A stretch of 64,000 nucleotides of DNA from Owenia fusiformis (lineage: Eukaryota > Annelida > Polychaeta > Sabellida > Oweniidae), in the NCBI GenBank assembly GCA_903813345.2, contig CAIIXF020000001.1, forward strand, positions 17,319,915-17,383,914. The letters run 5' to 3'. The position numbers were made by a program, and so were the translations under genes. The notes below the pieces were generated by a model, which did no database searches, was not told the DNA's origin, and was given only the letters and a program-made list of their open reading frames with translations. Shown in pieces: positions 1 to 64,000 of the stretch. The first letter of the stretch is position 1, and each line of letters starts with the position of its first letter.

Positions 1-32
1 TGTGTATAACTTTTTGTTGTCTTAAATCCCAG

Positions 33-192
33 TCCTCTACTGACGACTTTAACTGTACCTGCACTGATGGGTTTGAAGGAAGGCTTTGCGAATTGAACAT
101 TAATGAATGTAAGACGAATGACGTGTCCCCGTGTAAGAATGGAGGATCATGTGAAGATACATTTGGGTCTTACAAATGCACCTGCCCAGATA
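33..192 (+). CDS. Exon: C-terminal part of one EGF repeat and most of a second, calcium-binding-type EGF
   Basis: Acceptor AG at 31-32, donor GT at 193. The translation has FNCTCTDGFEGRLCE, the last cysteines of one EGF repeat, then NINECKTNDVSPCKNGGSC and SYKCTCPD. The N-I-N-E-C opening and the Gly-Gly-Ser-Cys / Tyr-x-Cys-x-Cys pattern are those of Ca-binding EGF modules. Ends phase 1. The rest of the first EGF and everything upstream are outside the window. Confidence 0.85.
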
Positions 193-3100
193 GTAAGTAT
201 TTCCGAGTTTAATGTGAGAATTCGGGGTGTACTGTTTCCATTAGATATACGCTCGTATATTATATTCGATTGTGCAAACAATTTAATGTACTATGCACAT
301 ATAAGTAAAATGTAGTTAATGTATTTTCTTGAATTTCAGAATATATTGGGAAGGACTGTGAGCGCCTTGTAAGTACATTTTCCGCTATTTATCATTGGAA
401 TTATGTAGTACTAGTATGTAGTATAGAGAAACATGCAATTCTTTGTTGAATTGTTTCGGCATTTAAATTGTCAACGACTCTAAAGATCATTGGAGTTGGA
501 TTAGGGGAAGGGATGGTGTATTCAAATCATGATATCTTACAATTGTGTGTATATATTTAAAGATCATCCAAAGACCCAACCCACTCTCTTCAACTTCAAC
601 TCTTTACACATCACCATTTATTTCATTAACAGCAATGTCAGAGTAACTTCTATGGACCGGAATGTACGGTAGAGTGTACATCCCACGATGACTGCGCTGG
701 GCACTACACGTGTCACAATGAAACAGGTAGAGCTACGCATTACATTTAAGTGTTATATTTTTTGAAGTAATATCTCTAAAAATCATCCAGATGTTTCCCC
801 GTATAATCTAATTTTATCAAAGATAAGGTTTTAGATGTAGAAATGCCTTAATAATACATTAAACTTAAAAAGGAGAGAAAGGATTATGCTATCTGTTTAA
901 GAACTAGTGATAACAACGTTCTAAAACTGATATGCTGTATTGCAACTTAGGTTCGAAAGTTTGTTTAACTGGTTGGAAGGGATTTGATTGCACCGAGCCA
1001 GATGATATGGCAGTGACTTGTGAGGGTAAGATACTGTATGGTGATTTTACCACATAATCAATTTCATGAAATTTGTTATAGTCTTATTTTCTAATTTTTT
1101 AACTGATATTAGTTTAGTTACACATTAAACCTTGGTTGCATTTCTAGAATATACCAACCATAACATATGTCTCGCTGTATGTAATTAAATGACGTTCGTT
1201 GGGTTGTGTTGTAGGAATCCATGGTTTGTGGAAAGGAATGCTTGAAATTAGCTCTGAAGAGTATACCTTCGCCATGGATGTTGTTGAGCGATCATCAGAC
1301 CTGGAAGGGAAGGTATGGATAGGCAATCAATCTGCCCACGAAGTTACTGGCACAATATCGAACGTCCCAGGACAGAACTCCTCGTTTGCATTGATAGCAG
1401 GACCATGGCTAGGCGAACCTGGTGAAATATTGGTTTCATTCCTAGGCCTTATACACGAAAATCGTATATACGGAGAATTTATTGCACTTGGATCTGGAAT
1501 TCAACCGTTTCAAGCTTTTAAAGAAGGTTTGTAACAAGTCCACGATAAGTGGTACGACATACACTATTTTATATTACATAGTAGATGCAGTACCCAGCAT
1601 TTCCTATGCCTAAAATGAAACACTCGTCTGGGAGTTCTCGTAAAATTGGAGGGTTCTTCAATAAAATGATTATACTAGAATTTCATCTTGTTCTCAAGGT
1701 AAACGACAATTGAACGTTTCATTACCTTACTTTACCTAATACATGTTTTGTAGGGAACTGTGATAGTTCTCAGCTGTGTGTAAGAAATACCTCTGGTGGA
1801 TCGTATTGCTGTAGTCAAATTGAAAGCACATCGACCCTTACACCAGTTCCTATGTCTTCCACTCGAGTTAGGGTAGAGCCGAGTGATCTGTTTAGTTCCT
1901 ATTCAAAATCAATGGACAGTCTCATATCCATCATGGAGACTCAATCCATGGAAATATCCAGTTCCAGCATGGAAGCTATTGATATATCCAATTCACTAAT
2001 GGAAACAATGGACATTTTCAGTTCTCAAATGGATATGTTTACTTCTGTGAAGGAATCAATGTCATTGGAGGGTGTATCAATGGAAATGTCTGCTTCGAAC
2101 ATGGCATCTATGGATATTTTCAATTCCGAAATGGAATCTATGGATATTTCCAGTTCGCAATCGGATGAAATAATGATTTCTCCAACTAAATCAATGGACA
2201 TGGCTAGTTCTGCTATGGAATCTACGGATATTTCAGGTTCTCAAATTGAAATGTTTACTTCTGAAATGCAATCAGATGAAATAATAATTTCTCCAACTGA
2301 ATCGATGGATATGTTCAGTTCTGCAATGGAATCTATGGATATTTCCGGTTCTCAAATGGAAATGTTTAGTTCTGAAATCCAATCGGATGAAATAATGATT
2401 TCTCCAACTAAACCAATGGACATGGCTAGTTCTGCAATGGAATCTATGAGTATTTCCAGTTCTCAAATGGAAATGTTTAGTTCTGAAATGGAATCGGATG
2501 AAATAAACATTTCTCCAACTGAATCAATGGATATGGCTAGTTCTGCAACGGAATCTATGAGTATTTCCAGTTCTCAAATGGAAATGTTTAGTTCTGAAAT
2601 GCAATCGGATGAAATAAACATTTCTCCAACTGAATCAATGGATATGTCCAGTTCTGCAACGGAATCTATGGATATTTCCGGTTCTCAAATGGAAATGTTT
2701 AGTTCGAAAATGCAATCGGATGAAATAATGATTTCTCCAACTGCATCAATGGATATGTCCAGTTCTGCAACGGAATCTATGGATATTTCCGGTTCTCAAA
2801 AGGAAATGTTTACTTCTGAAATACAATCGGATGAAATGATGATTTCTCCAACTAAATCCATGGACATGCCGAGTGATACAATGGAATCCTTGGATATGTT
2901 TACCTCTACAGCCACAGATTCAATAGATATTTTTAGTTCTACAGTTGAATCTATGTTTGTTTCCAAAGTAAATACGGAGGACATAAGTACACCAACAGAA
3001 ACAATGGATTTGTCTAGTTCAGAAGTGGATGTTTTTAGTTCTCAAGTCCAAAAACCTGCCTCGGCTTCCGATTCTGTAACACCAAGTATAGGAGCAAGCC

Positions 3101-6100
3101 CCTCAGAAATTGCCTCACTTCGTGATACTTCAAGTATAATGTCTATATCACCATCAAGTGTCGTGCCAAGTGTATCAGCAAGTGTCTTGCCCAGTGCAAT
3201 TCCAACCACACCAAGTGTCCAGACAACAAAAAGCTACTCATCTTCTATACACGCAAACTACTTCACATTGCTGAAAGAGATAAAGGAATATCTTAAGACA
3301 AGTGATATGGCCGATGTTGAGGCATTTGTGTCTAATATTGTAAAGGACATTTGGGTCACACTTATCGGAGCTGATGGCTGGCTGGTGATCAATCTTGAGA
3401 TAAAAGAAGCAATTACACAATATGGGTAAGATGCATTTTTTCTTGGTCTATTTTATTTTATTATATGAAATGGCGTTTTAAAAAACTACCAAGTAGTCAC
3501 AGAGAAAAAAACACTATGTTAATATTTCAATTACCATATTAAAGGACAGTCGCTGTGGCTACCACGAATCATAATGTATATTATAGACGATATGAATGTA
3601 TTATGTGGCATGTGTGATATGATTGTCTGTTATTTCAATGTACTGTCAATTCTGTTTAAGAATCGATGCTGTACAGATAAACTACGATATTGAGTTAGTT
3701 GATGGCAGTGGCCTTAACATAGACACACTCCCAGAACCGGATATCACCAGAACCTTGGTTACTGATCTTACGACTGAAGTGATCAACCTAGAAGTTATCA
3801 GCATAGATGATGAGTCAGTGTTGGTATTTATGATGGAGCACGCCTTTAGGTTAGATGTCACTGATATTGTACTTGATGTGAAAAGTCATATGAGCATAGC
3901 AGCGCAGATAAAACTTGTGTGGGAGACTATGGATAGTAGTAAGACTTTTATAACATTTTATTTTTGTAAAATAAACAGTCCTGTTGTATTTAAAGTACAA
4001 AATAAGAAGATGACTTTTTTGTTGGAAATGAATGCATTGCCTCGAATCATGTGCTACATATATTGACTGTGAGGCAAAATCATAAAATAGCAATAAATGG
4101 TTTCCGAACAATATACCAACTCTCTTATGTCATATGTGAGACAATTTTTACTGCGTGTATGTTTTCTTTAAGGCTACTCAGCTGCCACATTTACTGTTGC
4201 TACCATACCAGAATACATTGGTGATGATGGGTAAGTATTCTACTAAGTGCTGATACTAATTGCACATTAATATTTTGCATTAATGGAAATTCATACTCCT
4301 ACTTCAAAACAATCTACCTCGACAAGTTTAGTGAATTATTTCAAATAATTTAAATTATGCATTTTAATATCCATTTGCATTCAGTATTGAAGTCTGGGCA
4401 ATACACTACTTTATCACGACTGCAAACGAGGTGCCCGTAGATCCATCAATGGTTGATCCTCCAGAGCCAAGTGATCTGGTAGCTAAGTTGTTAGAGTTAC
4501 CTCAGTTCACTGGTCTCCAGCTTTACACTGGGGAGAGTGTCAGCTACCGATACAGTCAGTCCCTGCTGGTTGAAGGTGTGGTCTTTGATGAGGACGTAGA
4601 CACAATTAAGACATCTCTGATGAACCTCTGGGAACTTGAAAATCCAGGTACATCTATTGGGAACCAGTATAGGCGGTGGGGTTCCTATATAAAAGGGTTT
4701 GGTTGTTGATAGGCAAATTTCATATTCCAAAATGATCTTGAATCTTGTGAACATTGCATATCAGGAAAGTTGTCATTTCTCGTCAGTGTAAAATACTTTT
4801 GATGATATATCTGATGTTGATATTTTTGATTTGGACAAAGCTTTCGGTCCTAAAAATCGTGGATAGACTCATGCAGTAACTAGTGAAATGTTCCCCCATT
4901 ATTCGCTAGATTGGTATTATACCCAAATTGATAGCTGGTAAGCACATCAAATGGAAACTAGTACATCAGATTGCATATTATATTTGTAGGCATGGCAATA
5001 GATGTTGACATAAAGCTGAGAGAGAAGGTTTTCTCCAAAAGGTAAGTAAATTATGACTAGACAGAGAAATTTTCCTATTTTCAAAATGATTAATTCCAAT
5101 AAAATGTATTCCATTGGAATTATACATTTTTAAAATTCATTACAGGACACAGCACACCATAATCATGTACAGTGTCAACGTTGAAGCTGTTATTGCTAAC
5201 TCTTTTGAGACTAACATTGACTTTGCCAGCATAAGTCGTCCAAGTATTCTGAATGACATAGAGTGGCCAGACAGATATGATATTGTGGATATACAAGTAG
5301 TTGATGTGTATCGATACAAACATGCTACGAAGTTCTCCGTCGTTGGAAATATACTTGATTCGAGTATTGATAATTTACAGCAAGCGATACGGACATCTTT
5401 AATAGCAGGTAATTCAATTTATTATTTTTTTAATCAAGAAGAATCCAAGATGTGTATGCTATGAACTCGTCAGAGTTATTATCATAAGTGAAACATAACA
5501 GAACACAGTTCAAAATATGTTCTCACTAGTAAGCTATTAGAGAAATATCGGTCCTTTAAAAAACGTCTGCGAGCTCAACTAGCCCTAAGGAAAACAAACT
5601 TTCAATGTTCAAAACGATGATCTAACAAACATCAAATAATGTCTACAAACCTCCTCCCCAACCATTTGCTATGATAATCGAAGATCATAGAACATCTGAT
5701 CAGGACATTGCAATCATATTACAGTCATAACAATACATCAACGTTGATATGCAATTGTTATTACAGAATATAAAGCCAGTGGTATAGATATTGGGGTTGG
5801 CTCCTCTCCAGGTGCAGTAGCAAACCAAACCAGCATTGACATAATGATCATCTCGATTGAACCAAGCATCGATGTATCTGGGTAAGTCGTCTATTTACAG
5901 ATCACTAGCAGTATGCAGTATTCTTTAATTGCTGGTAGATCTCTAGGATGAATCAAAATACATGTCAACTTTAATCTAGTTGAAAATTACCCTGATTTCA
6001 CCAGTAATTTCAACAGTAAATTTTCCTCGAATCAATTGTGTTGCAGTTAATATAAGAGAGACTGGGTGAAATAAATTGGGTGTATAATTCATATGTCAAT

Positions 6101-9100
6101 AAACATACTGTCATACAGTGTATATGTTTATTTTGCGTTCAACTATAAAGAACTGATCAAATACTCTTTCAGGAATTTTGTCACTAAAATTTCTTATGTG
6201 ATGACATACATGAATACAGTGTCGGACAGTCGGTCGGTTGGGCATTCAGCTTTAAGTCAGGCATCTACCAGCAAGGCCTTCTGTGACTCATCCAGACCCA
6301 ACATAGCCCTATGTAATGTAATCGATGACAGTGTTACACCAGATGATGATATCTATGTATTGGATAACGTATTTAGCATAGATATTACTGGAAATGTGTT
6401 TAAAGATGATTACATCAAGTTTGAGGAAGGAATAGCAGAGGCATATGCAACAAATCAAGGTAAACTATGTGAAAAAAGTGATTGACATTATCATTACATG
6501 TGAGGTTGAGTGTTCACATTGTTGATACTATCCCTTTAGCTTACTTTGAAAAGTAAATAAGCTTACGTTTTACTTTAGTGGAGAAAATTGTTCTTATTTC
6601 AATATCAAACATAAGATACTGAACATGACCTATAAAATGTTAAACGTTTTTCTAGTTTTCACAGGAAAAAGCATTGACGTCAAAATCCTAGGTGCGGATC
6701 TCCTCTTCACATCTTCAAGGTATATACACAATGAATAGGTGTATCAGTAGTATTTACAAGTGTTCATCCAAACCCATACCTTGGAAACACAGTTGTGTTT
6801 CGAGGCAGGATATTTATATTGACTTTCTATACGATATTGCAAAAGTTAGATTTTTATATTGTCTAAATTCTAAAATAAGAACCCGTTATATGAATCTTGG
6901 GATAACATTATAACTTTACTTATTTACATCTGTTCAATGTACAATGCCTTTTAGTGATGTGTTGGAGACAACTAAACTTGTGTATACGGTAGAAGCTGAC
7001 GGAGTTTACCTTGATGCATCTACTTCAACAGCAGCAAATATAGATGTCACTAGTATCTCAAATGTACTTGGTATGCTCGAGTTCACATCTCAAAGGAAGT
7101 ATACAATAGCAACTACAGATGTCACAACAAGGTCATTTAGAGAGGCATTGGATTTCTCAATTACCTCCCTAGTTTTGAAAGAGGATCTTAACGATCTCAA
7201 AGAGCAGTTGAAGATTCTATGGGAGTCTAAAGGAGGTATGAAGGCAGAGATAACATATTTACTAAAGACATTTCTTTGTCATATTCTGTTTTCTTATTGG
7301 AACCTGTGTATTGATAATATTCTTTGTCATCAACACATTCTTGTACAAAAACATGCATATCAATAATGTTCCTTGGTCATTACGTTTTCTTTCAGTATGA
7401 AAACATGACAATGTTCCCTGTCATTAACACATTTCGTTGTATGAAAATATGCACATCAATAATGTTCCTTGGTCAAAAATACTTTCGTATGAAAACATGT
7501 ATATTGAAAATGTTACTGAATGCATCATAATACGTACATACTCTGGATCAGAAGCAATACGAAGCTCTAGTATACAATGTACATGTACATATATTCTTTA
7601 TAATTTCAGTATCAGGCGTGACCATCACCATTGCTGATACATCTGACGCGTTGTATGAGGGGTGGGTAGATATTTGTTTCTTGTTTATATGTTATGATAC
7701 ATTATTCGTGCACGGATTTTATTTGCAAATGGTATCACTGGCCTTCTTATTGATTAGATTTTGATTTAGCTTATTTATCGTCATCTAATGTATGAGTATT
7801 AGATGTGTGTGTTGTCATTGTCATACACATTTTCCATAATCATGCAATTTTCATATAAAAATGTCCTTGTTTATTTTCAGAAACTTCATCGTTGTATTAC
7901 GCTACTTCATTGAGTCGTCTACGCCTCGTGACGTCATCGATAAATTCAGCGCACCTTTTGTTTCGTTTGAAGAGCTCAATCTCACCATCTCTGAAACATA
8001 TCAGCTGATCAATATAGAGGATGTGACAGAATTATACTTCATAGACAGCTTGTTTGATGTGACGTTTGAACAAATGGTGGCTGTAGTTGATTATCCTAAG
8101 ATTACATCTTCACTTCAAAATATATGGACAGGTAGGATGTGTCTGTTTCTTTAAATATGTGTTCAATATTTTTAAAAACATTATTCATATTACAACTGAA
8201 CAAGAAATGTTAATTTTATATTAGTATATTGTTATGCAAATAATCATCTTTAAGTATCTTCTTGCTCATCAAACTTCACTTTTAACTTTGAAATGGTATA
8301 TCGCCTAACCCCTTACAATAATCCAGATGTATATATTTTGCAATACTACAAACTAAGTACATGTACGCAATATGATGCATCATTTGCTATTGTTGATATT
8401 GTATCATTTTGTCCCGGCAGATGTAACAGAAGCAAAGATTGAAATCCTGGCTCAAAGTGAGATGCTAACTAAATCAGGGTAAGTATTTCAAATCATTGTT
8501 TTCATTTTGACTGCTCAAAATTCAAAACTAGATGTGTTACAATTCAGTTGATTTTCTAAAACATTTACCCAATGTATCGCCATTCAGTACAAATAGAACA
8601 ATTAAACAACTATTTACAATTCATTTGCAATATATACTATATATATATTGTATAATATGAGCATAATTAATTTAATGATTAGTCCCACCTGAAGTTATAC
8701 GTTTTTCATAGCTCCATTTCTGTAAATATAAACGCTATATCTTACTATTATAACTATATTTTATCTTGGATTTTGTAGTGAATGGAAACACAAACTCTGG
8801 TATAAGGTGACCAATGAAGAATCTGGATTGTTATATGATGCCCGCGTGCAACTAGGCATCACATATACCAGTATTGCCTCAACGCTAGATGTCACAAGTG
8901 TTACAACCAAGACGTATACCACTGTAAACATAGACAAAGTAAGGAAATATGATTCTCGCTGGTATTCAAAACTTGCTTTTTTCAAATAAATATATGGAAT
9001 ATGAAATACCTGCAATATCCCTTTTATTTTGTCTTCAAGTCAACTGGTGTCCGCTCTTTCATCTTTGTATGCGTGTCACATGATGTGCCCCTAAAATGAA

Positions 9101-12100
9101 AGGTCGTTTATTCGGTACACAAGTCCTGGGGGTAAAAGGTCAAGGTAACGGTAATGATAACCTAAATATTTTGCATGCGATTAAGAGTGATGCTTTTTTA
9201 TTTTCCAGAAAGAGATGACTTTCAAGAAGAATTGTTTTAGCTTCAACCTTGATAAACCTGTCATGTTGAGTGATGTAGAGAACGTAAAGAAAGGAATAAA
9301 GGAAGCCTTTACAACAATATGTACGTATGCCTTATGAAGTTGAGGAAATACTTCAAGGAAGGCATATCGAAGCCAGGCACATTCTTCAAACATTGACTTG
9401 TTATGGCCATTACTTAAGAATTACTCGAGTAACATAGATGGCAAAAATGGCTCCACTTTTACAATTTTGTCATCAAGTGATTTTGGTTGAGTCATAAACA
9501 TTGTTACGCTTTAACGATGATTAAGATAACCTTTTTAAATGGCCATCAAATTCAAAATGGCCTCACTGTGTATAGAAGTCTGATTCATTTGTCGTCATTA
9601 TTTGAACAAAGTACGTCGTATTGTTGGATAGTATGAATGATTCTTTTTGCCTTAATACATCTCATTTTTTCCAGTTTCGTTAACCCTTGAAGTTCACATA
9701 GGTGTGCGTATGCAGTTCAATACAAATAGGTGAGATTTTCATGTATGCACAAATGAAGTATACTACAAGATACTATAGATATACATGTATATCTTATGTA
9801 TGTAAGATGTACCAACTTGAAGGTATTTCCAATGGGATCTCGTTAGATCGACATGAAAATTGCAGTAGCTGTCTTGTCTATTTTCTTGCATTATCTAACT
9901 TAAGAAGACAATACTGCATTATCAAATGTTGTCTTATTTTAGCGATCGCCTCTATTCTGTGTGGTTTTTCTTGGAAAGTGATGATGGTATCATTCAGCCT
10001 ACTACATTAGTAAGTTCTACCATAACAGCTATACAGAATGCAATCAACAAGCTGACTGTGACACAATACACGATCAAAAGCGCTGAGGAAGTAGACATAC
10101 TGCCTGATATGCTGTTCAAACTCTATATGAAGACAGAAGTTAGGCAAAGTGATATAAGTGCTGTTATTGAGGCAACCAAAACCTCATTCAGTGAGGCAAA
10201 CCCTGGTAAGTTATAGTAACTGGCTGATAAGACGTTGTAAAGTTTGAATAGTTGCCTTTCTCTTGACTCCAACTGGATTCTCATTAGGATGTTAAGACAT
10301 GTATTAGGCGCAATGTTTTTTCTTTCTTAGTGGAGGTTAATGCTGGGGTCATGTCAACAATCCCGAACGAGTGTTGTCGTTTTGTGATTTAGTGCCTGGT
10401 TTTCAAAAAGTACGAGTGTCGAATATATTTCGATGCTCTGTTATGATTTGATATGATTTGATTTGATATGATTTGTTAATTATAAAGTATCCGTGTTATA
10501 TGCATTTCAGACGTTGAGACTAGTACCCTGGAAGTAAAGATAGTTACTACAAAAGAAGTGGTCATAGACATTGATGATAGGTAACAAGAATACATTACAA
10601 TTCTATAATTTACTATGTTTATACAAATCAAAATTAACTAACCACATTGATATATTTGCGAGTGACTTCCAAACATTGTATATCAAATCTAGTTTACTAT
10701 AATACCTATGAAGTTCAATTTATTGAATATGTCTTTGATTGTAGCTCAAAGGTGGTGTATGAGTATGCCATATTGATAACACGCGTGGACACCGGAGTTA
10801 TAGATGCACGTAAAACAGAACCTCTAAAACTCCCCGAACTACCAGATGAGCTCAGTTATGAATTCATTTCTGTGGACGTAAACACTGTGATTATTGTACT
10901 GGAGGAAACTTTCTCCGTGGTCTTAGATTTGAAGATTCCTTTCTTCAGTATAGTATCAGTAGAAGAGAAGCTCACTAACATAATGACCTCTACAACATCA
11001 AATATTGGAAGCCTACGGGTCAGCACTAAAATTGTCTTCCAAGAGGAGTATCTTACAATTAGTGGGTAAGATACGAATTTGTTATTCCCCTTTTATGTTG
11101 CCTTTCCAAGGTTCTATGCGTGGAACAATTTGTAAGGTTAACTGCGCAAAATCATATGCAGTCAAGCTCTCAGCTTCATGGAAATGCAAGTAGTTATTAC
11201 ATGTAATGACTGTATTTTAGGTTAAATAGTTGCCCTTAGGGAATCTAGGTATAGTCATATTCTACGATTATTTTTACAGGGACACAGTTGTTAAACTCCA
11301 TTTCATGACTTACGACCGGTCTAAGAATACTACCATATTACCTTACACGGTGAACCCAATTGAGTTTACAGTTGTCGAGGAGGAGATATCCAACCTCAAC
11401 ATTATATTGAAAGTTATCAAAGATATTTACGTGGTAGCCATTAGAAAGACAAGCACCATATATCTATCAAGAGCTATTATAGATGAAGACGTTGAAAAAG
11501 TGGAAACATCGATCAAAACAACTCTAAGTAAGTAATGTTGTAATAACATAGACTAGTAAACAAATGGAATGTTTTGTCCGAGCTTCATGTTTTTTATTGT
11601 CTTGTCACATATATACCACTCTGTTAAAGTATAAGAATCGTATACCGGTATTACCGAGACACGCAACTGATGGCAGCCACTGCTTACCATCCAAACGATC
11701 TCAAAAACACTTATTAAATGATCAGAAGTAACCATTTACACTAATTACTGATTCGATTCGAGGAGTCCTAAGTTCCTATTATTTGTTTTAGGTATAAGCG
11801 ATGCAACAGTTTCTATCCTGTCTCAGCAATTGATGATCACATTGGAGGGGTGAGTACTTATTATTAAGTGCCGGGGTAAAGTCATATGGGCGGGCGAATA
11901 CATTTTGTACATTAAAATAATATGTAAAAAGGCAATTATCTACTTTAATTAACCATATGTGAAAAATTGTTTACATTGATATGAAAATTTATTGAATTCA
12001 ACTGTTGATGGAGTAACACGTCGAACCAGGATATGCCATAAAAAAACCCCCCAAGTATCCCGGATCTTGTGATATAGGTCAGCAGCTGAGCAAATTTAAA

Positions 12101-15100
12101 AAAATAAGTTTGTCCCCTAAGTTTCTCACTGGATTCATGTAGAGCAAGGTCTTGGGCTTATTTTGAGCTTGGGTTCTCTGTCCTAGCCCCGGCAACGAAT
12201 GTGAAAACTGGTCCTATAGGTGGCGCCCCCTACAATTCACCCCCAAACTTAAAACTAATTATTATTTTCATAATTTAAACATAAAGACATCTCAAATAGC
12301 TTAAATTGATCAATGGTACATTGAATTATGCATTAAAATTTTTTTCAATGTGTGAAAATCATGATTTATGGAGAAATAGTTGATTAACCCCTTAAAACGC
12401 CCCTATTTTAAAGGGGGTACTTAAGTTAACTTCCGTAACTTTTGTGTTATTCAGGATTCTGGCTTAAAAATATTCCTGAATATGTATAATTATGCTGTTG
12501 AGAGACTGCAGTAACCCTATGTTCATAGCTTTATCACTTTTTGAGAAAAAAAATAAAACGTATTTCCATATAATTTGGTTTCGTATTATTTTCATCTATA
12601 CTTTTTAATTTACTTTCCACACCTTATACCCATGCATAGTATTGATAGTTTTCTTTCATTTTAGACCAATATAGATGGCTGGAGTTCATAATAGTTCATA
12701 ATAATAAATAATAAAAAAAATTTAAGCAGAAATAATTAATTTACCCCTTAAGATGCCCCCTATTTTAAAGAGTGTGTGTGGGAGACTAAGGAAATATTTT
12801 TGAAATTCACATTCATTGAAAGCTTATGATGTTTGGCAATGGATGTTTTAATATGCTGATATTCATAATGGTGAGTTTAATATTAATAGCAAATGTAAAC
12901 CATCCAACATTTCTGAATAAAAGCAAAATTATAATTGATTTTACATCATGAGACAACCCCAAACCTGATATATCTCCTAGCGACCATTAAGTCCATGTTT
13001 TCACCAAGATCCACAATCCAATAACTGAGTTTTAAATACTCTAGCATGCATTCCAAGAGGATGAACCAATGTATGGGCTTATATAATTAAAGATTCAATC
13101 TCTCCTTGCAGGTAACTTACTAACATGTAAAGTAATTAAAACAATTACTACTTAAAGGAACATTCCTGGCCAAACCTTTTCTATCCTGATGTGATAGCTA
13201 TAATCATATATATACTTTCCATATTTAGCAAAACATGGGGAAATGTTTTAATATAGTCAACATTGATAATTTAAAAATGTAGTGCTCATTTCCAGTAAGC
13301 TGCCATCTTTTAAGATTTTACTCAGGAAGTGATGTCATCGACTCTCAACTTTCATGACCTTGCATATAACAGTATAGGAAAATAGCTCAATATCACTTCT
13401 AGACGAGTGATCCTTACTTTATGCGCAAAAAATATGTTCAGAGCTTGTCAGCTTAGAATAAAAGAAGAGACTTTTAGAAGGATTAAATCATAGACAAAAT
13501 TGAAAAAGAATATTCAGCTGGTTTTGTAATTCTTAAAATAGCTCCTTATAGTGTTATATGCAAAGTTAAGAGTCGATGACATCACTTCCTAAGTGAAATA
13601 TTAAAAGATGGCAGCCTACTGGAATTCGGCACTACATTTTCAAGTGATCAATATTGACCATATCAAAACATTTTACATATATGGTTATAGCTACCATATT
13701 AGGAGAGAAATGGTCTGGCCAGGAATATTCCTTTAACATATAATGTTTTTTGGATTGTGCTGTTACAATGACTGAATTGTGCTGGCACAATCACGTCAAC
13801 ACAATCAAGAGGTACATTTATTTCTCTTTGTTTGCTTCATCAAGTGATCTGAAAGATGAGAAGTAATAATATACATACAGGGTATTTCATATCTTTGCAC
13901 CCCTCCCCCCCATAAACTCATACATCTAGCATTGCTACCCTATCATTTTATGTATCATATCGAAAGTTACATAGGATTGCAAAGTTTCAGAATCAAGGTG
14001 TATCGCTGAAAAAAGATACATTGTATCAAAGATTGTGGGTACGGGGTCATTTAGAGGGCATTTCCTGGTGATTTTTCGACTCAGGTCGGTGATCTGTGCA
14101 CTTTTTCTCATATCCATTTTTAATGATAGAGGTCGCACCAGGGTCACTGGCCTCTCCATAAGCCACTGCAAGAATCCTATCTATACATCTTTGCGCATAA
14201 CTGTCACACTCATGTGCACTGAACTCTGCCATGATGACAACTGTTTGAAATTTGCAATACAGAAACTCAATTTCCCCTTAAAAGTGCCTTCAAACTGACC
14301 AGAAATTCCCCTCGAATGACCCATACCCACATACTTTGATAAGGCATTTCTTTTTTCAGTGATACCGCTGGATTCTGAAACTTTGCAATCTTATGTAACT
14401 TTCCATAAGGAGCAAGATATATATAACATGATGGTGTGGCAATATGACATGTATGAGTTTATGGGGGATGTATACATATGAAACACCCTGTATGCATTTA
14501 TTAGTTAAAGTGTACAGATATAAATATTTCTCCATACAAAGAAAGATATTTACTGGTTGTGTTGAAGTGATTGTGCCAACAAAACCCAGTATATTGTGTC
14601 AGCACAATACAAAAATGATAAATAGATAGCTCCAATTAGCTCTTCTATAGCCTTTGGTGATTCCCTAAAATGCCATGGAGGTGCTTTAATAGCCCCCTTT
14701 TATTCCTTAATAGCTTTACTGATAACCAGTATGCCCTGGTTGTGCTTTAATAACCCCTATTGATTCCTTAGTAGCCCTTGGGGACTACTTAGAATGCTTG
14801 GTGTTGTTTTAGTAATCCTGATTGGTTCTTTAATAGCTTTAGTAATGGCCTTAGTGATAAGATCACATGCCCTGGTTGTGCTTTAATAACCCTTATTGGT
14901 TCATCAATAGTCTAGGAAATAACCCAGTATATCCTGGTTGTGCTTTAAACATATGGTTCCTAATAGACCTTTGTGATTCCTCTGTATGCTTGGTTGTGCT
15001 TTGATTTCCCCCATTGGTTCATTAAATAGCCTTAGCAATTACCTACATGTAGTATGGCTGGTTGTGGTTTAATATCTCAAATTGGTTCCCTTTAAAGTGA

Positions 15101-18100
15101 TAACCTAGTATGCCCTGATTGGCTCTGATTGAACTTGATACCCACAATTGGTTCCTTAATAACACTAAGTGATTCCTCAGTTTGCTTAGTGATGCTTTAA
15201 TAATCCCTATTGGTTTCTAAATCTGCCCTAGTACTCCCTAATATGCCTTGCTGGTGCTTTGATAGCCACAATTGGTACTTTAATATCCATTAGTGATTGC
15301 CAAAGATGCCCTTGTTGTGCTTTTGTCACCCACATTGGTTCCATGTAGCCTCTAGCGATTCCCTAGTATACCCAGGAAGTGTTTAAATTCATAGCTCTTG
15401 GAGACCCCTAGTATGCCTTGTGGTGCTGCAGTATTCCTTCATGGTTTCCTAGATACCCTGATTGGTTCAATGGGCTTTCTCTTGAAAGCTCATGATGGTT
15501 CCAAGTAGGTCATCATGGTGTTCTGTTAGCCCCTAAAGAGCACTACAATGCATATTAGGAAGCACTAATGGGTATTTAGAAACTAATTAAAGCTCTCTGG
15601 GTATACTAAGGAATTGATAAGGGATATAATGAAACACATATGAGGTATTATGGCACAACCAGTGCATATTATGATAGCACTAAGGCTATAAAATAACCAA
15701 AGAACCAAAAAAGGATATTAATTTAAAGCACTCTTTCAGTCTTTAGCTTACTAGGGGTTCAGTTAAGACTATTGAAAAACCAACTAGGGATATGGTATGT
15801 GTAATATTTTTGTATTGTGCTGACCTTATTGACAGGGTTGTGCTGGCACAATTCGTGCAACACAACCAATAAATACCTTTCTTTGTTTATGGAGAAATAT
15901 TAATGCATGTACACTTTAACAAATATATATATTATTTCTCGTCTTCCTGACCAATAGATACAAAGATACAACATACGAAGAAAAATACTTTCTGCTGGTT
16001 GTGTTATGATGATTCTTCGAAAAAACATACATGCAGTATCACAGTGACATCAGATTAATAAGTTCATGCATTACTTACAACACTTTCTAAAAGCTTGATT
16101 AGATGGTAATTACAGTTACCACTTCCCTTGCACTTACAAAACATGCAACAATTAATTTTGTTCAGTTCACATAATCTGTTTTGTACCACACTTACTATAA
16201 TAAATTAGATGGAAGTAGAAATAATCTTGATTTGCGCCATTAAAAATTCAGTCAAAGTGATATCATATTTGAAATCTACATGTAAAATTGCATCTAGGAA
16301 TGTGTTTTTGCAACTTTGAAAATTTAATTTTCTTTGAAAATGCAATTTCTAGGTCGAAGAGATTCTCCATAGACCCCATGTTAATAAAATCACAAGAAGT
16401 GAAATATCTTTGCTTGTATTGGACAGATATAATTTTCTTTTACTGGGCATATTTTTTAATTTGTACTGTATATAACTGTCAGATACATAAGGTGATATGA
16501 AAATTGAAACACTAAAGCTGATGAATATTCAAGTTTAGGGGAACTTTCTAATACCCTGCCATGTTCGGCCCCGAATTAGCCTCCTGGCGGTGAAACTGGT
16601 AACTGCCTATTCGCATCTGGTGTATTACATTGTAAAATCAGATCATCAGGTGATATACAGAATATCCTTTGTATCAAGATCATTTTCAAGAACGAAGCCA
16701 TATTTCAATGGGTCAAGCTGAGTATTTGATAAAGTCAGATACCGTTGTCATAAATGGCGGACATAACTGTCGCTTCAACTCTTTAATCACTTGGTCCTCG
16801 TTTCTCATGGGATTTTATCATCACTAATTCTGTGCATGTATTAAGCTCATGTGATGATGTATTATATGAAATCCAAATTTCTATCAAATGGGGTCGTGAA
16901 TCGCCACAATATATCGTCTTCGATATCGTCAATGACAACAGAATCTGAATTTGAGATAATTTACAAAGACAACAGCATATGGTAAATTATTTATTTATTT
17001 AGGAGCAAAGGTTAACTATTAAGTCTCCCACACACACAAGTCTTCAAATTCAAGGATATTTTCAAGCCTAAATCTTGAACGAAACATAAGTTACAGTGAG
17101 TTATAGAAGCTATAGTATATGTATCCCTATATAAGGGGTGTTTTAAGAGGTAAATCAATAATTTCTGCTTAAATTTTTTATTATTATTTATTTTAAGTGA
17201 ACTACAGTCATCTATATTGGTCTAAAATGAAAGAAAAGTATTAATACTATGCATGGGTATAAGGTGTGGAAAGTAAATTAAAAAGTATAGATGATGGTTT
17301 ATCTGAAAGTAATACAAATCCAAATTATATGGAAATACGTTTTATTTTTTTTCTCAAAAAGTTATAAAGCTATGAACATAGGGTTACTGCAGTCTCTCAA
17401 CATCATAATTGTACATATTCAGGAATATTTTTAAGCCCAAATCCTGAATAACACAAAAGTTACGGAAGTTAACTTAAGTATCCCCTTTAAAATAGGGGGC
17501 GTTTTAAGGGGTTAATCAACTATTTCTCCATAAATTATGATTTTAACACATTGAAAAAATTTTTAATGCATAATTTAATGTACCATTGATCAATTTAAGC
17601 TATCTGAGATGTCTTTATGTTTCAATTATGAAAATAATAATTAGTTTTAAGTTTGGGGGTGAATTGTAGGGGGCGCCACCTATAGGACCATTTTTCACAT
17701 TCGTTGCCGGGGCTAGGACAGAGAACCCAAGCTCAAAATAAACCCAAAACCTTGCTCTACATGAATCCAGTGAGAAACTTAGGGGACAAACTTATTTTTT
17801 TAAATTTGCTCAGCTGCTGACCTAATATAGAAATGACGTTCATCTTTTATTCTTTTAATAAACTTGACTTTTTACGTATCCTGAATAAACAACCATTGCG
17901 TATTAATTACACAATTGAGACTTTAAGCTATGCATATGAAATCGGTACGTCGACCTGTACGCACAAGTTGCACTATACAAATGCATGTAGGTTTCTCACA
18001 TACATTACTGTATTTATTCATTGGTTTTGCGTCCACGGTTCCGTTGTGAAAAATATCGCTAACTTAACCTCTCGATTATTTCCGACCCAAAATGTAAGTA

Positions 18101-21100
18101 AACCCATTTGATGTGCATTATAGGGAATTTACGTACAAAGTAATCTACACAGTGACTGTAGAACAAGAGGTGGTCAATCCAACATTTATTGTCGCCATTA
18201 CTGAAGAAAAATTGGTGGAGATTTTATCGAGTGTCAAAGTGTCATCTAAACTTGACATAACGTATGCCGAAACCATTACAACAAAGGAAATAGTTGATGC
18301 TAGCACTATTGTTGAAGGGAGCACTGTCTTTATTTCAAAGCAAGAAATTGCAGTAGAGAAGTATGCAGCATTCGAAACAATCCTGAAAAAATCTATATCA
18401 GAGCAATTAATCGGTAGGATACATGCAAACATTTCTTTTGTTTACCGTTTAACGGAAGTGAAAATAGTATTACATGTGCACAAGCTTAGTCGGCACTGTC
18501 TGCAATAATGGTATTTTGTGTTCACTCTGTCAAATGTCTATTAATAACTCGGGATTATGACTTCTGATTCAGGATTTCAATTGAACCTATACTATTTCAA
18601 GTGATAATATAATGTTAAATGTTTAATTGAATTATATTTCAACCGTTGTAATTACAATATATATGTTTGATGTTAAACACTCTTTTGTTACCCATCCCAG
18701 CGTATCCAGACATGTCCTTTACTTTTATTGGGAAGGAAGAAGTTGTTCATAAGACTACTGGGTAAGTTGTCAACCTACCAAGCTTTTTAATTGATAGAGC
18801 CGATTTAAGGGTATATAGTTGAAATAATGGTCGCAGTTTTACAGTTCATTATGCTTTGCTCGCGGTAATCCTGGTCGTGACTTTATTGCAAACATACCAA
18901 GAAATCCGATCATGCTTTGATTTAAACTTTATAGCCAGTATGTTTTAAAAGTGGATGTTCAAGTTTACTTCAATAAGTTCCATATTTGGTCAGATAGGTC
19001 ATGGTATTTTCGAGATTTTAAATAAGATCGCAAGGAAGCAGAGATCATTGGTAGAGGTTCCTTACAAATCCTTTGCAACTTCTACTTTAAATTTTAACAA
19101 ATAAACTTAAATGCATAATACAGAAACCTAAATTCCTTAATACTGAACATATATATTACACGATAAACATTTACACATTTCAGGAAGACATTTTGGAAGA
19201 TTTATACAAGTTCCGCAGTGGACAATCAGATTATAGATGGAAGAACAATTGCAGACCTTAACCTTAATGGTACAAAAGTGAGACAAAAGCTAAATGATGC
19301 TCGGATATCCAGTCCCGACGGCTCAGTGTACGAGATTGTTGTAAGGCCGCAATACGATACTTATATTGAAACAAGAAGTGTTTTCTCCAGTGTTCTCAAC
19401 ATTGCTGTCACTATTGAGGATAAGACTGAATTTGAGGCCGTTTTGAAAGAATACTGGATGACAAAGCTTACTTCAGGTAAATCATGTCACAATTCAGTTA
19501 AACTGCCAGAAACGGCATATCGATTATATCTATCATTATTGTTTATCACAATTTGGCGACAATTACTGATGTGTAGATATGCAAGATTCTATTTGCAGAT
19601 TTTATATTATTTTTATGTTAGGTTCTGTTTGCAGATTGTGCATTTTTGTTATGTTAGATTCAGTTTGCAGACTTTACATTTGTAGTTATGCAAGATTCTG
19701 TTGACAGCTTATCTCATGTAAAATTCCGTTTGTAGATTATATATTATATTTCAGTAATATCTAGTACTTTGGCTGTCTCAATAGTGAGGTCACAGGAGGT
19801 CATCACCGAGGAAGGGTAAGTTTAAGCCAACATTTACTCTAAAGCAATTAAGAAGAGAAAAGGAGGTTCACACAAATGACATTTTGACACATTTTAATGG
19901 TATTAAGATCGCTCCATTGCGACTATTGTATTCAGGTATATACTTTTTGTGGAAACAAGCTTAAAATGATAATATTTTGTACGACCTTAGGAATGTCGCC
20001 TGGAGTATAGACTACACTCTTACCGATGATACCCAGTTACTTGAGTCTGTTAGGTTCACCTTTGTTGATACTACAACACTCACTGTTAAATTAGAAGCAA
20101 CCTTCGGAGAGAAATATAAGGTCCTGGATATTGACAAAGCTACAGTAGTGAAGTATGAGACATGTTCCTCTGTCTACACGTCTGTTGTCGTATCAGAGAA
20201 GGATGTCGTGGACTTCCAGGATTCAATTAAGTTCGTTCTTCTGGAGGAGAATCAAGGTATTGTTAGTGCTTGTAAAATCTATGATTTGAATAAGCTTAAA
20301 TTCCCTTCCCGATGTTCATATAGAGGAGAATTGTACGTTGCACTCGATATCATTTTATCAATCTATAAATATTGAAAATGGCATTTAATTTTGACTTGTG
20401 ATGTTTTGATATTTGCAGTTCTGAAAACGAAAATTGTGAAAGTGAAGATCTTACTACAGGAGGAGGTGATAGTAGCAGGGTGAGCTTCTTTACTATATTA
20501 TATTTTGTATGTGTATGTTATTCCCTTTTCATTAAACTATAGCGCAAAAATAAAGCATGTGTACATCCATAGTTTAGTACTTAATAATGTGTGTTATAGT
20601 TTATACCTGAACTGCCGCAGAATAAGGACAAGTAGATTATGAAATAAAATTGTCACACCCTTACATGTAATTAATTTAAGTGAAAATCATTTTAGTAAAA
20701 TTGTGAACAAGATATCATACAGCGTGACAGTGAATAAAGTTGTCAAATCGTCATCCGTGCTGATCTCCGTCGACACTGACAAGCTCACCAAGGAGATAAA
20801 AAGCATAGAGGGTCCCAAAGGCGTATACGAACTCATTGTGGTCAGTAAAACGGACAAAGTTGTACGATACACACAGACGATGTCCTTGATTTCCGAATTA
20901 AAGGTTGCAGAGGAAGATTTTCAGTCATTTGCCTTTAATCTGACCGAATCTTGGAACGAACAACTTGTTTGTAAGTGCATTCCATTTATTATAGGTTTTT
21001 AAGTATAGTTTGTTATAAGAGTAATCAATAATTGAAATTCAATAAATTAAAAATAACAACTTATGGAGTATAGGCAGTATTTGTATTTGCCAAGTTCTAT

Positions 21101-24100
21101 TATTTAGTTGTTTTTGTTCAGTATATTATGCCAGATACGTTATCTTGTTACCCTTCATACAAAATAAAGTAATTGTATTGTGTACATGTATAATAATTTG
21201 TGCTTATTCTTTCAGCTAAATCTATTTCTCTCAGAGTCATTATTTCGGTTGTTTATCAAGAGGAAGTTGTTGTTGATGGGTAAGAAAACAATTGGTGTAT
21301 TATTACAATTTATTAGTGTATGAACCTCAAAAGGCAAATTTAAATACACTTAAAATCAGTTAATAGATTAGTAAAACAAAACTGTAATATTTATAGGATA
21401 TCCTATGATTTTGAGGAATATCATTTTTATCTACGAGGTGATTGATATCTGCACGAGAGAGCGAAGCGAACGAGTGCATATATCAATATCACCGAGTAGA
21501 TTAAAATGATATTCTGAAAAAATCATAGGATGTTCTTATTATCCTACACTTACAAGGAGTGTACTAAATGCATAATATCATTGCAAAATGAATTCCATGC
21601 CAAATAGAGTCAATTTGGCGGGAAATCAACAAGCGGAGTATATCGTCACAATATCCTCCGCATATTGGTGTTTCCGGAGTATATCGTCACGATATCCTCC
21701 GCCCGGAGTATATCGTTACGATATCCTCCGGATATTCATTTTGCCAATAAATATCAAATTTATTTTTTAATGTTATTATATATTTAGTACACTAAGTGTA
21801 GGATAATTTATCATAACCTTGTAGAAAATTTGCCTTCAAGCTGTGTTACACAGTATCATCTGGTGACGATGACAATGATATCATCACTCCCATCGTGTTA
21901 CCATCCCTGTCTGTATCAGTGTTCAAACTGGCTATCATTGCTCAGAATGGTGTGTCCTACACACTGATAGATGTGACTAGTAAAACTGTGGTCAGGACCA
22001 AGCAAACATATGGAATATACATGAAGACCACTGTACTTACAACTGATGTTACTGCTGTAGAGATTGCCATGGTTGAACTTGTATCTACGACAGTGCGTAA
22101 GTACATCAATGCAATACGCCTTAGTGGCAGAAGCACATTTCCAAAGAACAAGTCATTGTTTTGGATATAATGGGTTAGTGTTTGGCTAGTTGTGTTCTTC
22201 GATGTTCTAGTCACTGTTTTGTAATAATCTTATCTTTAACACTTTGACTCTTTTGACAGCTTTGGTGTTTGGGAAAATGTTTGAACAATATGTTTTTCGT
22301 ACTTTTTCAGTTATTTCTAGAAGCAAGCTTGAGGTTAAATACATTGCAACTCAAGAATATGTGCAGGTTTCAGGGTAAGCTTTTTAGTTAAATCTAAAGT
22401 CACATAATACTGAGTAAAATAACATTAGAACATTCGATGCATAATCATTCAAGTTGTGTGCATTTAAGATGTTTTATTTGTCCCATATTTGTTACAACGG
22501 AAATATTATAGTGATATGTAATTTCGTCAGATGTTTATTTCATTTTACAGAGAGACTGTATACAAGGTCCTGTTCTCAATAAAGACACTGAGCACCATTG
22601 TGAATCTTAACAACTATAAAGCTATCAGTGAGGAAGACCTAAAATTCACACTGAATATCGATATAACTTCTAGAGGGATTAAGTATTCTGATCTTCTGGT
22701 TGAGTCAACCTCAATATCAAAGCTTACACGGAAAACTGGACTGTTTAGTTTTGTTTGCACCGAGCTCATAGATGTGGACTCATTGGAAAGGTTCAATACT
22801 GTCATTGTTGAATCTTATTTTGAATCCTATTCAGGTAGGATGTATAACCATCCATAACACTACATTAAATCAATGATTCTAAATAATGATACAAGATATA
22901 TTTAGAATGCATATGATTTATGACAGTTCTATGTTAAAGAAACAAAACAAAATATCTAAAAATACGTGATCTCAATAACTAATCTTGTTCACCTAAAGAA
23001 GTGAATGTATCTATCGTACATTTATCTATCGTATTTATTTATAGCTATAGTAACAACAGTTGTGATTGGGGACATTAAAGCAACGATAACTGGGCAAGAG
23101 CGTGTCTATGTTAATGGGTACGTTATAACATTATAATTCAGAAATATTTCAAGCTATTTCAAATGTAATTTATAGTATAATAACTGAATAATTTGAATTA
23201 ATTCTCTCTTCCAGGAATATATATTACAATGTGCTCTTCAAGATTTCGGTTTCTCAAGTGACATTGGATTCTCGTACATCTATTCGAATTAACCAGCAGA
23301 GTCTGAAGGTGAAGATTGAAACTGCAAACATCACTTCACTTAATGAACTAAAATACGTGGCTGTTATTGTAGACGAAACAACTATTCTGAGAGAATCAAA
23401 TGCTTTCTCGATTATTCTAAAGGATAGAGTAATTGATACAGACTTAGTTGAAATGGAAATTCAGTTGCAGAAATATTACAAGGAAACTCTTGGTTAGTCT
23501 ACAATCCAAGACATTTTCAAACTTTATTTTCTTTTCAAAATGAGGAAAGACTGGTGCGTTAGATATAAACATGGAGTAGATGTCTCTAGTTTCAATTTCT
23601 CAAGCTAATTTTAGTATTATGTGTTGGTAGTCTTATGACTGAGCAGTTTTCTTCTATCACATGTTTAGGTGTAGACTTGGTTTATATTAAACAATCTCGT
23701 TTCAGGTTTGACCATAGATATCAAAATATCTCAGCAAATAGAAGTTGTTACAGAAACAGGGTAAGTTCATGAACAGCAAATGAAGTATCCATATAATTAT
23801 TATGTCACCACCAAAAGTGGTGACATATTGTTATGGTCTCCGTTTTTTTGCGACGGCGGTTGGTGGTTGGCGTCCGGCGGTTGGTGGTTGGCGTCCGGCG
23901 TCTGTAACAATTTCTTACAACTTCCTATAACTTAACAAATACTGTTTAGATTGACTTCAATTTTTTTCTAAATCATCTACATGTTCTCAGAAGTTCAAAT
24001 CTGACTTTAGATTTGACATTTGACCTTCAATGACCTTCTCAAGGTCAAAAAGGTCTTTTTTCAACTTGCTTCAAATTTACTTAATTTTTTTTCAAAATCA

Positions 24101-27100
24101 TCTACATGTTCTCAGAAGTTCAAATCTGACTTTAGATTTGACATTTGACCTTTTTAAGGTCAAAAAGGTCTTTTTTCAACTTGCTTCAAATTTACTTAAT
24201 TTTTTTTTCAAAATCATCTACATGTTCTCAGAAGTTCAAATCTGACTTTACATTTGACATTTGACCTTCAATGACCTTCTCAATGTCAAAAAAAGTCAAA
24301 GAGGTATTTTTTCAACTTGCTTTAAATTGACCAAATTGTTTTAGGTGGTGATATTTTGTCATGTTAATGCCTTGTATATTAATCCAAGTATCTGGACTGT
24401 TGTATTTGCCAGATGAACGTATATCATGGCTGTGGCGAGTATAAGTTATATACCCCCACCCTTGGCCAAAAATCGTCAAATTCAATTTTCACAATTTCGA
24501 GCACTTCTCAAGTTGTCTTGGACCAAAGTTGTAAAATGTCAACCCCCTGGAGTTTTTAGAAAAGTGACCCCCAAAAGCTGGCTACAGGCCTAATGTGCAT
24601 GGTCTTAATGTGCTTCATTTAAACCCAATGATTTATTATATGCCTATTACAGAGAGACGAGATGGAAACTTGTGTACAGTGTTAAAAAAGATACAATAAT
24701 CATGTCATCCATCTACTATACAGAGGTGAACATTAACACATTTAACATACAACTGATGGCCGTGTCATTTACCAGTAAACGTAGTTACACTTGTATCAGC
24801 AAGTTAGATGTAGTTACAGTGTCACGAGACAGTCTCCTCAGTTTCGGAGTCAATGTCGAGGTTGCTATGGAAGACATTGCAAAGTTTGAGACCCTCGTGA
24901 AAACCTCACTTTTGAAACAATCGTGTAAGTACAAATTAACTAGTTTCAATTCATGGACTTCAGTTTTGTTTATTCATTGACCACAATAATTATATTTCCA
25001 TTGCGTTTTTATATACTTATTTAAAAAAATATAAATTATTCTTTCTGAAATAGCATCATGTTAATTCAAGAAATTGTTGCAAGTGTGGCCTTATTTCTTA
25101 ACATATATAACGTAGTGACTTTAGTTTTGATTGATCTACTTTCAGCGTTTAAGAGCTTGAGAGTGACAATCCTGAAGGAGGAGATTGTAGTATCTGTTTC
25201 TAGACGTACACGGATGCTCACTTGTCTTTTTACTGCTCGATCTTCTAGTGCTATCATCAGATCAACCCAGTTGCGAAAGCTTCGAATATCACAAGTTGAA
25301 CTGGATACTGTATTTCAGACTAGAAAATACAAAATACTCGAAATTGAAAAAACCTCCATAAAATTTGAGCAGAAATTCAGTCTTTCGTTTGAATCTAAGA
25401 TTCTAGAGACTGATTTTGATCTGTTCCAAACGAAAATACAATCTTTCTGGAGGTCATATAGAAGTGGTAAGATACCTTTTGTATTGGTTATTTGGTCTTT
25501 AAATGATTAGCATGATATACGAAATCGCAAATGCTTAATTAATACAATGTAGTTGTTGGACGAATAAATTTGAACTAGCACCTATGCAATGGATCAATAA
25601 ATCATTACAATCTTGGTTATGCAAAGTATATTTCTCTTTGATATTGCAGTATACTCCAATGTCAGATGTGTGGTATTTGGCCAGGAAAAACGGATAACAC
25701 TTGGAGGGTGAGTTGTATGCCTTCGAAAATCGCATAATATTATACGTTAAATGACAAATGCATTTGTAACTACCGATTTGCTTTATTTGATTATGTCTAT
25801 GAAATGGTTTTCATTTCAAGTGTAGGTTAAAATGAAGAATAAAAAAGAAACGAAAGAAAAGCTTTGTGTCACCCTTCGTGGATTTATTTTGAAGGATTGT
25901 ATACTTGTATCTTGTTAGTTTAGGTACATTTTTATTTTCTCAGGAAAGTTCGATGGGAGTTGATATATTTCTTGGACGTCGGTGGTGTTTATCTGAATCC
26001 CCGCGCTATCAATATCCCTGATGTCTCTGTGTTCAAGTCCAGTCTTAAAGTCACATCGGCAACAACATCCAAGACGTATGTTGTTGCATCAAACGAGGTA
26101 GCAGTTCAAGTTAACAAGCTAGTGTCGTTTGTTTTGTCAACTAAGATCCAGACGAAAGACATTGCCAAGATCCTAGCTGCATACAAGGAGCTCCTTATCA
26201 AAGAATCCTCAAGTAAGTATCCGTAGGTACAGAAAAGTTGCTATGTGTAGCAAACTAAAGTTAGGATCAGGCCAGACACTGTTCAATAACCTTATACAGT
26301 TGGGAAAAATCTTGAAAACGCCAAAAATGTATCATACAGACAAGGCCAGTGAGTCATATACCCTGTCTATACTATTAGCCTTAGTGCTGTAGGATTAACC
26401 TAGATTAAGGATGTTCCCTGGACGAATTTTAAGTCTCCCGCCAAGGAGGATTGGCTCCCAGAGTGCACCACCGATATTCTGTCCCATATATGGGTATGTC
26501 GTAATACAAAATTCGAATTCAAACAGCCGCCATTTTGTTCACTTCAACATTTAAATCGTGAATTTTGGTCTTATTTCCAAACGAAAAATTCCAAAACTCA
26601 CAAGAAATGATCGAGATATTGGTTCGAATCTTTTGAACTGTTTATTTTGAATTTATAGTCGGTTTTAATTTCAGAAAATAACGACATTTCGACGTTTTCA
26701 TTGTTGGAAAATATCGAGTTTCGATCCTGGGAGCCAATCCTCCTTGGTCTCCCGCGCAGTTTCTGCGCAACGTAACTAGGTCGCAATTACGACTTCCTAT
26801 TTTACTTTTTTTTTATATTTCTAGTTCTAACTGCTGACAGTTTCGATGTGGAGTTTGTCTGTCAACAAGAGATTGTTAAGGGCACTGGGTAAGTTGACCA
26901 AGCTAAACAACTGCCGATTCTTTCAGAATATTCACATATGTTTTTTTATAGAATCCAACTAGAAATGCATGTAGCTTAATTGTTTGTGCTCTCTGTGTAA
27001 TAGATTTATTTGGATCCCAATAAACGATATATAATATCAATACATGTATTTTACTTTCAATGTTTATAGTAAAAACAGAATCATTGTATGGAGAACCCTG

Positions 27101-30100
27101 ATGAATAAATACTTTTACTTGCAGAGAAAGGGCATATAAGATCTTTCTAAAGATCATAAATAAACGTGGTCTTACTATAAACCCCGTGACTGTATCTGAA
27201 ATAACGTTTGCGTCACTACTTACCAAGTTGAAGACTATTGAAATAACGGACAGTACTGAAACATATGGTGCATCTCTGATAACTGTGGAAGAAGAAAAGG
27301 AGTTCCTGAGTGTTGATAATATATTCAGTCTCAAGATTAATCAGAAGATAAGCATCGACGACACTGAAAATATAACAATTGCAATAAAGGAATCTTTGGT
27401 GAAACAATTTGAATGTAAGTTTAATGATTATGAAATGGATAAGTGCTTGAAAGGTAAAAGCAAATTGTAGGTTCTTATTCAAGACTAACGTTACAGAGAC
27501 CAGCTTATCCCAGAATCCATTGCGACACATACCTACTTAAAAATCCGTTAAAATGTTATAGAATTTGTTTTCCTATTTTCAGCAAAATGGACAGGAAAGC
27601 AGGTTGATGTGAAAATTATCAAAGTCGAAGAAGTGGTTGATGGGTTCGGGTGAGTATATGTAAAATCATTTAAATCTATATCACTGTACCATGTGGTACC
27701 ATTCCATATATATTGATTGCCCTTGCATTTTTCAGACAAGTCAGCTATAAGGTGGATTACTCTATAAGTGTTGATGGTAAACTTCAAGTAACAAATGAGA
27801 TAGAATCTATAGATATCTCCATAATTACAACAACCATTGCTACAAAGGATATACGTGGACCAAATGGGGACCTGCTCGTCGTGTCGAAGATAGACGTTGA
27901 TGCAACAAAGACAGTGAAAAAGATTGAAAACTCATTTTCGTTTTTCACAAGCTCAAAAATGTCTTTTGTTGATATTAATGTCATGGAGATAGAGCTTAAG
28001 AAGCATTACGAGAATATTCATGAAGGTAAAATGGTTCACCTTATGCAGTTTATGGCATCTCGATAATCCCAAAGGATATCATGATAAGCAAAATACACTT
28101 TGACCCACGTTTCAGTAGAATCTTTGCAACACAAACTTAAGTGAGTCATTTGTCCATTAGAAACTATTTTATATACTGTAGAATGAAATAATTGTGACAG
28201 AATTTGTGAATTCTTGTTTACATAAATCTTATTATCATTGTATTAATACTTACTTCCAACTCTAGAGCATATACCCAATGTTGATATCATTCATGTTTTG
28301 CACGTCAGCATAATCTTTTTTGTAGGTTCCAAGATCAAGGTAGAAATCAGTCACCAAGAAACAGTCATTGATGAATTTGGGTGAGTATGTTAGCTATGAT
28401 ATATTGAAGTGATATCAAATCGTCATGGACATTACTTGACACCGAACAAGAATGGAAATAATTTTTATAATAATAGTTCTGTGTTATGATGCCCCTTTAT
28501 TAAACATGGTATTTTCACTACATTACAGGAAATCTGTGAACAAGATATTTTACTTTGTGACAAAAGATGATGTGATTATCGACGCATCCATAGATGTTAA
28601 CATAGCAACATCTGTAATAACGAATATTATTAAATCTACCACCTTTCCAAGTGGAACCACCTACATCGTACAAGAAGTCAATATATCAAAATTGATCACA
28701 AAATCAGAGATATTCTCTCTTGTGATATCTGGTAAAATCACAACAGAAATGGAACTGGAAGTGAAGAACGTGATCATTCGGTCAATTATCGAGGCAAATC
28801 CAGGTAAGACCACCATACATTGACCGACATAATCATCAGCCTCAAATTTATGAGTTAAATGTGTGTTCCAACACACTCAAAACCAAAATATAAAACCTGT
28901 GTATCCTCTATTGAGTATACTTAACCGGTTCCTTTATAATTTGATCGTGCCGTTAATATACACTCCTTATAGTGACACAAAGCAGTTTATACTTTCAATA
29001 ACACCATTTAATCTCAAATAAATTGTATATTTATATTGTGACTTATTTTTAGAGTTACTTGGGAAAAACAATGAGATCACCATCGATTTTATCTCTCAGA
29101 CTGATGTACAGATTGGACGGTATGCATAAATATCAACAATTTTAGCATTTTTATATATAATTATTTACACCGCATATTTACTATCTTGTAACAGTTTAAA
29201 CATCAATGTATTACTTATGCCTTAGAATTGTACTGTTCTGTATCAAATCAGAGATGTATTGAATGACGTCAAATGTATTACAGGGAAATTGGCAACAAGC
29301 TTAGCTTCACATGGTCTCTAAGTGGAACCAGAGTTGACATATCATCCTACAAAGCCATCAGTACATCCTTCTTCCGTCAGCTTCTCTCTACTACTGATTC
29401 CATTAACATAGTAGGGATTGACGTAAAAATATCCGATGTTGTAGATTTGTCCATGCGTTATCAGTTATTTATTAAACAAAAAATTGACATTTCTCACCAT
29501 AGTAAATTCATCAAGGGTTTCACTGATACTTGGAAGGAATACATCAAAACTCAATCAGGTAAGGTCATCCATTTTATATAGGAAAATGACATTACTAAGT
29601 ATATGTATTAATAAGTAAGTACTGTATTATGTTTTCATCAAACCACGTGTAATAGACGGCGGAATTTTGATGATAAAATGTAAAGCATCATGCATATGGA
29701 TGTGTAAGATATTGGCACAAATTACTCACTGTATAACTCATATCATTTGATGTATATTTATTTCAGTAATTGCAAATACCATCTCCTCTATCAACATAGA
29801 TGTTTATTTCACTGAGAACCCGTTCTTCAATATAGATGGGTATGTATAACATGGTATTTAGAATCCACCCGAGAGGAACTCATTTTACACGAATAGTAAT
29901 GTTTTAGGGGGAGGGGTATATGAAACCTAATAAGTCCAGCTGGATCATTTTGCAATATTTAGGTAATCGTACGCATTGATGCATGTCTTGACATAGTTGT
30001 ACATGTTACGACTCAATAATAAGCATCCGCCTAATTTAATTTGTATTTTCAGAGAAACATGTTGGGAAGTATACTTCTTTGTCTATATTGACGATAAGCT

Positions 30101-33100
30101 ATATGAACCTGGCGTATTGACTGGTCCAGCACTGATCCAGTACCGCAAGTTCATCACATTTGACTCTGTGAGCGCCACGAGGTATCAGATTATGTCAAGT
30201 AAGAGGTTCATCCAGGCCAGCAGAACCCTTAAGTTCTATCTCTCTGTGGATGTTAATGTAGCCGATTATACTTCAATTGCACGAGCCTTGGAAATACTCT
30301 TCAGCCAAGAGTGGGGTTTGGGTAAGTCGAGTCGATTTGTTTGAGTTTTTGTATATAGCTTTGATGTTAATAAACTGCATTGTAATTTGTAACCCTATTT
30401 GTTTGAGTGGTGTTTTGCGCATTTTCACTCGCAATTGATAGGAAAGAAACCTCATAATATAAGATATTGATACGTTTAAAAGATGCAAGCTGCATTTGAT
30501 CATATACCAAAGTTTAAATTGGTTATATGAGACTGGTATTTTATATGCAATGTATTTCCAGATTTGGCACTGTTAAAGGTCAACATAGTCCGTAAGAAGA
30601 TGTACACCAGTAAACATGTAGGGTGAGATAATATTCATTTAAATATCAGTGTTTTTCTCGACATACACAACCTTGGTTGATTTAAAGCACTTCTGTGTCA
30701 ACATTCGTATACTAGATTATGTTACATCATTAAGTTGATTGTGCTATTGTTGTGCTATTGTTGTGTTATTGTGATATAATGTTACATTAGCCGATGGATG
30801 GCTGGTAGCATAACGAAATCGGAAATAATACAATAAAAGTCGAGTTACAATCTTCAATTCAAATAGGTTTTATGTTAATATTCAGTTCTATTGGTGGAGC
30901 AACCTATCAATGATTACGTAACGTAACTAATTATTCTGTTTATATTATATTCAAATTGTTTCATTTTAGACCTCTAATCTCAGAACTGTCATTCTATGTG
31001 GACTGGGATACACGTGGAACAATAGACCCTGCATTATATACCTCAATCTCCTGGCAGAGAATCAAAGCAACATTGATGTCCCAGACGTATGGACAATACG
31101 TACTAGATGATACAAATCTGAAAGAACTAATCCCAATTGAGGGCTACTACACCATTTATCTAACAGAGGAGATCCAAGTGGGATTGTATAAAACATTGTC
31201 CCTTGCACTTGTGGATGCATTCATTGAGGGAGGCTATGGTGGGAGCAGTGTATATAGAGGTATACGATACAGTAGAAATGTGTACAATCTATAGAATTCA
31301 ACCTAAAATAATGACTCAAGGATGATACTTGAAAAGATGTTTTATTTTACCAGTCGAAAACTACAATTTTACTGCTGCTGAGTATTTTCATTTTTTGTGG
31401 ACTCCATTTGATCTTAATTGTTAATGATTATTGTACCACCACAATTGTAAACGTTTTAATGGTACAGTTATCAATGTTTTAGCATCTTTCAAGGTCATTC
31501 TTGATACGGATAGTGAGCACTTCTTGGGGTTCATCACATATCCAAAGTCTAATAATATTTGCAACATTGAATGTTTTTGGCTCATTATTGGAATATGTTT
31601 TCTCTGTTTCAGCACAAGATATATCAATAGAGATATCGAAACAAGATGAAATGATACCATTTTTAAGGTAAGTAGCTTCCGTTGGTAGTTTAGCTACAGC
31701 CCCTTGTGACCCCCCTTCACTACAACATTTTGTTAGTGAAGTAGATAAGAGGGTGGGGGGGGTCAGGGGGTTACATAACATGGTATTTATTGAAAACGAC
31801 TTTCCCATTTTGAATCACAAAGTTAACCAAACGCCTGGATGTTACACGTTATACCGGTTTTTGTGCAATGGTTCGACTGTACGGTATTACGATATATTAT
31901 TATATGAAAGTGAACAAGCTCAATTCATCAAGAGAGATGAGTGTTTCAAGAGAGTGAGTTTTATTTGACTGTATTTCTATTTTATCATTATATGCTTTTA
32001 GGAATAGCGTGTTTAGAATCCAGTTTAAAGTTTACGTGAATAATACCCAGATAGATGGCACCACTGCTATAGGTTTCAATGCAACATGTGTTTCTAATGC
32101 CCTGACCAAATTCAACCTCAGTGGAATATTGGACAAGGCTTCAAAGGTAATGTCCAACTCTGAATATGCGAATACTTAACTTATATACTGTTTATATTGG
32201 GTTTGGTTTTCATAATCCGGAAAGAGAAGATAAAGAATTTCCTCTAAATGGTCATCAGAATGTAAAACGTTTAGAAGTTAGATAGAGAGAAGAAAAAACA
32301 ATTATAAAGGCACAAGCAGTGAGAGGGAGAGATACTAGCTAGCAATTAACCACATAATCATCTATCCATGTTATGCTCTTTCTTCTTGTTTTACCCGATG
32401 TAAGCAATATTTCAATATATAGACTTCATCTCGTAACTAAAACTGATCACTTTATACCTAAAGAACCTAAAAGCAGTCTCGGTTGATGAAACTTCTCTAC
32501 GACTGGTTGAGAAGTCACATAGAGTAGTGCTTGAAGGAACTGCTGTACACTCAAAGGAAGACATAGATGAGGTTGCAGAATCAATTCTAGATAAGCTAAA
32601 TGCATTAACAGGTACACATAGATCTTTGAAGAATGACCAATGACATTCAGCAAAGCAATGTAATCCTCCGTCGATGTTGCTAACTAGAACAGTTCAAAAA
32701 GAAAATAATAAATATACTTTTGTTTAATCGAAACTGAAAAATTCATAGTATTCCCTTCGATTGATGTTTAAATGAATTAAAGTGTTTCATAACTCAATGA
32801 ACTGATAAAATTGTAATACCACTCAATTCCATATCAACTATAGGCTTGCACAACTGCACGAGTGCAATGTATTTGTCATAAATATACATGTCTAATATAC
32901 TATATTTTAGCTGGTACTGAAGCTCAGATCATAATTTCACAAGTTCAACAACTTATAAACACAATTAATGGGTATGTATTATCAAACCAGGAAACGTCAA
33001 ACCTTGCATCATCAATAACATATTCACTATAAAATCTCTGAGATTTAATTCCCCATGCCCAAGATAAAAAAAATACAGTACAGATAACTTAGGTAATACT

Positions 33101-36100
33101 TTTACTTACTGTAATGTAATGTTCTCAATCAAGGAGTATTCAGTTATTCACAAAATAACATTTTATTTCAGAGATAAGTATGTGGGATTGGTATTCTATA
33201 TTGTCAAGAAAGGTACGGAAAATCAGTATGTGAATGTGAGCCAATATGAGGTCCTTAATGCATTAGAAGAAGGGGGTATTTCTTTGGACACTTCATCACT
33301 TGACCTGGTGAACGAACGATATCTTTTCAATGAGATATTCACCAAGCAAGAATTGACAACCGACGTCTTACAGTTGTTTACTAACGAAATGAAAGCTCAG
33401 CTTATTTTGAATAACCCTGGTACGTGTTAAGTATTATTCTGGCTTATAAATATTCTGGCTATAAAGTAACAATCGTCGAATGCAAAACTCAAATGTTTTG
33501 GCTGCACTAAACGCTTGTTATCAGCTACTTAGGTTTTGACAGTCTTTAATCCGACATGTACGAGGAAGAAACATATAGCTATATATTCGGTTTTGTAGGT
33601 ATTAATTTCACAAATGCACTGAGTGTAGATGTAGTGATAAATGAAGAAGTGATTACAACAAACAGGTACAGACATATTTCCATGGGATCTTTAAAAATGT
33701 AACATTTCATTTGGAACGGCAATATTAAGTATATTCGAAGGAAACACATTTCCACATGTTTAGAAATATATAGCTAATATAAAGTATGTGATTGTAATAT
33801 CCATCATAGTAACAATTAATGAACAAAAAATAACTGTTGAATGACTTATTTGTGTATCGTAATTGTGGATTTAAGTTCACATAAAAAGCATGTGATATTA
33901 TTTTCTCATATTACATGTAAGTTAACATATACCATATGCAGTATTTTATGTAGATGCTATTTTGTTTTACAGGGAGACCTACTACAGGATTGTCTACATA
34001 GTGCGAGACGGTGATATAAAATACAACTATTTGACATTGTCGCCGGTTACATCACTTGAAATCACTTTTGGGAACAATACATATTCTCTGATACAGCTCA
34101 GATCGAGTTCAAGTCCAACCCGTATGGTTGCTTTAAAGCGATTTGATAGATTGTCAGTCTTTGTAGATCAGTTTGTTGTTGCGCAACATTGGTCCAAATT
34201 TGAAGAGGCTTTTAGGATTACATTTGAAAAGATAATTGAAGCAGGTAAAGTGTATTTTCTACTTAATTAGTCCATAATCCTTACATAACACCATTCAATT
34301 ATTCCAAAGAATCATTGTGATGTAGTTAGTAGTATAGTGTATCAGTCAGGCAGAGTTATGGTGTGCAATCATGCTCCAAAGTTGTCCAGCTCCATATTGG
34401 TCTATTAATTTTTATATGCTGCTACATATTATTTTTACATTTCAGAATATGGAGATATCCTAGAAATGATGAAACTGGAAGTAAGAATTATGCATCAGGA
34501 GAAATGGCTTGGAATCCTGCAAGGGTCAGTATATAGTAAATATTGACGCTTTTTCAACTTTTATTTGTTTTGTATGTATCTCCATTGCATACTTACACAT
34601 TTTTTATATATTACCCTCAATAGAGCATACAGGACTTTTTGATAGAGGAGGGTACAAATTGGTATTTTTACATTCGAATAAGAACTGATTTTAATTGAAA
34701 TGTTCAAACAAAGCTCTTAACCTGACTCTGATGAAAATTGCTGGAATTTATTGTAATTGTGTGTGATGTTAACTATTACTAGAAATTGCATCAAATTGGA
34801 TTGATCTAGCCATGTTCAATGGGCGTTTCTAAAGCATCGGTTTTATTGTAGAGACTTTTGGGAATTGGCATGCCTGATTCGGCTTAATGGTATGAGGTTA
34901 AATCCTTTGCTACTCCCAAAGTTAACAGTGAACTTCGTCAAAGAGTTCCAAGAATACTTGTTGATCACATCAGTTAAGAAAACAGATTACAAGATTCTGT
35001 TGGAAGACATCACTACACATATTCGGGCAAGGACGACATACAGCTTCTTTCTAAAAGAGAAGATTAAACTATCTGATAAGGCTGTGATTATCGATGCACT
35101 TAGGATGTATTTTAAAACAGGTATGGTGAACCTAAATCATTTTTACATAAAGTAATACATAACAACAAACTAAATAACAATTGAAAGTTACGAAACAAAA
35201 TAACAAATGAATAACATCAAAATTAATACAGCTGTAATTCGGTAAATGATGCTATTACATGTAATTATCAATTTTATAAGGTGTAGTAACGCAATGCACA
35301 AATTAAGCAAAATATACCCCGAACTTATAAAAGACAAAATCCAGAAAATACATCGATTTTACAGATACATTTTAATTTGTTTTCCAGATTTCACCTTAAC
35401 TGTTGATGTTACATTTGTTCGACAATACGAGAGAATAAAACTAGGATCTAATGGGTAAATATTATAATAATGTATCATCGAGTTGCTAATGAAACTTAGT
35501 TCTGATTGCCTATGAAGGAGCCAGAGGCATTTAAAACACTGTCATTATATGTCTCCGAGAACAGACATCTTTGAAATGTAAACACTTGATATACGTCCAA
35601 TGGATGTAATGTACATATAAGTGGAAATGATGAGGCATAAAATAAACCACGAATCCTTCCGATATAATATGACAATTTACCTACGCCTATTCAAATGCAA
35701 TGTTATAATTGTTATTTGATTTTGTATTGAAGCCTAGAAACCCAGATTGAAGTGATTGTCTCGGTGACTTCCAACAAAAGGGCCATCAATACTGGATTCT
35801 TCAGGAAGATCACCTACACAGCCCTTCGAAACATACTTGATATCACTATCAGTGGCTCCTCCTCGACGTACTCCTCCTTATTACTGGACGTAGATATCAG
35901 CGCTGATACAAGGCTTGGGTTGTCGATTACATCAGACTCATTGTTTTCAATTGTATTGTCAGAATTCGACGTTGATGTCGATTCTTCATCAGTTATTGAT
36001 ATCTTAAAACAAACATTCGTTCGAACGAATACAAGTAAGTCTGTGCTTTATTCAACTGTAAGTTTTGAAGGTAAAACGAAGTAAAGATATACGGTCGAGG

Positions 36101-39100
36101 TATACTATAAGTTTTACTAGTATTAATAGACATTACTAAGATAAACATGGATGCGCCTCATTAACAGTTATGTTTGAATATTTCATCACAGCATTAAAAA
36201 AACTTTTTGTGTCTTGTTGCATTTCAGCTAATCACTTTGTATGATTTATGTCATACCAACTTTACTTTGTAGAATATTCACTAGATGAACTACAAATCAA
36301 GCTTCTGAAACCGAAAACGATTATTACCAAATCTGGGTAAGATTTTGTAAAATATGTATTGGCTGGGTGGGTAGTACATAAGTAGTGTGACAATAGTATA
36401 AGTTGTACAAACCTGATATTGCAAATGAGATGTCGATTTTGCGCCATACTTAATGCACGTGTATTGTTTTCAGACTGACTGTCACTAAGCTTGAGTTTGC
36501 TGTTGTTGTTGACGGAAAGCTGATTTCATCCATTAACTTCCCTGATGTAGATTTCGACGTAGCAAGAACCATCATAGAAGAAAGACAAATAAGTATCAAG
36601 GTCTTGGATGTTGACATAAGTACTAGCATTGAAACCACATCAACACGCTCTGTAACCTTCACTGAGAAGATTGATATTACCAAGAAATTAGTAGTAGAAG
36701 AAAAACTCACTCAGTATTATAAGGAACTTGTTGGGGAAAAAGGTATGTGTACGATACAGAATAATATACTGCTAAGAATGTATTCTATCCGAAGAAACAT
36801 CATAGCTGTACATGTTCACTCTTCAAGATGATGGAATGACTGATTCAGCTGATCTTAAATGTACATGTAAGGATACATTTAAACGAATCTAAATAAATTA
36901 TGTTTAAAGTAATGTATCTTTTAACATAACAAGCATTTTTACTTTATATTTTACGTCTTGTAGATACGGAGCTAAAGGCATGTTTAAAGGTTGAGTTTAC
37001 CAATAGTGTTGGCAGTCTTGTAGATAACACCCTGGGGTAAGTTTAATGGAAGCAGTCGGTGAACATGTAAAGTTTAGGTTAGATATACTGTGACATGATT
37101 AATTAACATACATGATTGAATTGACTGGCACATATAGCAAAGTAAATTCTAAGCACAATATGATAGCAAAATGAGGATATATGAAATTCGACAAAAAGCA
37201 AATTCATTTATGCCATTTGAATCATTCAATTATGTAAGATATGATTGAGTTCATTTTGACTTTTCAGCACCAATTTGTTTGAGTTTAACTATGCTCTTAA
37301 GTGCAATGGAAAGGTAGTTGAGCCAGACGTTTTGCCAGACGTGGATCAAAAAGCAATCATTGATTTGTTGACAAAAATCAAAGTGGAAAAAGGAATCGAT
37401 ATAACTGTTGTGGACACTACAAAGCTCAAACTTGTTGACATTACAAAGGTCCTCACATTCACCAGTAAGAAAGTGATCGCCATTGAAAAATACGAGAAAA
37501 TCAAAACTGCTATAAAGAATGTCATCCAGAATACAGGTACACGTAGCATTATTACATGTATGTATATTTGTTGAACTAGATTATACAAAATGTACAGTTT
37601 GGTAGAACAATGTAAAATAGTGACTCATGATTGGTATAACAACTGACATTGCAGAAGTATATTATAAAATCAATATCTAGGTAGAATAACTACGTGCAAA
37701 TCGAAATCCAAATTACAAACAAAAAATATAACTTTTTTCGTAAAAAATATATTTCCTATTATTCTAGGAATAACAGTGGATTTTGATGTTGTCATTGTTA
37801 GTCAAAAGGAAGTGATTACAACGGAGGGGTAGGTTCTTACATCTTGCTTTTCTCTAATAGGCATGTGTATTGAAATACATCTTATTTTCCTACATATATC
37901 ATATTTTGGTTTGTTCATTTCATTCTTTTTTAAGATATGATATTATAAGTTGTGATAGAGAGGTTGTTATAGCTACTTAAGATTATGTATTATTGTACGA
38001 GAGTGTACTAGTTTAAAGGTAATGCGTTACAGCTCGGCATGGACCCTTAGCTACACCCTCAGTGATGTATCGTTACTGGATCAAGTGTCCATCTCAGCTG
38101 TGAAACTGCAACAAGAGTTTGAATCACTCGCTGTGGATATCGAAATTGTGACCCTTGTTGAGAAGTTTCTTCAAGTAGAGCAACAGTTTAGAGTGTTTGT
38201 TAATGAAATTATTCGCACAGATGACCTTGCTATCCTTCAAGGAGCAATAAAGGAAACATGGCTTCAGTCTGATCAGAGTAAGTAATCAATGTAATGTTTA
38301 GTTCATTCATCACATTTGTACAGTATACATTTTAATTGTATTTACTCTTCACTTAGACATATAACGTTGATGCCGAGATTTAATGCCTATGAATATAAAC
38401 ATTTAATTACAAAAATATGATTTTCATTTCTATTTTGTAGGTTTCACTAGTCTTGGAGTTGAATTACGATTTACACCTGTTGAAGAATACTTCAAGACCG
38501 ATGGGTATGCACTGTTATTCCTTATGGTCTATATCATCCCTAAATTAGATTCATTACTCTCCACTCACTAAGATTTGTATGAATGTCAGACACATCATTA
38601 CAAATACGCGTTTTCATTGTTTTGGCAAACAATTCTAACTTTATTAAACATGAATACGTTTTTTTCTAAGATATGGGATCTTATTTTCTGTATACTTTAC
38701 CGGGAGATAAATAATAAGCACTTTATCAGTGGCCCTTATCAGTCACTAATGCTAAATAGAATTCCCCATTTGTTATACATCGTATGAGCTTTAGGATGAT
38801 AAATATATATTTACATCATCAATTTAATTTACAGACTTAATGGTCTTCTAAATTGGGTCAACATTCAAAAATTAAATAATTTCCTTTAGCAGTCAAACAA
38901 TTTTGAGCAATTAAGTGACCAACCGACATTATGATAAATTATTTTAACTCCTGTTCTTTTTATCCTTCAGAACACCAGTGTTCCTATTATCATACTGTCT
39001 GTGGTTGAATGATGTAATGCTGGATCCTGCTGTAATACGAGGGCCTTCCCTGATAGCCTTCAACACAAAGATTAAACAAGTCTTGTCCACATTTAAACGT

Positions 39101-42100
39101 GACTACACATATACTTTAGAAGTCGAGCGTGGATTTGTCCGCCGTGCCTTTACTTCTGAGGTGTACATATCTGTTTCTCTAAAAGATGAAAGTGTAGTTG
39201 AATTTGAAACAGCCATGTCTATGTTCTTGAAAACTTTACTGGGTAGGTTTATTTGGATTAACTAAATACAATCAAATGGTGAAGAGCATGAATACAATAC
39301 ATTTTATGAACATTATTGTTTAGGATCTAGTCTTTTTAGACAACATTTGAAGGCAAATAAATATAACTTGCTATTGCTGAAGTACCGATCTTTTAAAGTT
39401 TTTTTTGTATTTGTAATTCTGTATATTTCAGCTGATGATGATATCAAGGTAAAAATTACAACCCAGATAGCGTTACTTAGAACGAATGGGTAAGATTAAC
39501 ATGAATACTATATTAATCAGGCTATTAAGTCACCTTAAACAATTGCGTGATTAAAAGATACGAGCATGTATTTATTTAAACATTGTAATGTACTAATTGT
39601 ATATTATGTTTCGTTAATAGAAACAATCTGTATTATTTAGATAAAAATACACATTACGCGTTTGAAAAGTGAAACATTGAAGTAACTACACTATCAGAAT
39701 AAAACAAACATTAGAAAATATTCATCTTTATATTTACTCTTCATCAGGGCATCTGTGAATCACCTTCTCTACACCATAAACAGAGATAAGGATGGCAAAC
39801 TGATCACAATGAATCCTGATATATACAGAACAATTACAATAGACGAGTTGAAACAAGCCGTGATAAATGTGACGATCACTGGGGGTATTTCCCTAAAGCA
39901 GGCAATATTGAAAAGATCAGATTTGGGAGACCTATTTGACTTGAAATCTCTCTTCACTCTGACATTTACAGAGGATTTCACCTTGGGAGAGAGTCAACTC
40001 ATCGCTGCTATCTCCTCTGCTATAAATGGTAGGATTCTCACGTATGATAAAGTAATTTGATTCAATGCCTTGAAACTCTGAAACTATTCTATATACAATT
40101 ACAAGGCTCCTGTACTGCTCATAAAATGAAATAGTAGCAAATACGTTTTACCGAAAGTTTACTTTATATAGACATACGATATATGATGAAAAAATGATTA
40201 GAAATGTATTATGAAGATTTTTTGTTTTCAGAAAGTAATATTGATGTGACAATCCTAAAGTTAGAAGAAACAATAACAGTGATTGGGTGAGATATATAAT
40301 TATGCTTCAAATCAATTTCACACAATTCTTCAGATGTTAGGCCAATTGTTCAGTTCCAGTATTCTCACTCTAACGTATTTATCCAAGCCGTGATTAACTT
40401 GTTATTTTCATTTCGTATTATCTATTTTTATTTTTATATCGTTTTTCATTATTGATTAGAATTTGTTAATTATTATCAAGACTATGAAGTTATGCTTTTG
40501 AGTATTATACATGAATACCATTTGATCTGCATACTGCAAGCGTTATTTCTTACTTTGTCCTTTAAAGAACATACATAGAAATAATATTTTCAGGTCAAGG
40601 ACAAAGAAATTGTTCTTCACAATAACTATTGATGGGGACAATGTCGACTCTAGAACTAAACCGGATAACTTCATAAACATTGAGCTAATCAAGCAGTACC
40701 TCTTGGGTATCAATGCAGATGGTGGTCTTGTAGATGATGCTACATTGGATGTAGAAATTGAGTTTACTATAGCATTCCGAGGCAAGATTATGCCAATTGA
40801 TATAACAGCTGTGGAGGTTATTTTAAGAATGTACCATGCATCTGTTGTGACAGGATATGAAGAGTCTTGTGTTACTTCTCAGATTGTTTCTCAGGATCTT
40901 GTTGCAGATAGACAGTAAGTATGATATGACCCCTTGTAACTCAGTAATTTTAAACAACGCATCTAAACATGTGACATCCAAATGATATCATATATGACAA
41001 AATTTAAGTGTAGACAGAAGATATGTTTTTTTATATTTTAGTCGCAAGTTGAACAGAGTGAGGTACACTGTTGGCTGTGGAGACATGAAGATTACACCTG
41101 ATTCACAGACTAGAATCACATTTGAAACATTGCATGAGAACTTTGTAAAGGCTGGGTCAATATACGAGCCTATCGATATAAATGGATTGGAACTCATCTC
41201 TATTGATAGATTGTTCTCAATCTACGTTGACAGTATTGTTGATATTCATGAACACCTGCCAAAGCTGATTCTAAGATCTATGAAGAGCACTTACATTGGT
41301 ATGCGATTCACTGAAATTTGTTGGTACTTTTCTGAAATAGTTCAATATGTAATAACAATAATTGAATATGTGACATGAATAATGTTGCTTTCAATGACAT
41401 TGCCTTGCAGAATAAACAGGCAAAGAAGAATTATAAATATCTAAGCACGGGTGCCAAAAGTTGCAATGAAACCTAGCAAGAAAAAAGCTCTCGGTGTTGA
41501 CCAGTCATAAGAAATACAAACCAAACCCCACATAACACGAAACAATGATCGAGCTTAAAAAAACAATGTATAATACCCCTTCCCCCACGCCATTCAAGGC
41601 CATAACACTAAGGGTTATTTCTTTCAAAGTGAAGTCATTAAAATACAAGTTGAAGAAAAAATTTGAAATTTATAGGCAATACTCAACTTCAAAAACCGAA
41701 TATGAAAATATAATATTTAAACATTGAATTGTGTCATTGGGGATCACTCATTGTGGAAAATGTGTCAAGAATCTCACAGACATACACAATGTTTTATTTG
41801 CATTCCAGATCTACAGGATGCTTCGTTTTCAATTAGCTTACACTTCATAGAATCCTACACCAAGTAAGTTAACATTCTTTTTTAGTTGTTACCACAATGT
41901 TATGGGACAATGTGCAATATAGGTTATTATTCACTATCAAAAATAATGAATTTGTTATTCGCTTGTTTTGGTCAATTATGATAAATATGTATGTTCCTAT
42001 GTCTAATCTTCATTTTCCTTGGCTAATAGATAATATATTTGATTATCGTGGATTCATTCTCGAGATGACTAGTTGTGTAACTTTTCACTTTGTGGTCAGT

Positions 42101-45100
42101 TTGGTCATTTTGCTACTTGTATATTTATATCAATGTTGTCTTTGTCATTACTATACATACCCTCTCAGATGGATGGATACATGAGATGTTTCTACTTTTT
42201 CACTAATTAAGTATCACGTTATGTCATTTCAGGAATGCAAATTACACAGGAACCAGTGATCTTGATAAGTGAGTACCCGGCCAGTGATATAAAGTAGTTT
42301 GCATAGCTCTATACTTCATAAGTTTATTATAATATCATTAAGATCCTAATATTCCCATCTCTGTACAAAACCTAACAACCTTATTTTTTTGCTGGATTAT
42401 ACAAGATTAATAAAGAGCATTTACAGCTTTAATTTTAACAATTCATTGATGAATAATGATCAATAATGGTTTTCTGTACATTTTACCTTAACGCCATTTC
42501 AGAGATTCTATTTATAAGGTGACATATGGAATTGTGGCCGATGAGGCAATTGTGTCTTCTATGATCACTAAAGGAGTAGACATCATTAATCTACAAACCA
42601 TCATAGATGATATCCCTGAGGTCGATTTCAAACTTTTAGATCCATCAACCTTATCCATATACCCAATGGAATTCCGTATACCTCTGTTCACAAAGGAGAG
42701 GATTCCAAGTATGCAAATTGCAGATTTTGTGGCAGTTTTAGAACAACTGTGGAAATCCAAGCCAGAATATGGGAATTCTTCTCTTGAGGTGAAACCAACT
42801 ACAATAGAAGATTTGTATACATTGAATGGGTAAGTAAACGCATTACTTGTACCAGTACATATAAGCACAAAGAACAATCATCCACCTCATCTGTACAGTT
42901 AGAGCACCCACGAATGGTAATTTGGGTTTTCTAAGTGACATTTTCATTCATTTTTCATTTCATGTTTTAAAAGTTGTTCATTGGTTTTTAGGGATGATGT
43001 TTATGGCTTGTTTTACTTTGTGGAAGTTGATGATGTTTTGGTAGATCCATATAATGGCCTCAACAATTTAGATCTGGATGAGATCAAATCTGCGATATCC
43101 TTCGAAACTAACATTGGCACTGAATACACCTTTGTTGATATGAGGCCGCATGAGCTCATACGGACATCTGATATGCTAGAGTTCTACTATCATAAGAATA
43201 TACCAAGGCTTCAATACCGCTTGATTGAGTCAATTTTGACAAAATTGTGGATGAGAAGTGAAAACACAATTTCTAAACAAGGTACATTACTTTCCTATGG
43301 TTGCTAATAGTGACATAGTGGTGTATTGTGTTGAATTGAAACGGTTTTGTTTTATTTTGATTATAGGTCTATATAAACGCTGGGTGTTCAAGTTTAACAT
43401 GACTTATTAACACGTTATTCATGCTCTAACACTTTGAAAATCTTAAAGGTTTTATTACGATTTTTCGCCTTTTCAGTTTCTTCCAGGATTGTTGCACAAG
43501 AACCTTACTATAATAAAGATGGGTACGTTCTACGCTAATTTTGATTTTAAGATATGTAGTTTTAATATATAATATACTAACTCTTGAAAGCTTAAAATGA
43601 TTTGAAAATGAAAGTATTTGCAATGTTATTATTGATTTAAGTTAATTCATCTTATACAATATTTGTACTAATAAGTGTGTTGTTGTCCTTTACAGTGATC
43701 TCATATACAAAATATCCTACATTCTCATGTATATGGACGGAACTCCAGTTCCTCCAAAGATGCACTCAATGGAGAAGATAACAATGTTGTATATGGCAAT
43801 TCTTGACGCGTTTCCTGATCCGGACCTAGACAAAGTACACTTCAAAACGATTATTCAACAAGTTGAAGAATTCCAATCAACAAAGATGATGCTTCAAAAA
43901 TATGTTTTCTCTGAATATATAACATATGATGATTTCCTACCACTGATTGAAGCATTTGAGTTTCAAAGACTTGGTGTTGAACTAAAGATAATCGGCCAAA
44001 ACAGAGTAACTACAGACTTAAGGTTGGTACAATTGGAATCATACAAAACCATATAAAGTACTTGATATCATTTTTTGATATTTGAATGTTTATAAAGATA
44101 TTTCGTGATGATTGAATACTTGCTCTTTACTTGTAGAATACCACTTGTCAAACCAATACTGATGCTGATAAGGAATGGGACGATAATGGATAATAGAAAT
44201 AACATACCTAAAAATGAGTGGGAATATTTGCCAAAATCATTTGTGAATCTCATCGGTTTAACTACTACATACGACCTGGCTATGGCACATTCGTTGATCT
44301 TGAAGAGCAAAATAACTTCTGAGGATATACAGCACCTGGAGTCACAACTTACTATGTACCATAAAACCTTGAACAGAGGTATAACTACATGTACACAACA
44401 TACATAGTGTATACTCTAAAAGTATACCATTGTATAGTTGTTAAGCATATCCAAGACACAAGTGTTATAATTTTTCAAGATTATTTGAAGTTTCATTTAA
44501 TTCTATTTTCACCCCGGAATAGCCTGACAACGGTAAAGTCAGATACCGTTGTCACAAATGGCGGACATAACCGTCGCTTCAATTAGATTTTCATGTACTG
44601 TATGTTTAATAGAGCACTTAGACTAAATTCTTTTGGAATAACAATCAATCAAAGTGTCTTAATACTCATTGTACAGTTAATAATGTTTTGCCATCGAAAT
44701 AAAGTCTTTAATTTAACCGATCAAAATGAGATACGGGACAACTGACACTGTAATTACCATATGCCGTTGTCAGTTGAAGCGATGGTTATGTCCGCCATTT
44801 GTGACAATGGTATCTTACTTTACCGTTGTCAGGCTATTCCGGTGTGATTTTGGAATTGATAAATAATAATAAAAAGAAAGTATCGTTTTAACCAATTACT
44901 AAAACTATTTCTGCCCTAATTATCTAGAGTGTAAGTGGGATATTAAGGCAGACCTGGCTATTACTAGTGCCATGAATGAGACCAGTGAAGAAGAGACAAT
45001 GTGGTTGTGCCAGTATAAATGCATGGCGATGCACTGGTGCACGCTGTTTGTGTACAGTGCCAACGACAAACAGTGTTTGCTGTATAGCCAAGTATTTGAC

Positions 45101-48100
45101 GACCTTCTTGCGACTAATGTTGAAGCTGAGCAAGGAACCAATATTTATGTGTGTCAAGAGACAGGTATGTATGCAAATATGAATATGTGTTTGCGAGGAC
45201 AAAGGGGAAAAACCGAAAATTGTTAAGAAAATATCAAGAAAAAGAAAAAATCTAAGAGTGCATCAGTAGAAAGGAAAACAAACCCAAACTATCCCAAATC
45301 ATAATCCAACCTTAAAGGAAATGGGCATTTGAGGACCAACAATGCAGTTAAATGTTGTAATTTGTATTGTCTCAAATATGTAAATTAGAGCAGCGAGAGT
45401 CAACATCTATCCACACACAATAATTACAACATATATACTATATCTATTTTAGCAACGAGGGTCAATATTTATCCACACACGATAATTACAAAATAAATAA
45501 TATATATTTATTTTTAGCGAATGATTGTCTTAACACAAAGTTCATCATGCAAGAAGAAAAACTTGTGGACTATGCACTGTAAGTTCAAGTATTTAGAATT
45601 TAGTTGGCATATTTGTCAGTCATATTTACCTCTCACGCATCAATGAAATTGTATTGATAGTGAGTCGGAGAAGAGGAGGGGGACCCCTAGAGCTTTAGCG
45701 ATGATAGACACATAACGTTACGTCACCTTCGTTTGGGCAAATTTTCACAAGTTAGATTTTAAATATAACACGTCGTTGTGATATTTTGATCGATGCAGGC
45801 ATATTCCTTACAGCTTTCTTTATATTGATGTGAAATAACAAGCTATGATATTATTTAACACGCCAGAAATTAATTAATAATAATAATATTATTCGAAGCA
45901 TTATTTAAAATTTTTGAATCCGCCATTTTCGTTTGTCGATTTGGACCAAACAGGACGGTGGGTCATCTCAATACAGATTTACATTAAATACGTACGTCAT
46001 CTTTGAACCCTGGGATTTTCCCCCTCTTGCGTCGGAGAAAGCAAAACAATGTATGAAACGAATGAATAACCCACTGATAAAAAGCTTTCATGATACTTTA
46101 TGAAACTGTTTTATTTCTTCAACTTCGTAGTGGCCCAGTGTTCAATGTGTACTACCTGGTCAGATGTGATAACATTGTAAAAGATGTTCGTATGGAACCT
46201 GCAATCATTAAATCAGATCTAGAAGTCTACATCGATGAGGACAAGTTCACTATTGCTGATGTTGATATCAGAAATACAATAAACTATAAAGATGCTTGGT
46301 ATATTGATTTGTCCACGCATGTCCTCGATACTGACATTCCTGTCTTGAAGAGTGCCATACGTGCAGCACTTTTAGAGACCAATGTTGGTAAGAATATACT
46401 TTTTAATTGTTATTAGTTTTTCAGTGAATGAATTAAACATAAAGTTCGAATTGATGCATAATTTTGATCCTCACAAGACGATACAATTACCTTGATTACG
46501 TACAGTGTACATGAAAGTTTATTCCATACTGTAAATTTGCAGGTCTAAATGCCATTATGTTCAGTGTAAACATTTTGGCTCGTGAGCAGGTCATCTCTAC
46601 TACCGGGTATAGTATTTATCATCACACTTAAATAAATAAACTTCTATCAGGGATGTAATTTGAATTTTACTTTGATTAGACTACACTTTTTGATAGAAAC
46701 ATGTTAGCTGAAAATGATAAGCTATCATTATAAAGTTGACGTATCACCCGACCTTTACTTTATTTTGGAAAAAAGTCATGCTTGATATATTTATATTATT
46801 GTTTTCAGAACCATTGGGACTCGGGTACTTTACAAGATACAATCCGATGACAGTTTAATACATACCTTAGACCTCAATTCCAAACTAGACATCATTACAC
46901 TACAAGCCAAGCTTGACGAGTTTTTCACTATTTCATTGTATACAGCGGTAGATCTTGTATCATCTGGACCAGTCTATCAGTATAATCGGAGGTTTACACT
47001 CGTATCAACTCTGAGGTTGCAGGATGAACTGCTTGAGGAGTTTACGAAATCACTGCAGCTTGGCATGAAGTTGAAATTGACAAGTAATGTGATATATTTT
47101 ACTTCTAAGATATACATATTCATAATCTGAAATTTAAATATAGATGTAAAAGCTATTCGACTTCCTGATGTTGGATATACAGTAACTACATGGTTATCCA
47201 ATAAAGACATCTGGTATAAATATTTATAAATATTGTCATGATGTGATCGTTGTTTGTTTATGTATTTTAGAAACCATCATTTTACCATCCAGGTATACAT
47301 TTATATGCTTTAGATTTCCCCCAATTTGATGTTGACGTGACAATTGTAAAGCAAGAGGAATATTATGATGGAGAAGGGTATGTTAGTTGACATATGCCAT
47401 TCCTGTAAAACGAATTTGAGGGATCGGTCCTTACAAGAAGCAATAAAGCTCTAAGATTTTGGCAATATTTTTATATATCCCCTTTGCAAATTGATTCAAT
47501 ATTTTTTTTATTTTAGGAACTCAGTTTTGGTGATTACTTACTTCATCACTGTCAATGACCTTGTGATAGACTCTGGGGTTGTAGAGACAATATCCAATGA
47601 AAAACTTGAAGAATATATTAACTTTACATCAACAACCCAGGAGGAGTTCAAATTCATCAAATTTACAAAGGAAATAATTTCAGCTTCGTCGGTCGTAAAA
47701 TTCATATTATCCAAGAAGATTGTTAATGTAGATATTCTAAGGATTGAGACAAGTGTTAAGGAACTAATCAAGGGGTCGTTTAACATGCAGAATAGTAAGT
47801 AATCCTTTATGTGTATTTTTCTTACATAATGCAATATGCATGATCGTCTAACAAAAGTATGTTTATAACGAAAGAAAATTTGACAATTATACAATTGTAT
47901 TAGTACAATATATATTACTATTCAATTCAAACTATTATTTGGTAAGATATATGGAATGAACTCTACGCTGCTAATTCTGACAAATTAAGGCGTCCATAAT
48001 TTGGCATTTTTTATTAATTTGCAGGTGACTTGGAAGTGAAAATACTACGACAGAACATCATTGTCACAAAATCAGGGTAAATCCAATACATTATGATTTG

Positions 48101-51100
48101 AATAAGTGTATGCATTATAGTAAATAAAGTGGAAACTTTGGAAATAGCTTGTAATGTTAATCATGAGGACTATGCATACATTTTCAGAGCAATTATTATA
48201 TGACTGATTTTAACCAATTTTGTGTTTAGTTTTTTTGCCAATGATATTGTTTGGGTTTCAAACTTTGATATAAACTGTGTAAACTGATCAGATTATTTAT
48301 TTAAAACATTTTGAAAATATGAATAGTTCTTCAACATTGTATATATTCAGGGTAACACTCACTGAAGTCATTCTCAAAATCCGATCTGAGGATAAGGACA
48401 TTAATACATTTGTACCTGCTAACAATACACTACAAGCAGTTGTTACATTGGCCCTCCAAAGCGTTTTTGTAACTGGAGGACATGTGTCGTATGGTGCATT
48501 AGTCGTTCGAGATGTCAAGGAAACGTTTAATTCAGAGTCAATCTTATCAGTTGTTATCTCTACAAAAGTACAGAAAACAGATGAGATAACCTTCGTTAGA
48601 GCTGTCAAAGAAACGCTCAGAAGTCAATTTAATAGTACGTTATTATTTTATAATAGTCACAATCAAGCAGTATTATGAAAACAAGGATAAAGTTTGTTTA
48701 TCGTGTAGCTTTTAACTACAAGATTGCTGTTTCATATTATATTTATGATATTACTTTTATCAATGAATTTGAGAGTAGTAAAGACGCAACCATTTGAATT
48801 TAATGTACTGCTCATTTATATATATATGTTTATTTTGTTGTTTATTATATAGACTTGCTATTTTCATTTTTTAGTTTCTATAGCCAGTGAGTTTGACGTG
48901 GTGTTGCTAAAGCAGGAAGAAGTCAAAATAGAGAGAGGGTAAGAATACCTGAATACATAGTATTAAGTCGCTAATAGCTATCAGCAGTGAACTTGGTCAG
49001 TAGCTTGTAGACAGAGTCCCGTCAAAACATTATGGTCTCAAGTCCAAATGATATCGTAAATGCCAATGTTGCGCTCTGCAATAAAACTTACTTTTTGTAG
49101 GAACTACACTTTTCAGTGCAGAAACATCTTGGCATTTATTTAATTTATTTATTTCATACATTTACAGCTTAACTGCTGTCAAGATCTCAGTGGCAATCCA
49201 GTCGAACACAACGCTGGTAACGGATACTGTAATAACAACAGAGATAGATGTAGAAATATTGAAGGAAAAGCTTACAGAAGTTGGCCTCGACTCTCTAAAA
49301 GTTGTTGTGACTGAATCAACAAGTGTTGTAACATCAGAAAGTACTTTCAAGCTACGATTCTCTACGAAGATAGATGTTACAGAAGTTATCAAAATAGAAA
49401 GGGCATTACGGGAATACCATAAGAAAGCAAATGCAGGTAATGATCGTATGTTAATGTAACAAAAATGCCATAACAAATGCATGGACGTAAGAGAGATCAT
49501 TTAAATATGTCCAACTATCAGAAGGAAATCTTCGATTCAATTTATCTTTTTATTGCATCAAAGTGTTTGGTATTTGTGTTGTTTAGTACATTGGTCAGAC
49601 ATTGTTTGCACATTTCTTATCTTGTTTAAGAGTGTGTCAGTTGGACAGAAACAAAGAGAACTCTTATACTGGCTGGGCGAAACATTCCAAGTATTGCATC
49701 ACATGAACTGTGTAAACCTGTATGTGAGATGGACCCAACATGCAAAGCATTCAACTATATGCAAAGCACACAGAACTGTGTCCTTCATGAATATTACTTA
49801 AATGAGGTGGATGATGATATGGTGGTAGATAGTGATGGATTCAACTTGTTCCAGTGTACAAGAGAAGGTGAATACTTTGTGCATGATTTTCTCTATCAAC
49901 TGAAGTGTTGATAGACGATATAACAATTAATAAGATATATAGGTATAAACGTATATTATTCATGAACTGATATTTATTATTGTTCACCATGGAATCTTTG
50001 TTATGTTTTCCTGGATGTTTCCATTATCTGATTACAACCTCTGAAAAGCAAAATTTTAAATTAGAATTTTATTAATTATTACTTTTGGAGTATATCCTAA
50101 TAAAGTCGTCCTGCTTCGTTATGTATTTCTTTTTTAACTTTCAGACACAAGTTGTTTCAACGTGAAATTTATCGGAAGCAGTGAGTTTGTCGATAACAAC
50201 AGGTAAAGTAGGCATTGAAACTGATATCTTTGAACAACACAAAACACCGACTGTCTTTATTTAGCAGTTTAAATGCTGATGCCTTTTGCATTGTGTGTAC
50301 TATACTAATCTAGTATATTTGGCATAAAATATAATATTTTGCTTTCAGGAAATCGCTTCACGAGATCAGCTATACTTTAAAATGTGGTGACAAAATTATC
50401 AAACCTGATGAATTACCAGCCCCTGATATATCTGTCATCCAAACATATATCACAGCAACTAATACTTCACTCAAGCTGGTTGAATCGACCAGTGTGAATA
50501 TAACAAAGGTTACAGAAACACATAGTATCGTGGTGAACAATTTTGTCACAATGGAAATGTTTTCCAAGTTTGAAGTTGCTATAAAATCAGCATTTGAAAA
50601 GAAATTAGTTGGATCTATATTCAATGTATTCATTCTCAAGCAGGAACAAGTCCTATTGAAGGATGGGTAAGGATTCAAATATTATAGTGTCTTACTATTT
50701 AGAGATAAATGATTGAGTTACATCTTCTTGAAATAATTGGTGTATGCAATATTTGTTGACAGCATTATGCTTAACCCCCTCTGAAAACGGAAAAAGAAAT
50801 ATCAATCCATTGTCCTTAAACATTTATTGAAATTATTATGATTTTCTATTGCAGAACCATGTATTGGAAGTTATTTTTCACAGCGAAACCATTGACAGAC
50901 ATTGCATTTGACATTACCAGTATCATTGGAGAGATTACCACATCCATTGCTCAAGCAAATATTGAGGGTCCAAGAGAAATGTATAGCATTGTGCCTGGTA
51001 TAAATATTACATTCCCATACGAGCAGCGTTTCGACTTATTCATCGGATCTAAAGTAGCGGTTCAAGATTATGTCAAATTTGAGAAATCGTTAATAGAGGT

Positions 51101-54100
51101 CTGGACAAACTTCATGGATTTTCAAATGGATGTACCTTTGGATGTTAAAATAGTCACACAGCAAAGGTTCATTGACATCGATGGGTAAGTAAATGTTCAT
51201 TTTCTGTATTTGCTCCAATCTGACAAAAATTGAAGTCAGTTTTAGCTTTAGTATTTGAAAGGTAAAATATGCCTAGCCCTAAGTTTCTGTAAATAATCTT
51301 TTATGCCAATACCTTAATATTATGATACTTTTCTAGCCTTTTAAAAAAAATTGCAATTTTTGGGCACACCCTGTATATACAGTTGATTTTAAGGTATGTC
51401 TATGCCTCTGGTTATTTAATCACCCTGGATCTATTTCAGCTCTTCTAAGTGGAATCTAGTTTACTTTGTGTCCTTTGATGACCAACTACAGAGCTCAGTA
51501 ACCATTTTGGCTCCAGATGTGTCACTAATCCAGAAATCAATTGATTTCACCACAGTAAAAGGCAACCTGTACACAATCTTGGATGTGGACACCACCAAAC
51601 TTGTATTAGATGACCTAACACAGAGTGTATACCTGAGAAGGAAAATCTTCAAAGAGGATCTAACAAGCTTTACTTTGAAATTAAAGTCTTTGTATTGTAA
51701 GTTTACATGCCTGTATATTATATTACTCTTACAAGGATAAATTAACTCGGTTTACGGAAGTAGTACAGTGCTGTAAAGGTAATATTCATATTTCTTTATG
51801 CTTCAGCCTTTGATGTCGCTGTTGTGGCCCAGATCAATTATGTAGCAAGTGAAATCGCTCTAATGGCTGAAAGGTAAATGTCATATATCATATATACAAG
51901 TACCATGTCATAAGCTAGCATTCACTAAATCAATCGCTGGCTGTCGGTTGACGATTTAATTGCTTATATATGACCAACTCATGTTAATATGAATATGAGT
52001 AGCAGCAGGTACTATTTAGATCTTCAAGAGTTGACCATAATAATAACGGTCAAATTGTCAGCTGACAGCCAATGAATGAATTCGAGAGACTGTAAGCTTA
52101 GAGAAACCACTCAACATTTTCGATTTCATTGAGTTGTAAATTAGGTTGTGAGAAAACATTACAAGATATCGCTTTTATTATTTCAGAGAATTTGTAAAAG
52201 TTGCATTCGTAATAAAAGATTCAATGGGCAAAATCATACACCCAAACAGCATAAGAGAGCTAACACACGTCCAACTACAGACAGTATTATCGGATGTTAT
52301 GATATCAAGTTCTTCTATCTCATACTTGTCTTATTTGATTGACAAAACATCAGTTTCAAGCTTTGTTTCTGAGACGAAACAGACATTCAGCATCACGCTT
52401 GATACAACAATAGACATGAAAGACAAAACTACTGTTGAACAAACATTTGCACAGATCATCAAGGAATCAAGTAAGTTAACATAATAACTAGTTTTAAATA
52501 TTTCTGTTAACATACGTAGCCCCATCAAGAGCATGTGTCCGTATTAGTGTCATGTCGTGTATTTTATTTACTTTGTAGATGATATCAAAGAAGAAGTAAC
52601 ATTGAAAATAGTCAGTGAAAGCACAGTCATAACTTCAACAGGGTATGTTTTATTTAAATTTGCTCCATTCAGAACATTTTACATCTGCACAGAAAATGTT
52701 TATCGATAAACTGTTAAAATCCAGAACCCAATGAATTGCACATGGTTTGAATCACGTCCTATATCAAGAAGAATATTATATCATTCTTGAAATATAAAAT
52801 ATCGTATCAAAATAAAAGGTAGCAATCTAGATCAATGATGCATGTTTACCATTGATTTGGACATCATATAACTTCTGCTTTCAGGACCACAGCCACTGTT
52901 GTTAGGTTCATTGCCACAACGGCAACTGGAGTTATTTCTTCTAGTTTATCTGTAGAAATTAATTCTACAGTTATACGTGAGAAGTTTGTTGAAAAGAATC
53001 TGACTTATTCTGTACTGGAAGTTGATACAACCAAGATCCGTGAACTGTCTAAGTCATACAGTCTAACACTTAATAGGAAAGTAACCATCAAAGAAAAATC
53101 AGAAATTGAAATGGCTATTCTAAACTATTACCAAAAGGAAAGCACAGAAAGTAAACATCTAGCAGTTCAGATTATACAACAAGTTGAGGTTGTGAATAGT
53201 GAAACCAAGTAAGTGTAATAATTTAATTATTTAATGTTTCTTTAAGTCAGCATTAAATGGAGTCATAAAACTATAAAACATATCATTATTCTGACCTTTC
53301 ATTTCTGCAGAGAATCCTATTCTGAACTCAAGTATTTCGTTACTCGGAACAATGTTGTTGTTGATTCGTCAGAAGAGTTCCCTGTGGATTTTAAAAAGCT
53401 TGAAGCCAGCTTAAGCATTACGACTTCCTCTGGAGTTAAGTTCAACTTGGTTGACACGACCAAGATGTCTTTGGCAAGGACAAACAGCATGCAGTCTGTA
53501 TTTGTCAACTACAGAGTACTTGAGAACAATTTGGCAGGCTTTGAAACAGCCATACACAAAGCACTGTTAGCGAAGTATAGCGGTAAGTCTAAATTAAATA
53601 CCATATAAAAATAAAATACAGGGTGCAGTAAAGGTAACAAGAAGTGCTGTTATTTTCCAAAATGTTGAACATTTCTGTACTTCTGTACTTCTGTAAATTC
53701 GTAATCGAATACCTTGGATGGTATGGTATCAGGGTTTGTTCGAAGTCTATCCGAAGTAATTTTATTGTGACGAATCAGCTTTTTTATATTCCAGGCAGTT
53801 GCACATTTACAGTTGATATTCTTAAGCAAAGAGAGGCATTTATGCTGACTACTAAGTAAGTGCAATTTTTAAATATTCTTACCTAAATCTTGTTTGAAAT
53901 TCTTCAAACAATTGTGGACGGCAATATATTAATGATAAGAATAACAGCAGCAAAGTAAAGCGATCGGATTGATATTATTATTCAATTAACTTGTTGACGA
54001 TGTACAACTATGATACTAAAAGAGAAATAACGTTATTCATCAACCAAACCAAAGTACCTAGACAGATTGATGTTTTAATCATATTACAGGAAATCCGTAT

Positions 54101-57100
54101 TCAAACTATCCTATACATTGTCACTGCAAAACGATTCAAATTGTGATGTTGTGGCTGAAATGAAGACATTGACATCGACATTGGATACAATTACAATAGA
54201 TGATATTGTGATATCAGTTGATGCCCCGGTTGGAAGGGAAGCCTACAAATTAATAAGTAGTGATGATGAAATTGTTGTATCGGTTGAGAAACGTTTAGCA
54301 GTGTACTTTGATAATATGCTTGATGAATCTGAATTGACAAGAGTTGTAGTGGAACTTACTATGGCATGGTCTGCTATTAAAACAGGTAACTCAATCGTAT
54401 ACTGCATGTGTATTACTGTTTACATGTTTAGTACTTTATATATTCCCATCTGAATTGGGAACCAGTTGAGTAAATAGGTATAGTATGTGTAGAAAACAAC
54501 AACATTGTGACTAGAGATCAACATTGTCCAACAAATGTTATAATTATCAACCAATATATACAATCCGCATATGCAACACACTATTGTTTTTACTTCACTT
54601 GCAGGAGTAGTTGTTATCAAACGGGGACTACTGAAGGAAGTTATTACTGACATGGGGTAAATTAAATACTTTCTTATTTCTAAAGGTATCATAAGTCAAG
54701 CAAATTGTTCTACCAGGTATTATACTATAATTAGTGTCAATTAGGGATATCACATAAATGAATGAATATTGATTTTAAACTCATTATATGTCAAATTTAT
54801 AGAGATACAAAGTGGGTTTTGGATTATTTCCTGACAATTGATGGTCAAATCATTGATGGAGGCCTAGAGGACGACAGTATGGTTATATCGAACATTGTTG
54901 GAAAACTACCAGAGTAAGTTTGTTTTGATTATGATTCAGGGTTATATTTATAATATTTGTTTTGTATCATGTGGATTAATTAGTGTATGCCTTTCTAATG
55001 AATTATTCGATATGTTGATTATTTCAATAAACTTTCTAATTGTATTTATGTTCAACCTTTAGGTTGAATATAAGCGTTAATGTAAGTGGAACAGTGACTG
55101 CAATGATGACTAGTGCATTGGCCTTGAAGACAAAAATACTGATGGAAGATCGACCAGCCATTGAACTCTCACTTAAATCAATGTGGCAAGACTTTACAGG
55201 TAAGCAGTATACTTAGTGAAAGATGATCATGGATATACTGAATTAAAACAACTCCGTAGTCAAACAACATAACGTCAACATTCAGGAATCTCTCAACCTT
55301 ATTAACCCATTCATTATACTTGCTATAACGCCTAAACGAGGTGTTTTAACTGTTATTTTCTCATTGGTCCTGAAAAACATACTATCTTGCAGTTGGTTGA
55401 ACAAATTTAATTACTGATTTACGTGACATGTACTAGTATGACATAACTAATATTTATATTGTTTACAGGAGGTAGTGATGTAACTGTCAAGATCGTCAAC
55501 CAACAACAGTTCCTTACGAAAACTACTGAGTCCGTCTTCAAGGTACTTTACACTGTATCTGTTGATGGCAATCGTATAGATACCAGTGCATACAGAGTCA
55601 TTACCTATGACATGTACAATACACTTATTGAGGATATAAAGATCTCGGGCCTGGAAACAACATACGCAAGTCTATTAGTTGATGAAACATTGTTGGGTCC
55701 CCTGTCCAGAGTTGAAATGGAGGATGTTGTGTCGTTCTTTATCACCAAAAAACTTATTGCAAATGAAAGTGAACGATTTGTCAATATCATAAAGACGAGG
55801 AGTGAAAAACGTTTCAAGAAGGATGTGATTGTGGACAACTTAAAACAAGAAGAGTTCATAGATCAGTTTGGGTGAGTTAGAAGACATGTTCTGAGATCCT
55901 ATGTTTACAATTAATTTTATATATTGTTGATGATCATGATTGAGAACGCACAAACCATAAGGCTCAATAGTATTTTATCGTTTTCTTACTAACCAAATTA
56001 TTGTGTTCTTATTTTAGCCTAACATTTGTGAAGTTTAGCTTCACATTGGAGACAACATCTGGACGTCTTGAGCATATTGTGGCATTGCAATCATCTGAAC
56101 TAAATGTGTTAAAACAGGAAATAGCTAAAACAGATTTGGAGCTTGAGATTGCAAATGTTGATATAACAAAACTGAAAGATGTGTCATCATCTTTCAAAAT
56201 ATTGCTGACATCTAAAATACCTAAAGTAGATAGAACCAGTATAGAGAATTCAATGATTCAATACTATAAGGAAAGTTTAGGTAAGTGTTTCATGTTTCAT
56301 CAAAATATAACTTTACACAGCTTTTTCAGTGCTTCGGAAACCTATTTGCATATACATGTTTCTCATTCTTAACATTAAATCATTCCTTGATTGTATATGG
56401 AATATTTTTATATTTTAGGATTAGATTTATCTGTACAGATCGCCATGCAGAAGGAAGTACTAACCACGACAAGGTGGGATATAATTGACATTGTTGAATG
56501 TAAATTGTTAGGATTACATCAAATACGTTTTCATGTGTAATGCATTCGTGTTTTTATATCAACTTTAAATACATGTGGTTTCTTATATCAACCGACTTTG
56601 TATTTTAATTGGTTATATGGATTTTGACGTTATTAGAATGTTTCCCTAATGTCGTCAATATAATGGGACAGATAGATATGTATAATATATGTGATTGATG
56701 CAATTATTTCAAAGAAGAATGTTGCGCCGATAAAAATGTTTTAACTTTTGAATAATTGGTTATCGTTTTGTTATAGAGTGGTAAATCAAGTTACATACTT
56801 CATATCATCTGACACCATGATAGAAAAGACATCGGACGAATTGGAAGTATCCACCACTCAATTTAATGCAATACTCAAAGCCTCCAAGAAGCAATATGTA
56901 TCAATAGACAAGGAACAAACTACTGTCATAAAGGATAACCAAGTATTTGAATTACTACTGAACAAAGCAATTCATGAAACAAAGTTCCAACAAATCGGCA
57001 ATGTTATAAGGAAGGCTATCATCACTGGACAAAGTCCATCTATTGAAACTAGCTTGCTGCGGGTCAACATAAGGAGTGTTAAAGAAGTCATAACGGCAAC

Positions 57101-60100
57101 AGGGTAGGAATTTTAAGCAAACACTGATTGTTTTAGTTTGATATGTATACACATGTACCAAGGGAAGGTATCAAAAGGTGTTAAAAAATAGAGCATGAAC
57201 ATGAAACACGAACGAGTACATATAGTCATAAGGAAAAGTTTAGCTCCAAATATCCCAAGCATTGATCTAAATACATGTGAGGAAACATAGCAACTTTGAT
57301 TGTTCCATCAATATCCAGCATCCAGTATTGAAACATTGTAATTAATAAAATGCTATATTTTCAGAAGCATATCTTTCAAGATATCATATTATCTAGATGA
57401 ATCTACAACTGGCAATATCATTGATAAGACAGTGATAATGCTTCCAAGTGTAACTGAGTTAAATGATGCTGTAACATCATTGAATGTCCTGCCACCAAGT
57501 GGACAATATGAGTTTGCAGATGCATCGGACTCAAATGTGTACCAAGGGGATGTGCAGATAGATGTCAATTTGAAGCACAAAATCATTAAGAAACAGATGC
57601 CGGATTTCGAGATATCTCTAAAAGAGGCGTGGTTGGAAAAGAATGCAGGTACAAATGTTGCAACAGAAAACAACCATTTAATTACCCTTATAAAGAAGTT
57701 TCACACTATCAGTGTCAGGAATGATATTGGACTACTTTGTATGATCAAATTCTATTCAATCATAGCCAAAACTTTGCAATGTAAAGAATTTTTATTATAT
57801 TATGTTAATTATAAACATGTTATAATCATAGAAGTCATAGTAAGAGGCCAATTATTAATGATTTAATCTTAAGAAGTTTCTGTAATGATTCCGCTGATTA
57901 CTGACATTCTGTTATATTTAGGTTTCGATGTATCTTCAACCAAAGTGACAATAGTGAAACAAGAGCAGTTCTTTGATAACATTGGGTAAGCTAAAACTAA
58001 GTAACAAAATGTTCTTTTGTACATTTCAATTCATGAGTACAATAATTGCATTTTTCACTTAGGTGAACAGTGCAATATTTTCATACTAATTCATAATACT
58101 CTGTATTTCTCATTGTCATTGTGACTCCGTTGATATTCTTTGCAGGCAAGTCATGTTTAAGGTTCTATACAGTGTGAAGGTCAATGGCAAACCTGTGGAT
58201 AAAACTAACCTTGATGATATTGAAAATAGCCTCATCAGCAGTAAAATTAACTTCAAGACTGTGAAGATGACTGATGTCCAAATTTTGGAAAAATCAGCAG
58301 CTAAAATCAATTCAAGAGATACAGTGACGCTTTATTTGAAGACTTTGAAGATTGATTCTGATGACATTGGGGTGATACAAGATGCTTTAGCTGCAAAGTT
58401 GAATGAATTGTCACAAGCAAATGGTTTATCATACTTGAAAGGTAAGACCCTTACTAGTAAATATCAGTATTCAGATTCACATCTTCCCTTGTGTTATTTT
58501 GCAATTTGTTCCACACTATGCTTTTAATGGATTCTCACATACTAATTGATGATTTGCTATTTTTTAGATATCAAATGTGAAATTGTGAGTCAAATACGGG
58601 GTATTAGTTACAATCAAGGGTGAGTAGGATTAATAGAATTACCTTATATCAAATGTTGTCGTTTCAAAGAATGTAATGTAAATGATGAACTTTAATAACC
58701 TGAAGTTCATATTCCCATGTCCTATTTTACTTTAGGTCCCTCGGTGCAAGTGTATACAAGGTAGTGGTAGTATTCAAGGATGGTACTAATGTTTTTAAAC
58801 CAGACCTTTATCCAACGATAACATTTGCTGACTGGAACAGTGTTATATCTGGCCTCAAGCAGTCTATAGGAAGCTTGGACAGATTCAGACAAAAGTATGT
58901 ATACTTGTCAAATTCTGAACATAAATGACATTTGATTATTATTATCTTCATGCTCGATCCTAACAATGAGATCTTTGTTTTCGTACTATCAGACGAAGCG
59001 ATGATTTACCTTCATTTGCTGAGTGGGCAATTGATGTTGATGAAAATGTTATTGATGAGACGGCAGCCTTCAGTCTTGCAACAACAACTGACGTTCCTAT
59101 TGATCAATATGGAAATCTTGCTCAGGCTATCAGCAATGATGTAAAAAATGCCAATCCAGAGCTTGCAGGCTCGAATCTGGATACAAGTGTTATCAGACAG
59201 GGTCCTGTGATCGTCCAAACTACTGGGTATGTAATAATGCCAATATCGACTCTCCTTTACCTTTCTTTCATTCATCACCACCAAATCGATAAGACTATCT
59301 CAGTACAAATGTCAAATGGGTGTTTAATAGACTGATCAAAATATCTTTTCAATAGGACTTGGGTCAGAGATAGCTCAACACTGTTTTATTGATAGTACAG
59401 TAGTATATATTTGATATTTCCATGATATTGGTTCTATAGCAATGGAACATTTATTGGTCAAACAACAATGTATTCAATGTCCCGAAGCTATGTAACTTAT
59501 ACTAAACGATGTTGGCATATCCATGAAATGCTCATGACATAAACTTAACATGACAATTGGCAATTACACAATTTGAAAGAAGTATATACATTATGTTTGG
59601 AAGGCAAAGGCTCTCTAGGGTAGATACAATCATTAAGGTAGATGACCAGCCTCTGGATTACCAAGATTACCCCAATATCAACATTATTAGCGTAACTGAG
59701 GAGTTCAACAAAATGACTATTGAAAACGTTGTCATCACAGAGGTATGTTAGTCAACTGTTGTTTAAATTATACAGTCTGGATAAAGATGTTCAGTAAGAA
59801 CTATCTAGTACTATCTAGTACTTGATTGGATTGTTAAATGCTAGAGTGTTTTGTTTTGTGTAGAGTGTAAACTTTCTTATAATGTTAGTGATGCTTCTCG
59901 GTGTAATTTCATGTTAATTATATTTAACCTTTACTGCAGGTTCAAATCGACCAATTGGTGTCCTTTGACTTTGCATTCACAGTGGTTCTGACAGCCAAGG
60001 TACTTCCAGGTGACATTGCTGCTTTAACACAGGCTCTTGTAGATTATCATACTACAGGTAAGAGCTTTGTTTTTAGAAAAGCATACAGATCCTACATTAT

Positions 60101-63100
60101 ACATTTGTATAGTTAGTAATATAGTGATTGGTGCATTTTATCTGCAAGAAAGACAAATAAGATCTCGTTAATATAAGCAATGGAAAGTACAGGGAAAGCA
60201 AAAATAAACACACATAAATCAACGAAATAGCGCACCTAGCTTCAAAATACTAGTTATGACGTGCACGGACCTGGGGACAATTCGGAAAATACAGGCTAAT
60301 CTCAGCTTTAAGCGTTGATATCTGCCTTATTTAAAAAGCTAACTATGTGCATTATATATCATTTTGAAGTATTTTTTATTCGCATTTCACTGAAATCATT
60401 TTTCCTTGAAAAGTTTGATGAGATCTACCATATTTTTAAAGTTAAATGTACTCCGACATCGTCAAATACGCTGTAAGACGTAACATTCCATGCTTACACG
60501 GTTCGTTGAATTCGGGATAACTTTTGAAATACTGATCAGAATTTTGCTAAAATTTCACATTTTATTCATTGAAACATGTGCTTTTATGACGTCACAATTG
60601 TCTAGCGGCTACAGTTCAAATCGTCTTATATGAACGCTTTTAAAATTTTCAAAATTGTGTAAGGTTTTGAAGGCGAAGGAGACAAGCAATAAGTTTACCT
60701 TTATTTAACCTCCTAATTTAGGTCTGATTTCAAAAAAAATTTAACTGCACAATATTGTCATGGCGAAATTTACAAAACAATAACCGATTTCTTTATTCTT
60801 CAAATAATAAGAAAATAAGAGTTGCTTTTAGAAACTTGAAAAAATGTAACGCATCGATTTTTACCACAAATCTCATACATATCAATTTTTGCTAACGCCC
60901 CAAGTGGATTTCCTGACCGTTTTTCAAAAATCAAAAACATTTTAGAAATATTGTCCTCGAGATCTTGTTGCTCTGTGAATTTTACCAGGATTGAATAAGA
61001 ATAAAGCATCTTATTTCTAGGTTGACTAAAATTGACAAAATGTAACGCTTGTCGTTTTTGACGTTATAATGCTGATTGCGCCCTATACTGCCCACTGTAT
61101 TGTTTGGTATTTTTACGCCATAATGTTACTCTAATTGTCCCCAGTTTCGTGCGACGTGTAAGTATGTTTGGGAAATTGTTTTCTCATTAATTTATTATTT
61201 ATTTTAGATGCTACAGTTACACGCGTGTCTATAGTCAGTCAGTTCGAGGTTCTGAGCTTGTCCAGGTAATCTATTTTCATATATTTATACTGGATATTTT
61301 TGTTCCGCAATAGACATTTTATCAAATGAACACGAATCAATTAATTTTTATTTCACTTAAAAGCTTACCCAATGCGCATCCTTATTTTTATTCAGTTGAT
61401 AATTTTTCTTCAGACATTTGATTGAGTTGAAATACTTCCTGTACCAAGACAATATGGTTGTCAATGCCAGAGATGAGGCCCAGGTTGATGTAGTGACTTT
61501 GAACTCTAATTTTACTGATGCGGGGCTAACAATTGAGGCTGTGGACAGGTCTGAAGTGATTGATATTTCCAATGAGCTCTATGTCGTATTAAATGCTCAG
61601 CTTGAAGATGCAAATTATGTGGTTTTCCAAAGTAAACTTGAGGAGATCCTAAGACAACTAAATCCAGGTGAGAAATTTACCAAAAAAATTATTTGGATAA
61701 GAGAGGCATAATCCGATGTAAGATGAAATTGTTTGTGATAAAAACGTGGCATTTTATAGAAAAGAGGTTCGTATCAAATTCTGCCGATATTGTGAACTTG
61801 GATATTTTTATATTTTTATAGTTTAGCGTCAGAGTTTTTTTTAATAATTTTATTCTAGGTTTTTCATCATTGACCGTAACTATCCGCAGGCAGCGAGAGG
61901 TAGTAACAACAGGGTAAGTAAAAAGAAAAAATGAGACCAACTTCTGAGGAAAACGTTGCACTAATAATTAACGATTTCGAATCATTATTTGTATGCAACA
62001 ATGGAAATTTCATAATCGTATCTGTAATTTGAACTTATGTATTAATCTGATCCACCCCTCCTGAATCTAGGAAAAAAGATGGAGTTTGACTCTTAAAATT
62101 GCAGAACCCATTTCTTGAATTGCAGAACCGATTTAATTCATACTCCATTGTATTTTAGATACGCGTATTATCAGCTGACCTATATATGTCAAGGTGAAAA
62201 TGATGAAATAATTCCTGCAGCATCTCTGACCACATTCACTACCACCGATCTTCAATCCAAGATCAATTCCATCACACGTGCCAGGGGAGGAACATATACA
62301 GCAATAAAGAGTGTTTTGACGTTATACAGTTATGACTATCGCTACAGCTTGTATGTTAAAGAGGAAGTTAATGCTAATTTGTTTGAAACTTACTCTGAAG
62401 TGATCAAGTTAGCTTGGCTGAAAGCAAACTCAGGTAGCTAAATGTTTTGTCTTGCTGTTTTGAAATACTATGCAATTAATTAATCGATTTATGACTTTTC
62501 TTCGCCATCCATATCTTAAATTGTAAAAGCTATTATCAATTTCCATTGTGAGATTCTATATTGGTTATTTCAGACTTTACAGAAGCGGCTCTCAAAGTAC
62601 TGGTTTATGATGTTGATGTAGTATATGAGATCTCAACAGGGTATTTGATCTATTTCATTAATACTCATTAATAATCATATATTATCTAATATGAATTAAC
62701 TATTTTTATTAGTGTACATAGCCGAATCTAAAATATCGTTTTCGATTTGCTCAATTTTGAGTTCTTGAGCCAACGTCTAATTTGACAGAGTGTATTTATA
62801 CGATTTGGCGTAGCATTAACACATATTGTATATTTATATTTCAGGAAAATTGAATATGAAATTCTCTATGTCATGTCCCTTCATAGTCAGCAAATAGATT
62901 CTGTATTAACTGGTGAACTACCGTTACCAATACTCACAAGCACTGTATCCACATTTATCACTGACAAGACATTGGTAACCAGCTTCACTGAACATACACG
63001 TGGGGAAGTAATGAGAGTCAGATATACATCTCAATTGTATATGTCCGACTATGTCACTCAAACTGATCTTCTGGAATTCCAGAATAGGATGGTACGGGTT

Positions 63101-63576
63101 GTTGAGACTAAACTTTCTCTCACTGCTGGTATGTGATTAACTCCTATTTTTGTTTATATATTGTTTGAAAGTCTCATTATATTTGTATCGGATATTAATT
63201 ATCATAATAGTCTTATCTATATCTGTCTGTTTTGGCGTGACATAGACCTAGAAAATTCTTGGTCAATATGTCATTTTGCTGCAGAAGTAACTTGAATTTT
63301 GATATTATTTGTAGGATCAAGTGGACTAACATGCTTCATTATTAACCAGGAAGAACTATTCAGTGCTTCATTAAAGTAAGTATGCTATTGCATATTGGTC
63401 TTCCTATTCTAGAGGTATGTTGTATACTTGATTATATTAATTCAAAAGGAAGTGCACTTTAAGAATATTATGGAGAGTAAGACAAGCATTGGGTGATATT
63501 AATGGGAAAGAACATATTTACGTGGTGAGATCAGATGATCTGCCCGATATAAGAGATAAGGCTTCTTTTCATGATA
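33..63576 (+). CDS. Giant multi-exon extracellular protein gene (5' partial): EGF-DSL-novel domain-Ser/Met region-(novel domain)x65+ with two PAN modules
   Basis: About 133 exons joined by GT-AG introns form one continuous reading frame across the window; every exon length I placed fits its splice phases. The gene starts upstream of base 1 and probably runs past base 64000 (see unit 66). No member of a named gene family is recognised as a whole. The EGF, DSL and PAN modules point to the secretory pathway; the tandem domain is alpha/beta with almost no Cys, so disulfides are not its main stabiliser. No transmembrane segment or signal peptide was seen inside the window. An adhesive, matrix or mucous-gel structural role is inference from architecture. 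Products longer than about 8,000 residues are implied, so partial or alternatively spliced isoforms are likely. Confidence 0.85.
340..368 (+). CDS. Exon: last cysteine loop of the second EGF repeat
   Basis: A 29-nt exon (acceptor AG 338-339, donor GT 369) reading KYIGKDCERL. It supplies the sixth Cys of the EGF begun in the previous exon and changes the phase from 1 to 0. Too short for ordinary ORF finding; it is needed to close the EGF fold. Confidence 0.75.
633..1025 (+). CDS. DSL (Delta/Serrate/LAG-2) domain in two exons
   Basis: Exons 633-726 (phase 0 to 1) and 951-1025 (phase 1 to 1). Together they read CQSNFYGPECTVEC, then DDCAGHYTCHNETG, then SKVCLTGWKGFDC. This is the DSL signature: N-F/Y-Y-G-x-x-C near the start, G-H-Y-x-C in the middle and C-L-x-G-W-x-G-x-x-C at the end, with six cysteines. 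DSL domains are known as the Notch-binding part of Delta and Serrate ligands, where they precede EGF repeats. Here the DSL follows EGF repeats and leads into a different kind of protein, so Notch binding should not be assumed. Confidence 0.85.
1215..1526 (+). CDS. Exon: unrecognised ~104-residue beta-rich domain
   Basis: A single 312-nt exon, phase 1 to 1, begins GIHGLWKGMLEI and ends ALGSGIQPFQAFKEG. Alternating hydrophobic stretches (YTFAMDVV, KVWIG, SFALIAGPW, GEILVSFLGLI, RIYGEFIALG) with regular Gly suggest a small all-beta barrel or sandwich. It has no Cys. The 1-1 phase makes it a shufflable module like the EGF and PAN exons of this gene. I do not recognise the family. Confidence 0.75.
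1754..3425 (+). CDS. Large exon: Cys cluster, Ser/Met/acidic low-complexity region, then half a repeat unit
   Basis: A 1,672-nt exon, phase 1 to 2. It starts GNCDSSQLCVRNTSGGSYCC, a four-Cys stretch that looks like the start of an EGF-like loop, then passes into about 450 residues dominated by Ser, Met, Asp, Glu and Ile (SMESMDISSSQ-type text). The middle is a 37-residue tandem repeat. A Ser/Pro/Thr stretch follows (about 3040-3240), and the last ~57 residues match the end of the repeat domain found downstream. The region is probably unfolded, and heavily phosphorylated or O-glycosylated if secreted; that is inference. Confidence 0.85.
2134..2884 (+). repeat. 111-bp coding minisatellite (37-residue Ser/Met/acidic repeat)
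   Basis: The phrase gaatctatggat, or a close variant, recurs at 2218, 2329, 2440, 2551, 2662 and 2773, exactly 111 bp apart. The first copy, at 2134, is 27 bp shorter. Each copy encodes text of the type ESMDISGSQMEMFSSE followed by MQSDEIMISPT and SMDMASSA. The length is a multiple of three, so copy number can change without breaking the frame. Confidence 0.9.
3256..3425 (+). CDS. Half unit 0: C-terminal half of the tandem domain, fused to the low-complexity exon
   Basis: The end of the large exon reads ADVEAFVSNIVKDIW (helix 2 of the domain), then LVINLEIKEAITQYG, which matches the short-exon strand. The final codon is split after two bases (phase 2), like all later short exons. It is a unit without its strand 1 to strand 3 part and without the usual internal intron. 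Confidence 0.65.
3661..4230 (+). CDS. Tandem domain unit 1
   Basis: Exons 3661-3938 (L) and 4173-4230 (S). L opens with strand AVQINYDIEL and closes with helix AAQIKLVWETM. S carries strand TFTVATIPEYI. First complete unit; diverged from the downstream consensus. Confidence 0.8.
4385..5041 (+). CDS. Tandem domain unit 2
   Basis: Exons 4385-4647 and 4990-5041. L opens GIEVWAIHYFITT and closes IKTSLMNLWELENPG, the NPG turn being common at L/S junctions. S reads AIDVDIKLREKVF. The short exon is only 52 nt. Confidence 0.8.
5146..5881 (+). CDS. Tandem domain unit 3, with an extended short exon
   Basis: Exons 5146-5408 and 5767-5881. L opens TQHTIIMYSVNVEA and closes NLQQAIRTSLIAG. S is 115 nt instead of ~60: a Gly/Ser-rich leader of about 18 residues precedes the usual strand IDIMIISIEPSIDV. 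Confidence 0.8.
6173..6719 (+). CDS. Tandem domain unit 4
   Basis: Exons 6173-6459 and 6665-6719. L opens NFVTKISYVMTYMN and closes KFEEGIAEAYATNQG. It has two Cys (AFCDSS, ALCNV) in the helix-1 region, unusual for this domain. S reads SIDVKILGADLLF. Confidence 0.8.
6955..7661 (+). CDS. Tandem domain unit 5
   Basis: Exons 6955-7235 and 7610-7661. L opens TTKLVYTVEADGVYLD and closes LKEQLKILWESKGG. S reads GVTITIADTSDALYEG. The intron 7236-7609 contains imperfect ~50-55 bp repeats around the phrase aatgttccttggtca. Confidence 0.8.
7881..8478 (+). CDS. Tandem domain unit 6
   Basis: Exons 7881-8131 and 8421-8478. L opens NFIVVLRYFIES, has YQLINIEDVTELYF in the strand 2 region, and closes ITSSLQNIWTG. 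S reads AKIEILAQSEMLTKSG, close to the consensus. Confidence 0.82.
8779..9729 (+). CDS. Tandem domain unit 7, long exon split in two
   Basis: Exons 8779-8938, 9209-9320 and 9675-9729. The long exon is interrupted at phase 0 after YTTVNIDK; the second part continues MTFKKNCFSFNLDK and ends KGIKEAFTTI. S reads LTLEVHIGVRMQFNT. The same phase-0 split occurs in units 27 and 62. Confidence 0.8.
9943..10580 (+). CDS. Tandem domain unit 8
   Basis: Exons 9943-10205 and 10511-10580. L opens DRLYSVWFFLESDDG and closes VIEATKTSFSEANPG. S reads TLEVKIVTTKEVVIDI, a clear match to the short-exon consensus. Confidence 0.82.
10745..11065 (+). CDS. Tandem domain unit 9, long and short exons fused
   Basis: One 321-nt exon (phase 2 to 2) contains the whole domain. 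It opens SKVVYEYAILITRVDTG and ends VSTKIVFQEEYLTISG. The L/S intron is absent here, which confirms that L and S belong to one domain. Confidence 0.82.
11280..11849 (+). CDS. Tandem domain unit 10
   Basis: Exons 11280-11527 and 11792-11849. L opens DTVVKLHFMTYDRS and closes VEKVETSIKTTLS. S reads ATVSILSQQLMITLEG. It is followed by the 6.3-kb intron that holds the nested repeats. Confidence 0.82.
13156..13732. mobile_element. 577-bp MITE flanked by TTAA
   Basis: The left terminus begins aggaacattcctggcc and the right terminus is its near-exact reverse complement. TTAA lies at both ends (13152-13155 and 13733-13736). The arms match over roughly 200 bp, including a matching stretch around gatgtcatcgactct. 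TTAA duplication is typical of piggyBac-type elements. It is nested in the 5.7-kb element. Confidence 0.65.
13876..14492. mobile_element. ~617-bp inverted-repeat element (MITE-like)
   Basis: The left end is tacagggtatttcatat and the right end is the complement of tacagggtgtttcatat. The inner arms also pair (ttgcaaagtttcagaatc near 13978 with gattctgaaactttgcaa near 14372). It sits inside a second pair of inverted arms at about 13748-13830 and 14535-14620, so it appears to have inserted into an older element. Confidence 0.6.
14671..15530. repeat. Degenerate ~61-63 bp satellite array
   Basis: The phrase tgccctggttgtgctttaat and variants recur at about 14671, 14732, 14795, 14868 and 14930, then more degenerately to about 15530, each with a trailing attggttccttaatagcctt-like part. 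Roughly a dozen imperfect copies, non-coding. Confidence 0.7.
15810..16040. mobile_element. Short inverted-repeat copy related to the one at 13748-14620
   Basis: The left side has ttgtgctggcacaattcgtg and the right side the complement of a related sequence (ctggttgtgttatgatgatt). The same termini occur around the 13876-14492 element, so this is probably another copy of that family. Confidence 0.45.
18124..18761 (+). CDS. Tandem domain unit 11
   Basis: Exons 18124-18413 and 18701-18761. L opens EFTYKVIYTVTVEQEVV and closes FETILKKSISEQLIG. S reads MSFTFIGKEEVVHKTTG. Strong consensus despite following the 6.3-kb intron. Confidence 0.85.
19184..19815 (+). CDS. Tandem domain unit 12
   Basis: Exons 19184-19476 and 19755-19815. 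L opens KTFWKIYTSSAVDNQ and closes FEAVLKEYWMTKLTSG. S reads LAVSIVRSQEVITEEG. The intron 19477-19754 contains imperfect ~45-bp repeats around the phrase gcaagattctgtttgcag. Confidence 0.85.
19991..20479 (+). CDS. Tandem domain unit 13 (class a; start of the regular five-unit order)
   Basis: Exons 19991-20256 and 20419-20479. L opens VAWSIDYTLTDDTQL, contains EKYKVLDIDKATVV, and closes FQDSIKFVLLEENQG. S reads KIVKVKILLQEEVIVAG, nearly the ideal short-exon strand. Confidence 0.86.
20696..21279 (+). CDS. Tandem domain unit 14 (class b)
   Basis: Exons 20696-20970 and 21216-21279. L opens IVNKISYSVTVNKVV and closes FQSFAFNLTESWNEQLV, with the class b Trp in helix 2. S reads LRVIISVVYQEEVVVDG. 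Confidence 0.86.
21401..21806. mobile_element. Foldback and MITE cluster in the intron after unit 14
   Basis: 21401-21530 is a palindrome (left tcctatgatttt, right aaaatcatagga). 21537-21806 is bounded by ttatcctacactta and its complement. Inside the second element three palindromic copies of cggagtatatcgt...atatcctccg lie at about 21634-21660, 21675-21701 and 21703-21730. Non-coding. Confidence 0.65.
21825..22374 (+). CDS. Tandem domain unit 15 (class c)
   Basis: Exons 21825-22096 and 22311-22374. L opens FAFKLCYTVSSGDDDND, contains VSYTLIDVTSKTVV, and closes VEIAMVELVSTTV. S reads LEVKYIATQEYVQVSG. Confidence 0.85.
22551..23117 (+). CDS. Tandem domain unit 16 (class d)
   Basis: Exons 22551-22834 and 23045-23117. 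L opens ETVYKVLFSIKTLS, has the class d phrases YKAISEEDL and KYSDLLVES, and closes FNTVIVESYFESYSG. S reads IKATITGQERVYVNG after a slightly longer leader. Confidence 0.85.
23215..23760 (+). CDS. Tandem domain unit 17 (class e)
   Basis: Exons 23215-23492 and 23706-23760. L opens IYYNVLFKISVSQVTL and closes MEIQLQKYYKETLG, the class e Tyr-Tyr-Lys ending. S reads LTIDIKISQQIEVVTETG. Confidence 0.86.
23812..24366. repeat. Interspersed element with internal ~115-125 bp tandem copies
   Basis: It starts with the palindrome gtcaccaccaaaagtggtgac (23813), then a duplicated ggttggtggttggcgtccgg (about 23862-23900). About three tandem copies follow of a unit containing catctacatgttctcagaag and ctgactttagatttgacatt, ending near ggtggtgatattttgtca. 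The open frames across it come from the repeats and are not genes. Confidence 0.7.
24653..25203 (+). CDS. Tandem domain unit 18 (class a), short part fused to the next long part
   Basis: L exon 24653-24924; the short part is the first ~58 nt of exon 25146-25466. L opens TRWKLVYSVKKDTIIM and closes FETLVKTSLLKQS. The short part reads SLRVTILKEEIVVS and runs straight into unit 19 without an intron. Confidence 0.82.
25146..25707 (+). CDS. Tandem domain unit 19 (class b), S18 and L19 in one exon
   Basis: Exon 25146-25466 (phase 1 to 1) carries S18 plus L19; S19 is 25650-25707. The L19 part opens about RRTRMLTCLFTARSS, contains RKYKILEIEKTSIKF, and closes FQTKIQSFWRSYRSG with the class b Trp. S19 reads VRCVVFGQEKRITLGG. 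The inter-unit phase-2 intron is missing here. Confidence 0.83.
25944..26888 (+). CDS. Tandem domain unit 20 (class c)
   Basis: Exons 25944-26212 and 26825-26888. L opens VRWELIYFLDVGGVYLNP and closes ILAAYKELLIKESSS. S reads FDVEFVCQQEIVKGTG. The 612-bp intron holds a 21-bp perfect inverted repeat (listed separately). Confidence 0.85.
26441..26747. repeat. Perfect 21-bp inverted repeat with ~265-bp spacer in an intron
   Basis: 26441-26461 (ccaaggaggattggctccca plus g) is exactly complementary to 26727-26747. The flanks share tctcccgc in direct orientation. It looks like the termini of a small repeat element; no coding content. Confidence 0.6.
27125..27649 (+). CDS. Tandem domain unit 21 (class d)
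   Basis: Exons 27125-27414 and 27583-27649. L opens RAYKIFLKIINKRGLTI, has TYGASLITVEEEKEFL, and closes ITIAIKESLVKQFE. S reads VDVKIIKVEEVVDGFG. Confidence 0.85.
27736..28380 (+). CDS. Tandem domain unit 22 (class e)
   Basis: Exons 27736-28025 and 28326-28380. L opens VSYKVDYSISVDGKLQV, contains DLLVVSKIDVDATK, and closes MEIELKKHYENIHEG with the class e His-Tyr. S reads SKIKVEISHQETVIDEFG. Confidence 0.86.
28529..29119 (+). CDS. Tandem domain unit 23 (class a)
   Basis: Exons 28529-28803 and 29053-29119. L opens SVNKIFYFVTKDDVIIDA, contains TTYIVQEVNISKLI, and closes VKNVIIRSIIEANPG. S reads NEITIDFISQTDVQIG. Confidence 0.86.
29284..29839 (+). CDS. Tandem domain unit 24 (class b)
   Basis: Exons 29284-29558 and 29767-29839. 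L opens EIGNKLSFTWSLSGTRVD and closes FIKGFTDTWKEYIKTQSG with the class b Trp. S reads SSINIDVYFTENPFFNIDG after a longer leader. Confidence 0.85.
30053..30622 (+). CDS. Tandem domain unit 25 (class c)
   Basis: Exons 30053-30321 and 30562-30622. L opens ETCWEVYFFVYIDDKLY and closes IARALEILFSQEWGLG. S reads ALLKVNIVRKKMYTSKHVG, more basic than most. Confidence 0.84.
30970..31667 (+). CDS. Tandem domain unit 26 (class d), two possible donors
   Basis: Exons 30970-31259 (or 30970-31238) and 31613-31667. L opens LISELSFYVDWDTRGTIDP, contains YTSISWQRI, and closes LSLALVDAFIEGGYG. Donors gtggga at 31239 and gtatac at 31260 are both in phase and differ by seven residues. S reads DISIEISKQDEMIPF. 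Confidence 0.8.
32002..32971 (+). CDS. Tandem domain unit 27 (class e), long exon split in two
   Basis: Exons 32002-32146, 32464-32611 and 32911-32971. The first part opens NSVFRIQFKVYVNNTQID and ends phase 0 after DKASK; the second reads NLKAVSVDETSLRLVEK and ends SILDKLNALTG. S reads AQIIISQVQQLINTING. Same split as units 7 and 62, but it lacks the class e Tyr-Tyr. Confidence 0.82.
33172..33665 (+). CDS. Tandem domain unit 28 (class a)
   Basis: Exons 33172-33419 and 33599-33665. L opens KYVGLVFYIVKKGTENQY and closes FTNEMKAQLILNNPG. S reads ALSVDVVINEEVITTN. Confidence 0.84.
33973..34524 (+). CDS. Tandem domain unit 29 (class b)
   Basis: Exons 33973-34244 and 34446-34524. L opens ETYYRIVYIVRDGDIKYN, contains NTYSLIQLRSSSS, and closes FEEAFRITFEKIIEAG, with Phe where class b usually has Trp. 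S is long (79 nt): MMKLEVRIMHQEKWLGIL. Its donor, gtcagt, is weaker than the others. Confidence 0.82.
34852..35454 (+). CDS. Tandem domain unit 30 (class c)
   Basis: Exons 34852-35120 and 35388-35454. L opens DFWELACLIRLNGMRLNP, contains TDYKILLEDITTHI, and closes VIIDALRMYFKTG. S reads FTLTVDVTFVRQYERIKLG. Confidence 0.84.
35805..36336 (+). CDS. Tandem domain unit 31 (class d), with an in-frame upstream acceptor
   Basis: Exons 35805-36034 and 36273-36336. L opens KITYTALRNILDITIS, contains TYSSLLLDVDISADT, and closes VIDILKQTFVRTNTS. The acceptor ttcttcag at 35803-35804 fits the family. A second acceptor at 35731-35732 has the same phase and would add 24 residues that look like an extra short-exon strand (TQIEVIVSVTSNKRAINTG). 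S reads ELQIKLLKPKTIITKSG. Confidence 0.8.
36474..37036 (+). CDS. Tandem domain unit 32 (class e)
   Basis: Exons 36474-36742 and 36964-37036. L opens LTVTKLEFAVVVDGKLIS and closes EEKLTQYYKELVGEKG with the class e Tyr-Tyr-Lys. S reads LKACLKVEFTNSVGSLVD. Confidence 0.85.
37268..37828 (+). CDS. Tandem domain unit 33 (class a)
   Basis: Exons 37268-37536 and 37768-37828. L opens NLFEFNYALKCNGKVVEP then DVLPDVDQKAI, contains IDITVVDTTKLKLV, and closes KIKTAIKNVIQNTG. S reads VDFDVVIVSQKEVITTEG. One of the clearest copies of the consensus. Confidence 0.87.
38033..38504 (+). CDS. Tandem domain unit 34 (class b)
   Basis: Exons 38033-38277 and 38441-38504. L opens AWTLSYTLSDVSLLD and closes LQGAIKETWLQSDQS with the class b Trp. 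S reads LGVELRFTPVEEYFKTDG. Confidence 0.85.
38971..39489 (+). CDS. Tandem domain unit 35 (class c)
   Basis: Exons 38971-39242 and 39432-39489. L opens PVFLLSYCLWLNDVMLDP, contains RDYTYTLEVERGFV, and closes FETAMSMFLKTLLG. S reads DIKVKITTQIALLRTNG. Confidence 0.85.
39748..40286 (+). CDS. Tandem domain unit 36 (class d)
   Basis: Exons 39748-40028 and 40232-40286. L opens SVNHLLYTINRDKDGKLI, contains YRTITIDEL and ISLKQAILKRSDL, and closes LIAAISSAING. S reads NIDVTILKLEETITVIG. Confidence 0.85.
40594..40914 (+). CDS. Tandem domain unit 37 (class e), long and short exons fused
   Basis: A single 321-nt exon, phase 2 to 2. It opens SRTKKLFFTITIDGDNVD, closes helix 2 with VEVILRMYHASVV (class e Tyr-His), and continues without an intron into CVTSQIVSQDLVADR, the short-exon strand. 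Confidence 0.83.
41042..41863 (+). CDS. Tandem domain unit 38 (class a)
   Basis: Exons 41042-41298 and 41809-41863. L opens KLNRVRYTVGCGDMKITP, contains IYEPIDINGLELIS, and closes KLILRSMKSTYIG. S reads ASFSISLHFIESYT and ends in a split Lys/Asn codon rather than Gly. The 510-bp intron between them shows no feature. Confidence 0.82.
42233..42268 (+). CDS. 36-nt extra exon between units 38 and 39
   Basis: Flanked by acceptor ttcag and donor gtgagt, phase 2 to 2, encoding NANYTGTSDLD. It can be skipped without breaking the frame, so a cassette microexon is possible. It adds a linker with an N-glycosylation-type sequon, Asn-Tyr-Thr. Confidence 0.5.
42503..42829 (+). CDS. Tandem domain unit 39 (class b), long and short exons fused
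   Basis: A 327-nt exon, phase 2 to 2. It opens SIYKVTYGIVADEAIV, closes helix 2 with FVAVLEQLWKSKPEYG (class b Trp), and ends with the strand SSLEVKPTTIEDLYTLNG. Confidence 0.84.
42992..43522 (+). CDS. Tandem domain unit 40 (class c)
   Basis: Exons 42992-43281 and 43477-43522. L opens DVYGLFYFVEVDDVLVDP, contains TEYTFVDMRPHELI, and closes LIESILTKLWMRSENT. S, the shortest found at 46 nt, reads SSRIVAQEPYYNKDG. Confidence 0.83.
43696..44022 (+). CDS. Tandem domain unit 41 (class d), long and short exons fused
   Basis: A 327-nt exon, phase 2 to 2, opening LIYKISYILMYMDGTPVPP and ending LGVELKIIGQNRVTTDL. The donor is gttggt, less typical than the rest. Helix 2 is shortened before the final strand. 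Confidence 0.8.
44137..45578 (+). CDS. Tandem domain unit 42 (class e), interrupted by a PAN exon
   Basis: Exons 44137-44378 (L) and 45518-45578 (S), with the PAN exon 44928-45164 between them. L opens PLVKPILMLIRNGTIMD and closes LESQLTMYHKTLNRG (class e Tyr-His). S reads DCLNTKFIMQEEKLVDYAL, with a Cys at its start that ordinary short exons lack. Confidence 0.83.
44510..44846. mobile_element. 337-bp MITE with ~74-bp inverted repeats and ATTTT target duplication
   Basis: Ends caccccggaatagcctgaca and the complement of cacaccggaatagcctgaca. The arms pair over about 74 bp, including acaaatggcggacataac. atttt flanks both ends (44505-44509 and 44847-44851). A related fragment lies at about 16730-16785. 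It is inside the intron between L42 and the PAN exon. Confidence 0.75.
44928..45164 (+). CDS. PAN/apple-like module 1
   Basis: A 237-nt exon, phase 1 to 1. The translation starts ECKWDIKADLAIT, has MWLCQYKCMAMHWCTLFVY and DKQCLLYSQ, and ends NIYVCQETG. Six Cys with the spacing C...C-x3-C-x5-C...C...C and the C-x-x-F-x-Y core are typical of PAN/apple domains, which bind proteins or carbohydrates in extracellular proteins. It is inserted at the L/S intron of unit 42. Confidence 0.75.
45389..45517. repeat. ~65-bp direct duplication ending at a splice acceptor
   Basis: 45389-45450 and 45451-45517 are similar copies (both contain atccacacac followed by ataattaca). The second copy ends in the tttttag acceptor used by S42. 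The first copy ends in ctattttag, a possible decoy acceptor; splicing there would hit a stop after about 13 codons. Confidence 0.6.
46131..46606 (+). CDS. Tandem domain unit 43 (class a)
   Basis: Exons 46131-46387 and 46543-46606. L opens PVFNVYYLVRCDNIV, contains KFTIADVDIRNTINY, and closes LKSAIRAALLETNVG. S reads IMFSVNILAREQVISTTG. The 552-bp intron upstream shows no feature I can support. Confidence 0.84.
46809..47377 (+). CDS. Tandem domain unit 44 (class b)
   Basis: Exons 46809-47083 and 47314-47377. L opens IGTRVLYKIQSDDSLI and closes FTKSLQLGMKLKLTS, with Met in place of the class b Trp. S reads FDVDVTIVKQEEYYDGEG, close to the ideal strand. Confidence 0.84.
47517..48076 (+). CDS. 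Tandem domain unit 45 (class c)
   Basis: Exons 47517-47794 and 48025-48076. L opens SVLVITYFITVNDLVIDSG, contains EEFKFIKFTKEIIS, and closes IETSVKELIKGSFN. S reads DLEVKILRQNIIVTKSG. Confidence 0.85.
48351..48938 (+). CDS. Tandem domain unit 46 (class d)
   Basis: Exons 48351-48634 and 48875-48938. L opens VTLTEVILKIRSEDKDI, contains VSYGALVVRDVKETF, and closes FVRAVKETLRSQFNS. S reads EFDVVLLKQEEVKIERG. Confidence 0.86.
49168..50202 (+). CDS. Tandem domain unit 47 (class e), interrupted by a PAN exon
   Basis: Exons 49168-49436 (L) and 50145-50202 (S), with the PAN exon 49631-49867 between them. L opens LTAVKISVAIQSNTTLV and closes IERALREYHKKANAG (class e Tyr-His). S reads SCFNVKFIGSSEFVDN, with a Cys at the same place as in S42. 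Confidence 0.84.
49631..49867 (+). CDS. PAN/apple-like module 2
   Basis: A 237-nt exon, phase 1 to 1, exactly as long as the first PAN exon. It starts ECVSWTETKRTLIL, has HELCKPVCEMDPTCKAFNY and QNCVLHEYY, and ends GFNLFQCTREG. Six Cys and the C-K-A-F-N-Y core are a classic PAN pattern. It sits at the L/S intron of unit 47, five units after the first. Confidence 0.82.
50349..50666 (+). CDS. Tandem domain unit 48 (class a), long and short exons fused
   Basis: A 318-nt exon, phase 2 to 2. It opens SLHEISYTLKCGDKIIKP then DELPAPDISV (compare unit 33), closes helix 2 with FEVAIKSAFEKKLVG, and ends FNVFILKQEQVLLKDG. Confidence 0.86.
50855..51184 (+). CDS. Tandem domain unit 49 (class b), long and short exons fused
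   Basis: A 330-nt exon, phase 2 to 2. It opens TMYWKLFFTAKPLTDIA, closes helix 2 with FEKSLIEVWTNFMDF (class b Trp), and ends PLDVKIVTQQRFIDIDG. Confidence 0.86.
51440..51873 (+). CDS. Tandem domain unit 50 (class c)
   Basis: Exons 51440-51696 and 51807-51873. L opens SKWNLVYFVSFDDQLQS, contains NLYTILDVDTTKLVLDD, and closes FTLKLKSLY. S reads FDVAVVAQINYVASEIAL. Confidence 0.85.
51921..52082. repeat. Imperfect inverted repeat (small MITE-like) in the intron after unit 50
   Basis: The left arm contains attcactaaatcaatcgctg and ggctgtcggttgac. The right arm contains the approximate complement (gtcagctgacagccaatgaa, then tgaattc). Total about 160 bp, non-coding. Confidence 0.5.
52187..52642 (+). 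CDS. Tandem domain unit 51 (class d)
   Basis: Exons 52187-52470 and 52579-52642. L opens EFVKVAFVIKDSMGKIIHP, contains ISYLSYLIDKTSVSS, and closes VEQTFAQIIKESS. S reads VTLKIVSESTVITSTG. Confidence 0.85.
52885..53208 (+). CDS. Tandem domain unit 52 (class e), long and short exons fused
   Basis: A 324-nt exon, phase 2 to 2. It opens TTATVVRFIATTATGVIS, contains LTYSVLEVDTTKIREL, closes helix 2 with IEMAILNYYQKES (class e Tyr-Tyr), and ends HLAVQIIQQVEVVNSET. Confidence 0.86.
53311..53855 (+). CDS. Tandem domain unit 53 (class a)
   Basis: Exons 53311-53582 and 53795-53855. L opens SYSELKYFVTRNNVVVDS, contains VKFNLVDTTKMSLAR, and closes FETAIHKALLAKYSG. S reads CTFTVDILKQREAFML and ends in a split Lys codon. 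Confidence 0.85.
54090..54656 (+). CDS. Tandem domain unit 54 (class b)
   Basis: Exons 54090-54385 and 54605-54656. L opens SVFKLSYTLSLQNDSN and closes VVVELTMAWSAIKTG with the class b Trp. S reads VVVIKRGLLKEVITDMG. Confidence 0.85.
54803..55528 (+). CDS. Tandem domain unit 55 (class c), long exon split, short part fused to unit 56
   Basis: Exons 54803-54913 and 55063-55199 form the long part; the split is phase 2, after NIVGKLP. It opens TKWVLDYFLTIDGQIIDGG and closes IELSLKSMWQDFTG. The short part, SDVTVKIVNQQQFLTKT, is the beginning of exon 55469-55871. Confidence 0.83.
55469..55871 (+). CDS. Tandem domain unit 56 (class d): S55, L56 and S56 in one exon
   Basis: A 403-nt exon, phase 1 to 2, holds three normally separate pieces. 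After S55, L56 opens SVFKVLYTVSVDGNRIDT, contains YRVITYDMY and TTYASLLVDETLLG, and closes FVNIIKTRSEKRF. S56 reads VIVDNLKQEEFIDQFG. Two introns of the standard layout are missing. Confidence 0.86.
56018..56473 (+). CDS. Tandem domain unit 57 (class e)
   Basis: Exons 56018-56280 and 56419-56473. L opens LTFVKFSFTLETTSGRLE and closes IENSMIQYYKESLG (class e Tyr-Tyr-Lys). S reads LDLSVQIAMQKEVLTTT. Confidence 0.86.
56777..57103 (+). CDS. Tandem domain unit 58 (class a), long and short exons fused
   Basis: A 327-nt exon, phase 2 to 2. It opens VVNQVTYFISSDTMIEK, contains KQYVSIDKEQTTVIKD, closes helix 2 with IGNVIRKAIITGQ, and ends LLRVNIRSVKEVITATG. Confidence 0.86.
57365..57985 (+). CDS. Tandem domain unit 59 (class b)
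   Basis: Exons 57365-57648 and 57922-57985. L opens SISFKISYYLDESTTGNII, contains GQYEFADASDSNVY, and closes FEISLKEAWLEKNAG with the class b Trp. S reads TKVTIVKQEQFFDNIG. Confidence 0.86.
58146..58619 (+). CDS. Tandem domain unit 60 (class c)
   Basis: Exons 58146-58441 and 58568-58619. L opens QVMFKVLYSVKVNGKPVD, contains NFKTVKMTDVQILEK, and closes VIQDALAAKLNELSQANG. S reads IKCEIVSQIRGISYNQG. A clean copy that shows the strand-helix-strand-strand-helix plan. Confidence 0.87.
58736..59226 (+). CDS. Tandem domain unit 61 (class d), long exon split, second half fused with the short part
   Basis: Exons 58736-58894 and 58993-59226. The split is phase 2, inside the helix 1/strand 2 linker. 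The first part opens ASVYKVVVVFKDGTNVF and has YPTITFADW; the second contains EWAIDVDENVIDETAAF, closes LAQAISNDVKNANPE, and ends LDTSVIRQGPVIVQTTG. Confidence 0.84.
59604..61265 (+). CDS. Tandem domain unit 62 (class e), long exon split in two
   Basis: Exons 59604-59742, 59940-60057 and 61208-61265. The first part opens QRLSRVDTIIKVDDQPLD and ends phase 0 after ENVVITE; the second reads VSFDFAFTVVLTAKV and ends LTQALVDYHTTG (class e Tyr-His). S reads ATVTRVSIVSQFEVLSLS. The start is set by alignment with unit 60; the acceptor ggaag has a weak pyrimidine tract. Confidence 0.8.
60256..61160. mobile_element. Putative ~900-bp inverted-repeat element in the 1.15-kb intron of unit 62
   Basis: cacggacctggggacaattc near 60264 is matched by the approximate complement aattgtccccagtttcgtgc near 61134. 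The phrase aaaatgtaacgc occurs twice inside. No coding frame resembling a transposase. The ends are only approximately defined. Confidence 0.4.
61414..61913 (+). CDS. Tandem domain unit 63 (class a)
   Basis: Exons 61414-61667 and 61859-61913. L opens HLIELKYFLYQDNMVVN, contains LTIEAVDRSEVIDISN, and closes FQSKLEEILRQLNPG. S reads SSLTVTIRRQREVVTTG. Confidence 0.86.
62159..62640 (+). CDS. Tandem domain unit 64 (class b)
   Basis: Exons 62159-62433 and 62574-62640. L opens AYYQLTYICQGENDEIIP, contains GTYTAIKSVLTLYSYD, and closes YSEVIKLAWLKANSG with the class b Trp. S reads AALKVLVYDVDVVYEISTG. Confidence 0.86.
62845..63375 (+). CDS. Tandem domain unit 65 (class c)
   Basis: Exons 62845-63128 and 63315-63375. 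L opens IEYEILYVMSLHSQQID and closes FQNRMVRVVETKLSLTAG. S reads LTCFIINQEELFSASL and ends in a split Lys codon, aa|gtaagt. Confidence 0.85.
63464..63576 (+). CDS. Tandem domain unit 66, first part of a split long exon (partial)
   Basis: After acceptor actttaag the frame reads LWRVRQALGDINGKEHI then DDLPDIRDKASFHDI, matching the strand 1 / DxLPD / helix 1 part of units 33 and 48. A good donor, gtatgt, follows at 63577 in phase 0. If it is not used, the frame continues ten codons to a TAA at 63612-63614, which overlaps an AATAAA. I favour splicing to an exon beyond the window. 63615-64000 shows no further exon. Confidence 0.5.
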
Positions 63577-64000
63577 TAGTATGTCTCGTTATTGCAAAGA
63601 AAATAACAGAATAAATGATATTTATTTACTACACTCTCATATATAGCCATATAAATTATTGTATTCTTATCTAGGGAACAACAACTAAAGCTTTATTGTT
63701 TCAAATTCTGAAAGTACAAAAAAAGATTATAAAGACTAATTACAAACAGTGCTAGAACAGATAGATACATTATTTCATGTGGTATAATGAAGCATCTTAG
63801 TTAAAATGCATAATGTGTTTTTCTTTTTATTATTCTGAAAAATTTCGTGATCGCTGATAAACCTCCCCGTGATCTTGCTTTATGATATTAGCATACTGTT
63901 CTTATAAAAGGACTTATGCGTCCATGCATTTATCGATCATGATGATTTCGTAGATGAATGTTCTTTTAAAAGATTTTAAAAGTTGAAAATTTGTTGAAAT

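Follow-up and report, generated by a model that had tools for sequence, protein, structure and literature searches.

Delta-type Notch ligands are defined by MNNL, DSL and EGF domains (PMC8166818), and the joint presence of MNNL and DSL has been described as strong evidence for Delta (PMC6040629). The Notch-binding face of Jagged-1 includes residues R201, R203 and F207 (numbering as in PMC3415683). Human MUC16 contains 19 SEA repeats with Pro/Ser/Thr-rich linkers (PMC10829539), and SEA-like domains without a cleavage site occur in Notch and other receptors (PMC6586460). In the A-band of titin, the positional similarity of domains is clear in the middle and weak at the ends, and similarity by position inside each block has been connected with the thick-filament period (PMC10665226).

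In one predicted membrane protein, a locus of the annelid Owenia fusiformis unites a titin-like super-repeat with a head of the Notch-ligand type and a domain family that Pfam lacks. The combination is apparently new: in the open-licence literature, the titles and abstract openings on super-repeats, on arrays of SEA domains and on giant proteins with DSL domains showed no comparable protein. The window, meaning the whole stretch of 64,000 nucleotides that was analysed (G000:C1:17319915-17383914 of a 498-Mb assembly), sits within a 62-Mb contig, and the gene extends past both of its ends. The whole gene model runs from -13,991 to 90,553 in window coordinates, with 183 exons, 11,247 residues and 87 units, and reads in a single frame from MNNL to the terminal stop; its sole stop lies at 90,553, and one intron has a GC donor. 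The exons were chosen open, so that the 11,247 codons are stop-free partly by selection. The order of parts is MNNL, three DSL with several EGF domains, a 104-aa domain, a Ser/Met-rich block, 87 units, a Thr/Pro stalk, a transmembrane helix and a tail. The MNNL exons and two of the DSL domains, with EGF exons, lie upstream of the window, and the third DSL domain lies inside it. The first exon is absent from the model: a search of the 36 kb before the first MNNL exon gave no convincing start codon and no convincing signal peptide, but two weak candidates near -42.9 kb. Head and array probably belong to a single transcript, and the predicted protein is probably secreted. An extracellular setting of the array had been claimed by an earlier reading made from the letters of the window (the sequence-only reading), and this appears to be right. 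Four features escaped that reading, mostly because they lie outside the window: the head of Notch-ligand type, the membrane anchor, the super-repeat of five units and a short paralogue.

On pieces joined by eye, the MNNL domain scored 25.6 bits (cut-off 22.5) and two DSL domains scored 41.5 and 45.2 bits; a separate search of the genome gave 24.6 bits for MNNL. When the head splice candidates were ranked without forced phase, the best ones were phase-compatible at 8/8 junctions, including one tie; at one head exon the model takes a longer candidate of identical phases that ranked third, and the ninth junction (to e1) was read by hand. On the + strand of the window, the head EGF series ends with the EGF-type exons e1 (33-192) and e2 (340-368), recognised by Pfam EGF and splice sites. 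The third DSL domain (633-1025; PF01414, 49.1 bits, cut-off 24.2) is encoded by exons e3 (633-726) and e4 (951-1025). Exon e5 (1215-1526, +), a phase 1-1 exon without a Pfam match, encodes the 104-aa domain, which may be a second new domain. Exon e6 (1754-3425, +) contains, in one open frame, a cysteine-rich start, a Ser/Met-rich part (25% Ser, 11% Met) and a part interpretable as helix 2 plus strand 4 of a unit. The Ser/Met-rich segment is encoded by a 111-bp tandem repeat (2157-2897, 6.7 copies, 90% matches); such a Met content (11%) is unusual in mucin-like sequence.

Like Delta and Jagged, the predicted protein has MNNL, DSL and EGF domains in the same order and one transmembrane helix, and MNNL and DSL are both present, together with EGF repeats, as in the Delta type. 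It differs from Delta and Jagged in that its three DSL domains are dispersed among EGFs, an unnamed domain fills about 9,700 residues between head and membrane, and the Notch-binding Arg and Phe residues are replaced. By motif alignment, the places of R201, R203 and F207 read T/V/T, E/Q/H and E/S/A across the three DSL domains, a replacement in 3/3. A homologue search with the head returned 18 proteins, and those inspected matched in the EGF and DSL parts, indicating that animal proteins were present in the searched database. In the ten of these 18 that are Delta-type matches with the motif recognised by pattern, Arg is present at R201 in six and at R203 in seven, and Phe at F207 in eight; the best head match (P0001) also lacks these Arg and Phe residues. 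The F199 place is Leu in 7/10 Delta-type matches, and is thus little informative. Because the binding-face Arg and Phe are missing from all three DSL domains, activation of Notch by the head is doubtful, and what marks the head as a Notch ligand is its apparent descent rather than any clear sign of function.

The sequence-only reading had described at least 65 tandem copies of an unrecognised domain in one giant gene, at 3661..63576. The exon-by-exon model, with its single frame, bears out the one giant gene. The start at 3661 stands and the window holds exactly 65 units, the last short exon of the window ending at 63375; a further 22 units follow downstream of the window, up to 88.5 kb, giving the total of 87. 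The borders of some downstream exons are uncertain, chiefly around unit 85, and for units 79 and 82 the splice score, taken by itself, would favour shorter exons than those in the model. Within the window, the array comprises 125 exons (two of them PAN) on the + strand (3661-63375), with 7,415 codons and 0 stops, and AG and GT flank 125/125 exons. Since these exons were picked as open and in phase, the stop-free frame is not independent evidence. Independent support for the exon model comes from the strand and reversal control of the profile and from the five-unit register, neither of which was built in by the choice of exons. The iterated long-exon profile matched 60 + strand stretches at domain E<0.05, and in its last round neither the - strand nor the reversed frames gave any match; an earlier round gave one reversed-frame match, and two weak - strand matches upstream of the window (best E 0.028) were not counted.

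The alternation of long and short exons was recovered by splice-site search. The long exon enters in phase 2 and leaves in phase 1, and mostly encodes 82-100 aa; the short exon enters in phase 1, leaves in phase 2 and encodes 14-25 aa. Apparent breaks in this plan are fused long and short exons, split long exons or inserted PAN exons. PAN exons (phase 1-1, +) stand between the long and short exons of unit 42 (44928-45164; PF00024, 24.9 bits) and unit 47 (49631-49867; 32.7 bits; cut-off 21.4 in both cases). Short exon 55 is fused with unit 56, placing an intronless complete unit in one exon (55469-55871, +); unit 52 is likewise encoded by a single exon. Units 7, 27 and 62, all of class 2 in the five-unit register, have additional phase-0 introns; these were considered as a block marker and rejected, as their positions differ. 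A unit-like fragment (DNVQYRLLFTIKNNEF) lies in an intron near 41.9 kb without usable splice sites, and may be what remains of a lost unit, or an exon that was missed. It was rejected as a counted unit, the preceding short exon joining the next fused exon directly with the register unbroken, and is treated as a relic. The units are strongly diverged (pairwise identity median 15.7%, maximum 28.7%).

All-versus-all comparison of the 65 units gave mean local scores of 55.4, 51.6, 49.4, 47.8, 51.5 and 48.7 at separations of 5, 10, 15, 20, 25 and 30, while every other separation up to 32 gave between 35.1 and 44.9. Period 5 had z values of 13.9 (score) and 10.4 (identity), and 0 of 2,000 order shuffles scored as high; periods 2-4 and 6-9 gave no signal in the 65 units against 2,000 random orders. 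Over all 87 units, z for period 5 was 14.6. Units 11-65 (18124-63375, +) form eleven five-unit super-repeats in register. They are separated by a 6.3-kb intron (11850-18123, +) from the head units 1-10 (3661-11849, +), which are outside the clear register and do not hold it. Leave-one-out sorting into five classes was right for 50/65 units by mean score and for 48/65 by class profiles; by mean score, 2/11 of the first eleven units were sorted correctly, compared with 48/54 of the later units. In sliding five-unit windows, which overlap so that the counts are not independent, the same register was best in 56/56 windows spanning units 6-10 through 61-65 (by narrow margins in the earliest of these), in three of the five earliest windows before units 6-10, and in 23/24 of the tail (60-64 to 83-87). 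The register is clear from about unit 11 to 80, is weaker in units 66-87 and fades past about unit 81.

Three single-residue class markers were found at p<1e-4, against a mean of 0.04 and a maximum of 2 in 200 label shuffles. Tyr in helix 2 marks class 2, being present in 9/11 class-2 units and in 1/44 others, and both PAN exons are in class-2 units, five units apart. Trp in helix 2 was rejected as a class-4 marker (9/11 against 3/44), since it fails in the tail, where other classes carry Trp too. The holding of the register provides a check on the exon model, because a false or lost unit would shift it. The super-repeat of five is titin-like with regard to positional similarity at a fixed block length, as judged by comparison of unit sequences. 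As in the titin A-band, there are repeats of repeats, and domains at the same position are most alike, clearly in mid-array and weakly at the ends. Titin, in contrast, lies inside muscle cells and is built of Ig and FnIII domains, whereas the present array consists of one unnamed domain in blocks of five, with a predicted membrane anchor.

The sequence-only reading could assign no family to the unit, and this judgement has held. The profile check against Pfam that it proposed was run with alignments of 53 and 48 units and with the consensus and gave no known family; these searches, together with those of single units and spliced pieces against Pfam, of the consensus against NCBIfam and of PDB by sequence, returned only weak, inconsistent matches. 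Matches to V-ATPase subunit D (NCBIfam, E 0.002, 17.7 bits, cut-off 72) and RET_CLD3 (E 0.0013, in 1/48 members, below cut-off) were rejected as chance. The short exons were left out of the unit alignment as separate rows, as they misaligned. An exon-sized homologue search gave 355 candidates, none at E<=0.001. A search with a 2,767-residue chain gave 7,996 candidates, none at E<=1, and covered proteins of about 1,520-4,840 residues, a range outside which giant orthologues would fall.

For SEA (PF01390), 0/53 and 0/48 alignment members matched, nor did the consensus, while Pfam SEA controls gave 34.9 bits for a MUC1 fragment and 33.9 bits for a SEA mucin of the same genome. Profile comparison of the unit with a thin set of five SEA sequences gave a probability of 0.1%, and 19/200 column shuffles scored equally high. 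The earlier claim that there is no SEA cleavage motif is confirmed, with GSVVV in 0/87 units; GS[VIL][VIL] is present in 1/87, close to the unit end. The consensus can be read in the strand-helix-strand-strand-helix-strand order proposed earlier, but this order was weakly supported, and in part: in the hydrophobicity of the 87-unit alignment, with segments set by eye, strands 1 and 3 showed strand alternation (p 0.016 and 0.032) and helix 2 was helical (p 0.003), but periodicity was not significant for helix 1 (0.096), strand 2 (0.5) and strand 4 (0.17). Structure prediction, also proposed in that reading and bearing on the ferredoxin-like alpha/beta sandwich of SEA domains, yielded two high-confidence helices but almost no paired strand (AlphaFold; pLDDT 83.8, pTM 0.52; an earlier attempt on the unit gave 74.1 and 0.44). 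Comparison of the AlphaFold unit model with three PDB chains gave no match. The fold of the unit is unproven, and a very remote SEA origin is conceivable though unlikely.

After the array, VTTKPGD-type repeats form the Thr/Pro stalk, followed by a hydrophobic helix and then a tail some 80 residues long. This helix is the strongest in hydrophobicity (3.26; next best window 1.92). Judging by the order of parts, a membrane-anchored stalk is more likely than a free form of the long fibre suggested by the sequence-only reading.

At least seven MNNL matches were found in the genome: two strong (116 and 113 bits), both on contig C8, and five at 24 to 31 bits including the present gene. The two strong loci are taken for canonical Notch ligands. 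One of the weaker loci, on the same contig as the giant gene (C1:52.30 Mb), is a paralogue with an MNNL exon and, about 10 kb on, a Thr-rich exon with VTGTGEPG-type repeats. This locus was read at the MNNL exon and again from about 8 kb beyond it, an interval in which the DSL part would fall. Six unit-like long exons score 31.8, 18.9 and, in four cases, 5 to 10 bits, so that only two score well; against the 87-unit profile, the paralogue units gave E values of 1e-11 to 0.011. Five short exons lie between or before the long exons and one is missing, with phases imposed by the search, and the paralogue ends in a hydrophobic helix (3.49) and a tail frame. Its unit 5 has unit 87 as the best match among the 87, and both carry a C-x-C motif. 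The other MNNL loci are L015, L016, L017, L019 and L021, the three weak ones being on C150 and C5. No clear units were found in the 30 kb after C5:7.84 Mb, the 20 kb after C5:15.68 Mb or the 10 kb beside the C150 locus, stretches that start 6 to 10 kb away and are maybe too short; one weak profile match beside the C150 locus (E 0.0045) was not counted. A genome search with units 50-53 gave nine places, all within the giant-gene locus. We infer that a short gene probably came first and that one copy grew by blocks; the opposite direction would be a paralogue that lost units. With its approximately six units, the paralogue may make the growth of a giant protein traceable within one genome.

The explanation that we consider probable is a giant membrane-anchored protein with a Notch-ligand-type head, an 87-unit stalk and five-unit periodic surfaces, grown by blocks from a short gene. 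The exon plan, domains, register, paralogue parts and hydrophobic helix are established at the sequence level; the stalk shape, periodic binding and growth by blocks are presumed. The array would act as a long stalk that holds the head far from the cell, reaching about 0.3 micrometre at an assumed 3 to 4 nm per unit. By analogy with titin, the super-repeat might bring the same surfaces round at even intervals, suited to a periodic partner or a regular twist, and the array may have been enlarged via duplication of five-unit blocks, with a short gene as ancestor. More tentatively, this could be a Notch-ligand-type branch without canonical Notch binding that became a molecular ruler or tether, built from domains of a new family and a new fold and expanded by five-unit blocks from about six to 87 units, in which the number of blocks would set the reach and the five-unit spacing would provide a periodic contact surface. 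If the DSL head no longer binds Notch, a signalling ligand would have turned into a structural surface protein.

We regard as unlikely a reading in which the unit belongs to SEA as a highly diverged member and the gene encodes a MUC16-like membrane mucin with a linker-free SEA array. The apparent strand/helix order is the same, mucin-like blocks and a transmembrane anchor are present, and the cleavage-free SEA-like domains of receptors and the 19 repeats of MUC16 offer precedents; against this, the Pfam SEA model matched none of the alignment members while both controls scored, the profile comparison gave a low probability and was equalled by 19/200 shuffles, though with a thin SEA set, and GSVVV is absent. 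The gene and MUC16 share a Ser/Thr-rich block, tandem small alpha/beta-like domains and one transmembrane helix, but here there are 87 units with no evident linker exon, and these match no SEA model. Rather less plausible is a working ligand, in which the DSL head would engage Notch on a remote cell, with the long stalk bearing the pulling force. The pairing of MNNL with DSL, the EGF domains and the single transmembrane helix favour such a role, while the replacement of R201, R203 and F207 in every DSL domain and the existence of two much stronger MNNL loci argue against it.

That head and array are two neighbouring genes, the array perhaps being a separate secreted fibre, is improbable. A 7-kb intron does separate the last MNNL from the first DSL exon, but phases match across the head; e6 opens in phase 1, is cysteine-rich and ends in a unit part within a single frame; the array terminates in a membrane helix; and the paralogue has the same order of MNNL, mucin-like exon, units and helix. 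The great divergence of the units and the stray fragment near 41.9 kb could suggest a decaying pseudogene or an assembly artefact, which we consider highly improbable given 11,247 codons without an internal stop (in exons chosen open), the preserved register and splice sites, and the location in a 62-Mb contig.

Rfam and tRNA searches of the window gave no matches. Elsewhere on the contig, L001 (G000:C1:55213368-55213589) is a SEA-EGF-transmembrane mucin whose 2,987-aa open frame carries many TTTQAAEDN-type repeats and a cleavage-type site, GSIVM. Downstream of the paralogue, EGF-like exons on the - strand (L024, about G000:C1:52335000-52338000) suggest that another EGF gene adjoins. Introns of the giant gene contain tandem repeats of 125 bp (23950-24269) and 62 bp (45389-45505). 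An intron near the array end (L005, about 85.6-86.8 kb in window coordinates) contains broken frames that presumably resemble a mariner/Tc1-type transposase.
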